A stretch of 64,000 bases of DNA from Haliclystus octoradiatus (Eukaryota; Cnidaria; Staurozoa; Stauromedusae; Haliclystidae). A program made the position numbers and the translations under genes. The stretch spans positions 12,938,110 through 13,002,109 of the forward strand of contig OU744452.1 in NCBI GenBank assembly GCA_916610825.1, in the 5' to 3' direction. Below are positions 1 to 64,000 of this stretch, in pieces. The notes below the pieces were generated by a model. The model was not told where the DNA came from and searched no databases. It saw only the letters and a program-made list of their open reading frames with translations. Positions within the stretch are counted from its first letter, which is position 1. Every line of letters starts with the position of its first letter.

Positions 1-2717
1 TTTAGGCGATACTTTCAAATTCTAAAATCAATGCAAAGAAGCGATTGAGGAGTTGAGCGCGAGCGGCAGCCCCTTGTTGCTTCAATGGTGGGATTCATCG
101 TTTCCAAGACAACTTGGCCCATGCTATAGGCCTATGCATGCAGACTCTTCTGCAAATTAGGTACATCTGCAAATAAATCGGTGAAATTTAGTTTCTGATG
201 AAGAATTGTCTACTGAATTTTACAAGCAAAAAGGCTGTTAGGCCTATAATTATAAATGACATTGTACATCAACATAAATTCTCTAACACAGCACAGCGGC
301 CAGTATGCAGTATGGCAATGGCGCACCCGATATTCAACGATATTTAGATTTTTTATAATATGGTCAAACGTTAACAAAGTATTTGGCACTGTTGCGCAAG
401 ATTCTCTGCAGACTGGCAGTGCACAGCAAGCAACTTTGTAATAATATAAGGCCACGCCTAGTTAGTATCAGACTTTCCAACTTGAGATTTGAAAAAATAG
501 TGAGATTTTTTAATTTCCGTATTTTGGGGATAAAATATAAGGGCCATCCCTTCAGATGGCCCAATTCTAGGGGGTTTGGGGGCATGCATTTCGTCATGGA
601 TTCAAAATGGGTTAAAACGAAAATTTACAACCACATTTTGGATAATGTTGGCACTTGTTAATGCGCATGTAGCTAAGACATAAAGCTGTCTAGAAAAAAC
701 ACACAGAATAATCCAACAGAGTACAAGTTAAGCTGTTGAACATTAGGTTATATGGATTATCAAAGAGTTTATACACAGAAAGTAGGGACATTTTCTTAAG
801 ATTGCATGATTTTACCGTGAGAAAGTGAGAGAAACCGTGAGAATCAGTGTAAAAGCGTGAGACTTAGAAGGTCTGCTAATATAGACCACATCAATTAGCC
901 ACATGATTTAAGGACGCATATGGCCGGCCTAGCTAACTTATATACTATAAAAATGAAAATCTAACTGCTGTCCAAATCCGTTGTGTCCCCGAAGACGATA
1001 ATACACTTAAAATAAATAAAAAAATTAAATAAAAATATTAAAAATAGTTGTGACCGAACATGGATTGTGACCAACAGCCTTGGCAAAACATTAATGACAC
1101 ACTAAATCGCTAAGCCATTGGATAATCTGTAATGGTTGGAGTTGTGAAATTTATTACCAAATCTAGAAGCATAAATCTCAATTTACAAAAATTACTGAGA
1201 TGCGTAAATTAAATTGTCAGTTTCCAAAATATTCTTTGGCGTGCAAATATATTACACATGTTGAATGGATTATTTAAACAATATTTACGCAAATTGCGTA
1301 GCAAAATACTTTATTGCAAAGTTTTACTGTAACAACAAGCTTTTCTATTGCAGACTGCAAACCTTTTTATAGGCCTACCGGTATTTGTACATACCAAATA
1401 ACTAACCTACCTTGTTTGAATTTAATCAATAATAATATGGAATTGTTTTGTTTTAATAATCAAATTTGAGGCACTTTGAGTTAAAATTCATTCTCTAATT
1501 CATGGTTTTGATGTAAGACCCTTTTTATTATTTAAAGGTAATCATTCATGAAGTAAATATATCCAGTAGCTTGGATTTTATTTCTTTTGAGAATTCTTGC
1601 CTATACGACTGGTTAGTTTCTTTTAAAACAAATAGACAACTCTCCCTTATCGTCGAACATAGTGAATATTCACATTGGCTGACCTTCAGTGCCTATTGGT
1701 GTTGTTGTCTAATTGTTAATTAGTTCACAATAATGTCAATGAATAACAAAGTTGTAATATGTCCATGGATTGTTCATGAATGTTTGTAAAGTTCTTGATA
1801 GGTTTATGAAGAGTTTGAATTGCTATACATTCCTCTTCAACCGTAGTAGCAATCATTTAATCATTTACATTCTCGCATTGAAAGTATAGATAGATTAATG
1901 ATTTTAGCTATTTTATTAACCTACATTTTTAGTCTAATTATTAATATGCAAATATATGATATACGGTACTATGACGATTGATTTGAAATATATCCTTCCT
2001 GTCACATTTTGTTTTCTGTTAATGATGTTTTGAATTTAATGTTGTTTCAGCAGATGATTTGGCCTGATGAACTCACAGGAACCTATGAGAATTTAAAAGA
2101 AGTCATACCTTCATCTTCAGCAAGATTATGTTATGATGTCATCTGGAAATCCTGAAAGTTACTTAAGTATGAAAACAGTTCATTAACACTAAATGATCTG
2201 ATTTTCATGAATTGTTCATAGCCTATTTATGAACAGCTCATGAACTCAACTAATTTTTTTCCAATGAAAGGTAGCCTAAGTAAGTAGGCTAAATAAATTG
2301 ACTGTTTTAACAGAAACTCTGCAGACAAGTTCATAAATGTGAAAAATGTGCATTTTTGAGAACATTTTTCATAATCACTTCATGAATAGTTTGTGAAATA
2401 TCCACAAAAGTTTAATGGACCTATGTGTTCATGCTCATTTCAAATTTGACATGAACATATAACTAAATATTCATGAATTTTTCGTGAAGTGTTCATCTGC
2501 TCTGTGTTCGAAATAGAATCTATTTTCCCTATTTTTTTTATGTTCATCATCAATTCATCACAAAGAATATCAGTTCTTTAGCACATTACTTCTTTGCTAG
2601 CTACATAGATAATGATTGCATACATAGTAGCCTACAATAAAGTTAAATTTATAGGATGACATCACATAATTGGATGATTAATTAATCCCAATTTATTTAT
2701 TTTAAATCATCCTTTAG
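1..2717. other. Region before the first identified CSTPP1 exon; no gene supported
   Basis: AT-rich sequence with only short chance reading frames. The N-terminal coding exon of the downstream CSTPP1-like gene (about 15 residues including the start Met by comparison with the human protein) should lie here or before the window, but I could not find a convincing ATG followed by a phase-1 donor. From about 2160 onwards isolated copies of the TTCATGAA motif appear. Confidence 0.5.
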
Positions 2718-2746
2718 AGCGTCATGACCTCATCATCTATTTTGAG
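2718..2746 (+). CDS. CSTPP1: CSTPP1 microexon (29 nt), ERHDLIIYFE
   Basis: Acceptor ...cctttag at 2717 and donor gtgagt at 2747. With a G from the previous exon it reads E-R-H-D-L-I-I-Y-F-E, which fits the human QRHVLTYME segment directly before the DAV of the next exon. It starts in phase 1 and ends in phase 0. It is short, so it rests on the splice sites, the phase fit and the residue match together. Confidence 0.65.
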
Positions 2747-5700
2747 GTGAGTTTGGCACGCAAAATTTTTATGGCGTCACTAAAAATCCTCTATACAATG
2801 AAAATTACGCAAATACTGTGATTACCGTTCAATCTGAATACCATTCAAATGCCGTTCAATCTGATTCAAGTAAAACAAACAAATTAAAATAAAATGTAAT
2901 TTTTTAATTAGATTGATTATTCTAAGAGCAATGTCCAATTTTCAATGGGGGTAATGTGGGAAACTGTTCATGAAAACTTCATAAGGCTCACCCCTGCGAT
3001 AAACAGTCAGGAGCTCAGAACAGTTCATGAACGCTAAATGGCCCCAATTTTCATGAACCTTCATGGCCAGTTCATGAACAGTTCATGAAGCTCACCCCTG
3101 GAAAAACAATTCAGGAGTTCATGAACAGTTCATCGACGCTAAATTTCCCCAATTTTCTTGAACCTTCATGGACAGTTCATGAACAGTTCATGATTTTCAC
3201 CCCTGGGAAACAGTTCAGAAGTTCATGAACAGTTCATCAACACTAAATGTTCCCAATTTTAATGAATCCTCATGGACAGTTCATGAACAGCTCATGAAGC
3301 TCACCTCTGGGAAACGAGTTCAGGAGTTCATGAACAGTTCACAAATGGCCCAAATTTTCATGAATCTTCATGGACAGTTCATGAACAGTTCATGAAGCTC
3401 ACCCCTGGGAAAACAGTTCAGGAGTTCATGAACAGTTCATCAACGCTAAATGACCCCAATTTTCATGAACTTTTCATGAACTCCTGAACTGTCTTTTGCA
3501 GGGGCATGAACGACAGGATCTGACAAAAGGTTCAGTCTTTTGGAATCCTAGAGGTAATGCAACCTTTTCTTCTGAAAGTTTTTGTTGGTGTTTGACCAAT
3601 AAATCATTCAAAATACCATTTTTCTTCTGAATTTTCTCTAACGTTCTGGAATCTAGGATTCCAGGATTCCTACTTTTGTCGGACCCTGATGAACAGTTTA
3701 TGGAGTTCATGAACTCAATGAAATGTTTCGCAGAGACTGGTAGATGAAGGCAACTTAAATGCATTTTGAAACTATCTCCTTGATTTTATTATCAATGGTT
3801 GAGAAAATATAAAACAAAGGCTATGGTCAAAACCTTCAATTATGCTGAAGGGATTTCATAACTCTATTCAATAACTTACCTATTATTCTGAGTATCATAA
3901 AAAGTTATTCAAAATTATAAATTAACAGGTTTCTGACAATAATAGGTGGAGCAATAGGCTGATTTTTATAAATACTTTTTAGGTAAACAAAAACATGGTT
4001 TGATTCAAAGTTTTTCCTTAGTTAAGAAACAATTTAAACCTTCCCGTTACCACTGCAAAAAATGTTGAACAATTCATAAACATTCCAAGAACATATGATA
4101 AAGGTAAATTGGCCCACTCTTAATTAATGGACTGTTTTCATGAACTCTTTCTAAAGTATGCATAAAAATTGGGCCATTTTACAATAATGAACTGTTTTCA
4201 CAGAGTTAGCCTATTCTTGTCAACTTGATGTTTGATCATTCTAGCCTGATGCATTCTTGTGTTTGGCAGGATGCTATTTCACAATTATTAAAGCTTCATA
4301 ATGAGAATGGATTGAATAAACCAAATGCAGGCGATTTCTTTCACAGCTAGTAAGTAAGATAATTATAAGGCATATCCAATGATCAGTGTTATCTTTTGTG
4401 CAGATTTCAATAGCAACCCTCTGTGAAAAACAACCAAGGAGTTAATGAACAGTTTATGTACGTTGAATGGCTCCAGATTTTCATCAACAGTTCATGAACC
4501 TTAACAGACAGTTCATGAACAATTCATGAACATTGAATGGCCCTAGATTTCATGAACAGTTCATGAACCTTCATAGACAGTTCATGAACAGTTCATGAAC
4601 CTTCACAGACAGTTCATGAACAGTTCATGAACTCATGAAATGTTTTTTGCAGGGGTCTACCCGTTCGTTATAGATGATGTAAAACAAATTTTAGTATTAA
4701 TAAATAAATGTACTTTCCTGAACAGAAAGAAGAACCCCGTTGGATGGAACAAAACATGATTTCAATAAATTTCCCTAGTAGATTTCGATTGCTCAGTTTT
4801 ACCCTTGTGAAATGCAGTTCATGAACATTTTAATTGAATGGCCCTTATTGCTCACAACATGTTAATCAACGGCAATTGACCCCATTTTCATTAGTGTTCA
4901 TAAATGGTTCATAGTATATTAGTATTTCCAAACTTCATATTTCAGTGTATTCATTAGTATTTCATGGGGTCCGAGGTTCTTGATATAACGATATAGTTGA
5001 AGAAGTTTTGTCCAATAAATGTTCCAAGTAACATATTTTAATGCAGTCAGACTAATCAACTATTTATTTTTGGGATCAATTCATTGCAGAGAAGAATTGA
5101 TTATTCAGTTGAAAACAATAGGCCCATTTTTTTTTTAGTTTTTTCAAGTCAGCGATGGTTAAAGGTATAAAAAGTGTTTTTAACTTAAGTTTAATAGAGT
5201 TGAGTTAAAACAAACAGTTCTTTTCCTTGTGTTTTTCAAAACGGTGACAACCTTTTGTTAAGAATGATGGACCATGTCAAAATAGTGGTAAATGGGTTGC
5301 ATAACAATGAGGGTACGACAAAAGGTTCAGCCTTTTGGAATCCTAGAGGCATTTTCTTCTGAATTGTTTATTGATGTTTGTCAATAAATGATTAACGATA
5401 TCAATTTTCTTAAGAATTTGCTCTAACTTTCCGAAATCTAGGTTTTCCTGGAATCCTACTTTTGTCGGACCCTGATTACAATGCTTCATGATGTAAACAA
5501 GCATTTACGATATATTCAATGAACATTAACATTACAATTTATGTGCGAAGGAATACATCAAAGAAGCTTTCTTTTTAATAGAGAAGAAGATTTAGAAGAA
5601 CAGAACACACGAATAAAGTTTTTTTTTACGATTTATCAATTCGCAATTTCATAAGCGATTCATGAAAATGTAATCGATTAATCGAACCCGCCACAACATT

Positions 5701-8700
5701 TTTTTAAATTGATGACAATCGTCACCTCAACAATGCCTCTATAACCATTTTATATTAAGTAAGCACCATGTATAAGACATTTCTCCTGCATCTTACCAAT
5801 AAACAAATAGTGGATAGGATGTTATTACAACCTTAGGGCAATAAAAATATTACATATTATATAATGTCACTTGTAATATAAAATTTGTGCTTTTCATGAT
5901 CTGTTAATCATCCTTATATTAATATATTTCCTTTTCTACAGTTTCTCAACTTTGGCAGAAAATAAACATGTTGCTCACCGGGAATATTCATTCATTTGTT
6001 CCACACCAAGAAATCGCAAAGCATTCATTGAAACATTTCTAAGATCATTTAGAAATATTTGTCAGGGAAACAGTAGGTTGATTGGATTGTAATAATAATA
6101 ATAAAATAATATTACATTTAAAGGTAACTATATGGTAACTGATCAATCACCTTGTAAGCATAAGTGTACTTTTACAGGTGCACCAGAGCTAAGCTTGGGC
6201 CTTAATAATTTTAACAAAATGCACTCTTGTATCGAGTATTCTGTTCTTGATATAATTATTAAAAAATTTAATAATTTTCGAAGCATTTGGTTTTACATAG
6301 GCTTTTCTGGTGTGAAAAAATTACATGAGTTCATGAATATGAAATTGCCCAATTTTTCATGAAATATTTGTTAACTGTTTGTGAAGTGTTCATTAAGTGC
6401 TAATGAAAATTGGGCAATCCACGTTCATGAACCGGCTATCATCAAAGACTAATTTATTAACTGCAAATCACATTCATTTCTCGTTTATTTATCGTACGTA
6501 CATGAAACAGTGATGAATGTGATATTAGCTTTACATGCAGCTACGGTTTTCATGTGTATTTGTCAATCATGAAGTTAGCAATAATGTGGTTAGAGGATGG
6601 AGAGAGAATAGTGAAGCTAGAAAAGACGGGGCAATGATGGAGATTGTTCGCAGATGTGGCGTTATTTTAAAATATCCGAAATATGACTATGCTCCCTCTA
6701 TCTGCACACAGCATTCAGGCATACTCCTGCGAAAACAGTTCAGGTGTTCATGAACAATTCATGAACGTTAATTGGACCCAAATTAGATATGCATGAAATT
6801 AGCAGTTGACTGTAAAGTAATGTGATCTGTCTGAAATTCATTTGGAAATTTCAAAAATTCACTTGTAAAAGGTGTAGTTTTAGCTTCAGGTAATGCCTCC
6901 AAAAATGCTTTAAAGACCATTTCACTAAGTAGAAATCAAAGAGTCAAAATTGATAAGGAAACTTTTAAATTCTCCAGGATTCGTCCGGCCTTCCAACTAA
7001 ACTTAAACTACTATAACTACTATGCTGCCATCTTCAATCAAACCATGAGCATCTGTACTTATGCTTATTTCATATTTCAGATCTTCTAAGTGTCACTGAG
7101 TATCACAATTTGGTTACTCTGATCTGTCCTGATTTCCCTTCTGAGGTCATCAAGAAGACAGCTAGGTAAATGGAATAATATTTATCATTCAAGTCCATCA
7201 TCATCATCTTTTAATCTTTAGGCCTACCATGTATTAACTGCAATAAAGATTTTGTATTCCTTTCAACCAACTTGTTAATTACATGACAGAATAGTTTACA
7301 GTATATGAGAATCGATGTTAATAGAATTGGCATTTTTAAAGGAGTAAATAATAAGCTGCCGCATATTGATGCTACCCAGGAGAATTTGAAAAGTAGATTT
7401 GCTGTATGGTCGTTATATTCATGTTAAACAAAATGGCTTCAATGTAAATATATTTTTTTCGCGTTCAATAAACTTGACTAAGAATGAAATCAAGACAAAG
7501 GGTTTTAACCAGAGGTGTACAGGAGTCGGAGTCAAACTGTGACTCTGGCAGGAGTATCCACTCTAATAGGACTGGAGGGAAATTTCTGCCAGTCAGGATC
7601 AGGAGTGAGAGCCAGAGTCTAGAATGCAGTCCTGTTAATTTCTTAAAGCATTTCAAAGTTGAAAATTGTCTAGATATGTCTACACAGAACTACATTGACT
7701 ACATATCTTAGATTGCGTTAATATATTCTCTACCTTTCTACGCTTGCTTAATTTGGGGTCGATAAATAAATCCATTTTTGGATTTTTTACAGGAGTTTGT
7801 TTGAAATATTTTGGAGCGGGAGTTGGAGTCTACTTTTCTTACATTTTCGGAGTCAAATGCTTCTATTAGGACTTTTTTCAGATTCAGAATCTGAAAATTC
7901 CGACTCCATACGCCTCTGGTTTAAACCCCTGCAAAATAAAGTTCGTGAGTTCATTAGATAAGATAAGATATATTTGTCAACATTAAATTAGAGATAATTG
8001 ACAGGTTATTTAGTAAAGATTAAACTTCCACTTAAAGTTAGCCATCTAGCTTATATTTTGATAGAGCCATTTAAGTTGACAAGGGGGCATTTGGGGTTTT
8101 CAAAAGCCGCATTTTCACTTTCTCCAACTTCTAGGTCCCTTTAATTAAAACGAGGGATGCCGATGACTAGATATCACCAGATATTACTTGTAAACGACAC
8201 CCAGCGTCTGTGGAGTTTAATTTGTGTTACACTTTGTATATTTGTTCAACTATTAGAACATTGAGGAACAAATGAAATTGTTAGAACATTGAAACAACAT
8301 AACACTAAACACATGAATATCTTTCACTGCATGTCTCAATTTATTTGGATAGACCTACAAGTTTAAGTGAAAGACCAGCATTTTGACCCCCCTCCCCCCA
8401 AAAAACCTTTGTCAACCTGGATGGTTATATATCTAAATATAATAAACTTGATACTTTTTCATGAAAAATACAATGGATATGTTACGGCACATGCGCGCGC
8501 AGGTGGTCACAACTTCTATCTGTTTGTCAAATCGCAACCTGGTTCATGAACGTGAAATTTTCCAAAACTTCATCAACTGTTTTCTTCTGAATGTGCTCTA
8601 TTCTTCTGGAATTGCATGATTCCCACTTTTGTCAGACCTAACAACAATGCTTTATATCATGTCTTGACTTGATACAAGTAGTGCTTAATGAGACAAGAGA

Positions 8701-11700
8701 AAACATTTATAATTTTCAAGATTTTATATTTTATTATGTGTCAGGTATAAGTACGGTAGTACCATAGTATGATGACCTTGTTGTTGTCAGCAGGACCCTA
8801 TATGATAATTTATAAATAGAGATTACTTCATGGGTATTGCGTCCGTACAGATTTTATATTATATTAACAACGAGTTGATATAATTTGTAATGACACAATA
8901 CACATGAAGTTTTCTACTTATGTAATGCCCAACGAGATTTAAACATTTAGGAAAATAAAATTATTAATAGAAAAAATGATTTGTATCACGCTTGTCGAAA
9001 GAGGGCAACTCAAGTCAGCTTTTATTTATGCTTATTTTCTTGAAATAATTCTCAACAAAACTTTCATATCTATCGTTGAGGATATAGGATCACTGCAAAT
9101 GTCATCATCTGAGTTGTAGATTTCTTTTCAAATAGAATGTCAGATGACTAATTGTCAATAACAAAACAATTTCGATGACGCGTTTTATTTTCTCAGGCAT
9201 TTTTTCAAATTTTTGCCAGATAAGAGGTGAAATGTGATTAGACATATCATTTTTCTCACACTTGGGGAACATTTATGTGGCATTTGATTGGACGTATCGT
9301 TTTGTTCATGTGCGAGAAAGGGATACACGTCACTGATTGGCTAATGATTAGCTAAGATAAAAACAAACAAAAAATATTGCAGCAAGTCAATAATGTAAAA
9401 TCTCTCTGGTGTATTAAATAATTTGTTTTATTAACTGTATAACAGTATACTGATTGGTTGCTTTGTTGCAGGATAATTTTGATGGAGAATTCTGAAGATT
9501 GCGTTATTTCTTTTCTGGAATTTTTATATGCCTTCCAATTACAGTTCTATTATGAAGGTGAGGGCCCCTTAAATTGTATTTCTAATGGGTAACTGCAGTA
9601 CAGTGAAACCCACTTTCAATTACATGTCATCATTGCCAACAATTTCAATTGAGTCCATCCAAATTTTTATCATTTTGTTTTTAACAATGTCTTGACCAGA
9701 GAATATTTTATAGCATTTCAAAACCAGGTTGCAGATAAATGGGAATTTCACTTATTTGGATTATATTTAAGCTTGTCACAGCAGTTTGTATTGAGATTGG
9801 AAAATGGTAATAAATTGCATGCTAGACCTGCGCCACATGCCCCTTATTTCATTTTACCTACTGCCGTTTTGTATAGGGTGCAGAGTAATGGAATAGTGGG
9901 CATTGTGGAGCTAGGCTCATTGCATGCGCTTCCCCCTATGAAACAGTTTTACAATATTGTTTCCAATAATCCAAGGACATTCATTTTACTAATATAAGTA
10001 AAATCATTGAATCAATTGGAATTTTAAATCTTTAATTAAAACTTCGAACAAACTTTTGCAAGTTATACAAACTTGATTCTGAAATTTGTTTTATTTTAGA
10101 AAAGGGTTACCACACGCTTGGAAATGTTTGTATTCATATTTGCTACACTATGAAAGTTGGAATAAACTCAGGAAGTATCGAAAGCACTAGTCTCAGAGGT
10201 TCAAGCCTTAAACACTTCTTTGTGTCTTTCAACATTCCCTTGTAGTAAATATGAATGCAACCTTTTATTCTTTGACTCTTTTATCATATATTATTATTTT
10301 TACTGCTCTATCAAATGAATGCAATAGAGCAAAATCGTATCTTCCATTATAAACACTGCTTTTATTGTTATTATTATTATTATAAATCTACAAATATGGG
10401 AGGGCGCATTTCCTCATCAACTGCTCATTACCAGTTCATAAAATATGTATCATTTCAGTCTCTCAAACTGGTTTTGCAAAAAGAAATGATAATAGATGAG
10501 TGTGAACATAGAATAGCCAGTTTGATGAAACAAACTACCGTATTCATAAACACTTGATACTCAATAAACATTTGTTAGCTATCCTCTGCGAATATTTCCT
10601 ATATATTGATAAATAGTTCATTAGCTAAGTTATCAACTATTCATGAACAATTGATGAAGAGTTCATGATATTTAAATGACCTGTTTTTCGTGAACTTTCA
10701 GATGAAATATTATTGAAAATGGAGTCATTTAACAAATATTAAAGGAGCAAAAATGACCGGCAGGCGCTACGCACTTAGGATCACGTGCACGCTTATTGTT
10801 ATAACACAATGTTCATTGTTGACATGAATTTATTACAAGTTAGGCCTGCGTATAACAATTGTTTCAAAGCGAGACGGTTGAATTACGCTAATTATAAATT
10901 CAACTTGTGCTCGCAGCGGTCGCCGGTCAATTTTGCCCCTTTAAACTCCCAGGATTGATGAAAGATTGCAATAGCTACATCGCAACTATAACAAGATACA
11001 GTGTAACCCGCTTATGTGCAATTTGGATAAGTGAAATCCCCGCTTATCTGCAACCTGGCTTTGAAACCTGTTAAACAATTTTCCGGTCAAATCCTTGGTA
11101 AACAAGTTCGGATAACTGCAAATTCGGATACCAGCAATTAAAACCATTTGCAATTTTGACTTGCACTTAAGCGGGTTACACTGTATTACTATTGTCGAAT
11201 TCCGGAGACTTATTTTGGATTCAAGATATAACGATTTGATAGCAGTTTTGAAAATATCAGTCAGTAAAAACTAAAAATGCAACAGGTCTCTGATGTTATC
11301 GTATAAGGCTATTTTTAATGGCTAATATTCGATTTCCTGCTTATTTGTAAAGACATATTTTTGACTTTTTCTAGACTTTATTGAAGCTGTTGCAGTTATC
11401 TACACTAATATTCAATTAGAAAGCAATCCTGCAACTCATGAGAAGGCTCCAGCTACTTATAAAAACAAAAATTTATTGCTCAAACCTGTCAACAGCAAGA
11501 TATTGCTAGAAGCAATTAAGAAAGTGATTTATAATGGTGGGATGACAGAAGAATTTATGTAAGTAATCAATGTTTGTTTCGGAGATATACATTTTTAAAA
11601 GCTCTTCACAAGTATTGTTTACTTTTCAAAGAAACGGCTCTGGTGTCTGCCTGTTGTGCCATGATACAAGATTAAACTCTTTATGAGTGTTTAAGACCTT

Positions 11701-14700
11701 GAATTTTGAATCAGTTTTGTTTTTTCATTCTCAATTTCAATAGAAACACCATTAAATAGTGACAAATGAAACAATTGAATTACAGACAGAAATTAAAAAG
11801 CAGTTACAATTATAAATCTGTAACAACCCAAGGATATGGGAATGTAACAAATGTCTTGTGTTTTATCACAGTTCTAGTCAATTTGTTTCAAATGAATGCT
11901 ACATCGTTCATTCAAATACAAGTATGTATTCTTTATTATTTTCTATTAGATCTCCTGGTTTGGATAGTATTGTTACTATACTGGCATCAAATGACATGGT
12001 AACATATTATGGTTTACTAATTGCAATGATTAAAGATCAAAGTATCAATATGTCTGTTGGTAAGTTGAACTTTTTTAACATTATTCTTTGTTCGCCAGTT
12101 CAAACTTCATAGATTTCAGAAAGGAAAGGTAGCGCCACATTAGATACACATTACACAGTTACAATCAAAATATGTCTTGCAACCAACCGTACACATTTTT
12201 AATCGCATTATAATAATATGTGAAAAATTTCTCAACACATCCCCTGCAAAAAAATTAGTTGAGTTCATGAACTTTGCAAATTTTCATGAACAATTCATGA
12301 AAGTTATACCATTAAACATCCATGAAATGTTTTCACAGGGGATTGTTTACAGCTCACAAAGAGTTCATGATATGCTCATAAATATTTTGTGATCGTTTAA
12401 TGGCCTGTTTTTCTTGGGAATTTTCATAAATCTTTCATTAACTGATCATAAACATAAATACAGGGTTTATGGACACCGTCCATGTGCTTGGTAGCAAAAA
12501 TTTTGCATGAGTAATGTTGTTAGACACATGTGACGTGTAATTAAAATGATCTGCATGCGAGTTTATCCTAGTTTCCCCAGTGTCTCTCAACATCCCATGT
12601 GCTAAAATTTCTGTGTTTCAAAACATAGACCAACCTATAACATTGATATCATGTCCATAATTGAAATTTGATTTGTCCAAAATTTAGCTACTTTTGAGTT
12701 TTTGCGTGGGTTAATTAGAATTAAAGGGTAGTTCAACTTTGCTCTGCGTTGTCATATATATTTTTACCGCACTGAATCAACTTGTTAGGAGTCACTCAAG
12801 CATTTTAATATTGTAGCCTATTCAATGAACGGCACTTTAGAGGGGCCACTGCGTCCCCAAATTATTTATACAAAAAAGAGTTACGTTCTAAATTACTACG
12901 TTTAAACTGTTTATAAACTCTAAAATGATCATTAAGTTCATTCATTATCGGTCTGTAAAAGCAATATTTCATGAATTCAGATTATATTAATTCAATGATT
13001 AGTTGGTAATCAATACATTAATAATTGATTGAGTTCATGAACTGTTCATGAACCCAAAATGAATTGAAGTTCATAAACGTTTGTAAATTTTAAAATGGTC
13101 TTTACATTCGTCATCATCCGTTTGTGAGGCATTATTTCTATATTCAGATTATATTAATTCAATGATTAGTTGGTAATCAATGCATTAATAATTGATTGAG
13201 TTCATGAACTGTTCATGAACCCAAAATGAACTGAAGTTCATAAACGTTTGTAAATTTTAAAATGATCTTTACATTCGTCATCATCCGTTTGTGAGGCATT
13301 ATTTCTAAATTCAGATTATATTAATTCAATGATTAGTTGGTAATCAATGCATTAATAATTGATTGAGTTCATGAACTGTTCATGAACCCAAAATGAAATG
13401 AAGTTCATAAACGTTTGTAAATTTTAAAATGATCTTTACATTCGTCATCATCCGTTTGTGAGACATTATTTCTAAATTCAGATTATATTAATTCAATGAT
13501 TAGTTGGTAATCAATGCATTAATAATTGATTGAGTTCATGAACTGTTCATGAACCCAAAATGAACTGAAGTTCATAAACGTTTGTAAATTCTAAATTGAT
13601 CTTTACATTCATCATCATCCGTTTGTGAGGCATTATTTCTAAATTCAGATTATATTAATTCAATGATTAGTTGGTAATCAATGCATTAATAATTGATTGA
13701 GTTCATGAACTGTTCATGAACCCAAAATGAACTGAAGTTCATAAACGTTTGTAAATTCTAAATTGATCTTTACATTCGTCATCATCCGTTTGTGAGGCAT
13801 TATTTCTGAATTCAGATTATATTAATTCAATGATTAGTTGGTAATCAATGCATTAATAATTGATTGAGTTCATGAACTGTTCATGAACCCAAAATGAAAT
13901 AAAGTTCATAAACGTTTGTAAATTCTAAAATGATCTTTACATTCGTCATCATCCGTTTGTGAGGCATTATTTCTAAATTCAGATTATATTAATTCAATGA
14001 TTAGTTGGTAATCAATACATTAATAATTGATTGAGTTCATGAACTGTTCATGAACCCAAAATGAACTGAAGTTCATAAACGTTTGTAAATTCTAAAATAA
14101 TCTTTACATTCGTCATCATCTGTTTGTGAGGCATTATTTCATGAAATCAGATTATATTAATTTAATGATTAGTTGTAATCAATGCATTAATAATTGATTG
14201 AGTTCATGAACTGTTCATGAACCCAAAATGAAATAAAGTTCATAAACGTTTGTAAATTCTAAAATGATCTTTACATTCGTCATCATCCGTTTGTGAGGCA
14301 TTATTTCTAAATTCAGATTATATTAATTCAATGATTAGTTGGTAATCAATACATTAATAATTGATTGAGTTCATGAACTGTTCATGAACCCAAAATGAAC
14401 TGAAGTTCATAAACGTTTGTAAATTCTAAAATAATCTTTACATTCGTCATCATCTGTTTGTGAGGCATTATTTCATGAAATCAGATTATATTAATTTAAT
14501 GATTAGTTGTAATCAATACATTGATGATTCATTGACGTTGATGATTCATTGACGTTGAGTTGATGAGTTGATGAACTATTCATGAACTCTAAAATGATAT
14601 CGTATGGAGTTCATGATATATTTATAAAACAATAATTAAATTTATGCGTAATCCATTTGTTGGCGTAATATTTCATCAATTTAGAATTCATGTAAGCTTC

Positions 14701-14881
14701 ATGACATGTTCATATATTTTGTAAACTCTTCTATGAACACATCAATGACTAAGGTAATACATTTTTAAATGACGGCTGCTAAATTTCAATGTAAACAAAT
14801 ATATTTGTTGTTTCTGTAGATGTACTGCCGGAACGAAATCAATTAATGATCTTTTGCAACAATATTCAGCTACGTAATTGA
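2718..14881 (+). CDS. CSTPP1: CSTPP1 (C11orf49) orthologue, eight exons, 5' end not found
   Basis: Predicted centriolar-satellite protein that regulates the tubulin polyglutamylase complex. Exons: 2718-2746, 4270-4349, 5942-6072, 7081-7165, 9472-9557, 11375-11558, 11872-12059, 14820-14881. Every junction has GT-AG borders and matching phase (0, 2, 1, 2, 1, 2, 1), giving 281 residues before TGA at 14879-14881. The recognised core is in exons 4-6: the segments EYHNLVTLICPDFPSEV, LEFLYAFQLQFYYEDFI and AVAVIYTNI correspond to the human CSTPP1 stretch around LLCPDFP...FLFAFQIQFYY...VAAIYEDL (recalled, not searched). VTYYGLLIAMIKDQSIN in exon 7 matches the human TFYGFLMALSKHRGIN region. The human protein is about 331 residues with a longer low-complexity C-terminus; this one ends soon after the conserved part. 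The start Met exon is missing from the model. Confidence 0.85.
2960..3510. repeat. Minisatellite of about 100-105 bp units built on GTTCATGAAC
   Basis: About five diverged tandem units, each with the order CCCCTGGGAAAACAGTTCAG, GAGTTCATGAACAGTTCAT, gctaaatggccccaattttc and ATGAACCTTCATGGACAG. Unit starts are near 3001, 3106, 3209, 3312 and 3410. It lies in the intron after the 29-nt CSTPP1 exon. Confidence 0.85.
3514..3688. mobile_element. MITE with GACAAAAG termini
   Basis: Left end ggatctgacaaaaggttc and right end ctacttttgtcggaccctg are imperfect inverted repeats, followed inwards by a second pair (ttttggaatcctag and ctaggattccaggattcc). Length 175 bp. A sister copy is at 5310-5473 and a right-end fragment at 8578-8633. 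The interior codes for nothing. Confidence 0.75.
4270..4349 (+). CDS. CSTPP1: CSTPP1 exon, DAISQLLKLHNENG...
   Basis: Acceptor gtttggcag, donor gtaagtaag. Reads DAISQLL...GDFFHSY, matching human DAVCQLLENRED...ARFFTEY in spacing. Phase 0 at the start; ends on TA, completed to Tyr by the next exon. Confidence 0.8.
4440..4660. repeat. Second GTTCATGAAC cluster (CSTPP1 intron)
   Basis: Tandem copies of the perfect 10-bp palindrome, often spaced by a single base (gttcatgaac a gttcatgaac), mixed with the 'ttcatagacag' linker seen at 3000-3480. It ends in 'tgcaggggtct', the same border as at about 3500. Confidence 0.85.
5310..5473. mobile_element. Second copy of the GACAAAAG MITE
   Basis: Same termini (gggtacgacaaaaggttc and ctacttttgtcggaccctg) and same interior (tctgaattg...caataaatgatt...ctctaac) as at 3514-3688. 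It is 164 bp long and lies in a CSTPP1 intron. Confidence 0.75.
5942..6072 (+). CDS. CSTPP1: CSTPP1 exon, FSTLAENKHVAHREYSF...
   Basis: Acceptor ttttctacag, donor gtaggt. The frame REYSFICSTPRNRKAF corresponds to human REFSFVQATPHNRVSF, a clear family signature. Phase 2 in, phase 1 out. Confidence 0.85.
7081..7165 (+). CDS. CSTPP1: CSTPP1 exon, EYHNLVTLICPDFP
   Basis: Acceptor catatttcag, donor gtaaat. Contains the family hallmark EYH-x-L-x4-CPDFP followed by a Lys/Ala-rich turn and Arg. Phase 1 in, phase 2 out. Confidence 0.88.
7501..7930. mobile_element. MITE with AACCAGAGG termini (430 bp)
   Basis: The left end ggttttaaccagaggtgtac is the imperfect reverse complement of the right end gcctctggtttaaaccc. 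Both are followed inwards by gagtcggagtc-type sequence. A 'GGAGTC' motif recurs many times inside. Non-coding. Confidence 0.65.
8578..8633. mobile_element. Fragment of the GACAAAAG MITE
   Basis: Only the right part is present: ttttcttctgaat, gtgctct, ttctggaatt and cccacttttgtcagacc. The left end is not found. Confidence 0.5.
9472..9557 (+). CDS. CSTPP1: CSTPP1 exon, IILMENSEDCVISFLEFLYAF
   Basis: Acceptor tttgttgcag, donor gtgagg. Encodes R-I-I-L-M-E-N ... F-L-Y-A-F-Q-L-Q-F-Y-Y, the best conserved hydrophobic helix of the family (human FLFAFQIQFYY). Phase 2 in, phase 1 out. Confidence 0.88.
10090..10273. mobile_element. Old fold-back element, AAAGGGTTACCACA family
   Basis: Begins aaaagggttaccacacgcttg and ends with 'aatatgaatgcaacctttta', with a diverged internal palindrome. 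The same family is at 43068-43261 and 43800-43922. Lies in the intron before the 11375 exon. Confidence 0.65.
10743..10940. mobile_element. TTAA-flanked MITE (198 bp)
   Basis: The termini AGGAGCAAAAATGACCGGC and GCCGGTCAATTTTGCCCCT are inverted repeats. Both sides carry TTAA (10739-10742 and 10941-10944), the target duplication typical of piggyBac-type elements. Non-coding and non-autonomous. Confidence 0.8.
10999..11183. mobile_element. TA-flanked Tc1/mariner-type MITE (185 bp)
   Basis: Near-perfect terminal inverted repeats of about 24 bp start CAGTGTAACCCGCTTA at both ends and are bordered by TA (10997-10998 and 11184-11185). The size, TA target site and CAGTG ends are typical of non-autonomous Tc1/mariner or pogo elements. 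Confidence 0.85.
11375..11558 (+). CDS. CSTPP1: CSTPP1 exon, DFIEAVAVIYTNI...
   Basis: Acceptor ctttttctag, donor gtaagt. Begins with DFIEAVAVIY (human EFLDSVAAIY) and runs into a variable linker, then LLEAIKKVIYNGG. Open over 184 nt in the phase required by both neighbours. Confidence 0.85.
11872..12059 (+). CDS. CSTPP1: CSTPP1 exon ending in VTYYGLLIAMIKDQSIN
   Basis: Acceptor ttttatcacag, donor gtaagttg. The first two thirds are divergent; the end aligns with the human TFYGFLMALSKHRGINQALG region. Phase 2 in, phase 1 out. Confidence 0.82.
12245..12480. repeat. Short GTTCATGAAC-type cluster
   Basis: Diverged copies of ttcatgaac/agttcatgaa with the 'cccctgcaaaa' border seen in the other clusters, inside the last CSTPP1 intron just upstream of the satellite. 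Confidence 0.6.
12900..14520. repeat. 167-bp satellite array in the last CSTPP1 intron
   Basis: The anchor attgattgagttcatgaac recurs at 13024, 13191, 13358, 13525, 13692, 13859, 14026, 14193 and 14360: nine times, always 167 bp apart, with a degenerate unit before the first. Each unit contains agttcatgaactgttcatga plus cattcgtcatcatccgtttg. The last four units form two copies of a 334-bp dimer (aaataaagttc alternating with aactgaagttc, and tttcatgaaatcag shared by every second unit). Low divergence points to recent expansion. Confidence 0.95.
14521..14600. repeat. Short direct repeats at the end of the satellite
   Basis: The block 'ttgatgattcattgacg' occurs twice in succession, then gttgatgagttgatgaac; the array decays here into unique sequence. 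Confidence 0.6.
14820..14881 (+). CDS. CSTPP1: Probable terminal CSTPP1 exon (20 residues and stop)
   Basis: Acceptor ttgtttctgtag; with the G left over from the previous exon it reads D-V-L-P-E-R-N-Q-L-M-I-F-C..., resembling human LPDKGDLMHDP, then stops at TGA. The phase fits. It lies 2.76 kb from the previous exon, beyond the satellite array. The protein would end about 75 residues earlier than the human one, so another 3' exon choice is possible. Confidence 0.6.
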
Positions 14882-15372
14882 ATAAGAATATTTGATGAAC
14901 GTTTCCAACCTATTGGCTATTGATTAACATATGTTCATTCTAAATATATTTGTAAATGTAAAAATACATTTAAGTACAGTACAAGTAGTCAATTAAAATT
15001 TAAAAAGTACTTTTGTTACATGTGATGATTGCATCTATATTTGAAACAACAAGGTATTCTGTTTGATGGGTTCTGCCAAATTATGGTTATTAAGCAATTA
15101 TTAAATGATGTTCATGTTGATATTATATGCGCTGCTTTCTATCGTATATAGTTGTCTATTTAGTTCAATCAGAACCGTGTACGCTTGTTTGAAAACTGGT
15201 TATAAACATTTAATTTTTCGTTTCTGATCTTCTAGTATCGTTTGAAGTATATGAATAATGTGATCAATGTTATGCTATATACCCTGCGTGCAATTTATGC
15301 TAATTTCTACAATCTCTATTGAATTTCACTTCTATATAAAGATCACCTACATTCAATAATAATATCACATTT

Positions 15373-15552
15373 ACAGTCATTCATGACTGAAAGTCATCCC
15401 TTAAACACCCCTTTAGTGCCTGTTTGTTGGGGACATTAACACATTTTACATACAAATTATACTACAAACAATTAACAAGTGTGCACTGACGAGGAATCGA
15501 ACCGTAGCCTCCCGCACTCTTGCGGGCACTCTGCCATTGAGCTACCAGTGCA
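15373..15552 (-). mobile_element. tRNA-derived SINE, family 1
   Basis: On the minus strand the head reads TGGTAGCTCAATGGCAGAGT (box A) and GGTTCGATTCC (box B). The first and last bases (GTGCACTGG and TCAGTGCAC) can pair over about nine positions like a long acceptor stem. The anticodon loop has six bases and the T stem is mismatched, so it is not a working tRNA. The tail (gggatgactttcagtcatg) is shared with the copy at 53883-54048. Confidence 0.75.
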
Positions 15553-15796
15553 CATTTAGTGTTCGATATTCTCTAATCTCATAACTTGCTGTTTTAGACA
15601 GGTTTCATTATATCAGATACATGCATTATAGACAGTAGTACATTTTTGATAGTATGTTCGAGCTATTTATGTATTGAATATGGGTTTTTACTGCATTATG
15701 CTTCGAGTTGTGATGGTGTAACGATACCCTTGGTAAGAGATTATTTATTTTACATGTATCATTCTAGTACAAACCGCAAGTAATAAGTAGCTTATT

Positions 15797-15962
15797 TCCA
15801 CTGGGGGAGGGGGGTTGCTAGCTGGTTAGTGTTTTTAGAGCGTGTTTGAGTTGGCCATATACCCTTCATAACGTCACAAATTAGTAGTGCTTCTGCTATA
15901 GATTGAACCCAATACCTTACAGGTCGAGATTCAACGCCCTAATCGTGCACTATAAGGCCTCG
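15797..15962 (-). mobile_element. Decayed tRNA-derived SINE, family 3
   Basis: The minus strand reads ggccttatagtgcacgatta, gggcgttgaa and then box-B-like GGGTTCAATC. This resembles the better preserved copy at 21757-21928. Confidence 0.5.
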
Positions 15963-16090
15963 ATTATATCCGTATTCCAGATACCCGCAGTAGGTAGCAT
16001 TTCTAATGGACAAGAAAAAAAACTCAATATTTATTATTCTCGTGTTGTGGTTTATATTTAATTGTATTCAGATTTGATAAGCACACTATT

Positions 16091-16112
16091 TATATATATA
16101 TATATATATATA
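16091..16112. repeat. TA microsatellite
   Basis: Uninterrupted (TA)n run of about 22 bases downstream of the GPCR gene. Confidence 0.9.
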
Positions 16113-16570
16113 ATTATTTAAATTTTACATCTTTATTTTGCATCTGAATTATTTGTTCCAACAAGTTTTTGTCATCGTTTGATCGATAAACATGACTATT
16201 TAATATTTTCTTTGATTTTATTACAATATTTATTTACATTAATCTTTTTATCTTTAATTATTAACAATAATTACATTACTGGGTATTACTATGCTATATG
16301 AGTTACTGAAAATGATGTTGATATTGTTTGTTGTTTGTTTTCTGTTGTTGCTAGCTTTTTGTTTAGTTTGATATTGATGTTTGATGCGTTATTGATTGTT
16401 GCATGTTGCTGTTAGCATTTTTGTTTTGTTGGTTGCTGTTGTTGTAGTTTTTATACCGTGTACTGTTCGCTATTAATTACTGTGCTTGCTGTTTGTTGCG
16501 TTCTTGGCTGCTGTCTGCTTTGTTATAATTCTGTTTAGTAATTGTTAATTATTAATAGTTAGTTGTTAGA

Positions 16571-17764
16571 TCACCATCCAGCTAATTCGCTTTGCATAGG
16601 CTCTTGCATAGCTCTTTTCTTTCTAAATACACACAGAATGGCTTTAAATGCTGCCCTCCACTTTCTGTTTAGCAATCCGTAAAGGAACGGATTTGTTGCA
16701 CTGTTCAAATAATGTAAGAATTTTGCATATTTTACAAAACTGTAACTTATAAAGAAACCAGTGCAGCTTTGAAAAGTCTCATCTGTAATGCATATATAGA
16801 ACGCCACATTAGCTATCATAAACGGCGTCCATGTGATGATAAACGAAAGTATAATTAATGATAATGTCTTTGCTGCTTTTAATTCTCGCTTCATGTTTCG
16901 TGCTCGATGCGCAAGTCTAATGGTACCTCTTCTAATACGTTGTTGTATATGTGCTCCATTGACTTGTAATGATTTCTTCTTCACCGGCGCTGGTTCGTTA
17001 CTATCATTGCCAGTATTACTACATTCGATATCAGTTGCGTTTGAATATTTACGGGTTATATCCACATTACTATCAACGGAATCTTCACGATCTCGAAATG
17101 CATTATGTGATGTTATTCGTGTTGACCGTTCTAATGCAAATATCTTGCGGGCGTGATTGCGTGCAATAATTGATATCAGTACGTAACTGAAAGTCATAAT
17201 TGGTATTGGTATAGCAAATGAAAATAATATAGAAAATAGTGTTAATGCTGGCCGCTCCAGTACAAGTCTCATCATAGATGCTGCAAATGTACAACACCAT
17301 ATAAAAACTATAGCCCATACGGCTACTTTCTTTGTTACAATACGACCATGTTTAAATGGAAATACCACAGCTATGCACCTTTCAACAGCTACTAATGTCA
17401 ATGACATTATTGAAACACTCGAACATAATATGTCAGTAACATTATATACAATGTCGACTACATCATTTTGAGCATATGTTGCTGGTAGCTTTGAACAAAT
17501 AAACACTGCAAATGTCATTGGTATAGGTAACACAGCAACAAGAATATCTGCCGCCGATAACGAGGCTATAAATATATTTGTTACAGTTCGTAATACTCTA
17601 TAACGAAGGAATGCAACAAACACTAGAATGTTTCCCCATAGAGCACCTTGTTGTATTATTACGAGTAAGATACCATCGAATATACTAAGGCTACCATTCG
17701 GTAATATGCATCCACCTTGTTCGGGCTGAGAGGACGACGTTGAGTTTACATTTGTGGTAGACAT
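16571..17764 (-). CDS. Class A (rhodopsin-like) GPCR, atypical aminergic type
   Basis: Single-exon coding sequence of 397 residues. The first in-frame ATG is at 17764; upstream there is only a TTG and then a TAA stop. Seven hydrophobic segments. Visible landmarks: GN in TM1 (N45), LSAAD in TM2 (D73), TDILC in TM3 (D111 at position 3.32), ERC instead of DRY (128-130), W150 in TM4, S178 and S182 at 5.42 and 5.46, TWTP in TM6 (W312), Y352 and NPFLY in TM7. D3.32 with two TM5 serines is the amine-binding signature. Cys 3.25 is absent (Asp), and ECL2 is only a few residues long without Cys. The intracellular loop 3 of about 90 residues is basic near TM6, as expected for G-protein coupling. The N-terminus has N-glycosylation sequons. 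No Lys at 7.43, so not an opsin. The ligand is unknown. Confidence 0.9.
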   Translation of the reverse strand: MSTTNVNSTSSSQPEQGGCILPNGSLSIFDGILLVIIQQGALWGNILVFVAFLRYRVLRTVTNIFIASLSAADILVAVLPIPMTFAVFICSKLPATYAQNDVVDIVYNVTDILCSSVSIMSLTLVAVERCIAVVFPFKHGRIVTKKVAVWAIVFIWCCTFAASMMRLVLERPALTLFSILFSFAIPIPIMTFSYVLISIIARNHARKIFALERSTRITSHNAFRDREDSVDSNVDITRKYSNATDIECSNTGNDSNEPAPVKKKSLQVNGAHIQQRIRRGTIRLAHRARNMKRELKAAKTLSLIILSFIITWTPFMIANVAFYICITDETFQSCTGFFISYSFVKYAKFLHYLNSATNPFLYGLLNRKWRAAFKAILCVFRKKRAMQEPMQSELAGW

Positions 17765-17874
17765 AGTTTTGTTTAATCCAAGATAATCCAATTGTATCAA
17801 TCGGATTGATTTAATTTAGTCTCGATTAAGATACAAGTTTCATCAGCTGGTCGAAGGACTTGATCCAATAGATC
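17765..17874 (-). other. Probable 5' UTR exon part of the GPCR gene
   Basis: On the minus strand an acceptor-like tattttcag ends at 17875, followed by about 110 bases with stop codons before the ATG at 17764. This suggests a 5' non-coding exon further upstream, beyond 17874. Confidence 0.4.
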
Positions 17875-20800
17875 CTGAAAATACAAATAATTGTAATCAA
17901 TACAATGCCGTCGATTTGTAAAATAAAGTATGCAATGTTAACTGTAGTTGTAGCACGGACAACTCTTTGATATAGTTAGTTCTGGCTTCAAAATAATATT
18001 TAATATTCCCTTAAAACTATTATAATCCACTGACCAAGTAGTCAACATGTAAATAATCTACTTTCCAAACATTGTGCTCTTGTCAGCTATCATAAATATT
18101 TTTCAACAGTTTTAAATTTATTCAAACATTTAATGGGACAAATAATTTTACGTGCAGTATACCATGGACTATAGTAATATTGAAATTTCCCAAACATCGT
18201 TCAAACTACATTTTTCAAAAAAATCCAAAACAATTTTTTAATTTTCCAGAAATTTTTCAAAATTAAAATACATAATTAACATAATTTAAAATCATAAGAC
18301 ACATTTTCAAAGTTCTCTTAATGCAAATAAGAATGTTCTATTATTTGATTTTGTCCACTAAAATAGTTGATGTTTTGATGGCTGTGATAAACCAACGTTG
18401 CATCTGCAAGATTATGTTATTTCTTTGAAGTGCCCATTCAAAGCTGAGTGTATATCAATACAATATCATATACTAACATGTTAAAAATATTATTCTTTTT
18501 TCAAAAATAACATATGAAATACTTTGATAATATTTATACAATTTCTATTTCGTTGTCCAAAGAATAATCCATTTCAGTATCAGTTGATAATTTTGAAGCG
18601 TTACACTCTTTACAAGAAAAATAGTATTTTTTATCTTTATAATTAGAACATGTAAAATATTGAAGTGAGCGTGAAATGTTTTAAAATTTTTCAAGATGTC
18701 CTCCTGAAATGTTGTTAAAATAGTTTTTATTGAAAATGTAGTACTTATGTTATTTACAGCATGTCTTAGCTTAGAAATGAATATCTTAAAAATTAAGCCT
18801 CAAAAATGTTTAATTTATTCTTAAATTCCTCAGAATCTGAGCCTTAAATGTATAAAAAATATTGTAGTAGATGTTGTTATTATTTAAATAGAACATGACA
18901 TTTATAATTGTTGTACGATATAGTTCTCACTATATATACTACTACATCACTTATTAAGATTTTAATGTATACAATTGAATTATTCTATGTAATGGTACCA
19001 ATTTCAAACGAAACTTTGTAGAATGTATCAATTCTGATAGGACATTCAATTGTATTTGTTAATTATAATATGTTATTGATATTCAAAAATGATAGATAAA
19101 TTATACATACTGTGTTTAGATATATTATCTTCATCGACGGTGTTTTCTATATGTTAAATACAACTATTTTGCATAATTTAACTGGATTATACCTTACTAT
19201 ATAATAAATCTATAGAATTTTTATACATTTATTATATTTACAACAACAAGATTTTGTCAAAACTATGTAAATGATTTAGACATCCACGTCAAATCTAACC
19301 ATAAGAGCGGGCATACGAGAGGTACCATATATCGTTAATAAAGAACAATTAATGAAATATGAGCCAACCTGTTTGGTAATCAATTAATTTTTTCAAATAC
19401 ATTACTTCTAATTAGCAAGGATTTTGAATTCTGTACATTTATGTTTATAAAGTGTATATAAATTCTACTCTTTTTGTTTTTGCTATTTTAATAATGATAA
19501 ACGAAATGTTTATGTTGTGATAGTGACGGTTATGATAACAGTTAGAAATCACTATAATTGGACTACTTGCTGGTAATCGGTTAGCAGTAGAACTCAAAAT
19601 AATAAATATGAGGTTTTGTCGTTCCCTACAGTAATTATTTAGATCATGTTTAGATTTTGTTAAGACTAATCCAATAAACCTGAACATGTATATACATAAA
19701 CTTACGTCGCTGGCAATATTCAAAACATCCTTCAAGCCAATTCTCAATCTGTCCTATCTCAATTTTGCATGTGGCAATAGTTAATGCTTTGAGCATCATA
19801 TCACTAGTATTCAGTTTAATTGTTTTAACTATTTATTCCGAGGTGTAACGGCTCACCATAATATAAAAAAGGCGTAACGACTATAATGTCCGTAGCGGCC
19901 CGCAGGCATCTGGAATATGAAACAGTTCTATCGATGCGCTCACTATATTTTATTTTCTTTTACTAATAAACCATGTCTATAGATTGTATACATTTGCAAA
20001 CACTTCAAATGTGTCGATCCGCTTATTCATTGTTACTATTAAATATTCAAAGCAGATTAAGAAAGTACCGCAAAAAGTCAATGCAATAAAACACATCGCT
20101 CAACTATTATGTATTGATGTCATTTTCGTTTTCTCGTGGTCGTTTCGTTTGTCTAGCGGGCTATACTGTATAAAGAATCTAGATGGCTTTACATTTATAA
20201 ACTATAGATATGCAATAGACTATAATAAAATGGATCCTCGAAGTTATTGTATGGAATGATTGATAAAACGCTATACACTCACGCGATTTTAGATCCATTC
20301 TTAAATAATAGCTATTATAAGCTTCTTATTGCTAATTTTAGGGCTGTTTTTTATTATAATTTACATTTCGCATTTATAAATCCAATCATTAGTATTAATT
20401 CAAGGTCATTTTTGCTTGTTTTCCTCCAAATGTGCTTGTTTATGTCGAACTGACAAGAAATTTTTACACAGAAAACAGAAAATGTATGATCTAGGGTAGA
20501 AAATTTCATATTTGAAAACTTCATAATAGCGAATGTTTAAGAAATTTTGTACTTAAAATAAGAAAATGTTTTTAGCTACAGTATATGAAACAATTGTGTA
20601 TATTCTTGGTACAAGGATAAATATGTTAATTTCAAGAAATATGTTCTAGTTTTAAGCACGCACAGATATTTTATGTGTAATTTGTAAGTTAAAAATGCTT
20701 AGCAATTGGACATATTAAGAATGTTTAGCTTAATAAAAGAGGAGGATTGCCCTTGAACAGAGAAAATTTCAAAATTACAGCTTCCCCTGATAACCATGGT

Positions 20801-20959
20801 ATAGATGCAGACTTGAAAATAAAGATCATTACAATTATCACGTACACACGTATAACTGTCATTGAGAGTTGACCCCATGGGATTTGTCCCTGTGGTATTT
20901 GCCATCATTAATCTGAGTGATACGAGTCACTCTTCCAAGAATTAAAGAGTGAGACGGTT

Positions 20960-21185
20960 GCTTTCGGTAGGGTGCATCAGCGGTAGATGCCTGGGGGACT
21001 TCCAGACATCAGCTGTACGGGGACGTGCCATTTATAAGGAGTGACTTTTCCAGATTCGTGTGAGATTTTCAAAATTTTTAAAACTGTTCCTTTGTTTTGC
21101 TCGTAAAAACATGAAATTTTAGGGTCTTCATTCTCATTTGCTGTGACAGTTTCCCGCTAGTTTTGAAACTGGCACACCCCCGTCA
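20960..21185. mobile_element. Decayed element of the GGGACGTGCCACTTT family
   Basis: Contains gtacggggacgtgccattta near 21015 and a reversed end (gaaactggcacacccccgtc) at about 21163-21182. These are the inner parts of the inverted repeats seen intact at 55977-56275. Confidence 0.5.
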
Positions 21186-21756
21186 ACAAAAATCCTATAA
21201 CAAAAGAGGGTAAGTGTCTTATTAACTTAGTGAGATAGATGGAGAAATTGTAATTTATTAACGTTGACAGCCCAGTGTTCACAATAGAGGGAAAACATGA
21301 AATGAAGCATCTATATACCGTAGTTTTTTTGTAACTGCATAAGCATTATTTATTTGAGCATTATTTTCAATGATGTTTATATCTTTAGACGATTAATTAA
21401 TTTAATTATTACAATAAAACTACATTAACTTGAAAACATCTAACTAAACTCAAATTAATGTTTCCATAATGCTTAAAGCGTTTCTTCTTTGGATTGCAAT
21501 GCTGGCTTGTTGTAATACTTTATTAAACATTTTTGAGGCTTCTGTTTCTTTGGTCAGCGGTGATATCCTAGTTATTTTAAACTAGCTTTCTAGCTTTGTT
21601 TAATACCAAAATAACTACTTTACTACTCTGATCGCTCGAAACTGTTTACGAACCATTTTGAAACCATGTCTTACGAAAAATTCATATAATATACTTGTGT
21701 GGTTTTTTTTTTTTGATTTATCATATACGTATCCACAAACCAAGTAAGCTTGCAGC

Positions 21757-21928
21757 TTTTTTTTCACCGGGGTGGTTGGCTAATTTGTTAGTATGTTGAA
21801 GCTTGTGTGCGTTTAATAGCCGGATGCCCTTCCTGACGCCGACCTATAGTTCCCCGGCCAGGGATTGAACCCGAGACCCTGCGGGCCGTGGTCCAACGCC
21901 CTAGCCACTACACCAAGGCCGTGCCATT
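21757..21928 (-). mobile_element. Full-length tRNA-derived SINE, family 3
   Basis: The minus strand starts ggcacggccttggtgtagtg, with box A GTGTAGTGGCTAGGGC and box B GGGTTCAATCCC, then body gtcaggaagggcatccggc, and ends in an A8 tract. The A/B-box spacing is that of a tRNA head. Confidence 0.8.
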
Positions 21929-23372
21929 GGTGTATTACCCATTAATACAGATGCGTCATCATCAATATTGTTTTGCCTTAAACTCTTCACATAATCATAT
22001 AGCGTATCGTTGTCTTAAAGTAATGATATAATATACTAGTATCTCCCTCTTAGCTGGTCAAAACCATTTTCTAATACAAATACCAATAAAAAGGATCAAT
22101 ACCATTCAATACGGTATTCTGATTTTATCTGACATATAAGTCATGTAAGTTAACAGCTATTATCACATTAAGCTTGATTTACTTTTTATGGAATTTACGA
22201 TGAGCAAAGGTCCTTATCATCTTGAGTTATTTTAACTCTTCGTATCATGTCTTGAATATGGAACGATCAAATCGATTGCTGACAGCACGAAAACATTTTA
22301 AATCATATTTCTCCCGATAATAATTTGTATTAATTTTACATTCATTTTTCATTCGGGTGAGTCCCTTTGCAGGGATGAAACACGTGTCCGACCAGCCTCA
22401 TCGATATCGAATGATTAATCAATCACATTGTTATACAACTGGGACTGCGCATGCGATAATATTGCAACAAGGTTGTTACCGTTAGCGGGATTTCGAGCGC
22501 GATGCCTGACGACATCAGAAAGGTATTTGATGATTCCCTTAGAAGGTTCGAAACTTGTGTCAGATCAGCCTGATCAATTTTGCATTCTGTTTATGTTAAT
22601 GTTTCAAATTTCATATTTTGTGTCTTATTATACTATAAACCTTTTGTAAAACATCCGACTGAAAAGGTTTAAAGGTTTTACCTCAATAAATGCTGATTAC
22701 GATGATGACACTAAAACCCTCATAAATGTTCGATTAGCATTATATTTTTAAATTTATACTTTGATCACGTAGTTTTATCATTGCATTGCCAATAGGATCT
22801 TTTATTATGGCCATTATGATATGTCATTGGGAGTGAAATATATTAGCTTGATGAGATATTTATTTCAAACTGTATATAAATGTATGACAGAGATGTGATC
22901 AACATATATGGCATCTGGGGGGTTGTTGACGATAGATAATCATATAGAGACTAATATTTATATATAAAATGATACATAATGATCGTGCTTGAGTCAATGA
23001 AAACACATTCTTAATTTCTGTTACTTTACGCAGTGTGCGATCATCAGACAGTTGGTACTCAGTTGTTTACTTTGACTCAATCACCATCCTAATGTATTAC
23101 AGCTCTGCCAATGTTTAATCGGTATTGAGCACTATACCATCTGACGATAGATAAATCTATGATTATATATATTTTATATAAAAGGATAAAAAATTTCAAC
23201 TCAGAGTCAATCAGATGTATATGATCTCTGCGTATTATGATCCTAGTTATAAAAATATATCATTTTGAAATCATGCCTTCAAACTCATTTACAGAAGTGT
23301 AGTAAATAGTTTTTATTGGATTTCATACCTTATGTAATATGCAATCAATGTAATTCCACTAAATAAGCAGTT

Positions 23373-23396
23373 GTATATATATATATATATATATAC
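23373..23396. repeat. TA microsatellite
   Basis: (TA)n run of about 24 bases; a shorter one is near 23598. Confidence 0.9.
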
Positions 23397-26300
23397 TATA
23401 ATAATACATTCATCTTCTCTTAGTTATTTTGAATGCCGGCAATCTTTATCCGCGAAGATTTGTAATTGATTTGGGTGGCTATATATCGTTACCAAGACCT
23501 GAATGATGATGTATATACACGTGACTGTTATGATTTACTCGTGCGTGATTTGTATCAATCAAAGCTTAATTACTTTTACCTCATGCGATGGCTATAAATA
23601 TATATATATACTAAGGTTATCATCAATATCTTTCTTTCTCATAATTTATGTATTAACCGGCAACATATAATCCTCGCTTCTTTTCATCTTCTGATTCAAA
23701 GTATATCTGTCCGATAGGTGTTTCTATTTACCCCGTATTCTATATTTATATCATTATAGTAAACATACGGTTTCGAGCCCATAAGGGTTGAATTGTAAGT
23801 AATGATTTCCAAGTGTTCTTTGTGTTTACTATATAATGATTATCTTCAAAATAAGATATACGTACATATAATTTATAACTTATTTAAAACTCTCTACTAG
23901 ATTTTGTATCCTCTTGAATTCTACCTCTGTAGAAAGTTCACCTGTCTATAACGGTCAATCGTTGATGATTTTTTAGCTGGCCGTTTACAAGGGTTTCATT
24001 GTATGATTGATAGTTATCAATGACTCATCTTTCCATTTTGAATATTATATATTTTCTCTGGTGTTTATTGAAATATTGAAGTATACATCCACAAATGATA
24101 TAGTTAATGTTAAATACTACTTTTCCCAGTTCTTAATTCAAATCACGAATTTACACGTGGTAGCATTGAAGTTGTCGCCTCTTTAAAATGCGTGGTACGT
24201 ATTTATTGTTTTTTAAAAATGCGTCTTATATATTATTTTTTTTTTTAATGTGAGGTATATATTTAATGTTTTATTTTAATGCGTTTTATGTATTTTTGTT
24301 TTTTATATGCGTGGTATATATTTATTGTTTTTTTAATCACACAAGTGTGTCCATATAGTGAGTGTAAAGTGATACCAAAAGTTGCGTCACATACACCTAT
24401 ATCTAAATGTATTGATCTGTTGGATCATATGAGATCTGAAAAATATAAGCATTCATCAAATCCTGACTTAATATACACGTAAAAATCGAAACAACTATCA
24501 TGGCCGCTATCACTGATCCACTGATAACTCAAATGTCCCCTAGACAATCGATATCTTATTTACTTGAGTTGAGTTGAAAATAGATCAAATAGAATTCATT
24601 ACTTATGATAACCAGCAGTTAAACATCTTGACTTCTAAACCACAATACCAAGCTTTATCTTATAGTGGTCACTCTAATCCCGATTGAAAAATTCCTTCTT
24701 TATTCTTTACCCAGAAATATTCAATTTTACAAGACGAGAGAGAACCACTTCTTCAGCAAATGTATCGTTCCATCGTAGACGCGTCGCTTTCTTATATAAA
24801 AAAATTATATATCTTTGTGGCTCCGCAGTAAACGTGGAAAAGATTTAAGCATTCCAGTGTTAGATATTTCGGATACCTGTTTCCCAGGAATGTTGTACTT
24901 TTGAAATCTCCGTCTCCATTTTTGAAATGTGCTTTTTTTAACGAAATGTTCATTATAAATTTGGTGACATATAGAGACTTGTGGAGAAATATCGTGACAT
25001 TAAGTTTCTTGGGACCTACTTATTTGTGAAGAGTTTGACTACGCACTAGGTTATCTATATATGTAGGAGCTTATTTAATAATAAATAAATGCAAAAGTCA
25101 GAAATTCATATTTGCTACTATATTAGTGATTATATAAATAGTATGTTTATATGATGCGTTTAACTTGTGGGCTTGCCTTCATGTATTCGAATTATAATGA
25201 AATAGCATCTTGATGTTATTTAGCCTATACACATTAATGGTTTATTACGCTCGATAAATTTCTCATGTATGATAATTTTATGACTTAAAATAAATAGGTT
25301 GTGGATAACCACATATATTCCATCAAACATTAACTTTTGAATAGATTGTGGTTTATTTATATAAAAAACCTTCACAAACAACTAAATGCTAATCCTCCAT
25401 ATCAGCCATTACAACCTACGAAGCGGTTATTCGTAAGTTTGTAGAGGTAGGACTATATAGAGTATGAGAAAGAATGTAGAAATTTACATAATTAATTGTA
25501 TTTTAAAATTGTATTAATAGAGAGAATGGATGAAGAAGATTATATTTAATTAATAGATTAACATATATATTATGGAATAAAATCAGTTCCGTTTTCATTG
25601 CATCTATATATATAGTAGTCTTTCTATCGAATAATTTAAAAATAACTATATCCTACCTGGTGGTTGTACGCCCCCCTGGAAAGCACCCATCGAAGTCTGC
25701 TCTGTCATCCAATGTTGAATCCCCAGCGAGTCACAGTAATATTTATTACTATAATCTCCGTCCTTCTACAAGGTGTGCACCATTGGTTGATTAAAACTTA
25801 ATGTATGCGGCTAAATGATAAGACACAGTCCTCTGTGAATGGAAACATAGATCTTGATCCATTTCGTCAATTTTCGTGTATCTCGCGATGTTTCGATTTT
25901 CTCAATTCGAACATAACTCATTCATATTTTATTACCCTTTTAAAATCCCTGTACAAAACTTTTCTGTCTCGCCCAAAAACATTTACCAGTCACGTATACG
26001 TTTTGTTAATATCGATGTAAAAGCATACGATATTGCTGTTTGTGGTCGATGTTAACGATGAGAAAAGGAGTTAACCGTGACATGATATCACTATAACCAC
26101 ATACTGACATTACTTTGATAGAAATGGATATTTTTGATAAATAAAGATGTTTGAATGTTAAGTGTTATAAATGATAGGCTTTTCTATACAATGGATGGTT
26201 TGCTTGGATTGATTTTTGTTGTTGAAAAACATCACGTGATGGTATATGTCCCGTTTCTACTGTTTGTATAATGTTTGCGTTGGTACATATACTCACAAAC

Positions 26301-28791
26301 TATTGCCTTACTTATACTATCAAAGTATCTATACCTCTCCAAGTATACATCCTGAGCAGGTTGCTTGGATCTAGCAACAACTTCTAGATCTTTCTAGAAA
26401 CATTTTCATCGATTTGTTTAGACTTTAAAATCAAAGGTAACGATAATTAATTGAATAACATCTGATTTGTGTGTGGTTGTGTGAAGGCACGAGCAACGTA
26501 CACAAACACACTAAGGAAAAACAGAAAATAATTGCAAAGTGTTTTACTTGCCTTTCTTCGTGCAACCTCCTTACACAATCATCTTGCTGGTGCTGCTATT
26601 TACTATACAAAAATGCAACCTTTTATCCACCATGGATTAACCGTGTATTGTGCCGGTATTTTAAAACATCTTCTATCCTCCTGCTCAAACGAGCTCCAGC
26701 TGCCCGTTCGTTATCAATACTTTTAAAAGCATCACACTGAGGGCACAAGACATCCGCTGTGGGCCATTTATGAATACAAACATCTTTTCTGTTCATCCAA
26801 AGGGTTTGAAATTTATTGAGAATAATGTAAATAGTTTTCAATAAATGAAATACAACATTTCTATGATGCCATTGAAATTGATTTGAATATCTACATCTTA
26901 AAATAAACTCAGTGTTCATATTGTTTTATGTTTCAAAATAATTTGAAGAGCTAGCTGATGAGCTACGACATCATGAACGTGTGCGATTGGTCCATTGATA
27001 GGGACGAAACACGTCGTTTCAAAAAAGCCTCGTTATCTCAAAATAATTGATTTGATTATTCAACACTTGTCGAAAAATATATGAAAATCAAACTACTGTT
27101 ATATTTAATATAAAATTATTTTTTAAGTAAAATAAAACTTGTCAATGTTTCTAGATGTGTACCAACATAGTTTAATTGTAGCCGACTGTAACATTTTAAG
27201 TGAAAATCTTCATCTGAAAGCAAACAAATACTGCCAGTCCCTCACCCGTCCCCGTAAATATCCCAAGCTTGCCAAGTACCATATAAATTTCTCGCTCGTT
27301 ATATACTCATATCTGACTTTCACAATTTGCATTTGACTTGTCCATAAATGTATATGTATCATAACAATACTGTCTATATATTATCATTTTATTTAGATGA
27401 AAATGTTGTCCTCCAAGTTTTCCAATTTTGAATTTATATTTGTGCCATAGTATACAGCATAATATCCAATTATTTGATCATTGTCTTTTCGAAGGAGAAA
27501 TTTGTTCTTATTTCATTCAGAATCACTCAAATAAAATTTACAAGTAAATCTTTTAATCAAAATGAGACTTTATATAAAGCAGTTTATTAGTACACTCTAT
27601 AGGACTGCATTTTAAATATTTCTAACACGTTTCTAACACAGCTCAGGCTAACTAATGTTATCTATTTATCTTACCTATACCTACATGCTGAATGTTCCGG
27701 ATTGGACGTCACTGCATCACTTGTTTTTCTCATCATCCGCATGTTCCGATTAATCACCTATTTTCTCTATATACTACCTGTCATTTGTGGCATGATTACT
27801 AAATGGAATGTCTATCTCAGTTTATTACCATGGTAACGTCCGTTACGATCCGACGGTTTCTCGGCAAGTTTTCACCGTAAATAAATTGTGTCTTTCACGT
27901 TTATGATCAAATGTCCGAGAGATCCTTTACGATTCGCAAATTTCATAATTTAACAGTTTCCCATCAATATAGTATAAAGTTAACAGGTATTTTGAAATCC
28001 CAGTTTGCACTCAATATAATTATTATTTTCAATTTATTATTATAAAGTTAACAGGTTACAGGTATAAATATTCAATTTCATATATTTGAGTGCCACCTAA
28101 AATGATGGATTTGCAGATTTTCCAAACAGTCTCTTTTAATTCATAATTTCTGCACATGTACTTTTTGATTACTACTTATGATTATTTCATCTAATATTCA
28201 CTACAGTACATATAACAGGAACATGTCGAATAACTTGAATTTCTCTATGAGTGTTACATTACACTTGTTAAATATACTAAACTACAACATCACTACTAGC
28301 CTGTATTTCAGCTTAATAATAATCAGATCAATAGCGGTATCCTTAGTGGTTGCAGTAGTGTGAACGGAGTCCAATTTATCATTGTGATTTATTTAGTCTG
28401 TAGTCTTCAATCCGATTAACTTCTTCAAGTATTATGTCAGTATAAATCTATTACTATAGCAGAATATTTTATATATAGTTATCAAACACCTGTTTATAAT
28501 CCGTTAAAACGGAGATTACTACATAACAGCATGCAGTTGTACGAACCGATTGACAATTTAACTAAATTAACTTCGATGTTTTTGGTCAGTAATTCATTTT
28601 TCAAAGACTATAATATACCTTATTTTCAATCATAACGAAACCATTTCTTAATATCGATAATGTGACTATATGTCATGGCACAGCGGATATTTATATGCTG
28701 TACATTATACTGTACTTATTTGGCTGTAGCATTGCTGTTCTGAATCGGCTGCTACTGCGCTGACCAGACTTACAACAGGGCCCTCAAACCT

Positions 28792-28872
28792 AGCCTCATT
28801 CCATAGCGGCCTTTAACTCCGTTATAAATCCTAATGTATGCGTGGAGTTGAGGCCCGTTATAGAATGAGGCT
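28792..28872. repeat. Hairpin element, 29-bp arms
   Basis: agcctcattccatagcggcc and its arm up to about 28820 pair with ggagttgaggcccgttatag...gaggct around a loop of about 22 bases. It could be a small fold-back element. Confidence 0.7.
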
Positions 28873-28975
28873 ACATATCAAACCGTTGAAGTCTCAAATT
28901 TCAACCGATTTTCATATGCTGATTATGTCGCTAGTTGTATAATTACTTTGACAATTTGAATGAAGATAGCCTGTT

Positions 28976-29262
28976 TGGGGGTAATGCCTGGGTATACAAG
29001 CCACGTGTATGGGATCTTGTCTTTCGAAGACATAGCTCAACATTTTTGACCTGCTGGACATTTTATTAATTTTGAAAAAGAATACATCTACAAAATTTGA
29101 AAAATCCTAACAACTGTACATCAGCATTTGACTTTTCCGTTTTTAATATAATACATTCAAATTAATGCCCACAATTTTTCACAACCCCAAATAGGATACT
29201 CATCCCCATGCAAAGTGGCACGTCCCTGTAAAGCAATCATGTGGGAGTCATCTCCCCTTGTG
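28976..29262. mobile_element. Decayed element of the GGGACGTGCCACTTT family
   Basis: Starts gggggtaatgcctgggtat and ends with aaagtggcacgtccctgta...gagtcatctcccctt, matching in order the ends of the intact copy at 55977-56275. Confidence 0.45.
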
Positions 29263-31275
29263 ATCCTCACGCCGAGTATTCAATCTCTCATCTGAATATA
29301 AATTATTGAATCTCTTTATATCAGCATTATTAATCCGCAAATAAAAAGAGTCCAACAAAAAATGTTAGATTAGTTAGATTCATCATTGTATGTTATGAGT
29401 TGTAGTTTCATATTGTTTATTGAATAGTTTAAAAAAAAAATTTGAAATCTAATCCGCTTAGATTTGTGCTTTGGTTAAAGTTTCAGTTTTTAAATCCGTC
29501 AACACACCAGACATTTATATTTAACTACACTATGAAAACTGTAATTCGTAGTTTTCTATCCTATAGAGATTAGAGCTTGAATCTGATTTCTTTTCCATTA
29601 TGATAATCTTCCTTGATCACTCCATCCCAGCTGGTATATATAGTATATCTTTTAATCAGTGTATGTTGTTAACGCATTTAAATGCAACTACTTTTTAAAG
29701 TCCTCTGTCAAAGTAAACCCGCAGGACAATCCAATTTTTGAACGAAAGTTTGTACAGTAATAAATCAATGTTTGGCTTGAATATTTAGGCAAATATTGAT
29801 CATAAAATAAAGGTAATCAAAGGTTTTATCGCTTGGACATAGTGAATCTGTAGATTGTTAGTCAGATAAGAAAATAAGGTCAAATAAGATATACAGCTTT
29901 TGGGTTGGGATTAATTTATGCGGTTAAGAAATTCGTATTAGGGAAAACATACAGATATAGTGTATGAATATTTTATTTGGATAAAAATATTCGTCAAAAG
30001 GATAAATGGCAAATAGAAATACACGCTTCGTAATATTAGCCACAATCCTAGCCTAAGCCATGGACACAATAAATTCCCTAATCAAAAATGAATAATTTAA
30101 TAGCGCAGGCTATCGTGTTATGTGATATTTCCATATTAGGAACGCGTGGCACGTTAGACTGGCAATAGCCATGCGCCACTGTTAACAGAATCCTTACACC
30201 GCGCGTCTGGTATATATGTGACGCTGTTACGGAAATTCATGCCTGTCACGGTATATGGGATAGGATGGTGTAGAATCGGATTTCTTGCTTCGATGATTTG
30301 GTAATTTATGCATTATAAGAAACGCTGATTGCACTTGCTGACATCGTCGAGTTTTTAAATGCATGCTGAATATAATGTAGAGTATGAATGGATGATGTAT
30401 GCAAACCGACAGTGAATGACTAAATAATGATATTTATATAAGAGAGGCTTAAAGCTAAAAGAGGCTAAACTATTATGCGCTACAAATGTCTCCTCACTGT
30501 TTATCACCCTGTTTCTCATTGTGTGTTACATTCAGTCCTTTAAAGTAGGAAAGCTATAAGCATTATCAAGCTAATACGAGAGGGTGAACACCTACGCTAA
30601 ACAAGCTATTGGCTTTTGTTTATTCTATTCTAGAAATGCTACTGCTTATATCAATAATTTATTTGTTTACTTTTCAAACCAATATTTTAGTAATATTGAT
30701 ATTGACTCAACTTTTGATTATCAATTAAACAAGTATTCTTACTCTCTGTAAACAGATTTCTGACATGTTAAGGTTTTGTCTACCTCGTATCTGGAGTTTG
30801 CATTATTCTGCACATTCCACGAAAAGAGCGATACAAAGGCCTGAAATTGTTGTCAACAATTTGTTGAACTACAGTTTAAAATTAATGGCGTCATGACGAA
30901 CGAATCATTTTTGGATGATTAAAATATGAAACGAATCAAATCATTATATACTTTGCCGTTGTTGTTATGTTGCTTCCCTGGGTTCATTAATATGGCTACG
31001 AATTTACATAATATAACTTAATTCCAGTTGATTAATTACGAATATGTAATGTTAGACATAATTAATGCATTGAATAATTAACGAATATCGAAGATAATTA
31101 TATGCAACAGAACAAAACTAGTAGTTCAAAGTATTGTACTGTATTGTCAGCGTTGTCTTTTGATTTTATTTGGATTGCAAATAATAACGAAGGCAGCGGC
31201 GCCGCACAATGAGACCGAACGCTGACAAAAACATACGAATCAAATTCCATTGGCCAAAAGTTTCGGATAATCAGT

Positions 31276-31500
31276 AACTTACAAGCACGGCTACCTGCTC
31301 CTGACAGGGGGGGGATATTTCTAATCTACCTGACAAAATGGGCTTGGTATATGTTCAACTGGAAGCTTCAATACTTGAATACCTTTATAATTGCACGAAT
31401 TTGCAATTTACGTCTCAAACTTGCCCGAATTTTCTATAAAGATATCTATTTTATACCTGGGCATGTCTCACCCCAGGATAACGGCCGTGCTTACAATTCT
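31276..31500. mobile_element. Fold-back element, CAAGCACGGC ends
   Basis: Left end acaagcacggctacctgctc and right end ggataacggccgtgcttac are inverted repeats. The interior (cttcaatacttgaa...aattgcacgaatttgca) is shared with 61640-61945. Confidence 0.5.
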
Positions 31501-34500
31501 GAGCTTTAGCCCTCGATTAGTTATTCTACATTCTATTCTCTAAAATGGTAATCTTCTGTCAAATGTTCAGTTCTATTTACTTGTTTTTCAAAGTTTCTAT
31601 ATTATCGGCTTCAATCTCGAAGCGGCTTTTTTGTTATTTGTGTTCTAAAGGATGATCCGTCGGTTGTGCTAAATCTGTTTCAAATTTCAAAAGAAAATAG
31701 GATTTAATAAATATACCACACTGTGCCTTACTTTTTAATTTCTTGATTCAGCAATTCCCTATTTTGAAATGTTTTATCAAAACTCATCAGCATTGAGCAA
31801 AGCAATCAACTTCTAATTCAGATATATGTCAATATTCAGTAACTCCTGCTGTTATTTACCGTGAATTTTCCTTTAAACATCTCAACAACTTTTGAAGAAC
31901 ATGTATGTTTGCCATTTTCACATAGCAAATAAATTCTTTGGCCTTAAAATAATATTGACTGTTTCTTATATGATAACAAATAGAAAAAAGAGGCCTGCTA
32001 CGATAATGAGGCTATATATGCGTCTAATAATGAAAAATTTGATTAAATTTCCCCCTATTTTTTAATATTTATATCAATTTTTAGATTGTCTATACAACAC
32101 AATAAATACATTAATATAATATTTATCTTACCTAGCTGTTATTTGTATCATGGTCGATTACAATAAGATGTCATTTATCTTCTCATGAAGCCGTTCTGAT
32201 GATTGTATAGGATCTAAGTCTTCCGTGATAAACATTGTAAACTTCTCTACAGGTCCACCAATATACGATTCTTATGGGGGTAAGCAAACCAACGATAACT
32301 TGATTGGCTATTCAACTGTGAGTCAACAATGTAACAATGTTATTCAAAGATCACATTCAATGTCCTATTTGGTTGTTTCGAGAACTGACGTAGTCGGCGT
32401 AGTTATATGTCAAAAATAAAATCATTTTCTGTGTGGACAGTTGACATATTAATTTGTAACACACGTAATTTATGCGGGCGTATGAACATTACCACATATG
32501 AAATAATTATAACGACGTGTTTTGCTGTCTCATAATATGAAATGATTTTATAGGTCGCCTAAATGCATACTGTCTATATAGGACCGATTTTAAATGTCTC
32601 TCATGGACCATGATGAAATAATATAACGTTGAATTCAGCAAACAGCTCTCTCTATGTTTTTCTATATTTTTTATTTTATTCTGTAAATTTTTTAATTCTT
32701 TTGTTAGTGTTAAATCTTTTCTCGTATAAGTAGAATTAGTCGTTTGAAAAAAATGAATTTAACTTAAAGTTTTCTTAATGCATGATGATGACGATGTCTA
32801 AATTATAGTGCACTTTAAATGTGAAGAAACAGTATCATAATTGCTATGATATGCCACAAACTATTCCACTATTCAATAGGATAGATTTTTTTGCTGTCAT
32901 TTTATAAATGATGAAGTTTTGTTTCCGTACAATAAACACTGCAGACAGGGTCGACAAAAGATATATTTTGCGCTATAGGAGAGTTCTGAAAATATGAGTT
33001 TAAGCGTTTTTATTTCCCTCAAATTGTAGCATTATCGCAATTGCCGGGCGTCAGCCAATTTTCAGTCAATTTTGGACCCCCTTATGGGACCCCCAATTCT
33101 CTTATCAACCCCTTATGGGAGAATTGAACTTTTAATAATGACTGTCAATTTCACACAACCTGCTCTCCCATCGCTGGTTTACGTCAATTGTGAACGCTCT
33201 CCAAGAAAACGTTGTGTGCCCTAAAGCTCAACTGGACCTCGGGGTAATCGGGAGGAATGCAATTTCTCCTATTTAACCCCATCTTATCGGGGGCACGGAC
33301 TGCGAGTCATGCATACAGCGCACACGAGCACACTGTGTAAAACATTTGAACAACAGAACGCTAAGGGGGTACACTTGCCTCGCCCACATGTTAACATTGA
33401 GCCCCTTAGTTCAAATCTTCCAGTGGTGACACAGTGTTGATATGAGAGAACCTGAATATTTATTGTAAAATAATGCGGGATCAGGCAAAGAGATGCAAAT
33501 ATTGTTGCCACTGAAACTTTGTGAAATTTAATCTCAGTTACTTTGAAGAAAATACTATTTTGTATACTAATATACATGAGCTTGAAACCTTCTTGATATT
33601 TTGGACTGAAAATTTATGTATTCTGAACTTCCAGTTGAAAAATTGTCTTATTCTATTGACGACACTTTCCACTTTCCACTTTCAGTTTTAAATGTTGAAA
33701 CATGTTGAAAAGATTAGTGTTATTTTTTAACTCAACAAGATGTAAAAGCCACTCGAATAAATCGACAATCTACTTATTGCTATTACAATTGAATTTTTAA
33801 TTTTTCTCTTTTTTGTTTGTTAAATTTTTTGTTAAGCTTCTTCATTGAAGTGGTAGTTTGTAAAACAGGTGCCTATATCACGAGAAAAATACAATTGACA
33901 TGTTCTTTTGACTCTTGTAGAACAAACTATATAAGAGAAATGATGAACACTGCGATGTAAATTTATAGATTCATTATAATAATAATAATATATGATGAAA
34001 GAGTAAAACAATACACATTCTTCACTGCTACTCAAGGTTCACTGTTTCACGCAATATTCTTGAACAGTCTAAAATATGAAGATAATCATATGAACATTAG
34101 TTCTATTGAGCATCATACCTTTCATAGTTTAAATTTTCTGCTTTATTGCTATTTTACGAGGAAATTAAATCTAGCTTTCATATATCCTATCTATATACGC
34201 TATCAGTATTAGCCTTTAAATGAAAAATAAATAATAATTAAAAATTCTCCATGTCATAACTTGATTTTAACGAATGTCATGTTTTACCCTATCAATTTAG
34301 CCGTTTTAAAATAAAACTTTTACAGTACTAAATTATACTTTACGTCATTAACTTTAGTTTGATTCTAACAAAATGTACAATCTTTTCAAATGTAAATATC
34401 AATGTATCATAGCAAATTATCTTTTACCCTGAATTGGGTGCAAATATATGTATGAACTACTGTCTCACGCATTTCACTGTGATCTTCAGACAGATTTTTA

Positions 34501-35077
34501 CTCAAAGACAATAGACATCAATTAGACATAGAACACTATATTATATGTTACAAGATAAACATAATACTTTTTATTATTATTAGATTCATTATATATGTAT
34601 AGTGTGTGTGTGTGATTTGTTTCACTCTATAAATTCTATAGATCAACTATATTTAGCTATAAAAAAGCCCGTTTGTGATGGAACGAAACAGCTGAATATT
34701 GACAGCAGTCACGTTTATATAAAACAACATGTTTATATAAAATATTTTTATAATATACCAAGCCAAGGATGTAGTACTAAAAATTTCTTAAATTTCATGG
34801 GGTTATAGAACAAAGGTTTCTTAAAAGTTGTAAAATAGACAAAAAATATCTCTCAAAATATGAACATTTCATGGGTTTGTCTCTATAAACTATGATTTCA
34901 ATCTATAACAGTATAGGAAATGAAAACATGGCCATTTTAACGCTTTCATATATGAATAAACAGCTGAATTGGCATAAAATAGTTAGTTATATATTTTGTC
35001 TTAATAATATAATAGATTATAATATGAAGTGAACACATTTATGTGAGAGTGCTCGATGTTTTTTAAGACCGAGCATA

Positions 35078-35192
35078 ATATAGAATAGACACAAAGATGA
35101 GGCAAAAGCCGTCTGGTGAACGCAAAGTAAACGCGTGAAACCCCGAGCAACGGAAAAGGCTTTTTCCTCATCTTTGTGTCTATTCTATATAT
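35078..35192. mobile_element. Fold-back element with 24-bp perfect arms
   Basis: The arm atatagaatagacacaaaga...gg at 35078-35102 is repeated in reverse complement at 35166-35190. The preceding gtgctcgatgttttttaag...gagcataatat is shared with a diverged copy at 62310-62445. Confidence 0.75.
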
Positions 35193-36184
35193 TTTTTTAG
35201 AAATTATTTCGGTTTGTTATATAATTTCGAAGTAGTTCAAAAGTTTTCTTAATTTTTTATTCAAAGATCAATACCAATTTTCTTATAAACAGGCTAAAAA
35301 AAAGTATCGTAGCGTGTAATTGAAATCTAAAATGTGCATTTTTTTATATTTATAAACTGATATTATTGTAACGACTCACGAAATTGTTGAATTTCATTTG
35401 ATATGGACGTCACATACCACTGAGATGCCTTGAAAAGTATAGATGTATCATAGGGAAAGGGTATACGAAGTAAAGAAAGATTGCTCAATAGTAAACATTA
35501 TAAAGTGATGCAAAATGGCAACATAATGGCAGTTATATTGTCTAGATCCCGATAAGATGTCCTCTTTTGCTCGTGTGATTATAGTTTATACATATAATAT
35601 GAACATGCCGCGTTGTACTACTCAAACTATTCAACCAACAAATATATTGTCTTCGTCCTACGACACAGATATAATACGATGTGATATATACTCGTCGCGA
35701 TTCTCTGGGAAAGAGGGATGGAGTAACTCTAATTGATGTCCCTGCACGAGAGTATCACGCCGTATTATAATTTTGAGCGCCGTGGTATTATATATATTTA
35801 TGCGCATTTAGTGTAGATAAAAGAATGATGAGAACATGCAAATGCCATGTCAGACAGAATTTACTGCAGGTCATATTATTGGTGAATTTATCAAAGGAGT
35901 TGATATAATATATTAGTGTATTATTTGAACAGTCTTGTTATTCCTGTATCACTCCGTTAAAGACTCGATGAGTTATTGGAATGACCTCGCTTTTAGGATG
36001 TACATTAGTTCGTATAACTGTTAAGTCTGTTATGAATTGAAGCTGTTTAGTGCAGTGATATCAAGATTAACGCATAATTGGGATTTCTAACCGATTAACA
36101 AATTTCTAACCGTGAAACGGCATGGCCCTGTAATGTGACTGTCTATTACTGCTGCTACTACTACTAAAGACCACTGCTAAATAG

Positions 36185-36262
36185 TAATTGAGACCGCAAC
36201 GCTCTACCGAACGCACCCGTACCACTCCTCCATTTCTAGAAGAGTGGCTCTTTTCGCTGAGA
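36185..36262 (-). mobile_element. 3' fragment of SINE family 2
   Basis: The minus strand reads gagccactcttctagaaatg...gtggtacgggtgcgttcggt, then gcggtctcaattac, equal to the ends of the copies at 37196-37455 and 49328-49575. Confidence 0.6.
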
Positions 36263-36872
36263 GCAATGATGTTAAACGCTCTTTATTGATCTCAACCACT
36301 AACCGATATGAAAATGATATATATGTTGCAGCTAGCTGGTATAATTGTAATCAAGGCCTACATTTGTGCAGTACCTATATGTACATTGATTGTATTGACA
36401 ATCCCGGCCCTCGTTGCGGTTTATTCTGCACACTCACATTTGCTGGTACCACTTAATTGTTTACCGTACTTATTTAATTAAAGCTGAATTAATTCAATAA
36501 TACAGAAATAAACATACTCCAAATATATTTTTGAATAATAATATTCTTTCTTCCTTGACCTACGATTTGGCGCTCAGCAATAACCGATCACGACTATGAA
36601 AGTCTTTATTATTTGATTATTTAAAAGGTAAAAAAGATGTCACCTTGGAATAAAATGGAATAGTTATACAAATTCAATATTGGCAAATCAGAAGCCTATG
36701 TTAATTAATGAATTTCAAGGTAAATTGTTCGGTTTTTACTAGTAAATACTCGAAGTCTCTATTATTATAAGGTAAAAAATCGTATATATTATAAAATAAA
36801 TACAATCATATCCAATACTAATGCTATTGAAAACGCATGCACGGAATAAATTTATATATTTAATATTGTAAA

Positions 36873-37050
36873 ACGTTGTCTTACCGATCAGATATATGGC
36901 TAAATGCAATAACAAAATAGCAGAGCTTAGAATAATAATAGTCAGAAAATCAGACAGTCATCATATTTGCTATTTCCAGTTTCACGCTGGAGCGATCATC
37001 ATTGCCTGAAGCAGCAAATATGACTGTCTGATTCTCTGGCTATTATTAAT
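36873..37050. mobile_element. Fold-back element, TCAGACAGTCAT family
   Basis: tcagaaaatcagacagtcat and its arm including tttcacgctggagcgatcat pair with gcaaatatgactgtctgatt. It is preceded by 'aaaacgttgtcttaccgat', as in the copies at 42236-42377 and 60442-60680. Confidence 0.7.
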
Positions 37051-37195
37051 TTATTTATTAGGAATATTTATACATGGATGACACTTCAGCGGGATGCATC
37101 GTTGTTGTCGACGTGTTGTGTTTTAAAAATTAAATTAACTAAAATGCAATATGAACTATATGCGCTGTATTATATAATCGGAATAAAATGAATGA

Positions 37196-37455
37196 TTAGC
37201 TCAGTTGGCTGAATAAAATGAGTACCATTTTCTGATGGTGGATGGAATGGCCTAGATAAAATTGCATTATAAATATCTGTGGAGCATTGCTGTGCATTGA
37301 CAAGCTAGGCCTATATCCTTTCTATGAAATCTTCTGAATTTGTTCTACAGTGTCGCGGCTGAGATCAGTAGAAATCATTCAAAATTCTTATAGAAAAGAG
37401 CCACTCCTGGAAATAGAAGTGGTATGGGCGCTTTCATTAGGGTAATACCGTCTTA
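37196..37455 (+). mobile_element. tRNA-derived SINE, family 2
   Basis: Begins GATTAGCTCAGTTGG (box A type); the box B region is decayed. The body holds gatggtggatggaatgg and gtgtcgcggctgagatcag, and the end agccactcctggaaat...taccgtcttaataac. The head and end agree with the copy at 49328-49575. Confidence 0.65.
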
Positions 37456-37884
37456 ATAACTACACATTCATAAAATGAATAGTTGTATATATGTATACTT
37501 TATTTGATAAAATGTAGCATACATGCTATAATATGTCATAAATTATATACAACAATAAATTATATTTATAAATCTGTAACGAAAATGAACGAATTTTCAT
37601 CTTAAAATTAACCTTTAAAAGTTTTTTAAAAAGAGTACGATTTATTTGTATTTATGATGGCTGTGCACAGATTATTGTATAATTTTGCCCAAGAGTAGAA
37701 AAAAGATTAAGGTACTCTGTTTTTATGTGTGGATTTACAAGGAGACTGTTTGTATTTTTTGTTGGTTGGAGTTGAAGTGTTTTTTATCGTAAGATTATTT
37801 ATATTGTAAAATGAATACTAGCATTGTTTTGAAGTCAATAATGTCCCTTGTTTTTCAATTATAGACTAGAGCAGATCATTTGAG

Positions 37885-38325
37885 AGTTGGTAAGCGTTGA
37901 ACTGCCTGCTTTTCACGAACCTATTCATGAACTTTACGAACGTTCATGAACAATTCATGAACACCAAACAAACAGTTCATGAACAAATCATGAACACTTT
38001 TTGAAAATTTCATGAATGTTTAATTGCCTGCTTTTCGTGAACCTCTATATGAGCTTTACAAAGGTTCATGAACAATTCATGAACACCAAACAAACAGTTC
38101 ATGAACCGTTCACGAACAAATCATGAACACTTATTAGAAATTTCATGAATGTTTAATGTCCTGTTTTTCATGAACCTCTTCATGACTTTACGAACGTTCA
38201 TGAACAATTCATGAACACCAAAATAGTAGTTCATGAACCGTTCAGAAACAAATCATAAAACTTTTTAAAATTTCATGAACGATTAATGACCTGTTTTTTA
38301 TGAAGCTTTTCGTGAACTTTACGAG
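37885..38325. repeat. GTTCATGAAC cluster directly upstream of the channel gene
   Basis: Three to four tandem units of about 130 bp, each with cctgcttttcgtgaacct, gaacgttcatgaacaattca, tgaacaccaaacaaacagtt and catgaaccgttc. The same core palindrome as in the CSTPP1 introns, but with a different linker. Confidence 0.8.
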
Positions 38326-38375
38326 CATTTATGAAATTTGGCCATTTGATAACGTATGTGAATTGTGTTACATAT

Positions 38376-38404
38376 TATATTTATCTTCTTAATTGTCTTT
38401 GTAG
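38376..38404 (+). promoter_or_regulatory. Strong 3' splice acceptor 16 nt before the start codon
   Basis: The pyrimidine-rich ttatcttcttaattgtcttt is followed by gtag, leaving only gtcaaaatttgtcaaa before ATG. Either a 5' non-coding exon lies upstream or the mRNA receives a trans-spliced leader here. The sequence cannot decide between these. Confidence 0.55.
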
Positions 38405-38420
38405 GTCAAAATTTGTCAAA

Positions 38421-38493
38421 ATGAGTTTGAAAAAACTGGTTTTACTGTATTGGATTTCTACTTATTTAATTGTTTCATCGATGCAAACCTCAT
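38421..38493 (+). CDS. Channel gene exon 1: start and signal peptide
   Basis: Context caaaATGa; MSLKKLVLLYWISTYLIVSS has a basic start and a hydrophobic core typical of a signal peptide. Donor gtaagc, ends in phase 1 (T). It joins to 39822: T + CA gives Ser. Joining instead to the other acceptor at 39779 would create TAA at once, which excludes that choice. Confidence 0.75.
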
Positions 38494-41400
38494 GTAAGCT
38501 GGAATTAATTATTTTATACTTGAATTTCCTTATTCATAGTTAGTAAGTCGCATGTCAAGGATTGTACGCATTGATCTGAACTGACTGAATAATGATATGT
38601 ATTCAGTACAGAATATTCTACGTAGATTGTTCTTATTCTGTATATTGATTAATATCACGATAGACAAACTGTAAAATACTATAGTATTGGTAGAAAGATT
38701 TGTTGTCAATATTTTGTTTTACTACGAAGCTATCTATCTCAGGAATTATTTCAAAATTTTGATGACGGTTTATAAGATCCCATCAATGTTAATGAGTACT
38801 TGACTTGATCTACTATTACATGTTTCTTCTATAATCTGTGGATTAATTAAAGATGGAACGGACAAAAGAAAACAGCATTCGAATATTTGTTGCATTTGAA
38901 TCGCCGTACAAACCAAGGCCAATTTGCCATGAATTTTGAGAACATTGAGCTGCATTATGATATCAGTAATGAGGGTGTATCATCATTCGTATACGAAAAA
39001 CGTCTTTCCTCGATATAGAACAATGTAAATTTTTCATTTACTATCATATCGGATGATGATCGGACATAACCTGACAGAGGCATCCAAGAATTAAATGCCT
39101 TCGATCATGATGTTAGTCTGCACGCAGGCTGTCATGATGTCTGCTGAGCAACACACTGTCTTTACTAATTTTGATATACGTACACTAGAAACTTCAAGCC
39201 AGAAACATTTCAATGGAACCAACAGCGAAATTATATAGTATATTATACGATACATTTTTGTAAGAAAAATCAAGAGCGAATAGGCAGTATTACATGTACA
39301 GAAGAATCTTTTAACACACGTAAGACATAGTAATCGTAATCGTGATAGACGAAATAGTTTTAAAATAAACCCAACAATCAAGACAATACTTTCCATGCGT
39401 TAAATGTAGCCTATTTGGTTCCCGAAATGGTAAATTGGTAAATGGAATCGATTATATTCGTTTGGTTACTATTACGCGTGTTCTTCTATAAAAAGTAAAT
39501 TAGATATGTTGGTTGCTGCATGATTAAATACTAAAACTAAAACAACACATCACATGCTTCTAAGATTCTTTTGAGAATATCCACATTCTGATGAGTTATC
39601 ATTACTTGAAAAGAGTTCATTTATGGTGTATTATAGAAAATGAATTCCTGCAGAGCTAATTAAGATGAAACGGAATTAATAAACTTTTAAACGGGTCTTC
39701 GATATATTATCATCATCATCATAATTATCTATTTATAACCTCAAACTCAACTGCAAATCCAAATTGGTTTGTTTTACAGAATATCGAGTGAAATTTGTAA
39801 TATTTTTATTTGTTCACCTAGCATTCATCCAACCTGGAAATGGCTTAACAAGAGAACTCTACTATAACTTTTTGTATTCAAGTTTAAACCGTGCAGCCGA
39901 TCATGAAAACTATCCTGATTGGCCTGATGAATATACAAATATGGATAATTTCATAGATGATATCACATTGTCAGGGCAAGGCAGTTTTCTTGCATGTTAC
40001 AGAGCTCATTACATTGCCCCAGCAACAGGGGAATATCGTTTTACAGCCATATGTAATGATCAATGTCGTGTTTATCTTGGGAAATCCCCCAATCGATTAC
40101 CTGAAATTATCTACATCGCCAATCGGATTGAAGATAAAAGTAACTGGGAACAGTAGGTTTTGTCAGTTCCAATTTTCTTACTTTACCGTATTTCTCTATT
40201 CTATTTCACTAAGGGCCCTCCCTCAATGATGCAGTATTATACAGCCTTATAATCTCCAAGTCTGGAAGTTTCTTTTTCTATATACATGTTCTGAGTAAAA
40301 CTAACCACGATTAATGAAATAGACAAGATTGATTAATAAAAATACCCCACCACATTTACCAAATTATTCGAAAAGTTTCAAAACAAAACATTCGAAAGTT
40401 AGAATTGGTTCTAATGGAAATGTTGTCTTTTTACGAAATACTAGAACATAACGGAAACAACTATTTTTCATCGACCTATTTTATGCATCATGGCATGTGC
40501 AATTTGAGTACTATTTACTCGGGATGGGTCTATACTATTTGCGATAATTGCCCACTACTCCGGTAGTTTGAGCACTCTGGTATGACACAGATGGGTTTTT
40601 TTTCATTGTCCGGTACGATTTCTATCTGGTATAATGGAATTCCAAGGTTTATATTGCTCCATCATAAATAAAATCAAGGCATAATCCATCTTTAATGTTT
40701 GATCAGTTTAGTCACAGTAACCATTATCTAACGCCTTTTCAGATTGACAGTTATTGAAAATGAATTTTTCAATATTTTTGATTTTAGTTCACCACTGGAA
40801 CAAAATTCTGGATTGATATACCTTGAAGAAAATTACCGTTACTACATTGAAGTGTTACTATACGGTAGTAGTTACAAAGATTATGTTGCTCTTGGGGTCG
40901 AGTTACCAAGTAAAGAATTAATTAGACCACTAGGTAAAAATCAGTTGCTACGATCATTAGGTAAGTATAGTGTTACCATACTTCACGGGCTCGTGTCATT
41001 TTTACTGCAGAACTCTATTGACCTAATCACATTATCATATTGTCCATTTGCATAGCAAAATTGCTTGGATATGTGAGTTTATCACAAATGGAGGAGTAAC
41101 CGGACTTCAGATTTTATAAATTGTTACTCAAAACCCCCCGAAAGTCAACACATTAAGCATTGAATTTATCTAAACATCCTGATGGTTGATGGAAGGTTCC
41201 AGAGGAAATTTCATTATAAACAAATAAAAGCAGAAAAAAACGGTTGTGGCGTACGGCTGAAGCTTGACAATCAAGGCATATCTGCCATAAAATCTGTTAA
41301 AATTGATCTGTAGTGTCGCGGGTGAAACTGGGGTTGAGATCAGTAATGACCTCTATCATCATTGGTGCAATCTAAAAAGATCCAGTCCTTTGGTTAAATA

Positions 41401-44400
41401 TACAAACATGAGTGTGTATGAGCGCCTTTCGGCAGGACGATACATTCTGAATTTCATACTATTATTAAGATATAACAACGCAGCGACTGTGCTGAGTCTA
41501 CGGAATTAATATTTTCCATCGAATTTCTCGTCAATTAAAATAAATACATATGTTTTATCTTGTTGAATATTTTGAGTATCTCTTCTACCACTATTCCCCA
41601 CAACCTGGCAATGTGCAACTCTTCAAAATTGCAGTTTACAAATAGTGAGTTTGCCGCTAGATGTAAATTTCTATAAAAATAATTATTGCCTACCTCAAGT
41701 TAGCCTGCGAGGCTAAACATGTCCGAGGTTTTTTCTGGAACCATAGGTTACAGAAGCAAACCATGATCGCCAAAGGCGTGAAACTTTGAGTAGCAAGAAT
41801 GATTGTCTGATTTTTGACTTCCCATTTTATATATTAAGAAATTTATTATAAATATAAATATAAATATTATTAAATGTTTATTATACATTTATCCACTATA
41901 GATCTGTATCAGAGACCAGGCATTCTTGCTGAAGTGTTCAATGATTTATCTGGTCATGAGATGGAGGATTTAACATCCGATTTGAGGTTTCCTGATCAAC
42001 CCGATCGTTTTTTTGTTACCGATACCTTCAGTACGCTTGGTTTAGTTGATGGTTCAAAGACTGGCTTGCGATTTACAGGATGTCTACAATTCCCTCGAAG
42101 TGGTTTATATAAGTTTTGGTTTCAATGCGAAGAAAAATGTCAACTTAAAATTGATGATATGACGATATTTCAGCTTGACAAAAAAGACTTTAATGAGTAA
42201 GTATTTTGAGAAGGATATATTTAATAGTTATTTAATATTGTAAAACGCTGTCTTATCGATTGAGCATCAGGTTCAATGGATTATTTAGCAGAGCTGTGTC
42301 AGATAATGATATTACTCAGAGAATCAGACAAGCAAATTTTACAAATATTATGACTGTCTGATTCTCTGGAAGTTACTTATTTATTTGAATTGCTTTATGA
42401 TCTGACTTGCCATGCTTTACCTCATTTTCATGTTACATTTGTTATTTTAGCCCACTCAGCAGTTTATTGCTCATGGTAACCATACTACTTTTGTATCCAT
42501 ATATCACTGTGAATCTTGGATATATTGAATCGCTACTGAAAAACTATTCTAAAATATCACGAAGGTTTTCTGCGATCTGATTGGTCGAATGAGCGTGCAT
42601 GAAATCCTAGGGTAAAACATGGCTCCGAAAACCGGGAAAAACCGCAAGCTTCAAAAAAGTTTGATCTGTGATAAAATACAAAATTTATAACTTTTTGACA
42701 ACAATCCAATAAATATCTCAATAATGGCTACGATTTACAAAACGACATTTAGCTCAGGATTTTATTATTTATTGAAAAGCGTGGTAAATGAGTTATTGGT
42801 CGTGTAACATGCAAAATAAAAACACAGAACGAAAGACAATTATAGGCTACGCTGTTTCAAGGTAAACCTAAAATTTAAATAACAATTACTACATTAATTT
42901 TCTAAAGAACTATGTTCTTGTATATGTCTTTCTTAATTCGACAAAATCTATCTTGTTGTGGGATTCTCTTCATGCTTGGTTTATGAATTGAAATTGAATT
43001 TTAAATTGTGAATTCATGAATTGAAAATTCGCCGTCGAATGAGATTCCGACATTTGTTTTATTTTAGAAAAGGGTTACCACATGCTTGCAAATGTTTGTA
43101 TTGCATATTTACTAAACTCGAAAAAGTTGGGAGACACTCAGGAAGCTAAAAATCACTCGCTCGGAGCTCGTGATTTTTTAGCGCTTCACTCGTGTCTCCC
43201 AACATTTTCTCGTTTAGTAAATATGAATACAAACATGGCAAGTATGTGGTAACCCTTTATTCTAAAATATCACGAAGGTTTTCTGCGATCTGATTGGTCG
43301 AAACAGCGTGCATGAAATCCTAGGGTAAAACATGGCTCCGAAAACCGGGAAAAACCGCAAGCTTCAAAAAGTTTGATCTGTGATAAAATACAGAATTTTT
43401 AACTTTTTGATAACAATCCAGTAAATATCTCAATAATTGCTACGATTTACAAAACGACATTTAGCTCAAGATGTTTATATTTATTGAAAAGCGTGGTGAA
43501 TGAGTTATTAGTCGTGTAACATGCAAAATAAAAACACAGAATGAAAGACAATTATAGGCTACGTCGCTGTTTCAAGGTAAACCTAAATTTAGATAACAAT
43601 AGCTGCATTAATTTGCTAAAGAACTATTGTACCACTTATATTACAGACGTTCTTGTATATGTCTTTCTTTATTCGACAATATCTATGTTGTTGTGGGATT
43701 CTCTTTGCTTGGTTTATGAATTGAAATTGAATTTTAAATTGTGAATTCATGAATTGAAAATTCGCCGTCGAATGAGATTCCGACATTTGTTTTATTTTAG
43801 AAAAGGGTTACCACATGCTTGCAAATGTTTGTATTCATATTTACTAAACTCGAAAATGTTGGGAGACACTCGGGAAGCTAAAAATCACTCGCTCGGAGCT
43901 CGTGATTGTGGTAACCCTTTACTGAAACGCACCTTAAAATTTGAAAGCTGTTGGAAGGAATCAATTCCATGGGAGGAGTCAATTCAGTAGCCTATCCAGT
44001 TCGTTTTCAGATCGTTTTCAGTATGTTTTCAGTAGGTTCTCAGATTCTCAAAATTCATAATGTATCTATTTAGAGGCTCATCACGAGGGCTAATTAAAGT
44101 ATAACAAACGTTTTCAATTTACTATATTTATATACTCCTTACTCCTTAAATATTATAATTCATCGTATAACTCCTCAAAAAGAACATCAAATCATCTTTC
44201 CCAACTTATAAACATACTCACTGACAAGTTATTCTGTTTTATTATCAGTGAAATATTTTACGGACCTCAAGAATATATCTCTGGCAGAAGTTATTGTTTT
44301 GTTGGTTTGAACGTTCAAAAAACTAACAATGGTCAGTTTGACATGCAAATAAGTTATGATGACGAACCATGGGAGTATCCAATGAGTACAGATTACTTCA

Positions 44401-47400
44401 ATGTTTTATCTTTGGGTAAGAAGGCATGCTCTTTATATTCAGTTGGGATATTCTACGGTCCACTGTGACTGGCTTGATCGTACAGGGAAACCTGTATATA
44501 ACGGCCAGCTATCATGATGGATAAATTTACCACTATATACAGGTGACCATTATATACAGAATGGATGCAATAGAAAATACTATTCAGATATTGCTAATTT
44601 GCTATTGTGACCACTATAGACAGGTGGTCGCTCTCTCTTATATAGCTCGATTTTGCGATGGAAGGTTTTCAGAGTAAGTGTCCATGAGAGTGGGCCTTGA
44701 TGTATGAGGGTGTGACAATGGGACATATATAGCCTTTGTAGATAGATGCACTATACACGGCACTGCCATTAGGCTTTATTTAGCTCCTCGAAATCGGCAT
44801 TGAAATTGTCTGCCTTTTATTGCAATACTATCACGTTTTTGATTCAATGTTATCACGGATTACTATAGTATTGTTACCAGAGAGTCTGAGGCCTAATAGA
44901 GCAATGCAATATATAAGAAGCTTTGCATCTTATAATATCCTCACATATGTGGCACCCGCGGAGTCCATAACTGGGTCTATTTATTGTGCGTGGTTTAATG
45001 TAAGCAGCAATTGATTCGCATCATTGCTAATGTCAGCTGGACCGAATGAATCGAATAGCTTTGTTCGAAGCAATAAATGAATGATTGAAAGTTATACAGA
45101 AGAATGATTGTCTTGCCATCCGTAAGACATCATTGTCTGACTTACTCCGAAACTTACGAATCGTTTCCCAATTCATAGCATATTGAAATTATTTGTATAC
45201 ATATCTTTCAGATGGTGATTTTACAATCATTGGATCTCCAGTTGTCATTTCTAATACATCAAGGAGTATCAATGTCACGTGGGAGGATATAACCATGCCA
45301 ACAAGAGATAATTTTATTTTAGATCATTACGAGGTTGTTTACCAGGCAATTGCATCGACTGATTTGCAAAGAAAAAGTTTGGCGGTGGGCACTAGAAATA
45401 TCGTTTTGGAAGGCTTGTCAAAATGGACTAGTTATGATATTTACGTGGTTTATTTTGGTAATATTTATAATATATTTGGTCGTTTGGTGACTATTAGAAC
45501 GCTTGAAGATGGTAAGAACTGTCCTAATATAATTCAATGTTAATAAAGGTTCCGAGCTGGGGTAACTCCTACAGGATGGCTGTACCGGGACGTGCCACTT
45601 TTTGGGGGTCCATATTGCAGCTAAAAAAAAAATTCAATTGGGAATTTCAGACTTTGGAACTTTTGGGACACCTTTTTGAATTTCTAGGGATTTCGAATGG
45701 CATCCCCTCCCGTCCATGCAGAGTTTATGCTTTTGAACACTCATTCGAACTCTTAGGTGCCAGCTGAAATATTGGTGATTAGCAATAATAAAACATCACG
45801 TGATAATTCAACAGTGGTAAAATTGTGTGCTTATCGGAAACCCCTTCCCACGTACACTGCGCATTTTAAGTCTCTCCAATCTTCTCTTTTTTGCAATGAA
45901 AGAGGTCTTCTTATTTCAGTTATTTGTGTTGTATCAAATTCTCAAATTCTTGTACTGCAACATAGATAACATTTAAATAATATAAATCATGTGTAATACA
46001 TGCACTGTCTAGATCTCAGTTTATTATTTATTTTGCAGTGCCAGAGAATTCTCCTTTATTTTTCACGGAGGAAATTACTTATTCAACAGCAGTAACATTT
46101 GTATGGAATGATGTTCCACCCCGTTTTCAAAATGGTCTTATTATTGGCTACGATATTGAGTACATTGCACCTGACCGGCAGGATGCTTCTTGGCAAACAG
46201 AAAAAATCGACGCAAGAGCTAATAAAGGCACTGTGAATAGCTTACATGAGTTCACTGTCTATCAAATAAAGATAGCTGCTGCAACATCTGTTGGTGCTGG
46301 AGTCTTTTCTGATATTGTCGTTGTCAAAACATTGGAAGATAGTAAGTCTGTGTCATTTCTTACTTGATTCTCCAAAAATGTGAGGGCATAAATTTAAAGA
46401 CGTTCTAAACTGCCCAGAAGCATCATGTTTGCATTACTTATGCATAACTAAAAAGTATTAACATCAGGAACTTTAGGTCAAAGTTGTAAGTGTTTTACTT
46501 CCCCCTGGTCGAAAATTATCCAAGAGTCTGAACGCCCGGGTTTTGTATAGCAATAACTAAAAGGCAGAAAATTGACTGGTGGTCTTTGCTCTCGGTAATG
46601 GAATATGCTGCATGATGCACATTACTTTTGGCTTGAGAAATGGCCATTAATTTATCAAATTTGAGCCCTCTGCATGTTGCGTGTGCCTTTATTGTACTCA
46701 ACTACTCATCTGAGCACACATCTATAATGTAACGTAAATATTTTAAAAATAAAATAAAAATTATAAATATGATACTACGTATATATCTCATTTATATAGA
46801 ACCATCTGCATCTACTCAAAATATAATCGCTGAAGCGGTTGACGCTACAACACTTAGAATCGCATACGAACAAGTAGAATTCGACGATAGAAATGGGATA
46901 ATCACTGAATACTCTATCCGATACAAGACTTCAAATTTTGCAAGTGAATTAAGAACAATTTCAGTAAATCATACAATTTTCTCTCTGGATATAACCTATT
47001 TGAGCTATTACACAATGTACGATATATCGGTTGCTGCATGGACTCGAATCGGAGTTGGTCCTTTTAGCGAACCAATACAACAGCGCACTAAAGAACACGG
47101 TGAGTCAGCTTTTACGTTTTAAAAATGTGATCTTCATCTTACGATCATGTCCTATTAAATTAAGCATGTAGCATAATCACATCTGCTGTAGAAAGATGAC
47201 GGTTGTGAATGAGGAAAAATTTTTCTGTAGATATTAAGATATGCTGCACTCTATTCAAAATATTGCGCTTTTCAACTATACATTTTCAATCCACATATCA
47301 TATACTTCAGACTCAGTCCTTGGAAAACGACGGAAACATTTGCACGATTTTTATTCCTTCGAAAATCCTTGTCGTTTAGCCACTCTTTCGATTTTGTCTG

Positions 47401-50400
47401 ACATGTTGCATCGTGTATTTTATTTGTCGCATTGTGTTTGATGCATCTGTGGAGCTTAGCTGCTGTTGACAAGACTGCTTCAGAACACGAAACACACACA
47501 TCAGACAAAAACAGATTTGTTGCGCAAAAGTTGCCCTCGTTTGCCCAGAGTTTTCAAGTTATATGTTGCTACGAAAACAGCACACCCTTATATAATAAAT
47601 ATGAATTGATTTTCCCTTCAGTTCCAATTCAATTTCATTTCAGCTCCAACCCGTGCCCCAGATAATGTCAACGGAGAAGTCCTCAGTGCAAATTCAGTTC
47701 GTCTTGAATGGAATGATATCTTTGAAGGTAACACACATGGTGAAGTGACGGCGTATTCAATTCGTTTTCAACGCCGTGATATTGAAGCTGAAATCAATGA
47801 AAGACAATTTGAAGAGCAAAATGCTGTACTTAATGGTTTGAATGAGTTTACATCGTATGGATTTTATGTTGCTGGTATTAATAAAGGAGGGATTGGTGTG
47901 TTTACGTCAATACCACGTGTATTAAAAACTCTACAAGGAGGTACGTTATAGCATGGTTATGATTGGAAACGGAAACAATGTGTTGACGTTCGATGTAAGA
48001 AATTGTTTTGTTACGGGATGTCTATTTAGTCACAGTCAGGTTAATTTTTTATGTATTGAATTGATACAAATAAGCTGTTCTTCATTAAATCTATAGGCTA
48101 TTAATTGATCAAGTGTTAGCCTTGTTCGACGTGAGGGCACAACTGCTGTTAACCTTCAATTATGATTGTCGAATTTATTTGCAATGCGGATGGCCGGCGA
48201 AATAACTTTTTTTCAAGATGAGACAAATTCAGTTTTACTTTCGAATTACCAGAATAGATTATATTACAATTATATTATCGTTTTTTCCTGATTGCAATTC
48301 CTGAAAACAGATTGCTGTTGAATTTATATTCATTTAAAAGAAAGGCCACTATAATTATTCTAGACTCATATAACACTGGTATCTTGATGACAGAGTGCCC
48401 CCATTCTGTGCGGTATAGGCCGTTGTCCCTCTTCGGTGCTTGGCATGTTTGTGTATGTGTGTAAAGGTATTGATGTCCTAACAGTTATCATGTAGTTAAC
48501 TAAAAACGTAATATTAGTATTATCATTATCATTGTCATCGTTTATGATTACTATTTCTTCACAGTACCTAGTCATTATCCCTTGAATATTACCGGAAATA
48601 ATGTCTCACGAAGTTCGCTAAGCGTAGCCTGGTTGGAAGTTCCATATGACGACAAAAATGGTATAATTACAAGTTACGAAGTGACATACTCAAGTGATAA
48701 TTCAACATGGTTTACACATATTATGGGGAATCAACTGCAACAATCAACAATAATTAACAACTTAAAGTTTTTCACATTGTATTATCTACGTGTATCTGCT
48801 GCTACATTTGTTGGGATGGGTCCTAAAAGCCAAGTTGTTACCGTTATGACTGGGGAATCAAGTAAGTAATTCGCTTCGCTTGTAAGTATTCGGCACGCTT
48901 CCAAAATAATGTCATTTTCCAAAAATACAATGACGTCAGTATACGAGCAAACGCAAAAAGTACGGGAAAACCGTAACAAAACAGTATTAGAAGAAGCAAG
49001 AACTCATCCTTCTTCTTTGTTACATGCTCAAATCTATCTTACTCAATTAAGTCTCTCTTCTCGGCCATTGTGAATGTTTCTTTAACAGTAGTTTGCCAGT
49101 AGTTTAATTTTATTCGGAAGTGTGCGAAATGAGAAGATAAATGCGGGAATAAATGAGAAATTTAATTCTATCAAATATAGTTTGTAAGAATATTTAACTT
49201 GATTCAAGATCCGTTTTTCTTATTTCGAGTTGAAAGTTATCTTTCATATCTTAAATCTTTCGAGGGATTTACTACTGCAAGTCCATATAAGAATCTTGAA
49301 CACACAACGCTAAAAAAATCAATGGAAGGGAGGATTAGCTCAGATGGCAGAGCAACCAGATTTCAGATATGATCATATCTGATCGGATATGATTCAAAGG
49401 TCAACTCAGTGCCTCAGCCAGCTGCCTCAGCCGTGACTTTATCTAAAACATCAAATTAGTATCATCAAGGATGGCGAATGGAATGACATCATTGGTCTTG
49501 TTGAAGAAGCCACTCATCTAGAAATAAAATAATGAGTGGGCTCCTTCGGCAGGGCGGTACCGTCTCAATTACAACTATATTTTTTATAAGTTGTAACTAT
49601 AAGTCCATCGAGTAATTTTATGTCACATCGTATATTTATTTTCATCGATAACTACTGTATTATTCTTCCTCAGCACCTAACAAAGCTCCAATGAACCTGA
49701 CACTCGTTCAATCAAGAAGAGACGGTCTTGTCATTTCATGGCTTCCGTTAGAATCAGAAGATCGACATGGAATTATTAGAGGATATTCATTATCATACAA
49801 ATTGATGTCATGGCCTTATGGCCCTTGGCAGAGTTTAAGGGTGGATGGTATAGGAACACTCTCAGCAATAATACCAGCTTTAGAGATCTTTTCAAACTAT
49901 TCAATCAAAATCAGCGCATTTACAAATAAAGGAGATGGCCCTGATAGCGAAGATATATTTGCAAGTACTGGAGAAGGATGTGAGTGACAAATACTGACTG
50001 TAAAATCTGTCACATGCAGAAACTCTAAAAGCCGTTGCTAGGAAATTATTCAAGGGGAAAATGTTGCGTATACTATCTTAAATTAGGAATGATATTTTGT
50101 TGACTTTCACTTGTAATGATTGAAGAAAAACGTTTTGCTTAACAAGTTTGATAACAAGACAATCGATAGAATATAGATTTAATTTTGCGACGTTTCGTCA
50201 TTGTACTAATGACATTTCAAGCGATTAAAATTAAAAGGATGGAAATTTAAAATACATGAATATTTATATGTTTAACTAGAAATTACCTTGAAACTTGTTA
50301 TCATATGCTGTAAATTAGCTAAGTCAATACATATAAATATTAATGTATTTTAAATTTCCATCCTTTTAATTTTAATCGTTTGAAAATGTCATATTAGTAA

Positions 50401-52238
50401 CAAGATGAAACATCGCAAAATTACGTCAATTCTATCGGTTGTCTTGTTATCAAAATGATTGAAAAAAAGGTTGAATATAACAATGCCATTAAAATTCCAT
50501 GCCTTAATTTTGTTGCAGCTTGGTCTTGGCAACTATAGGCTTTATAAATTAAAAATCATGCTCCCTTGGAAATTCTCAAAATTTCTTGAAAATATATGAA
50601 GATTTTATCCCCCTCTTTTCCCTTAGAAAAAGTAAGACAATATACCACATGAAAAACTCTGGGTGAGCTTATTGTGAAGGCATGAACATTGATTTGCCAG
50701 GGCCAATGTCAAGGGCTGTTGGAATATTTGGGATTTGGTCAGTCAATGAACAATTATATCGAATAGAAGGAGGAAAGCTACTACTTCAATCGCATGAATA
50801 TTACATCTTGGTCTTAATATAGGTTATGCGTCTTTCCATTCACAACATGCTGTAGATCAATGAATTTGAGTAATTTACATGATTTATTTATTGTATTTCT
50901 GAAACTTGGTATATTTTAAATTTTTCATTTTAAGTACCCACGATTTGGCCAGAAAATTTTACGATTGTAAATGTCACTGGAACATCAATATCACTCTCTT
51001 GGGCAGAAGTACCAACATCAAAAGAAACAAACGGAGTAGTAAGTACTTCTATCTCTTCTCTCCTACTTTATAAAAATGACCTTTAAAAAATTTGTACGCG
51101 CTAATCTCGAAAACATTGTAAAGAGATCCAGAACATCATTCGAAAGCCCTTTTTCGTGATTTAAACAAGGCTACATTTAATTCTGAAACTTCAAAACTTT
51201 AACTGAATTCGTCGTAAAATCAAAAAATCAAGTCATTTCATTTCAATCAAATCAATCAAATTCATTTGTAATTTCATTGCAGAGTGTTTACGAAAGTCGA
51301 AAAGCATGTTAAACAATATACAATTTATTCAAAAAATATTCAAGCCGACAAATTTAACGACATCGAGACGCGGCCCGAGGCGTGGACCCTGTTTAGGATT
51401 TTAGTGAACCACGAAATGTCGTCAAACATTCATGAAATATAATCGAATTTAAAATAATCTCTACTAACTAAATATATAAATCGTTGAATATACAGTAAAA
51501 ACAAGTTTTTCAAAATTCGGATTGTTTCAAGGTATGCCTGTATCGTCCTCATATGGCTCCGCCGGCGCCCCTGGTAACAGCAGTAACAATATTGGGCTGA
51601 AGGACCACAAAGCTCTCCGCGGTAGCTAAAAAAAAAGCTGCTGGAAGCAACCTTAGCATATTATATAATTAATTTCATTTCGTGATTGTATAATATACAT
51701 CGCATGATGCATACAGAAAATACCCGCTGAAGATTCAATAATCGGATGTCTGTGCTATAGAACTCAATATGCTCTGATCTGCAAGCTACTTCTACACATA
51801 TATGTATACACAATATTCTAGTACTCTGTTGTGTATGTATACGCAATATTTTAGTCGTATGTTGTTCCTCCCACTCTTAACTCTATCCCGATGAAGAGAA
51901 AATAGTGGATACCTGCATGACACTAGATATAGTAAGATGATTCAGAGAAATTGGGTCTTGGATTTGTTGGTCTTTTGTTGAGTTCGAAATGCTGCGTTGC
52001 ATCTAAGATTAGTAATGACTTATTTTCAATAGCTCATAAGAAACTGTGCGCCATTTACTTTGGATTATAAACATAACTTTTACAAGCATTTACATGACTT
52101 TCTTGCTTATAAAATGTTTTGAAAACTCCTTATCAAATTGTGTTTTGGTATGGTTTGGCTACTATAGCAGATTTGGCGTCAAACTCTAAACCAATCAGGT
52201 CGATTTTTGTTGTAATACAAAGCTTGTTGTTGTTATTA

Positions 52239-52273
<35 letters not shown>

Positions 52274-55200
52274 TTAAGTGCTGTGTCCTTTCATCCTATA
52301 GGTTCTTGGTTATACTGTTATCTATCAAATTGATGATTGCTCACCTAATCTCTATCCAGGATGTAATGAGAGTCTTGAATTAAATATCACTGTTGAACAG
52401 GAGACTGAAGTAAACATAACTGGGCTTCATGTATATACGATTTACAAACTTAATGTTTATGTAATGAATGGTGTTGGTATTGGACAAGCTTCACCATCTC
52501 TTATTATGCAAACGGAGGAAGGAGGTACGAAGACCATCACAGGGAGTTTTAATCCCTTCTAATTCCAAGGGGTCTTGCAAGGATAATTTATTTGATGCAG
52601 TGTCTGTTTTGCTTATTTTGAAAAAAAAAAATTGTCTCAAATGTCAACTTTGCAATATATTACATGAAGATGATGCAAGATATCTTTTAAGATTATTTTA
52701 CTCAATGCAATTTCAAAGTTGTGTTCGTAGTGAAATTGAGCTTACCCCGAGAGAAAGGCTTTAATGTAATAGATATATAGATTCTACAGAAGTGAAAACA
52801 GTCAGGTTCTATAGGGTTGGTTTATTTTACTATATAACAGTTCATTATTATATAAGTTGAAAATATGTTGCTAAAATGGATCGAAAGAGTAATTCTCAAA
52901 TCACATTTATGTTGCTATAACATATTTGATGATTTTTAAAGTTGAATTCTGCACTGATACTTTACTCTAATTACGTATGCATATATTCAATTATGGCTAT
53001 GCAATATATTCTGTAGGGTTTATTTTACTCATATCACTCAATTTTCACGTCTTGTTATACTCCAACTTAATAAGAACCTTTTACTCATATATGCAATAGT
53101 TCTTGTTACAGAAGCACGTTGAAAAATTAATACTATGTCTGGATTCTACAGCTATGATTTATCCCTCCCATTATTTTATTTAAATATTTCTATACGTATT
53201 ACGCGATAGGGAATTAATTATATAAAATGGAATTATATATATATACATTTCACCATGATTTTACTTGATAACAAATTCGTAATGAATGCTATATATGTCT
53301 TTAATTCGTATAGTACCTCAATCTGCTCCAATTAACATCGAAGGACACCCGATTATATCAAATGATACACACATCGGTGTATACTGGAACCCAATTCCAA
53401 ATGGTCTACGAAACGGAAAAATTATAGGATATCGTATAACATACCAGATAATCTATAACCAACGGCCTGATATCGCATTAATCGAAGCTAAAAAATATTT
53501 GTATAATTCAAGAAGTCGGAGGTCAATATATGAGACCGTATCCTATGGGAACATTTCATCAGTAGATGTAAACCATACTGCTTCTAATATAATCCTTGAA
53601 AATTTAACTGCGCATCATTGGTATCATATTACATTGGCTGGATTGACATCAGCTGGAGTTGGTGTTGGTTATACGTTTAATACATCTTGTACACAAAGAG
53701 GTATGACTTGTTTTCCTACACATTTATCTTAATTATGATTGGATACTTGACTTAATTATTCAGCAGTTGATTAGGCTTTTTTATAGCACTATATAGTATA
53801 TCTAACTTTGCTTTCTTCAAAATTTTCTTTCATATAGGTTTTCTACTTTTTTTCATGATAATTGATTTCTTGGATTCCTGATTGAATGGTAGCTCAGTGG
53901 CAGAGTGTCCTCACTTTGAATGGGAGGCCGGGGCTCGATACCTCGTCAGTGCACACATGTTTGTCTTTGTCTGTAAATGTGTTTGTGTCCCCCAATAAAC
54001 AAGAACTTTTGGGATGACTATCAGTGATCATGTAGTTAACTGAAAATGGATTATTATAATGCTATAGTAAATCAATAAATATCTCAATTAAGGGCTAGCT
54101 TACTTAACGGCAACATGAACACAGCACCAAACTTAATATGATTATTATATTAATATAATAACGTACATAGAGAAATGATTACTATTGATTTTTATGTACA
54201 CAAATGACATGGTTAACTATATTAAGTGTTCAATGCTTTTGTAATTTAATTCATTTTAATTTAAGTGTTTTTATACAAATGTTTATGTTCATATTTTAGA
54301 TATAATAGTTAATATTTGATTTCTTATCATATTCTGTTCTTATATTATATGTTTGATTTTGTTATTTGATTCAAAGGAACCTCCCAAAAATCATCTAAGA
54401 TGAATGAGACCTTTCCTCTATAAATATTAAATATTATACGATTGAGGCAAATATTGCACTATATACGACTATATAATCTATATAGCGGTCACCTGTCTAT
54501 ATAGTGCCTACGTCGGTATTATACGAAGAGCATTACTTTATTGAATCAAACCTGTGTACAAAGACCACCTGTCTATTTGGCCAATTGGTCTAGATTTTAG
54601 ATAGCTGTTTGTGTACAGGTTTCACTGTATATACCATTTCGCTCTGGGAAACTCCTATTTTATTTATGCCTTTGGAGCCCGGGGGGGTAACTTCCATACT
54701 TTGGGTATAGGGGGACGTTCAAATATTAAAGGGTACCTTTTTCAACATCCATAAAAAATCTTTTGGGGTATGCTTAGTCAGAATTTTTTTTGAGGTATCC
54801 TTTTGACGCCTTTGCAAGTTTTTCATGGTGCAAAAGAAATTTTGCATATGAAGTTTTTTTCTTTAATCTTTTTTGGTTGAATTTGCCATTAGTAAAAATA
54901 TATTTGGGGTATCTTTTTCATCATGTGAAATTTTTTAATGGTCATTCTGCCAAAGTTCCATTTGAACGACCCCGTCGAAGCGCAATGGAAGTTACCCCCG
55001 GGCTTTGGAGTGTATATTTATATATTTTGATCTGATGTTTTTATGATTGATTGACTTTTAGTACCATTGATTGCTCCTGACGTATTTATAACTGATAAAT
55101 ATTCACTGGAAAAGATATCTGTTTCATGGGGTACAATCAATGAAGACGATGCCCGAGGTACTGTGATTGGTTATTTAATCATTTATTATATGAATCGATT

Positions 55201-58200
55201 GAATGATAGAATTATACCACAGAAAAAGCATATGGAGAATTTGGTTGATTATACTGTTCATAATATTGAAATAACTAATCTTGAGAGTTTCAGTCAATAT
55301 TATGTATCTGTTGGAGCGGTTACATCTGCCTATGTTGGACAACTGTCGTTACCAAAATCTGCAGGTAAATATGATGTACCTTTTATACCACGAATGCAAT
55401 CAATATTTCAATATGCAATTAACAGATTGCGTAACTCTAGTAATGATTGGATTATCTTAATTTTGATCCAAGAGGGATTTCGGATTCGGATTTTGATCCA
55501 ACAATATGATAGTGCCTATAAGCCGTATTGTATAAATATCACTGAAAGAGTGATACCTACGTTTGGTTACTTTTAAATAGTTTTATTTATGCTTTGATAA
55601 CATGCAATGCAAATGTAATTCCATCGTTCTTGAAAATATAATATGGTCTTGAAATAGGAATGGAGCAAACTTTCTGGAATGTTCGACAAATTATCTTGAA
55701 AATTCTACAAACGATTAATTCCAGATAGAATTGCACTATAGAGTAGAAATTTTAATGACAGAAATATCGCAACAAAGGCAATAGATATTTTGTAAACATG
55801 CCAAACAAACATAATGTTAGGCTCCTGGGTTTGTGTATTACGTTAAATCTTCGACACGTTGAATAATGTGTAGTACATATACGTTAAAGTTAATAGAGAG
55901 TTGAATGGTTCACGTGTGAAGTTACATAAGACTACACCATAATGGCCATAATATCCACCCAGAAAATATGAAAACCCCAGGGGGTAACTCCACTAGGACA
56001 GCTATACGGGGACGTGCCACTTTCTTTGGGTCCATATTCCAGCTGAGAAAAAAAACCTTTTGAGTATGAGATTTCAAATTTTGGAGCTTTTGGGTATCCT
56101 ATTTTTGACTTTTTCAAGAATTTTTGACAAAATTTGCATAATTTTTGTCACTTAAAATCAATCAACCTGCTAGAACTTTTTGGGTAGCATCAACAGAATT
56201 TTTGGAACTTTTGGGTACTTCCCTTTTTTCCAAAGTGGCACTTCCCCGTCCCTAAAGAGCTGGAGTTACCCCCTCCCCGGGGTAAAACCGTTGTGCGACA
56301 ATGCAAATAAGACTCTAAACACTGCCATGATAATATTCGTTTCAAACCTAATTTTTAGGGTTATACTTCGAAATGTAAGTAGTTGTTATAAGTTTCAATT
56401 TTTTGTTTTTTCGTTTATACAGAAACTTGCGTTTGTGTGTCGACATTTTCAACTAATACATACGAGCTTAATCCATTCCTTACATCATCAAATGGGGCAA
56501 AAAGTCCAGGGGGGATATTACCAGGAGTTCTCCATGTTTTGGTTGATTTCTGTTGCGGGGAATGTAGAAATACACAACAATACAATATAAATTGGCAAAT
56601 GGATAATAACCAAAATACGTCATTGAAGAATTCACGTTCTTCTTTCTTGCGTGGTGATGCAGATTTTAGCTTGCCTCGTGTTTCTAAATCGTTGGATTTT
56701 GAAAATGGAAATTATATTCCTGTTTACAAATCATCAAGCGCATTGATCATTACAAAGAAACCCATTGAAATAGATGATCATTTCCCAGAAATGGTTGCAA
56801 TTGTGTTGGATTTATTAAGTGAAAACTGGAGGTTACTGCTGATGATACTATTACTCGTTATTGCTACTGGCTGCTTGATGTCGTTCTTGGTGAGCATATG
56901 CCTGTTATGTTTGACTTTATGTAACCAACTATATTCTTAAATTTGACTCTATGCACTTGAGCCGCTAACATTGTCTACCAGTTAAGCTGCCTTCGCCTGT
57001 TTCAACTTGATAACTATGGCACCTGTTCATGGCATAATTATGCATTTTGAAAATATCCAAGAAAATGCGCATATTGTGTACAGAAATTTTCATTTTAAAT
57101 AGTTCCATGCAAGCTATGACCGTTGAAAGTATTTTCACTCGCTGCTGATTTTAATTTCTAATTTGTATTGATGTTTCGATTTTTCTCCTCTTTATAGGAA
57201 AATGATTTCACTGGAGATGGTTACATTTGTATAAAAGATGGAGCACATCGTGGTATTTGGTGGTCATTCATCACAATTACAAGAATAGGGTGAGAAAACC
57301 AGAACACGACTTCGTATAGAAAGAAGGTTTTTGTGTTTTTCATCTATAAAACTTTAAAAGAATTTTAAAAAAATTATACCTAAATTACGCTCCATTTCGA
57401 ATATTTATCAATAGAAAATTCTACTGACAAAAATTTTTTCGAAGTAGTGATTTTGAATTTTGTTAATTTTTTCAAGTCTGAATGGGAGTATGAATATGTT
57501 TTTTCCTTTGTGTGGCATCTAGTGAGTTAGGTAGTAATGATTGATTAATGATTGAAAAAATAACAAAATAACAATTGACCCTGATGTTCACCACAAAATT
57601 GAATATTTACGTCACGAAAATAAACGCGCGGCAGAGCGGAGCGACTCCTTAAAACATCTCTCCGTTATTTCTTATCGGATTTATTATCGGATCGGATTCA
57701 AACTTTTACCAATCAATTTTTCAGTTGATATGCATCAGAATCAATCTTTTATTTTTTGAGTAGAATTTTTTATTTTTTGTTTTATTACGACTTTTCCTGA
57801 ATGTATATATGTGAATATTTTCTCTGCTTGTTTTAGATATGGAGATATTGTGCCTTCTTCAATCAAAGGAAGATTGTTAGCATGTCTCTGGATGTTAATT
57901 GCTATATTTGCCTACTCTTTTTATATTGGTATTGTTACTACTGCTATTATGAAGTACGCATATAAAGATGGGGATAACCGACGATCAACGAAAATTCTCG
58001 TAAGTGTTTTCAATGAAGGTGTGCTCGATCAGGGACGATGAAAAAAGTTTCGGAACCTGGGGATTATAGCAAATATGCAACTTAGAATTTTCTTTCTCTC
58101 CAATCGCAAAGTTTTTTTCAATATATAATCTCATATTCGCGTTTAAAATTAGTGGCAGCAAAATCTCGGTGGGTCTTTTTTCTGGCCCAGGGAACTTGCC

Positions 58201-61200
58201 CCGCTTAACTCCCCCTTTGGTGGTCCTGTGTTTGATAATATATATACAAATAATAATACTAGAGTCAATAAAGACACACCATTTCTTGACTCTATCATTA
58301 TTACAGTATTATTATTTACCGCTCTGTTGTTTACAAGTACTGTTCACCTGCCAATGTTTTAAATTTTCTTTATTAAATTTGAAACATATTATACAAAGTT
58401 TATATATATACATTGGAGCGACAAAAATACGGCAAACGAGAGAAATTAATTTTTAATTTGAAGTATGAATTTCGTCAACGTAGTCAGGATTCACGTGAAA
58501 GTAGTACATATTGATGGAGAGACCATATATAAGCAGTGTACTGTTTTTCCGTGGAGAGTGTAGGGTGGCATACATACATGGATGTTAAATATTATGGACT
58601 CAACAATGATGTGTGGCATCTTACTGATGGAAATCAAACCTCCCAGAGGTAAAATTGGATTATAAAACGGTGCGACGTATCGCTGAGCTTTCATAATCAA
58701 GGCCAAATTATCATATGAAATCTACCGAATTTGATGAGCAGTATTACTCCTGGTATCAACTATCATTCATTTTTAAGCGTTGCTCTTAGCGGCAACGAAT
58801 GCTAATCCTAGCCGCCTGCGTGAAGACTAAAACGTTTCTTTCTATAGAAACGTTTATTACACTATGTTCCGTAAGAAACTTTTTATAGTCTTCACGCACA
58901 TACATACTATAGCTAATCCTGAAGGAATGGTAAATTCGTACTGGTGCTATCGTACGTCTATGCTACAAGTACATGCATACATAGGACAGGGGGCCAACAC
59001 CGATCATCATTTGAATGATATTCCATTTTCCTTTATAACACTTCCTCGTGGAAGAGTAACATTCAAATAAACGATATTGAAAATTGGTCCCCTCATAAAA
59101 AATGTGACCTGATCGGTCGAAAGTCATATACATCATTTGTGGACTCTGATTTCTAATAGTTATCGGGGCACATGTTCCTAATGAATAATATGATAGATTT
59201 GTTGTATTTGTAGAAAGTGGCAATAGCAGAAGAAAGCCAACGATTTGCTGCAAGTAAATTCTGGAATGTTTCTTTTGGTGAGTACGTTTGAAGAGATAAT
59301 ATCAGATAGAGGAAACATATCTAAATATCAATTAACGATGAATGGATGCAAGCAATTATGTGATAGTAGATAATAGAGTGGTTCAGAGAGAAATACAAAA
59401 TCAGATGGATGAAAAATCTCTGTGTCTGCGCCTGGAGAGTCAATGATAATATGTTGTAGTACTTTCAGTTCGACGGACCAGTTGTATTGGACTTTTAGTT
59501 CGACGGACGGGCAAGCTGTATGTATAGGACCTTCAGTTCGACGGGCTAGTTGTAGACCTTTTAGTTCGACGGGTTAGTTGTATATGACTGTAGCTATCAG
59601 AAACTACCAAATGATGTGATTTCTTTGATAAATTATCAACTGAATTCGTAGAATGGAGTGCATTTTTATACAAAGCAGGACATTTTATAGCAATTTTATA
59701 CAATACAGGACAGGGAAAAGGGGACAAAGGGCTGAAAAAGGATTTTATAGCTGAACATATAATGTTGGCAGAGTGATAGCCCCATAATGCCATGATGTCT
59801 GCGTCGAAACTTTATCAGCATGCAGTATATTTGCATGAGATGAGTAATTACAGTTGGTGGAGGTCCTTTGTCTTCCGCATTGACTGAATATTGAGGAGAG
59901 TCCCTGATGATACTAGTAGCGTAGTTGTAACACCAAATTGACATCTCTATAGAGTATCCTACATTATTCATTGACATTGATCCGGATATTGATATCATTA
60001 TAATAGTTTATGTTTTTCTTAGTTTTGACATCATCCAATCAGCAGTCAGCAGCCTCTCTACTAATAAACAATGAGATCGATGCGATTGTAATAGACAGTT
60101 TAATGGCTTCAACGTTCGCATCATTGGTCGAAGAACCAGCATTTGAAAAAAGAGAAAATAAAGATTTCAAATTAACATACGGCATTCTATTTGATCGAAA
60201 TGCATCTCAACTTGCAACATGTGCTCGAAGGTTTATTGATCAAAATGAGGCTGATATCTATTCAAGACTGGCCAAAATACAATCTTTTCAAGCTGTAAGT
60301 TGACTTTCATTACCATCTGGTGATTTTTTTACCATCAGCTCGTTTCGTGTTCGGTGTGTTTACAACAAACATTCCCTATATAATGATATTATCTACTGCT
60401 TTTTTCATTGGAATGTTTTGCCTGCAAAATTTATTATCACAGTACTATTTGTAAAACGTTGTCTTACTGATTGAACATAGGGCTCAATGCAGAATATAGC
60501 AGAGGTTAAATAATAAAAGTCAGAGAATCAGACAGTCATGTTTGCTACTTAAAGTTTCACGCCGAGGCGATCATCAGGCAACAGATTGAATAGATTGCCC
60601 GATGATCGCCTCGACGTGAAACTTCAAGTAGCAAACATGACTGTCTGATTCTCTGACTTTTATTATTACAATACTATAAGTACAGACATGTCAAGCATCG
60701 CTGCCCTTTTATAGCAATCTACAGCTGTTAGCCATATTAAGTCATATTAATTAGTCATATGAATCCTGCTTATAAAACGAATATACTAATTTGTATGAAC
60801 CCTCTCCCGGGACCCCTCTCCCTCAGAACAGTTATAGGATTAATTTTATTTCGATCACTCGATTAATTTTAATCACTATTTTGTGTATCAGGGAGTTTTC
60901 GATGGTCCTTGGAAGTATGATGGCACTATCCTAATGCGGGGACTTATATAATGCGATGTGGGACCATGTTTTGATGTGTCCCGAATTCAAAAGTTCAAGA
61001 TATGACCCCTGCTGCAATCAGATTGGATCATATCCCCCCTATTCTATACGTATTATCAAGATATTATAATTAGAACTAAGATAGTGCTACTCAAAACTGC
61101 GATCTTAATCTAGTGATCTTACCTCCCCCCGTGTTTGACCGTTTGGAATATCAATCAGTTAAAATAGAAACAATCAAACGTTCTCCAACTTGACGATTTA

Positions 61201-62822
61201 TGGAAAGGCGTCTTCAAAAACATGAATTTTGATGGATTTATATTGTTTTTATCAAATAGGTATAAACGTCAAATATGTTGTTTTTAACTCAGAGATGTAA
61301 AAATATTTATTTGGTTCATTTTCATAGGATGCCCTTTTAAAAATATGTAAACTTTGCAATCTTGAGTAATCACCATTTTAGTTCTAAATCTTATTATAAT
61401 ATCTTCGTCTTAGATACATTTTATTATGTTTTTCAGTATCCAATATCAAATGCTTTATTTATTTTTATTATTTCAGATTGAGAAGAGGTCATCATTCCAT
61501 ATATTAGCTTTTAATCTTATCCATTGGAAAAGTAACATATTTCGTGTTGTCATTCCTAGTCTTATTGTTTTCTTGCTTGTATTTTATTTGATTGGAACTG
61601 TCTATCATTTCAGTCACTTTGCTAAAAGACAAAAGGGTAAGTATAGTCACGGCCGTAACTATATGTTTCTGACCAGGGGGGTTTTATCAATTTTGCCTGA
61701 AAAAAGGCGTGACATTGGCATATTTGATTGACTAGCTGCTGACATCAGACTTGAGTCCTGCTTTCTTTTTGCTGCCTCATTTTCATGATTAGAAAGCGTT
61801 AATTCACGTTCCAATCCATTAAGATCGGTAGAACACAGAAGTGAGACATGAAGAAGAAGTCAAAACATACATTTGGGAGCTTCAGTACTGCACCTTCAAA
61901 ATTGCACGATTTTGCTATTTTTGCAAAGATTGCTCGAAATATGAGTCAAATGTATGTCTAATATATTGCAATTCTATTCCATCTATATGAAATGAAGGAC
62001 AAATGGAGAAATGATATTAACAAAACCCAATTGTTTTTACTATACTGGCATACTGCCAATAGTGGCTGAGCTTGCTCGGCCGATAGAGTTTCTTTGACGG
62101 ACTGCTCTGATGTAGTGCAATCCGAAAGCCATTTTAACCGATATTGAATTCACTACATTTGGAATGACTATCCGCTATGCAATGAAATCCCTGTCCCAGT
62201 TTGGTTTAATTTAAATTACATTTTCCTGTGGTATGAAAAATATCTGCCGTATATATAATAATAATTAATTAAAAAAATTAATTGTATTGAGTGTGAACTC
62301 TTATACACACATGTATATGAAAGTGCTCAATGTTTTTTAGGACAGAGCATAATATAATATAGAGTATAAAACAGAGACGAGGCAAAGCCTTTTCCGTAAC
62401 TCGGAGTTTCACGCTTTTATTGCGATCTTCAGACGGTGATACTAAAAATATGATGTAGGTTGTAATGAAATGGCATAATGTTGATTTTATCTTTACTTTT
62501 AGTTCAAAAGAGAATTAGCAATGTTAAGGAAGAAATATTCTATTTAACAAATCAAAAGCAAATTTTTGTTGAGGGATTCATCCAAAAACTTTCAGAAAAT
62601 ATAAAGAAACGTGATAAATGTCATATTGATAAACGTATTAAGATGATGAAGGCTAGAGGTTCAAGTTTAATCTCAAGAAATATTGTTGATATATATGGAA
62701 TTCAACCAGAGAAAAAGATGGCAACAAAAAGAAAATCTCAAGACGATACTAAAACTGCACCGTCCCAAATTATACCATGGATAAATATAACAACATCAGA
62801 AGAAACTGAATCTGGTGCATGA
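38421..62822 (+). CDS. PA14-FnIII receptor channel: iGluR-like topology with a K+-type GYGD pore (1813 residues)
   Basis: Single-pass stalk plus ligand-gated-channel-like membrane part. There are 22 coding exons, each listed below; all have GT-AG borders and consistent phases, with no stop until TGA 62820-62822. Approximate domains: signal peptide 1-22; PA14 30-205 and 208-361; nine FnIII 362-1301; short S1-like half 1302-1430 (ADFSLPRV...LDFENGNYIPVY...LIITKKP); TM1 1436-1457; pore helix and filter WWSFITITRIGYGDIVP 1478-1494; TM2 1497-1525; S2-like half 1533-1654; TM3 1675-1699; basic tail 1700-1813. The order S1-M1-P-M3-S2-M4 is that of ionotropic glutamate receptors; GYGD is the K+-channel filter. 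The usual LIVBP-like amino-terminal domain is absent. A K+-conducting or modified channel at the plasma membrane is inferred; ligand and expression are unknown. Alternative reading: a non-conducting adhesion receptor derived from a channel. Confidence 0.85.
39822..40152 (+). CDS. Channel gene exon 2: first PA14 module, N-terminal part
   Basis: Acceptor tttgttcacctag after a long pyrimidine tract. Encodes GLTRELYYNFL...PDWPDE...SGQGSFLACYRAHYIAPATGEYRF...CNDQCRVYLG. The 'P-x-tGeYrFtaicnDqcrvYL' run is the PA14 core as found in fibrocystin-like proteins. Donor gtaggt, phase 2 (CA + A gives Gln). Confidence 0.85.
40743..40960 (+). CDS. Channel gene exon 3: first PA14 module, C-terminal part
   Basis: Acceptor gccttttcag, donor gtaagt. 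SSPLEQNSGLIYLEENYRYY, then IEVLLYGSSYKDYVALGVELP, matches the PA14 pattern 'l.aGkrYyiEvl...g...d.v.vgw..P'. Confidence 0.85.
41165..41475 (+). mobile_element. SINE family 2 copy, head missing
   Basis: Shares gatggttgatggaaggttcc, gacaatcaaggcatat, gtagtgtcgcgg...gagatcagta and the end gagcgcctttcggcaggacg with the other copies. Intron 3 of the channel gene. Confidence 0.6.
41902..42196 (+). CDS. Channel gene exon 4: second PA14 module, N-terminal part
   Basis: Acceptor atccactatag, donor gtaagt. Parallels exon 2: GILAEVFNDLSG...LRFPDQPD...GLRFTGCLQFPRSGLYKFWFQCEEKCQLKID. Phase 1 in, phase 2 out. Confidence 0.85.
42236..42377. mobile_element. Fold-back element, TCAGACAGTCAT family (decayed)
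   Basis: attgtaaaacgctgtcttat, a fragmentary centre and tatgactgtctgattctctg, as in 60442-60680. Intron 4 of the channel gene. Confidence 0.55.
43068..43261. mobile_element. AAAGGGTTACCACA fold-back MITE, intact
   Basis: The long arms aaagggttaccacatgcttg...gttgggagacac and gtgtctcccaacattttctc...gtggtaacccttt form a near-complete palindrome of about 195 bp. The second copy (43800-43922) has lost most of the right arm. Confidence 0.85.
43800..43922. mobile_element. AAAGGGTTACCACA fold-back MITE, internally deleted
   Basis: The left arm is complete to ctcggagctcgtgatt, then it jumps directly to gtggtaaccctttac. The deletion removes most of the right arm. Confidence 0.8.
44249..44415 (+). CDS. 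Channel gene exon 5: second PA14 module, C-terminal part
   Basis: Acceptor ttattatcag, donor gtaaga. ISGRSYCFVGLNVQK...FDMQISYDDEPWEYP. Frame T-GAA-ATA with GA from exon 4 gives D-E-I-F-Y; open throughout. Preceded by a 2-kb intron that contains a local duplication. Confidence 0.75.
44483..44640. mobile_element. Fold-back remnants with 'tatatacaggt' arms
   Basis: cctgtatataacggccagct, ccactatatacaggtgacca and ctatagacaggtggtcgctc are inverted or direct copies of one motif. Similar sequence is at 54446-54640. Confidence 0.4.
45212..45511 (+). CDS. Channel gene exon 6: FnIII module 1
   Basis: Complete FnIII in a symmetric phase 1-1 exon of 300 nt: INVTWEDI (B strand Trp), HYEVVYQAI (C), VLEGLSKWTSYDIYVVYFG (E-F with Leu and Tyr), TIRTLED (G). 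Confidence 0.88.
45553..45725. mobile_element. GGGACGTGCCACTTT element, partly decayed
   Basis: Starts gagctggggtaactcctaca, ggatggctgtaccgggacgtgccactttttgg, as in the intact copy at 55977. The right end is weak. Confidence 0.55.
46039..46341 (+). CDS. Channel gene exon 7: FnIII module 2
   Basis: Symmetric phase 1-1 exon, 303 nt: VTFVWNDVPP, GLIIGYDIEYIA, VNSLHEFTVYQIKIAAAT, GAGVFSDIVVVKTLED. All FnIII core residues are present. Confidence 0.9.
46800..47099 (+). CDS. Channel gene exon 8: FnIII module 3
   Basis: Symmetric phase 1-1 exon, 300 nt: LRIAYEQVEFDDRNGIITEY, SIRYKTSN, YYTMYDISVAAWTRIGVGPF. The tryptophan of strand B is Tyr here. Confidence 0.88.
47644..47940 (+). CDS. Channel gene exon 9: FnIII module 4
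   Basis: Symmetric phase 1-1 exon, 297 nt: APDNVNGEVLSANSVRLEWN, GEVTAYSIRFQRRD, LNGLNEFTSYGFYVAGINK, GIGVFTSIPRVLKTLQ. Confidence 0.9.
48373..48515 (+). mobile_element. SINE family 1, head decayed
   Basis: tgacagagtgcccccattct, then gcatgtttgtgtatgtgtgt, ending in gttatcatgtagttaactaa. The tail is nearly identical to 53883-54048. Intron 9 of the channel gene. Confidence 0.55.
48565..48861 (+). CDS. Channel gene exon 10: FnIII module 5
   Basis: Symmetric phase 1-1 exon, 297 nt: LSVAWLEVPYDDKNGIITSY, EVTYSSDNSTW, FFTLYYLRVSAATFVGMGPK. Contains several N-glycosylation sequons. Confidence 0.9.
49328..49575 (+). mobile_element. SINE family 2
   Basis: The head AGGATTAGCTCAGATGGCAG, GAGCAACC is tRNA-like and the box B region (gattcaaaggtc) is diverged. 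The end gaagccactcatctagaaat...cggtaccgtctcaattac equals the other copies. Intron 10 of the channel gene. Confidence 0.65.
49674..49979 (+). CDS. Channel gene exon 11: FnIII module 6
   Basis: Symmetric phase 1-1 exon, 306 nt: LVISWLPLESEDRHGIIRGY, SLSYKLMSWPYG, LEIFSNYSIKISAFTNKGDG. Confidence 0.9.
50150..50451. mobile_element. 302-bp fold-back element with about 120-bp arms
   Basis: The arm gataacaagacaatcgatag...aaaaggatggaaatttaaa...atatttatatg at the left is repeated in reverse complement at the right (catataaatattaatg...ccatccttttaatttt...gtcttgttatc) with few mismatches. Intron 11 of the channel gene. Confidence 0.85.
50935..51038 (+). CDS. Channel gene exon 12: FnIII module 7, first third
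   Basis: Acceptor tttcattttaag, donor gtaagt. FTIVNVTGTSISLSWAEVP, then SKETNGV. It ends in phase 0 inside the 'NG-V/I-I-x-GY' turn, so this is the only FnIII module split by an intron (1.26 kb). Confidence 0.8.
52242..52271. repeat. TA microsatellite next to a splice acceptor
   Basis: (TA)n run of about 30 bases, 30 nt upstream of exon 13. Confidence 0.9.
52302..52524 (+). CDS. Channel gene exon 13: FnIII module 7, rest
   Basis: Acceptor tttcatcctatag, donor gtacga. Continues with VLGYTVIYQIDDCSPNLYPG, then NITGLHVYTIYKLNVYVMNG and GIGQASPSLIMQTEE. The two Cys lie in an enlarged C-C' loop and could form a local disulfide. Confidence 0.82.
53314..53700 (+). CDS. Channel gene exon 14: FnIII module 8 with a basic insertion
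   Basis: Symmetric phase 1-1 exon of 387 nt, about 30 residues longer than its neighbours. Standard strands (IGVYWNPIPNGLRNGKIIGY; LTAHHWYHITLAGLTSAGVG) flank an inserted loop with YNSRSRRSIYE. The RSRRS run could be a furin-like cleavage site; this is inference. Confidence 0.87.
53883..54048 (+). mobile_element. tRNA-derived SINE, family 1
   Basis: The head TGGTAGCTCAGTGGCAGAGT and box-B-like GGGGCTCGATACC lead into cctcgtcagtgcacacatg. The body (gtgtcccccaataaacaa) and tail (gatcatgtagttaactgaaa) are shared with 15373-15552 (reverse) and 48373-48515. Intron 14 of the channel gene. Confidence 0.75.
54446..54640. mobile_element. Fold-back remnants with CAGTGAAACCTGTAC end
   Basis: The motif 'cctgtgtacaaagaccacct' and its reverse tgtttgtgtacaggtttcactg face each other, and 'ggtcacctgtctatatag' recurs. 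Probably a decayed Tc1/mariner-like MITE related to 44483-44640. Confidence 0.5.
54671..55010. mobile_element. MITE with CCCGGGGGTAACTTCCA ends
   Basis: The left end ggagcccgggggggtaactt and right end tggaagttacccccgggctt are inverted repeats. The interior is T-rich, with a repeated 'tttggggtat' motif. A sister copy is at 62893-63200. It lies just before exon 15. Confidence 0.8.
55062..55364 (+). CDS. Channel gene exon 15: FnIII module 9
   Basis: Symmetric phase 1-1 exon, 303 nt: KISVSWGTINEDDARGTVIG, YLIIYYMNR, LESFSQYYVSVGAVTSAYVG. Last module before the membrane part. Confidence 0.88.
55977..56275. mobile_element. MITE with GGGGGTAACTCC / GTGCCACTTT arms, intact
   Basis: The left arm of about 45 bp (gggggtaactccactagg...acggggacgtgccacttt) is repeated inverted at the right (aaagtggcacttccccgtcc...ggagttaccccc). 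About 300 bp, T-rich centre. Related pieces are at 20960, 28976 and 45553. Confidence 0.85.
56423..56889 (+). CDS. Channel gene exon 16: S1-like half-domain and TM1
   Basis: Acceptor gtttatacag, donor gtgagc, phase 1 to 0. A short S1-like segment (GGILPGVLHVLVDFCC; GDADFSLPRVSKSLDFENG; YIPVYKSSSALIITKKP) corresponds to the end of the glutamate-receptor S1 lobe. Then comes ENWRLLLMILLLVIATGCLM as the first membrane helix. The S1 lobe is much shorter than in animal glutamate receptors, and the ligand-carboxylate Arg is not at its usual place before the 'DF'. Confidence 0.8.
57198..57289 (+). CDS. Channel gene exon 17: turret, pore helix and start of the filter
   Basis: Acceptor cctctttatag, donor gtgaga. 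Encodes GDGYICIKDGAHRG, then WWSFITITRI and two bases of the first filter glycine. The next exon supplies the rest, so the intron splits the G of GYGD in phase 2. Confidence 0.87.
57837..57999 (+). CDS. Channel gene exon 18: GYGD filter and second pore-lining helix
   Basis: Acceptor gcttgttttag, donor gtaagt. YGDIVPSSIKGRLLACLWML, then IAIFAYSFYIGIVTTAIMKY. The layout WW-x3-T-x-T-x-x-GYGD-x-x-P-x4-G-K/R agrees with voltage-gated and two-TM K+ channels. The helix lacks the SYTANLAAF motif of glutamate receptors. Confidence 0.9.
58605..58760 (+). mobile_element. SINE family 2 fragment
   Basis: ttactgatggaaatcaaacc, tcccagaggtaaaattgg, gacgtatcgctgagctttca and taatcaaggccaaattatca follow the body order of 41165-41475. 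Intron 18 of the channel gene. Confidence 0.5.
58841..58906. repeat. Hairpin between SINE fragment and exon 19
   Basis: tgcgtgaagactaaaa and its partner ttttatagtcttcacgca enclose a second small stem (aaacgtttct with agaaacgttt). Confidence 0.65.
59214..59277 (+). CDS. Channel gene exon 19: 64-nt exon at the start of the S2 half
   Basis: Acceptor tgttgtatttgtag, donor gtgagt; phase 0 in, phase 1 out, exactly what exons 18 and 20 require. Without it the frame breaks at once (TTT TGA). Reads KVAIAEESQRFAASKFWNVS, which fits the beginning of an S2 lobe. Confidence 0.75.
60023..60294 (+). CDS. Channel gene exon 20: S2-like half-domain
   Basis: Acceptor tgtttttcttag, donor gtaagt. LLINNEIDAIVIDSLMASTF, then LTYGILFDRNASQLATCARR. 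The 'DAIVIDS' run matches the S2 motif holding the ligand-amino acidic residue (Asp at about residue 1588, as in NMDA receptors). The 'YGILFDRNAS' run matches 'yGia..k.Sp'. Confidence 0.85.
60442..60680. mobile_element. Fold-back element, TCAGACAGTCAT family, intact
   Basis: Arms of about 70 bp: taataaaagtcagagaatca, gacagtcatgtttgctac, then tttcacgccgaggcgatcat, mirrored as gatgatcgcctcgacgtgaa...ctctgacttttattatta around a loop of about 14 bases. Intron 20 of the channel gene. Confidence 0.85.
61477..61636 (+). CDS. Channel gene exon 21: third membrane helix
   Basis: Acceptor tttattatttcag, donor gtaagt. After the S2 end comes IFRVVIPSLIVFLLVFYLIG, a single hydrophobic span followed by HFSHFAKRQK, consistent with the glutamate-receptor M4 helix leading into the cytoplasm. 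Confidence 0.87.
61640..61945. mobile_element. Decayed copy of the 31276 element
   Basis: cacggccgtaactatatgtt, then ggggggttttatcaatttt and aattgcacgattttgc...gattgctcgaaatatgag match the parts of 31276-31500 in order. Confidence 0.4.
62310..62445. mobile_element. Diverged copy of the 35078 element
   Basis: aaagtgctcaatgtttttta, gagcataatataatatagag and 'gatcttcagacggt' follow the order of 35040-35190; the right arm is missing. Confidence 0.45.
62503..62822 (+). CDS. Channel gene exon 22: cytoplasmic tail and stop
   Basis: Acceptor tctttacttttag; VQKRISNVKEEIFYLTNQ and a Lys/Arg-rich stretch (IKKRDKCHIDKRIKMMKARG), then Ser/Thr-rich to TESGA and TGA. No recognised C-terminal motif. No clear AATAAA was seen close downstream. 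Confidence 0.82.
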
Positions 62823-62892
62823 TTGAGTATTATCAAGATATATTAGTTTAATCATGAACATTAATCATTAATATTAGTATTAGTTTAATTCA

Positions 62893-63200
62893 GGGGGTAA
62901 GTTACATTGCGCTTCGACGGGGTTGTTCAACTAGAACTTTTTCAGAATGACTATATCAAAATAATGTTTAAATACCCCCAGACAGCCCTAGATATATTTT
63001 ACCAAGGCTATCTCACACAAAAATGATGTTAAGTAAAAAGAAAGTCGTGAGAAGAAAGCTAAAAAGTCAAAAAAGTATACCTCAAAAAATTTTTATTGCA
63101 AAGAATATATTCTAATTTTTTTTATGAATTTGAAAAAGGTGTACCACTTAATATTTGAACGTTCCTGCATACCAAAAGTATTTAACTAGCCCCCGAGGTT
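62893..63200. mobile_element. Second copy of the CCCGGGGGTAACTTCCA MITE, reversed
   Basis: Starts cagggggtaagttacattgc, gcttcgacggggttgttca, the reversed right end of 54671-55010, and ends tttgaacgttcctgcatacc...aactagcccccgagg. Just downstream of the channel gene's stop. Confidence 0.7.
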
Positions 63201-63735
63201 TAGTTATATTATAGCTCCATTACAATTTTTGGCTATTATTACTGTACAGTATATTATCAGTGTAAATACTTTTTAATTTAATATGTTAAAATAACTAATT
63301 ATAAACCTTTATATTACTAGAATACATTAGCTAGCAGAACCCATAGGTTCTAATCATGTTTCAATGATATTTTCATAAAAATAATTTCCTTTTGTATAAG
63401 TCAGTAGCCTATACAACTTGCAGGCAATTTGAAGGGGAAAAGTTTGGTCAGCAAGCACAAATGCATTTTGAAGACCCCTGCAAGCTATTGATTACCCAAA
63501 GTTGGCTGTCTCTTTAGCTGTCTCTATATAATAGAAATTGAATGAAAAACAACTAATCTATCCTGCATGTGGCATTACCCGCTGTCAGTAATTTTGATAA
63601 GATATAATCCGACAACTCATTTACAAATTTTCCTCATATCAAAATAACACTAAGTCTCGATTCTAATCGCAATGCAATCACATATTTTATCTCATCGTAA
63701 TTTCGTCTATTGCTTACTTTCCTGTCACATTTTAG

Positions 63736-63955
63736 CAGAATAACGAGACATTGTCTAGAAGTGAATGAAGCAGGAAAATCTCCATCCTCTCAGAATTTGA
63801 TAACCATGAAGCTCCCTGACGAAGTTCTTGAAAACGATTTGAAGAATATACCATCTAATTATAGTGGCATTCTTGTATTGCCGTCATTTGGAGTTGACAC
63901 CCCTACCTACTATCTCGAGATTCTTCATGCATATAGTGTCAGTGCAGTGCATTGA
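63736..63955 (+). CDS. Possible FnIII-like exon of a neighbouring gene
   Basis: The acceptor-like cacattttag is followed by an open frame reading RITRHCLEVNEAGKSPSSQN, then LITMKLPDE. The 'VNEAGKSPSS' run is the F-G turn and G strand of an FnIII domain. The rest is unlike anything I recognise and stops at 63953-63955. It could be the last exon of a small FnIII gene or a degenerate piece of a paralogue; its partner exons were not seen. Confidence 0.35.
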
Positions 63956-64000
63956 AAACGGATGCCTTGGCCAGAATCCAGATCACGTGCATGTGATATA

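Follow-up and report, generated by a model that had tools for sequence, protein, structure and literature searches.

To our knowledge, and within the accessible portions of the literature, the K+ signature is represented among animal ionotropic glutamate receptors (iGluRs) by one rotifer protein. This protein, AvGluR1 of Adineta vaga, is described in the accessible parts of two reports as an animal iGluR that carries a K+ signature on a eukaryotic iGluR architecture (PMC12332018, PMC12226733) and is activated by glutamate (PMC12226733); these parts make no mention of an adhesive stalk. GluR0 (Slr1257) of Synechocystis is without an amino-terminal domain, M4 and a tail, as stated in the accessible part of the source (PMC6385376). 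Animal iGluRs (AKDF, NMDA, Epsilon and Lambda) have a common S1-M1-P-M3-S2-M4 plan; the main text of the eLife 2018 survey of these receptors (PMC6307864), to the extent accessible, mentions neither fibronectin nor potassium, GluR0 or AvGluR1. Among the papers listed in searches of the open-licence literature, no title or abstract beginning described a K+-filter iGluR built on an FnIII and PA14 stalk, which is no proof of absence.

Here we analyse such a gene from Haliclystus octoradiatus, a stalked jellyfish of the class Staurozoa. The window, that is, the whole stretch of 64,000 nucleotides under analysis, lies on contig C8 of the genome searched (261,861,806 bases, 33 contigs), and its source sequence OU744452.1 is given as chromosome 7 (21.35 Mb) of the assembly jrHalOcto1.1 in the accessible part of the genome report (PMC9975415). 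We read the gene at 38421-62822 on the plus strand, with a probability of roughly 0.8, as a stalked receptor channel with two PA14-like and nine FnIII domains outside, a channel of iGluR topology, a K+-type pore loop and membership of a multigene family. With GluR0 and the bacterial GluR0-like channels the gene has in common the S1-M1-P-M3-S2 order, the GYGD motif and the acid in S2, but it adds M4, a tail and a long stalk, has an arginine in the filter and shows no evident binding arginine. The K+-type pore and the animal iGluR plan are common to AvGluR1 and the window gene, whose ligand site is not evident. It differs from the animal iGluRs at large in that FnIII and PA14-like domains occupy the position of the amino-terminal domain, the filter is of the K+ type and the Lig_chan score is below the cut-off.

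The gene model comprises 22 exons with GT-AG borders throughout, which join into one frame of 1798 codons with zero internal stops, from the ATG at 38421 to the TGA at 62820-62822. Exon joining thus bore out the exon count, frame and end given in an earlier note on this DNA, made from the sequence by eye and from its open frames, but not its product of 1813 residues; the discrepancy from our 1798 amino acids probably stems from the start of exon 2, which we placed at 39822 because an acceptor further upstream, at 39780, makes a TAA at the join. The domain order is leader, two PA14-like, nine FnIII, S1-M1-P(GYGD)-M3-S2-M4-tail. Paralogues with identical exon phases rule out chance open frames. 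Rfam gave no match on the window. Elsewhere in the window, a single long open frame on the minus strand (16574-17815) encodes a rhodopsin-family GPCR (7tm_1, E 9.3e-38). A dispersed sequence, perhaps a short mobile element, was seen by eye to recur at window positions of about 54680-55030, 55980 and 62900 and at about 4035-4295 of L050, a stretch that lies upstream of one of the paralogues described below, with similar translated frames at window 54778-55032 and L050 4035-4295.

The channel is encoded by the last seven exons. Exon 16 (56423-56889) contributes the S1-like half, with an ETCxC start and a CCGxC motif, and M1, as judged by frame, hydropathy and the family profile; exon 17 (57198-57289) supplies a linker and the pore helix and ends within the filter glycine codon (GG^), as seen from its frame and by comparison with paralogues; and exon 18 (57837-57999) holds the (G)YGD of the filter and M3, recognised by Ion_trans_2. 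The S2-like half, identified by S2 profiles, lies on exons 19 (59214-59277) and 20 (60023-60294) and includes an IDAIVID motif with an invariant aspartate. Exon 21 (61477-61636) encodes the end of S2 and M4, by hydropathy and the paralogues, and exon 22 (62503-62822) the cytoplasmic tail and the stop, by frame and the paralogue L049. Hydropathy places M1 at residues 1424-1442, M3 at 1488-1506 and M4 at 1663-1681. Of the Pfam profiles, Ion_trans_2 matched residues 1459-1511 above its cut-off (E 1.7e-10), but Lig_chan did not reach its own (10.5 bits against 30.8 on the channel part). The S1-M1-pore loop-M3-S2-M4 order with an extracellular start, and with it the iGluR-like topology proposed in the earlier note, is supported by hydropathy, the paralogue exons and the S2 match to GluR0 described below, with S1 recognised solely via the family profile. 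An S1 profile built from 8 of 20 S1 rows found only unrelated molecules in the PDB sequences (best E 0.17), and Pfam searches with the S2 exons taken singly from 17 members gave nothing convincing.

The window gene belongs to a large family. Twenty stretches of 10 kb were taken from 86 Ion_trans_2 matches in the genome, chosen for starting near the filter, and every one of them contains a pore-helix exon and a filter-M3 exon with the filter glycine codon cut by an intron after GG, as at window exons 17/18. All or part of an S1 exon is present in 18 of the 20, a downstream S2 exon on the same strand in 16, an M4 exon in seven and a tail exon in four. Genome-wide, at least 45 filter-M3 exons, window included, were counted by span on six contigs (C1, C2, C5, C7, C8 and C10); the search used the pore and M3 of one paralogue, and among its 100 listed matches 46 fitted the filter-M3 span, one of which (C1:39867580) was set aside as a probable two-pore-domain K+ channel. 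Twenty of the 45 were read as paralogues besides the window, the rest being known by span alone. Adjacent members occur in runs, for example at about 20.96-21.30 Mb on C5 and 22.07-22.15 Mb on C7. In the pore and M3 (75 codons compared), Ka/Ks lay between 0.06 and 0.26 for the six of the seven chosen pairs that had a finite Ks (one of these being near saturation, and the seventh pair saturated), as purifying selection would give. The reading as an iGluR-like channel with a K+-type pore in an animal, here a cnidarian, is supported, and the gene is no one-off.

The filter of the window copy departs from this family. It reads T-R-I-G-Y-G-D, with Arg1471 (codon AGA, 57282-57284) at the position of the filter threonine, so that R-I-G-Y-G-D stands where T-x-G-Y-G would be expected. 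The threonine is kept in 20/20 paralogues, and the filter of P0001, a protein of 525 amino acids on an ENA contig that aligns across 75 percent of the channel part with 27 percent identity, is an intact TTIGYGD. The K+-channel filter previously assigned to this gene therefore holds for the GYGD motif and the K+-type pore, but not for the threonine, on whose replacement the assignment was silent. Because the threonine is conserved in the relatives and replaced in the window, K+ conduction by the window copy itself is doubtful; members with an intact filter are expected to pass K+ and inhibit, and the window copy more probably contributes a modulatory subunit, or one of low conductance, to assemblies with other members, or forms a channel of changed selectivity, than acts as a plain K+ channel. 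In AMPA receptors, an arginine at the nearby Q/R site reduces both conductance and Ca2+ entry. We give about even odds to an alternative in which the subunit encoded in the window does not conduct or only modulates, or its gene is in early decay, and the other members are the working K+ channels. The contrast between Arg1471 and the threonine of all 20 paralogues and P0001 favours it, but all 22 window exons are open and have canonical borders, and edited AMPA receptors do conduct with an arginine at the neighbouring pore site.

In front of the channel, exon 1 (38421-38493) carries the start codon and a hydrophobic segment that resembles a signal peptide by eye, continuing in frame across a GT-AG border. 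Exons 6-15 (45212-55364) encode nine FnIII domains, with outer borders all in phase 1; Pfam fn3 matched nine stretches of the product above the cut-off (E 3.3e-76, 252 bits), in agreement with the number first proposed, and eight of the domains occupy one exon each, the ninth being split across exons 12 and 13. The two PA14 domains proposed between leader and FnIII part fared less well. Exons 2 (39822-40152) and 3 (40788-40960) encode the first PA14-like domain, and exons 4 (41902-42196) and 5 (44249-44415) the second; both pairs follow the phase pattern 1-2-1 and match each other weakly (hhalign E 0.0073). PA14 is the best Pfam match of each half, but the scores stay below the cut-off of 24 bits, both for the halves (13.2 and 19.8 bits) and, slightly, for the whole product (22.9 bits), and the PA14-like part had no match in the PDB. 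Neither a profile built from the window nor tblastn found PA14 in stretches L030-L053, and a whole-genome PA14 search returned two matches, both in other genes; since it missed the window's own exons, this search is too insensitive for counting PA14 in the channel family. In L054 and L055, PA14 matches lie in single long open frames with a start that resembles a membrane anchor, perhaps enzymes, as judged by eye. Sequons number 18 in the FnIII part of the stalk, with none in the PA14-like part. In searches up to E 1, Pfam detected no LIVBP-type amino-terminal domain in the product and placed fn3 and weak PA14 matches there instead; together with the one-gene structure set out below, this supports the view that an FnIII stalk with PA14-like domains takes the place of the amino-terminal domain.

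The outer parts of the relatives vary. P0001 resembles the window gene in its CCGxC, LEND and GYGDIVP motifs, but Pfam matched it only in the pore and found neither FnIII nor PA14. The locus L022 (409-1722; C5, about 27.97 Mb; outside the 20 stretches) appears by eye to be a short member whose leader-like start lies just ahead of S1; it has an intact TTVGYGD, lacks the intron that interrupts the filter in the others, which leaves filter and M3 in a single frame, and shows no FnIII. P0001, with no Pfam match outside the pore, and L022, with its leader near S1, thus both look free of FnIII. Other related genes seem to carry further adhesive modules. Upstream of L049 (L050 2368-8981 and L052 8286-8639), Fibrinogen_C twice and Laminin_G_3 scored above the cut-off and F5_F8_type_C below it; these exons are attributed to L049 only on their strand and proximity, and may possibly form with it a single receptor gene of very large size. 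The region upstream of L046 (L051 5282-8748, minus strand), which separates this channel gene from FnIII exons in L053, holds two TSP_1 domains that scored above the cut-off and, on the same strand, a weak match (27.1 bits, cut-off 28) to the end of a glycosyltransferase 18 protein; because of this match, the TSP_1 exons are not ascribed to L046 with confidence. The simplest history would be a short GluR0-like ancestor, probably an iGluR with a K+ filter, to which adhesive modules were added later.

Such outer modules raise the question of what opens the channel. In amino-acid receptors, an arginine of S1 holds the alpha-carboxylate of the ligand and an acid of S2 holds its amino group. The column of the carboxylate arginine, read by eye from a weak alignment, is occupied by Phe in the window copy and by Thr in P0001, and the family shows no conserved Arg there. 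The S2 aspartate is invariant in 17/17 sequences (19 rows minus the L037 fragment and the second row of L049) and in register with the bacterial aspartate. With the ligand arginine not evident, the S1-S2 clamshell may bind a ligand other than the common amino acids or be moved by the stalk, and amino-acid binding in the window clamshell would depend on an unproven site. We hold it possible, though rather unlikely, that the stalk gates the channel instead of a small ligand, with the PA14-like and FnIII domains binding matrix, glycan or another cell and shifting the clamshell. The adhesive stalk itself, the lack of an evident ligand arginine and the fibrinogen-like, laminin-G, TSP_1 and sub-threshold F5/8C matches upstream of other members speak for this possibility, but the invariant S2 acid suggests a retained binding site, and short members devoid of FnIII seem to exist.

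The kinship of the channel part bears on the idea that a two-transmembrane K+ channel pore was placed on an adhesion protein with no glutamate-receptor relationship. In both searches of the PDB sequences, all 60 matches listed for the channel part were K+ channels, as this idea would have it. But the S2 profile found bacterial GluR0 as its first match in the whole PDB set (E 0.0037) and also matched S2 of bacterial GluR0-like channels, the GluR0-like P0002 was the second protein match of the channel part (71 percent of the query), and an extracellular amino terminus would lead M1 into the membrane from outside and leave the pore loop facing the cytoplasm, the orientation known from iGluRs and GluR0. 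On the S2 matches we reject an ordinary K+ channel of this kind, which we consider very improbable. The bacterial comparison set consisted of 18 of 21 loci and P0002 (L020 and L021 were dropped as having a broken frame or not being covered, and L015, labelled Bordetella parapertussis, by choice); when the family was compared with this set, one odd, unexplained shuffle of the control, at 137.7, was counted as reaching the observed value. A bilobed fold was seen in the model of the relative P0001 only, and only with bacterial rows in the alignment; P0001 folded alone gave no usable model, and aligning it with three of the window exons gave a poor result that was set aside. Searching residues 1287-1692 against proteins of full-build length gave no match at E 0.001 or better among 2938 candidates. 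With a window and P0001 alignment, the 16 proteins found at E up to 1 were P0001 and proteins with K+ or ion-channel Pfam domains, with no further full-length relative, and none of 227 pattern-matching stretches from bacterial and archaeal genomes was a relative.

Stalk and channel form one gene by gene structure. FnIII exons occur in 9/20 stretches (17 matches), all of them preceding S1 in the orientation of the channel; several stretches with no FnIII start near or past S1, so that missing FnIII there says little. In L049, the last FnIII exon and seven channel exons follow in succession, separated by introns of 71 to 182 bases, with phases 1,0,2,0,1,0,1 equal to those of window exons 15-22, a spliced frame open to the stop and an exon 20 of 272 bases, as in the window. 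The FnIII-S1 intron of 182 bases, matched in phase, leaves hardly any space for two genes. That an FnIII adhesion gene and a neighbouring channel gene were wrongly fused, as the 1058 bases between window exons 15 and 16 and a join known from genomic sequence rather than a transcript might suggest, is rejected as extremely improbable on this L049 intron, on the same-strand FnIII exons preceding S1, on window exon 16 opening mid-codon and on the phase 1 acceptor that splits the ETC-like codon in 12/12 recognisable S1 starts.

We therefore return to the stalked receptor channel as our preferred reading. In such a channel four subunits would form one pore, the S1-S2 clamshell would pull M3 open, and binding of a cue would elicit an inhibitory K+ current in members with an intact filter, whose current the window copy could modify. 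We predict that the window channel works like a channel of the GluR0 or AvGluR1 type, although it should not be called a glutamate receptor. The earlier note had suggested that the protein couples matrix or glycan contact to membrane potential, and this may be so. More speculatively, and with low confidence, the staurozoan repertoire of about 45 or more GluR0-derived K+-filter channels, many of them with adhesive stalks, could be a class of contact-gated inhibitory receptors, in which outer PA14-like, FnIII, fibrinogen-like, F5/8C, laminin-G or TSP1 modules would detect surfaces or neighbours and shut down the activity of the cell, and subunits with a filter arginine would tune the current.

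A cnidarian family of dozens would mean that this ancient kind of pore persisted and diversified in an early-branching phylum of animals, where it was joined to adhesion modules. The family makes it testable in what way contact rather than amino acids can drive an iGluR clamshell, and by what path a K+ filter came to be kept, altered (as by Arg1471) or lost. It may also be a source of tools, in the form of natural inhibitory channels gated by ligand or contact, and in the animal itself the gene could let cells convert surface contact or chemical cues to electrical signals.
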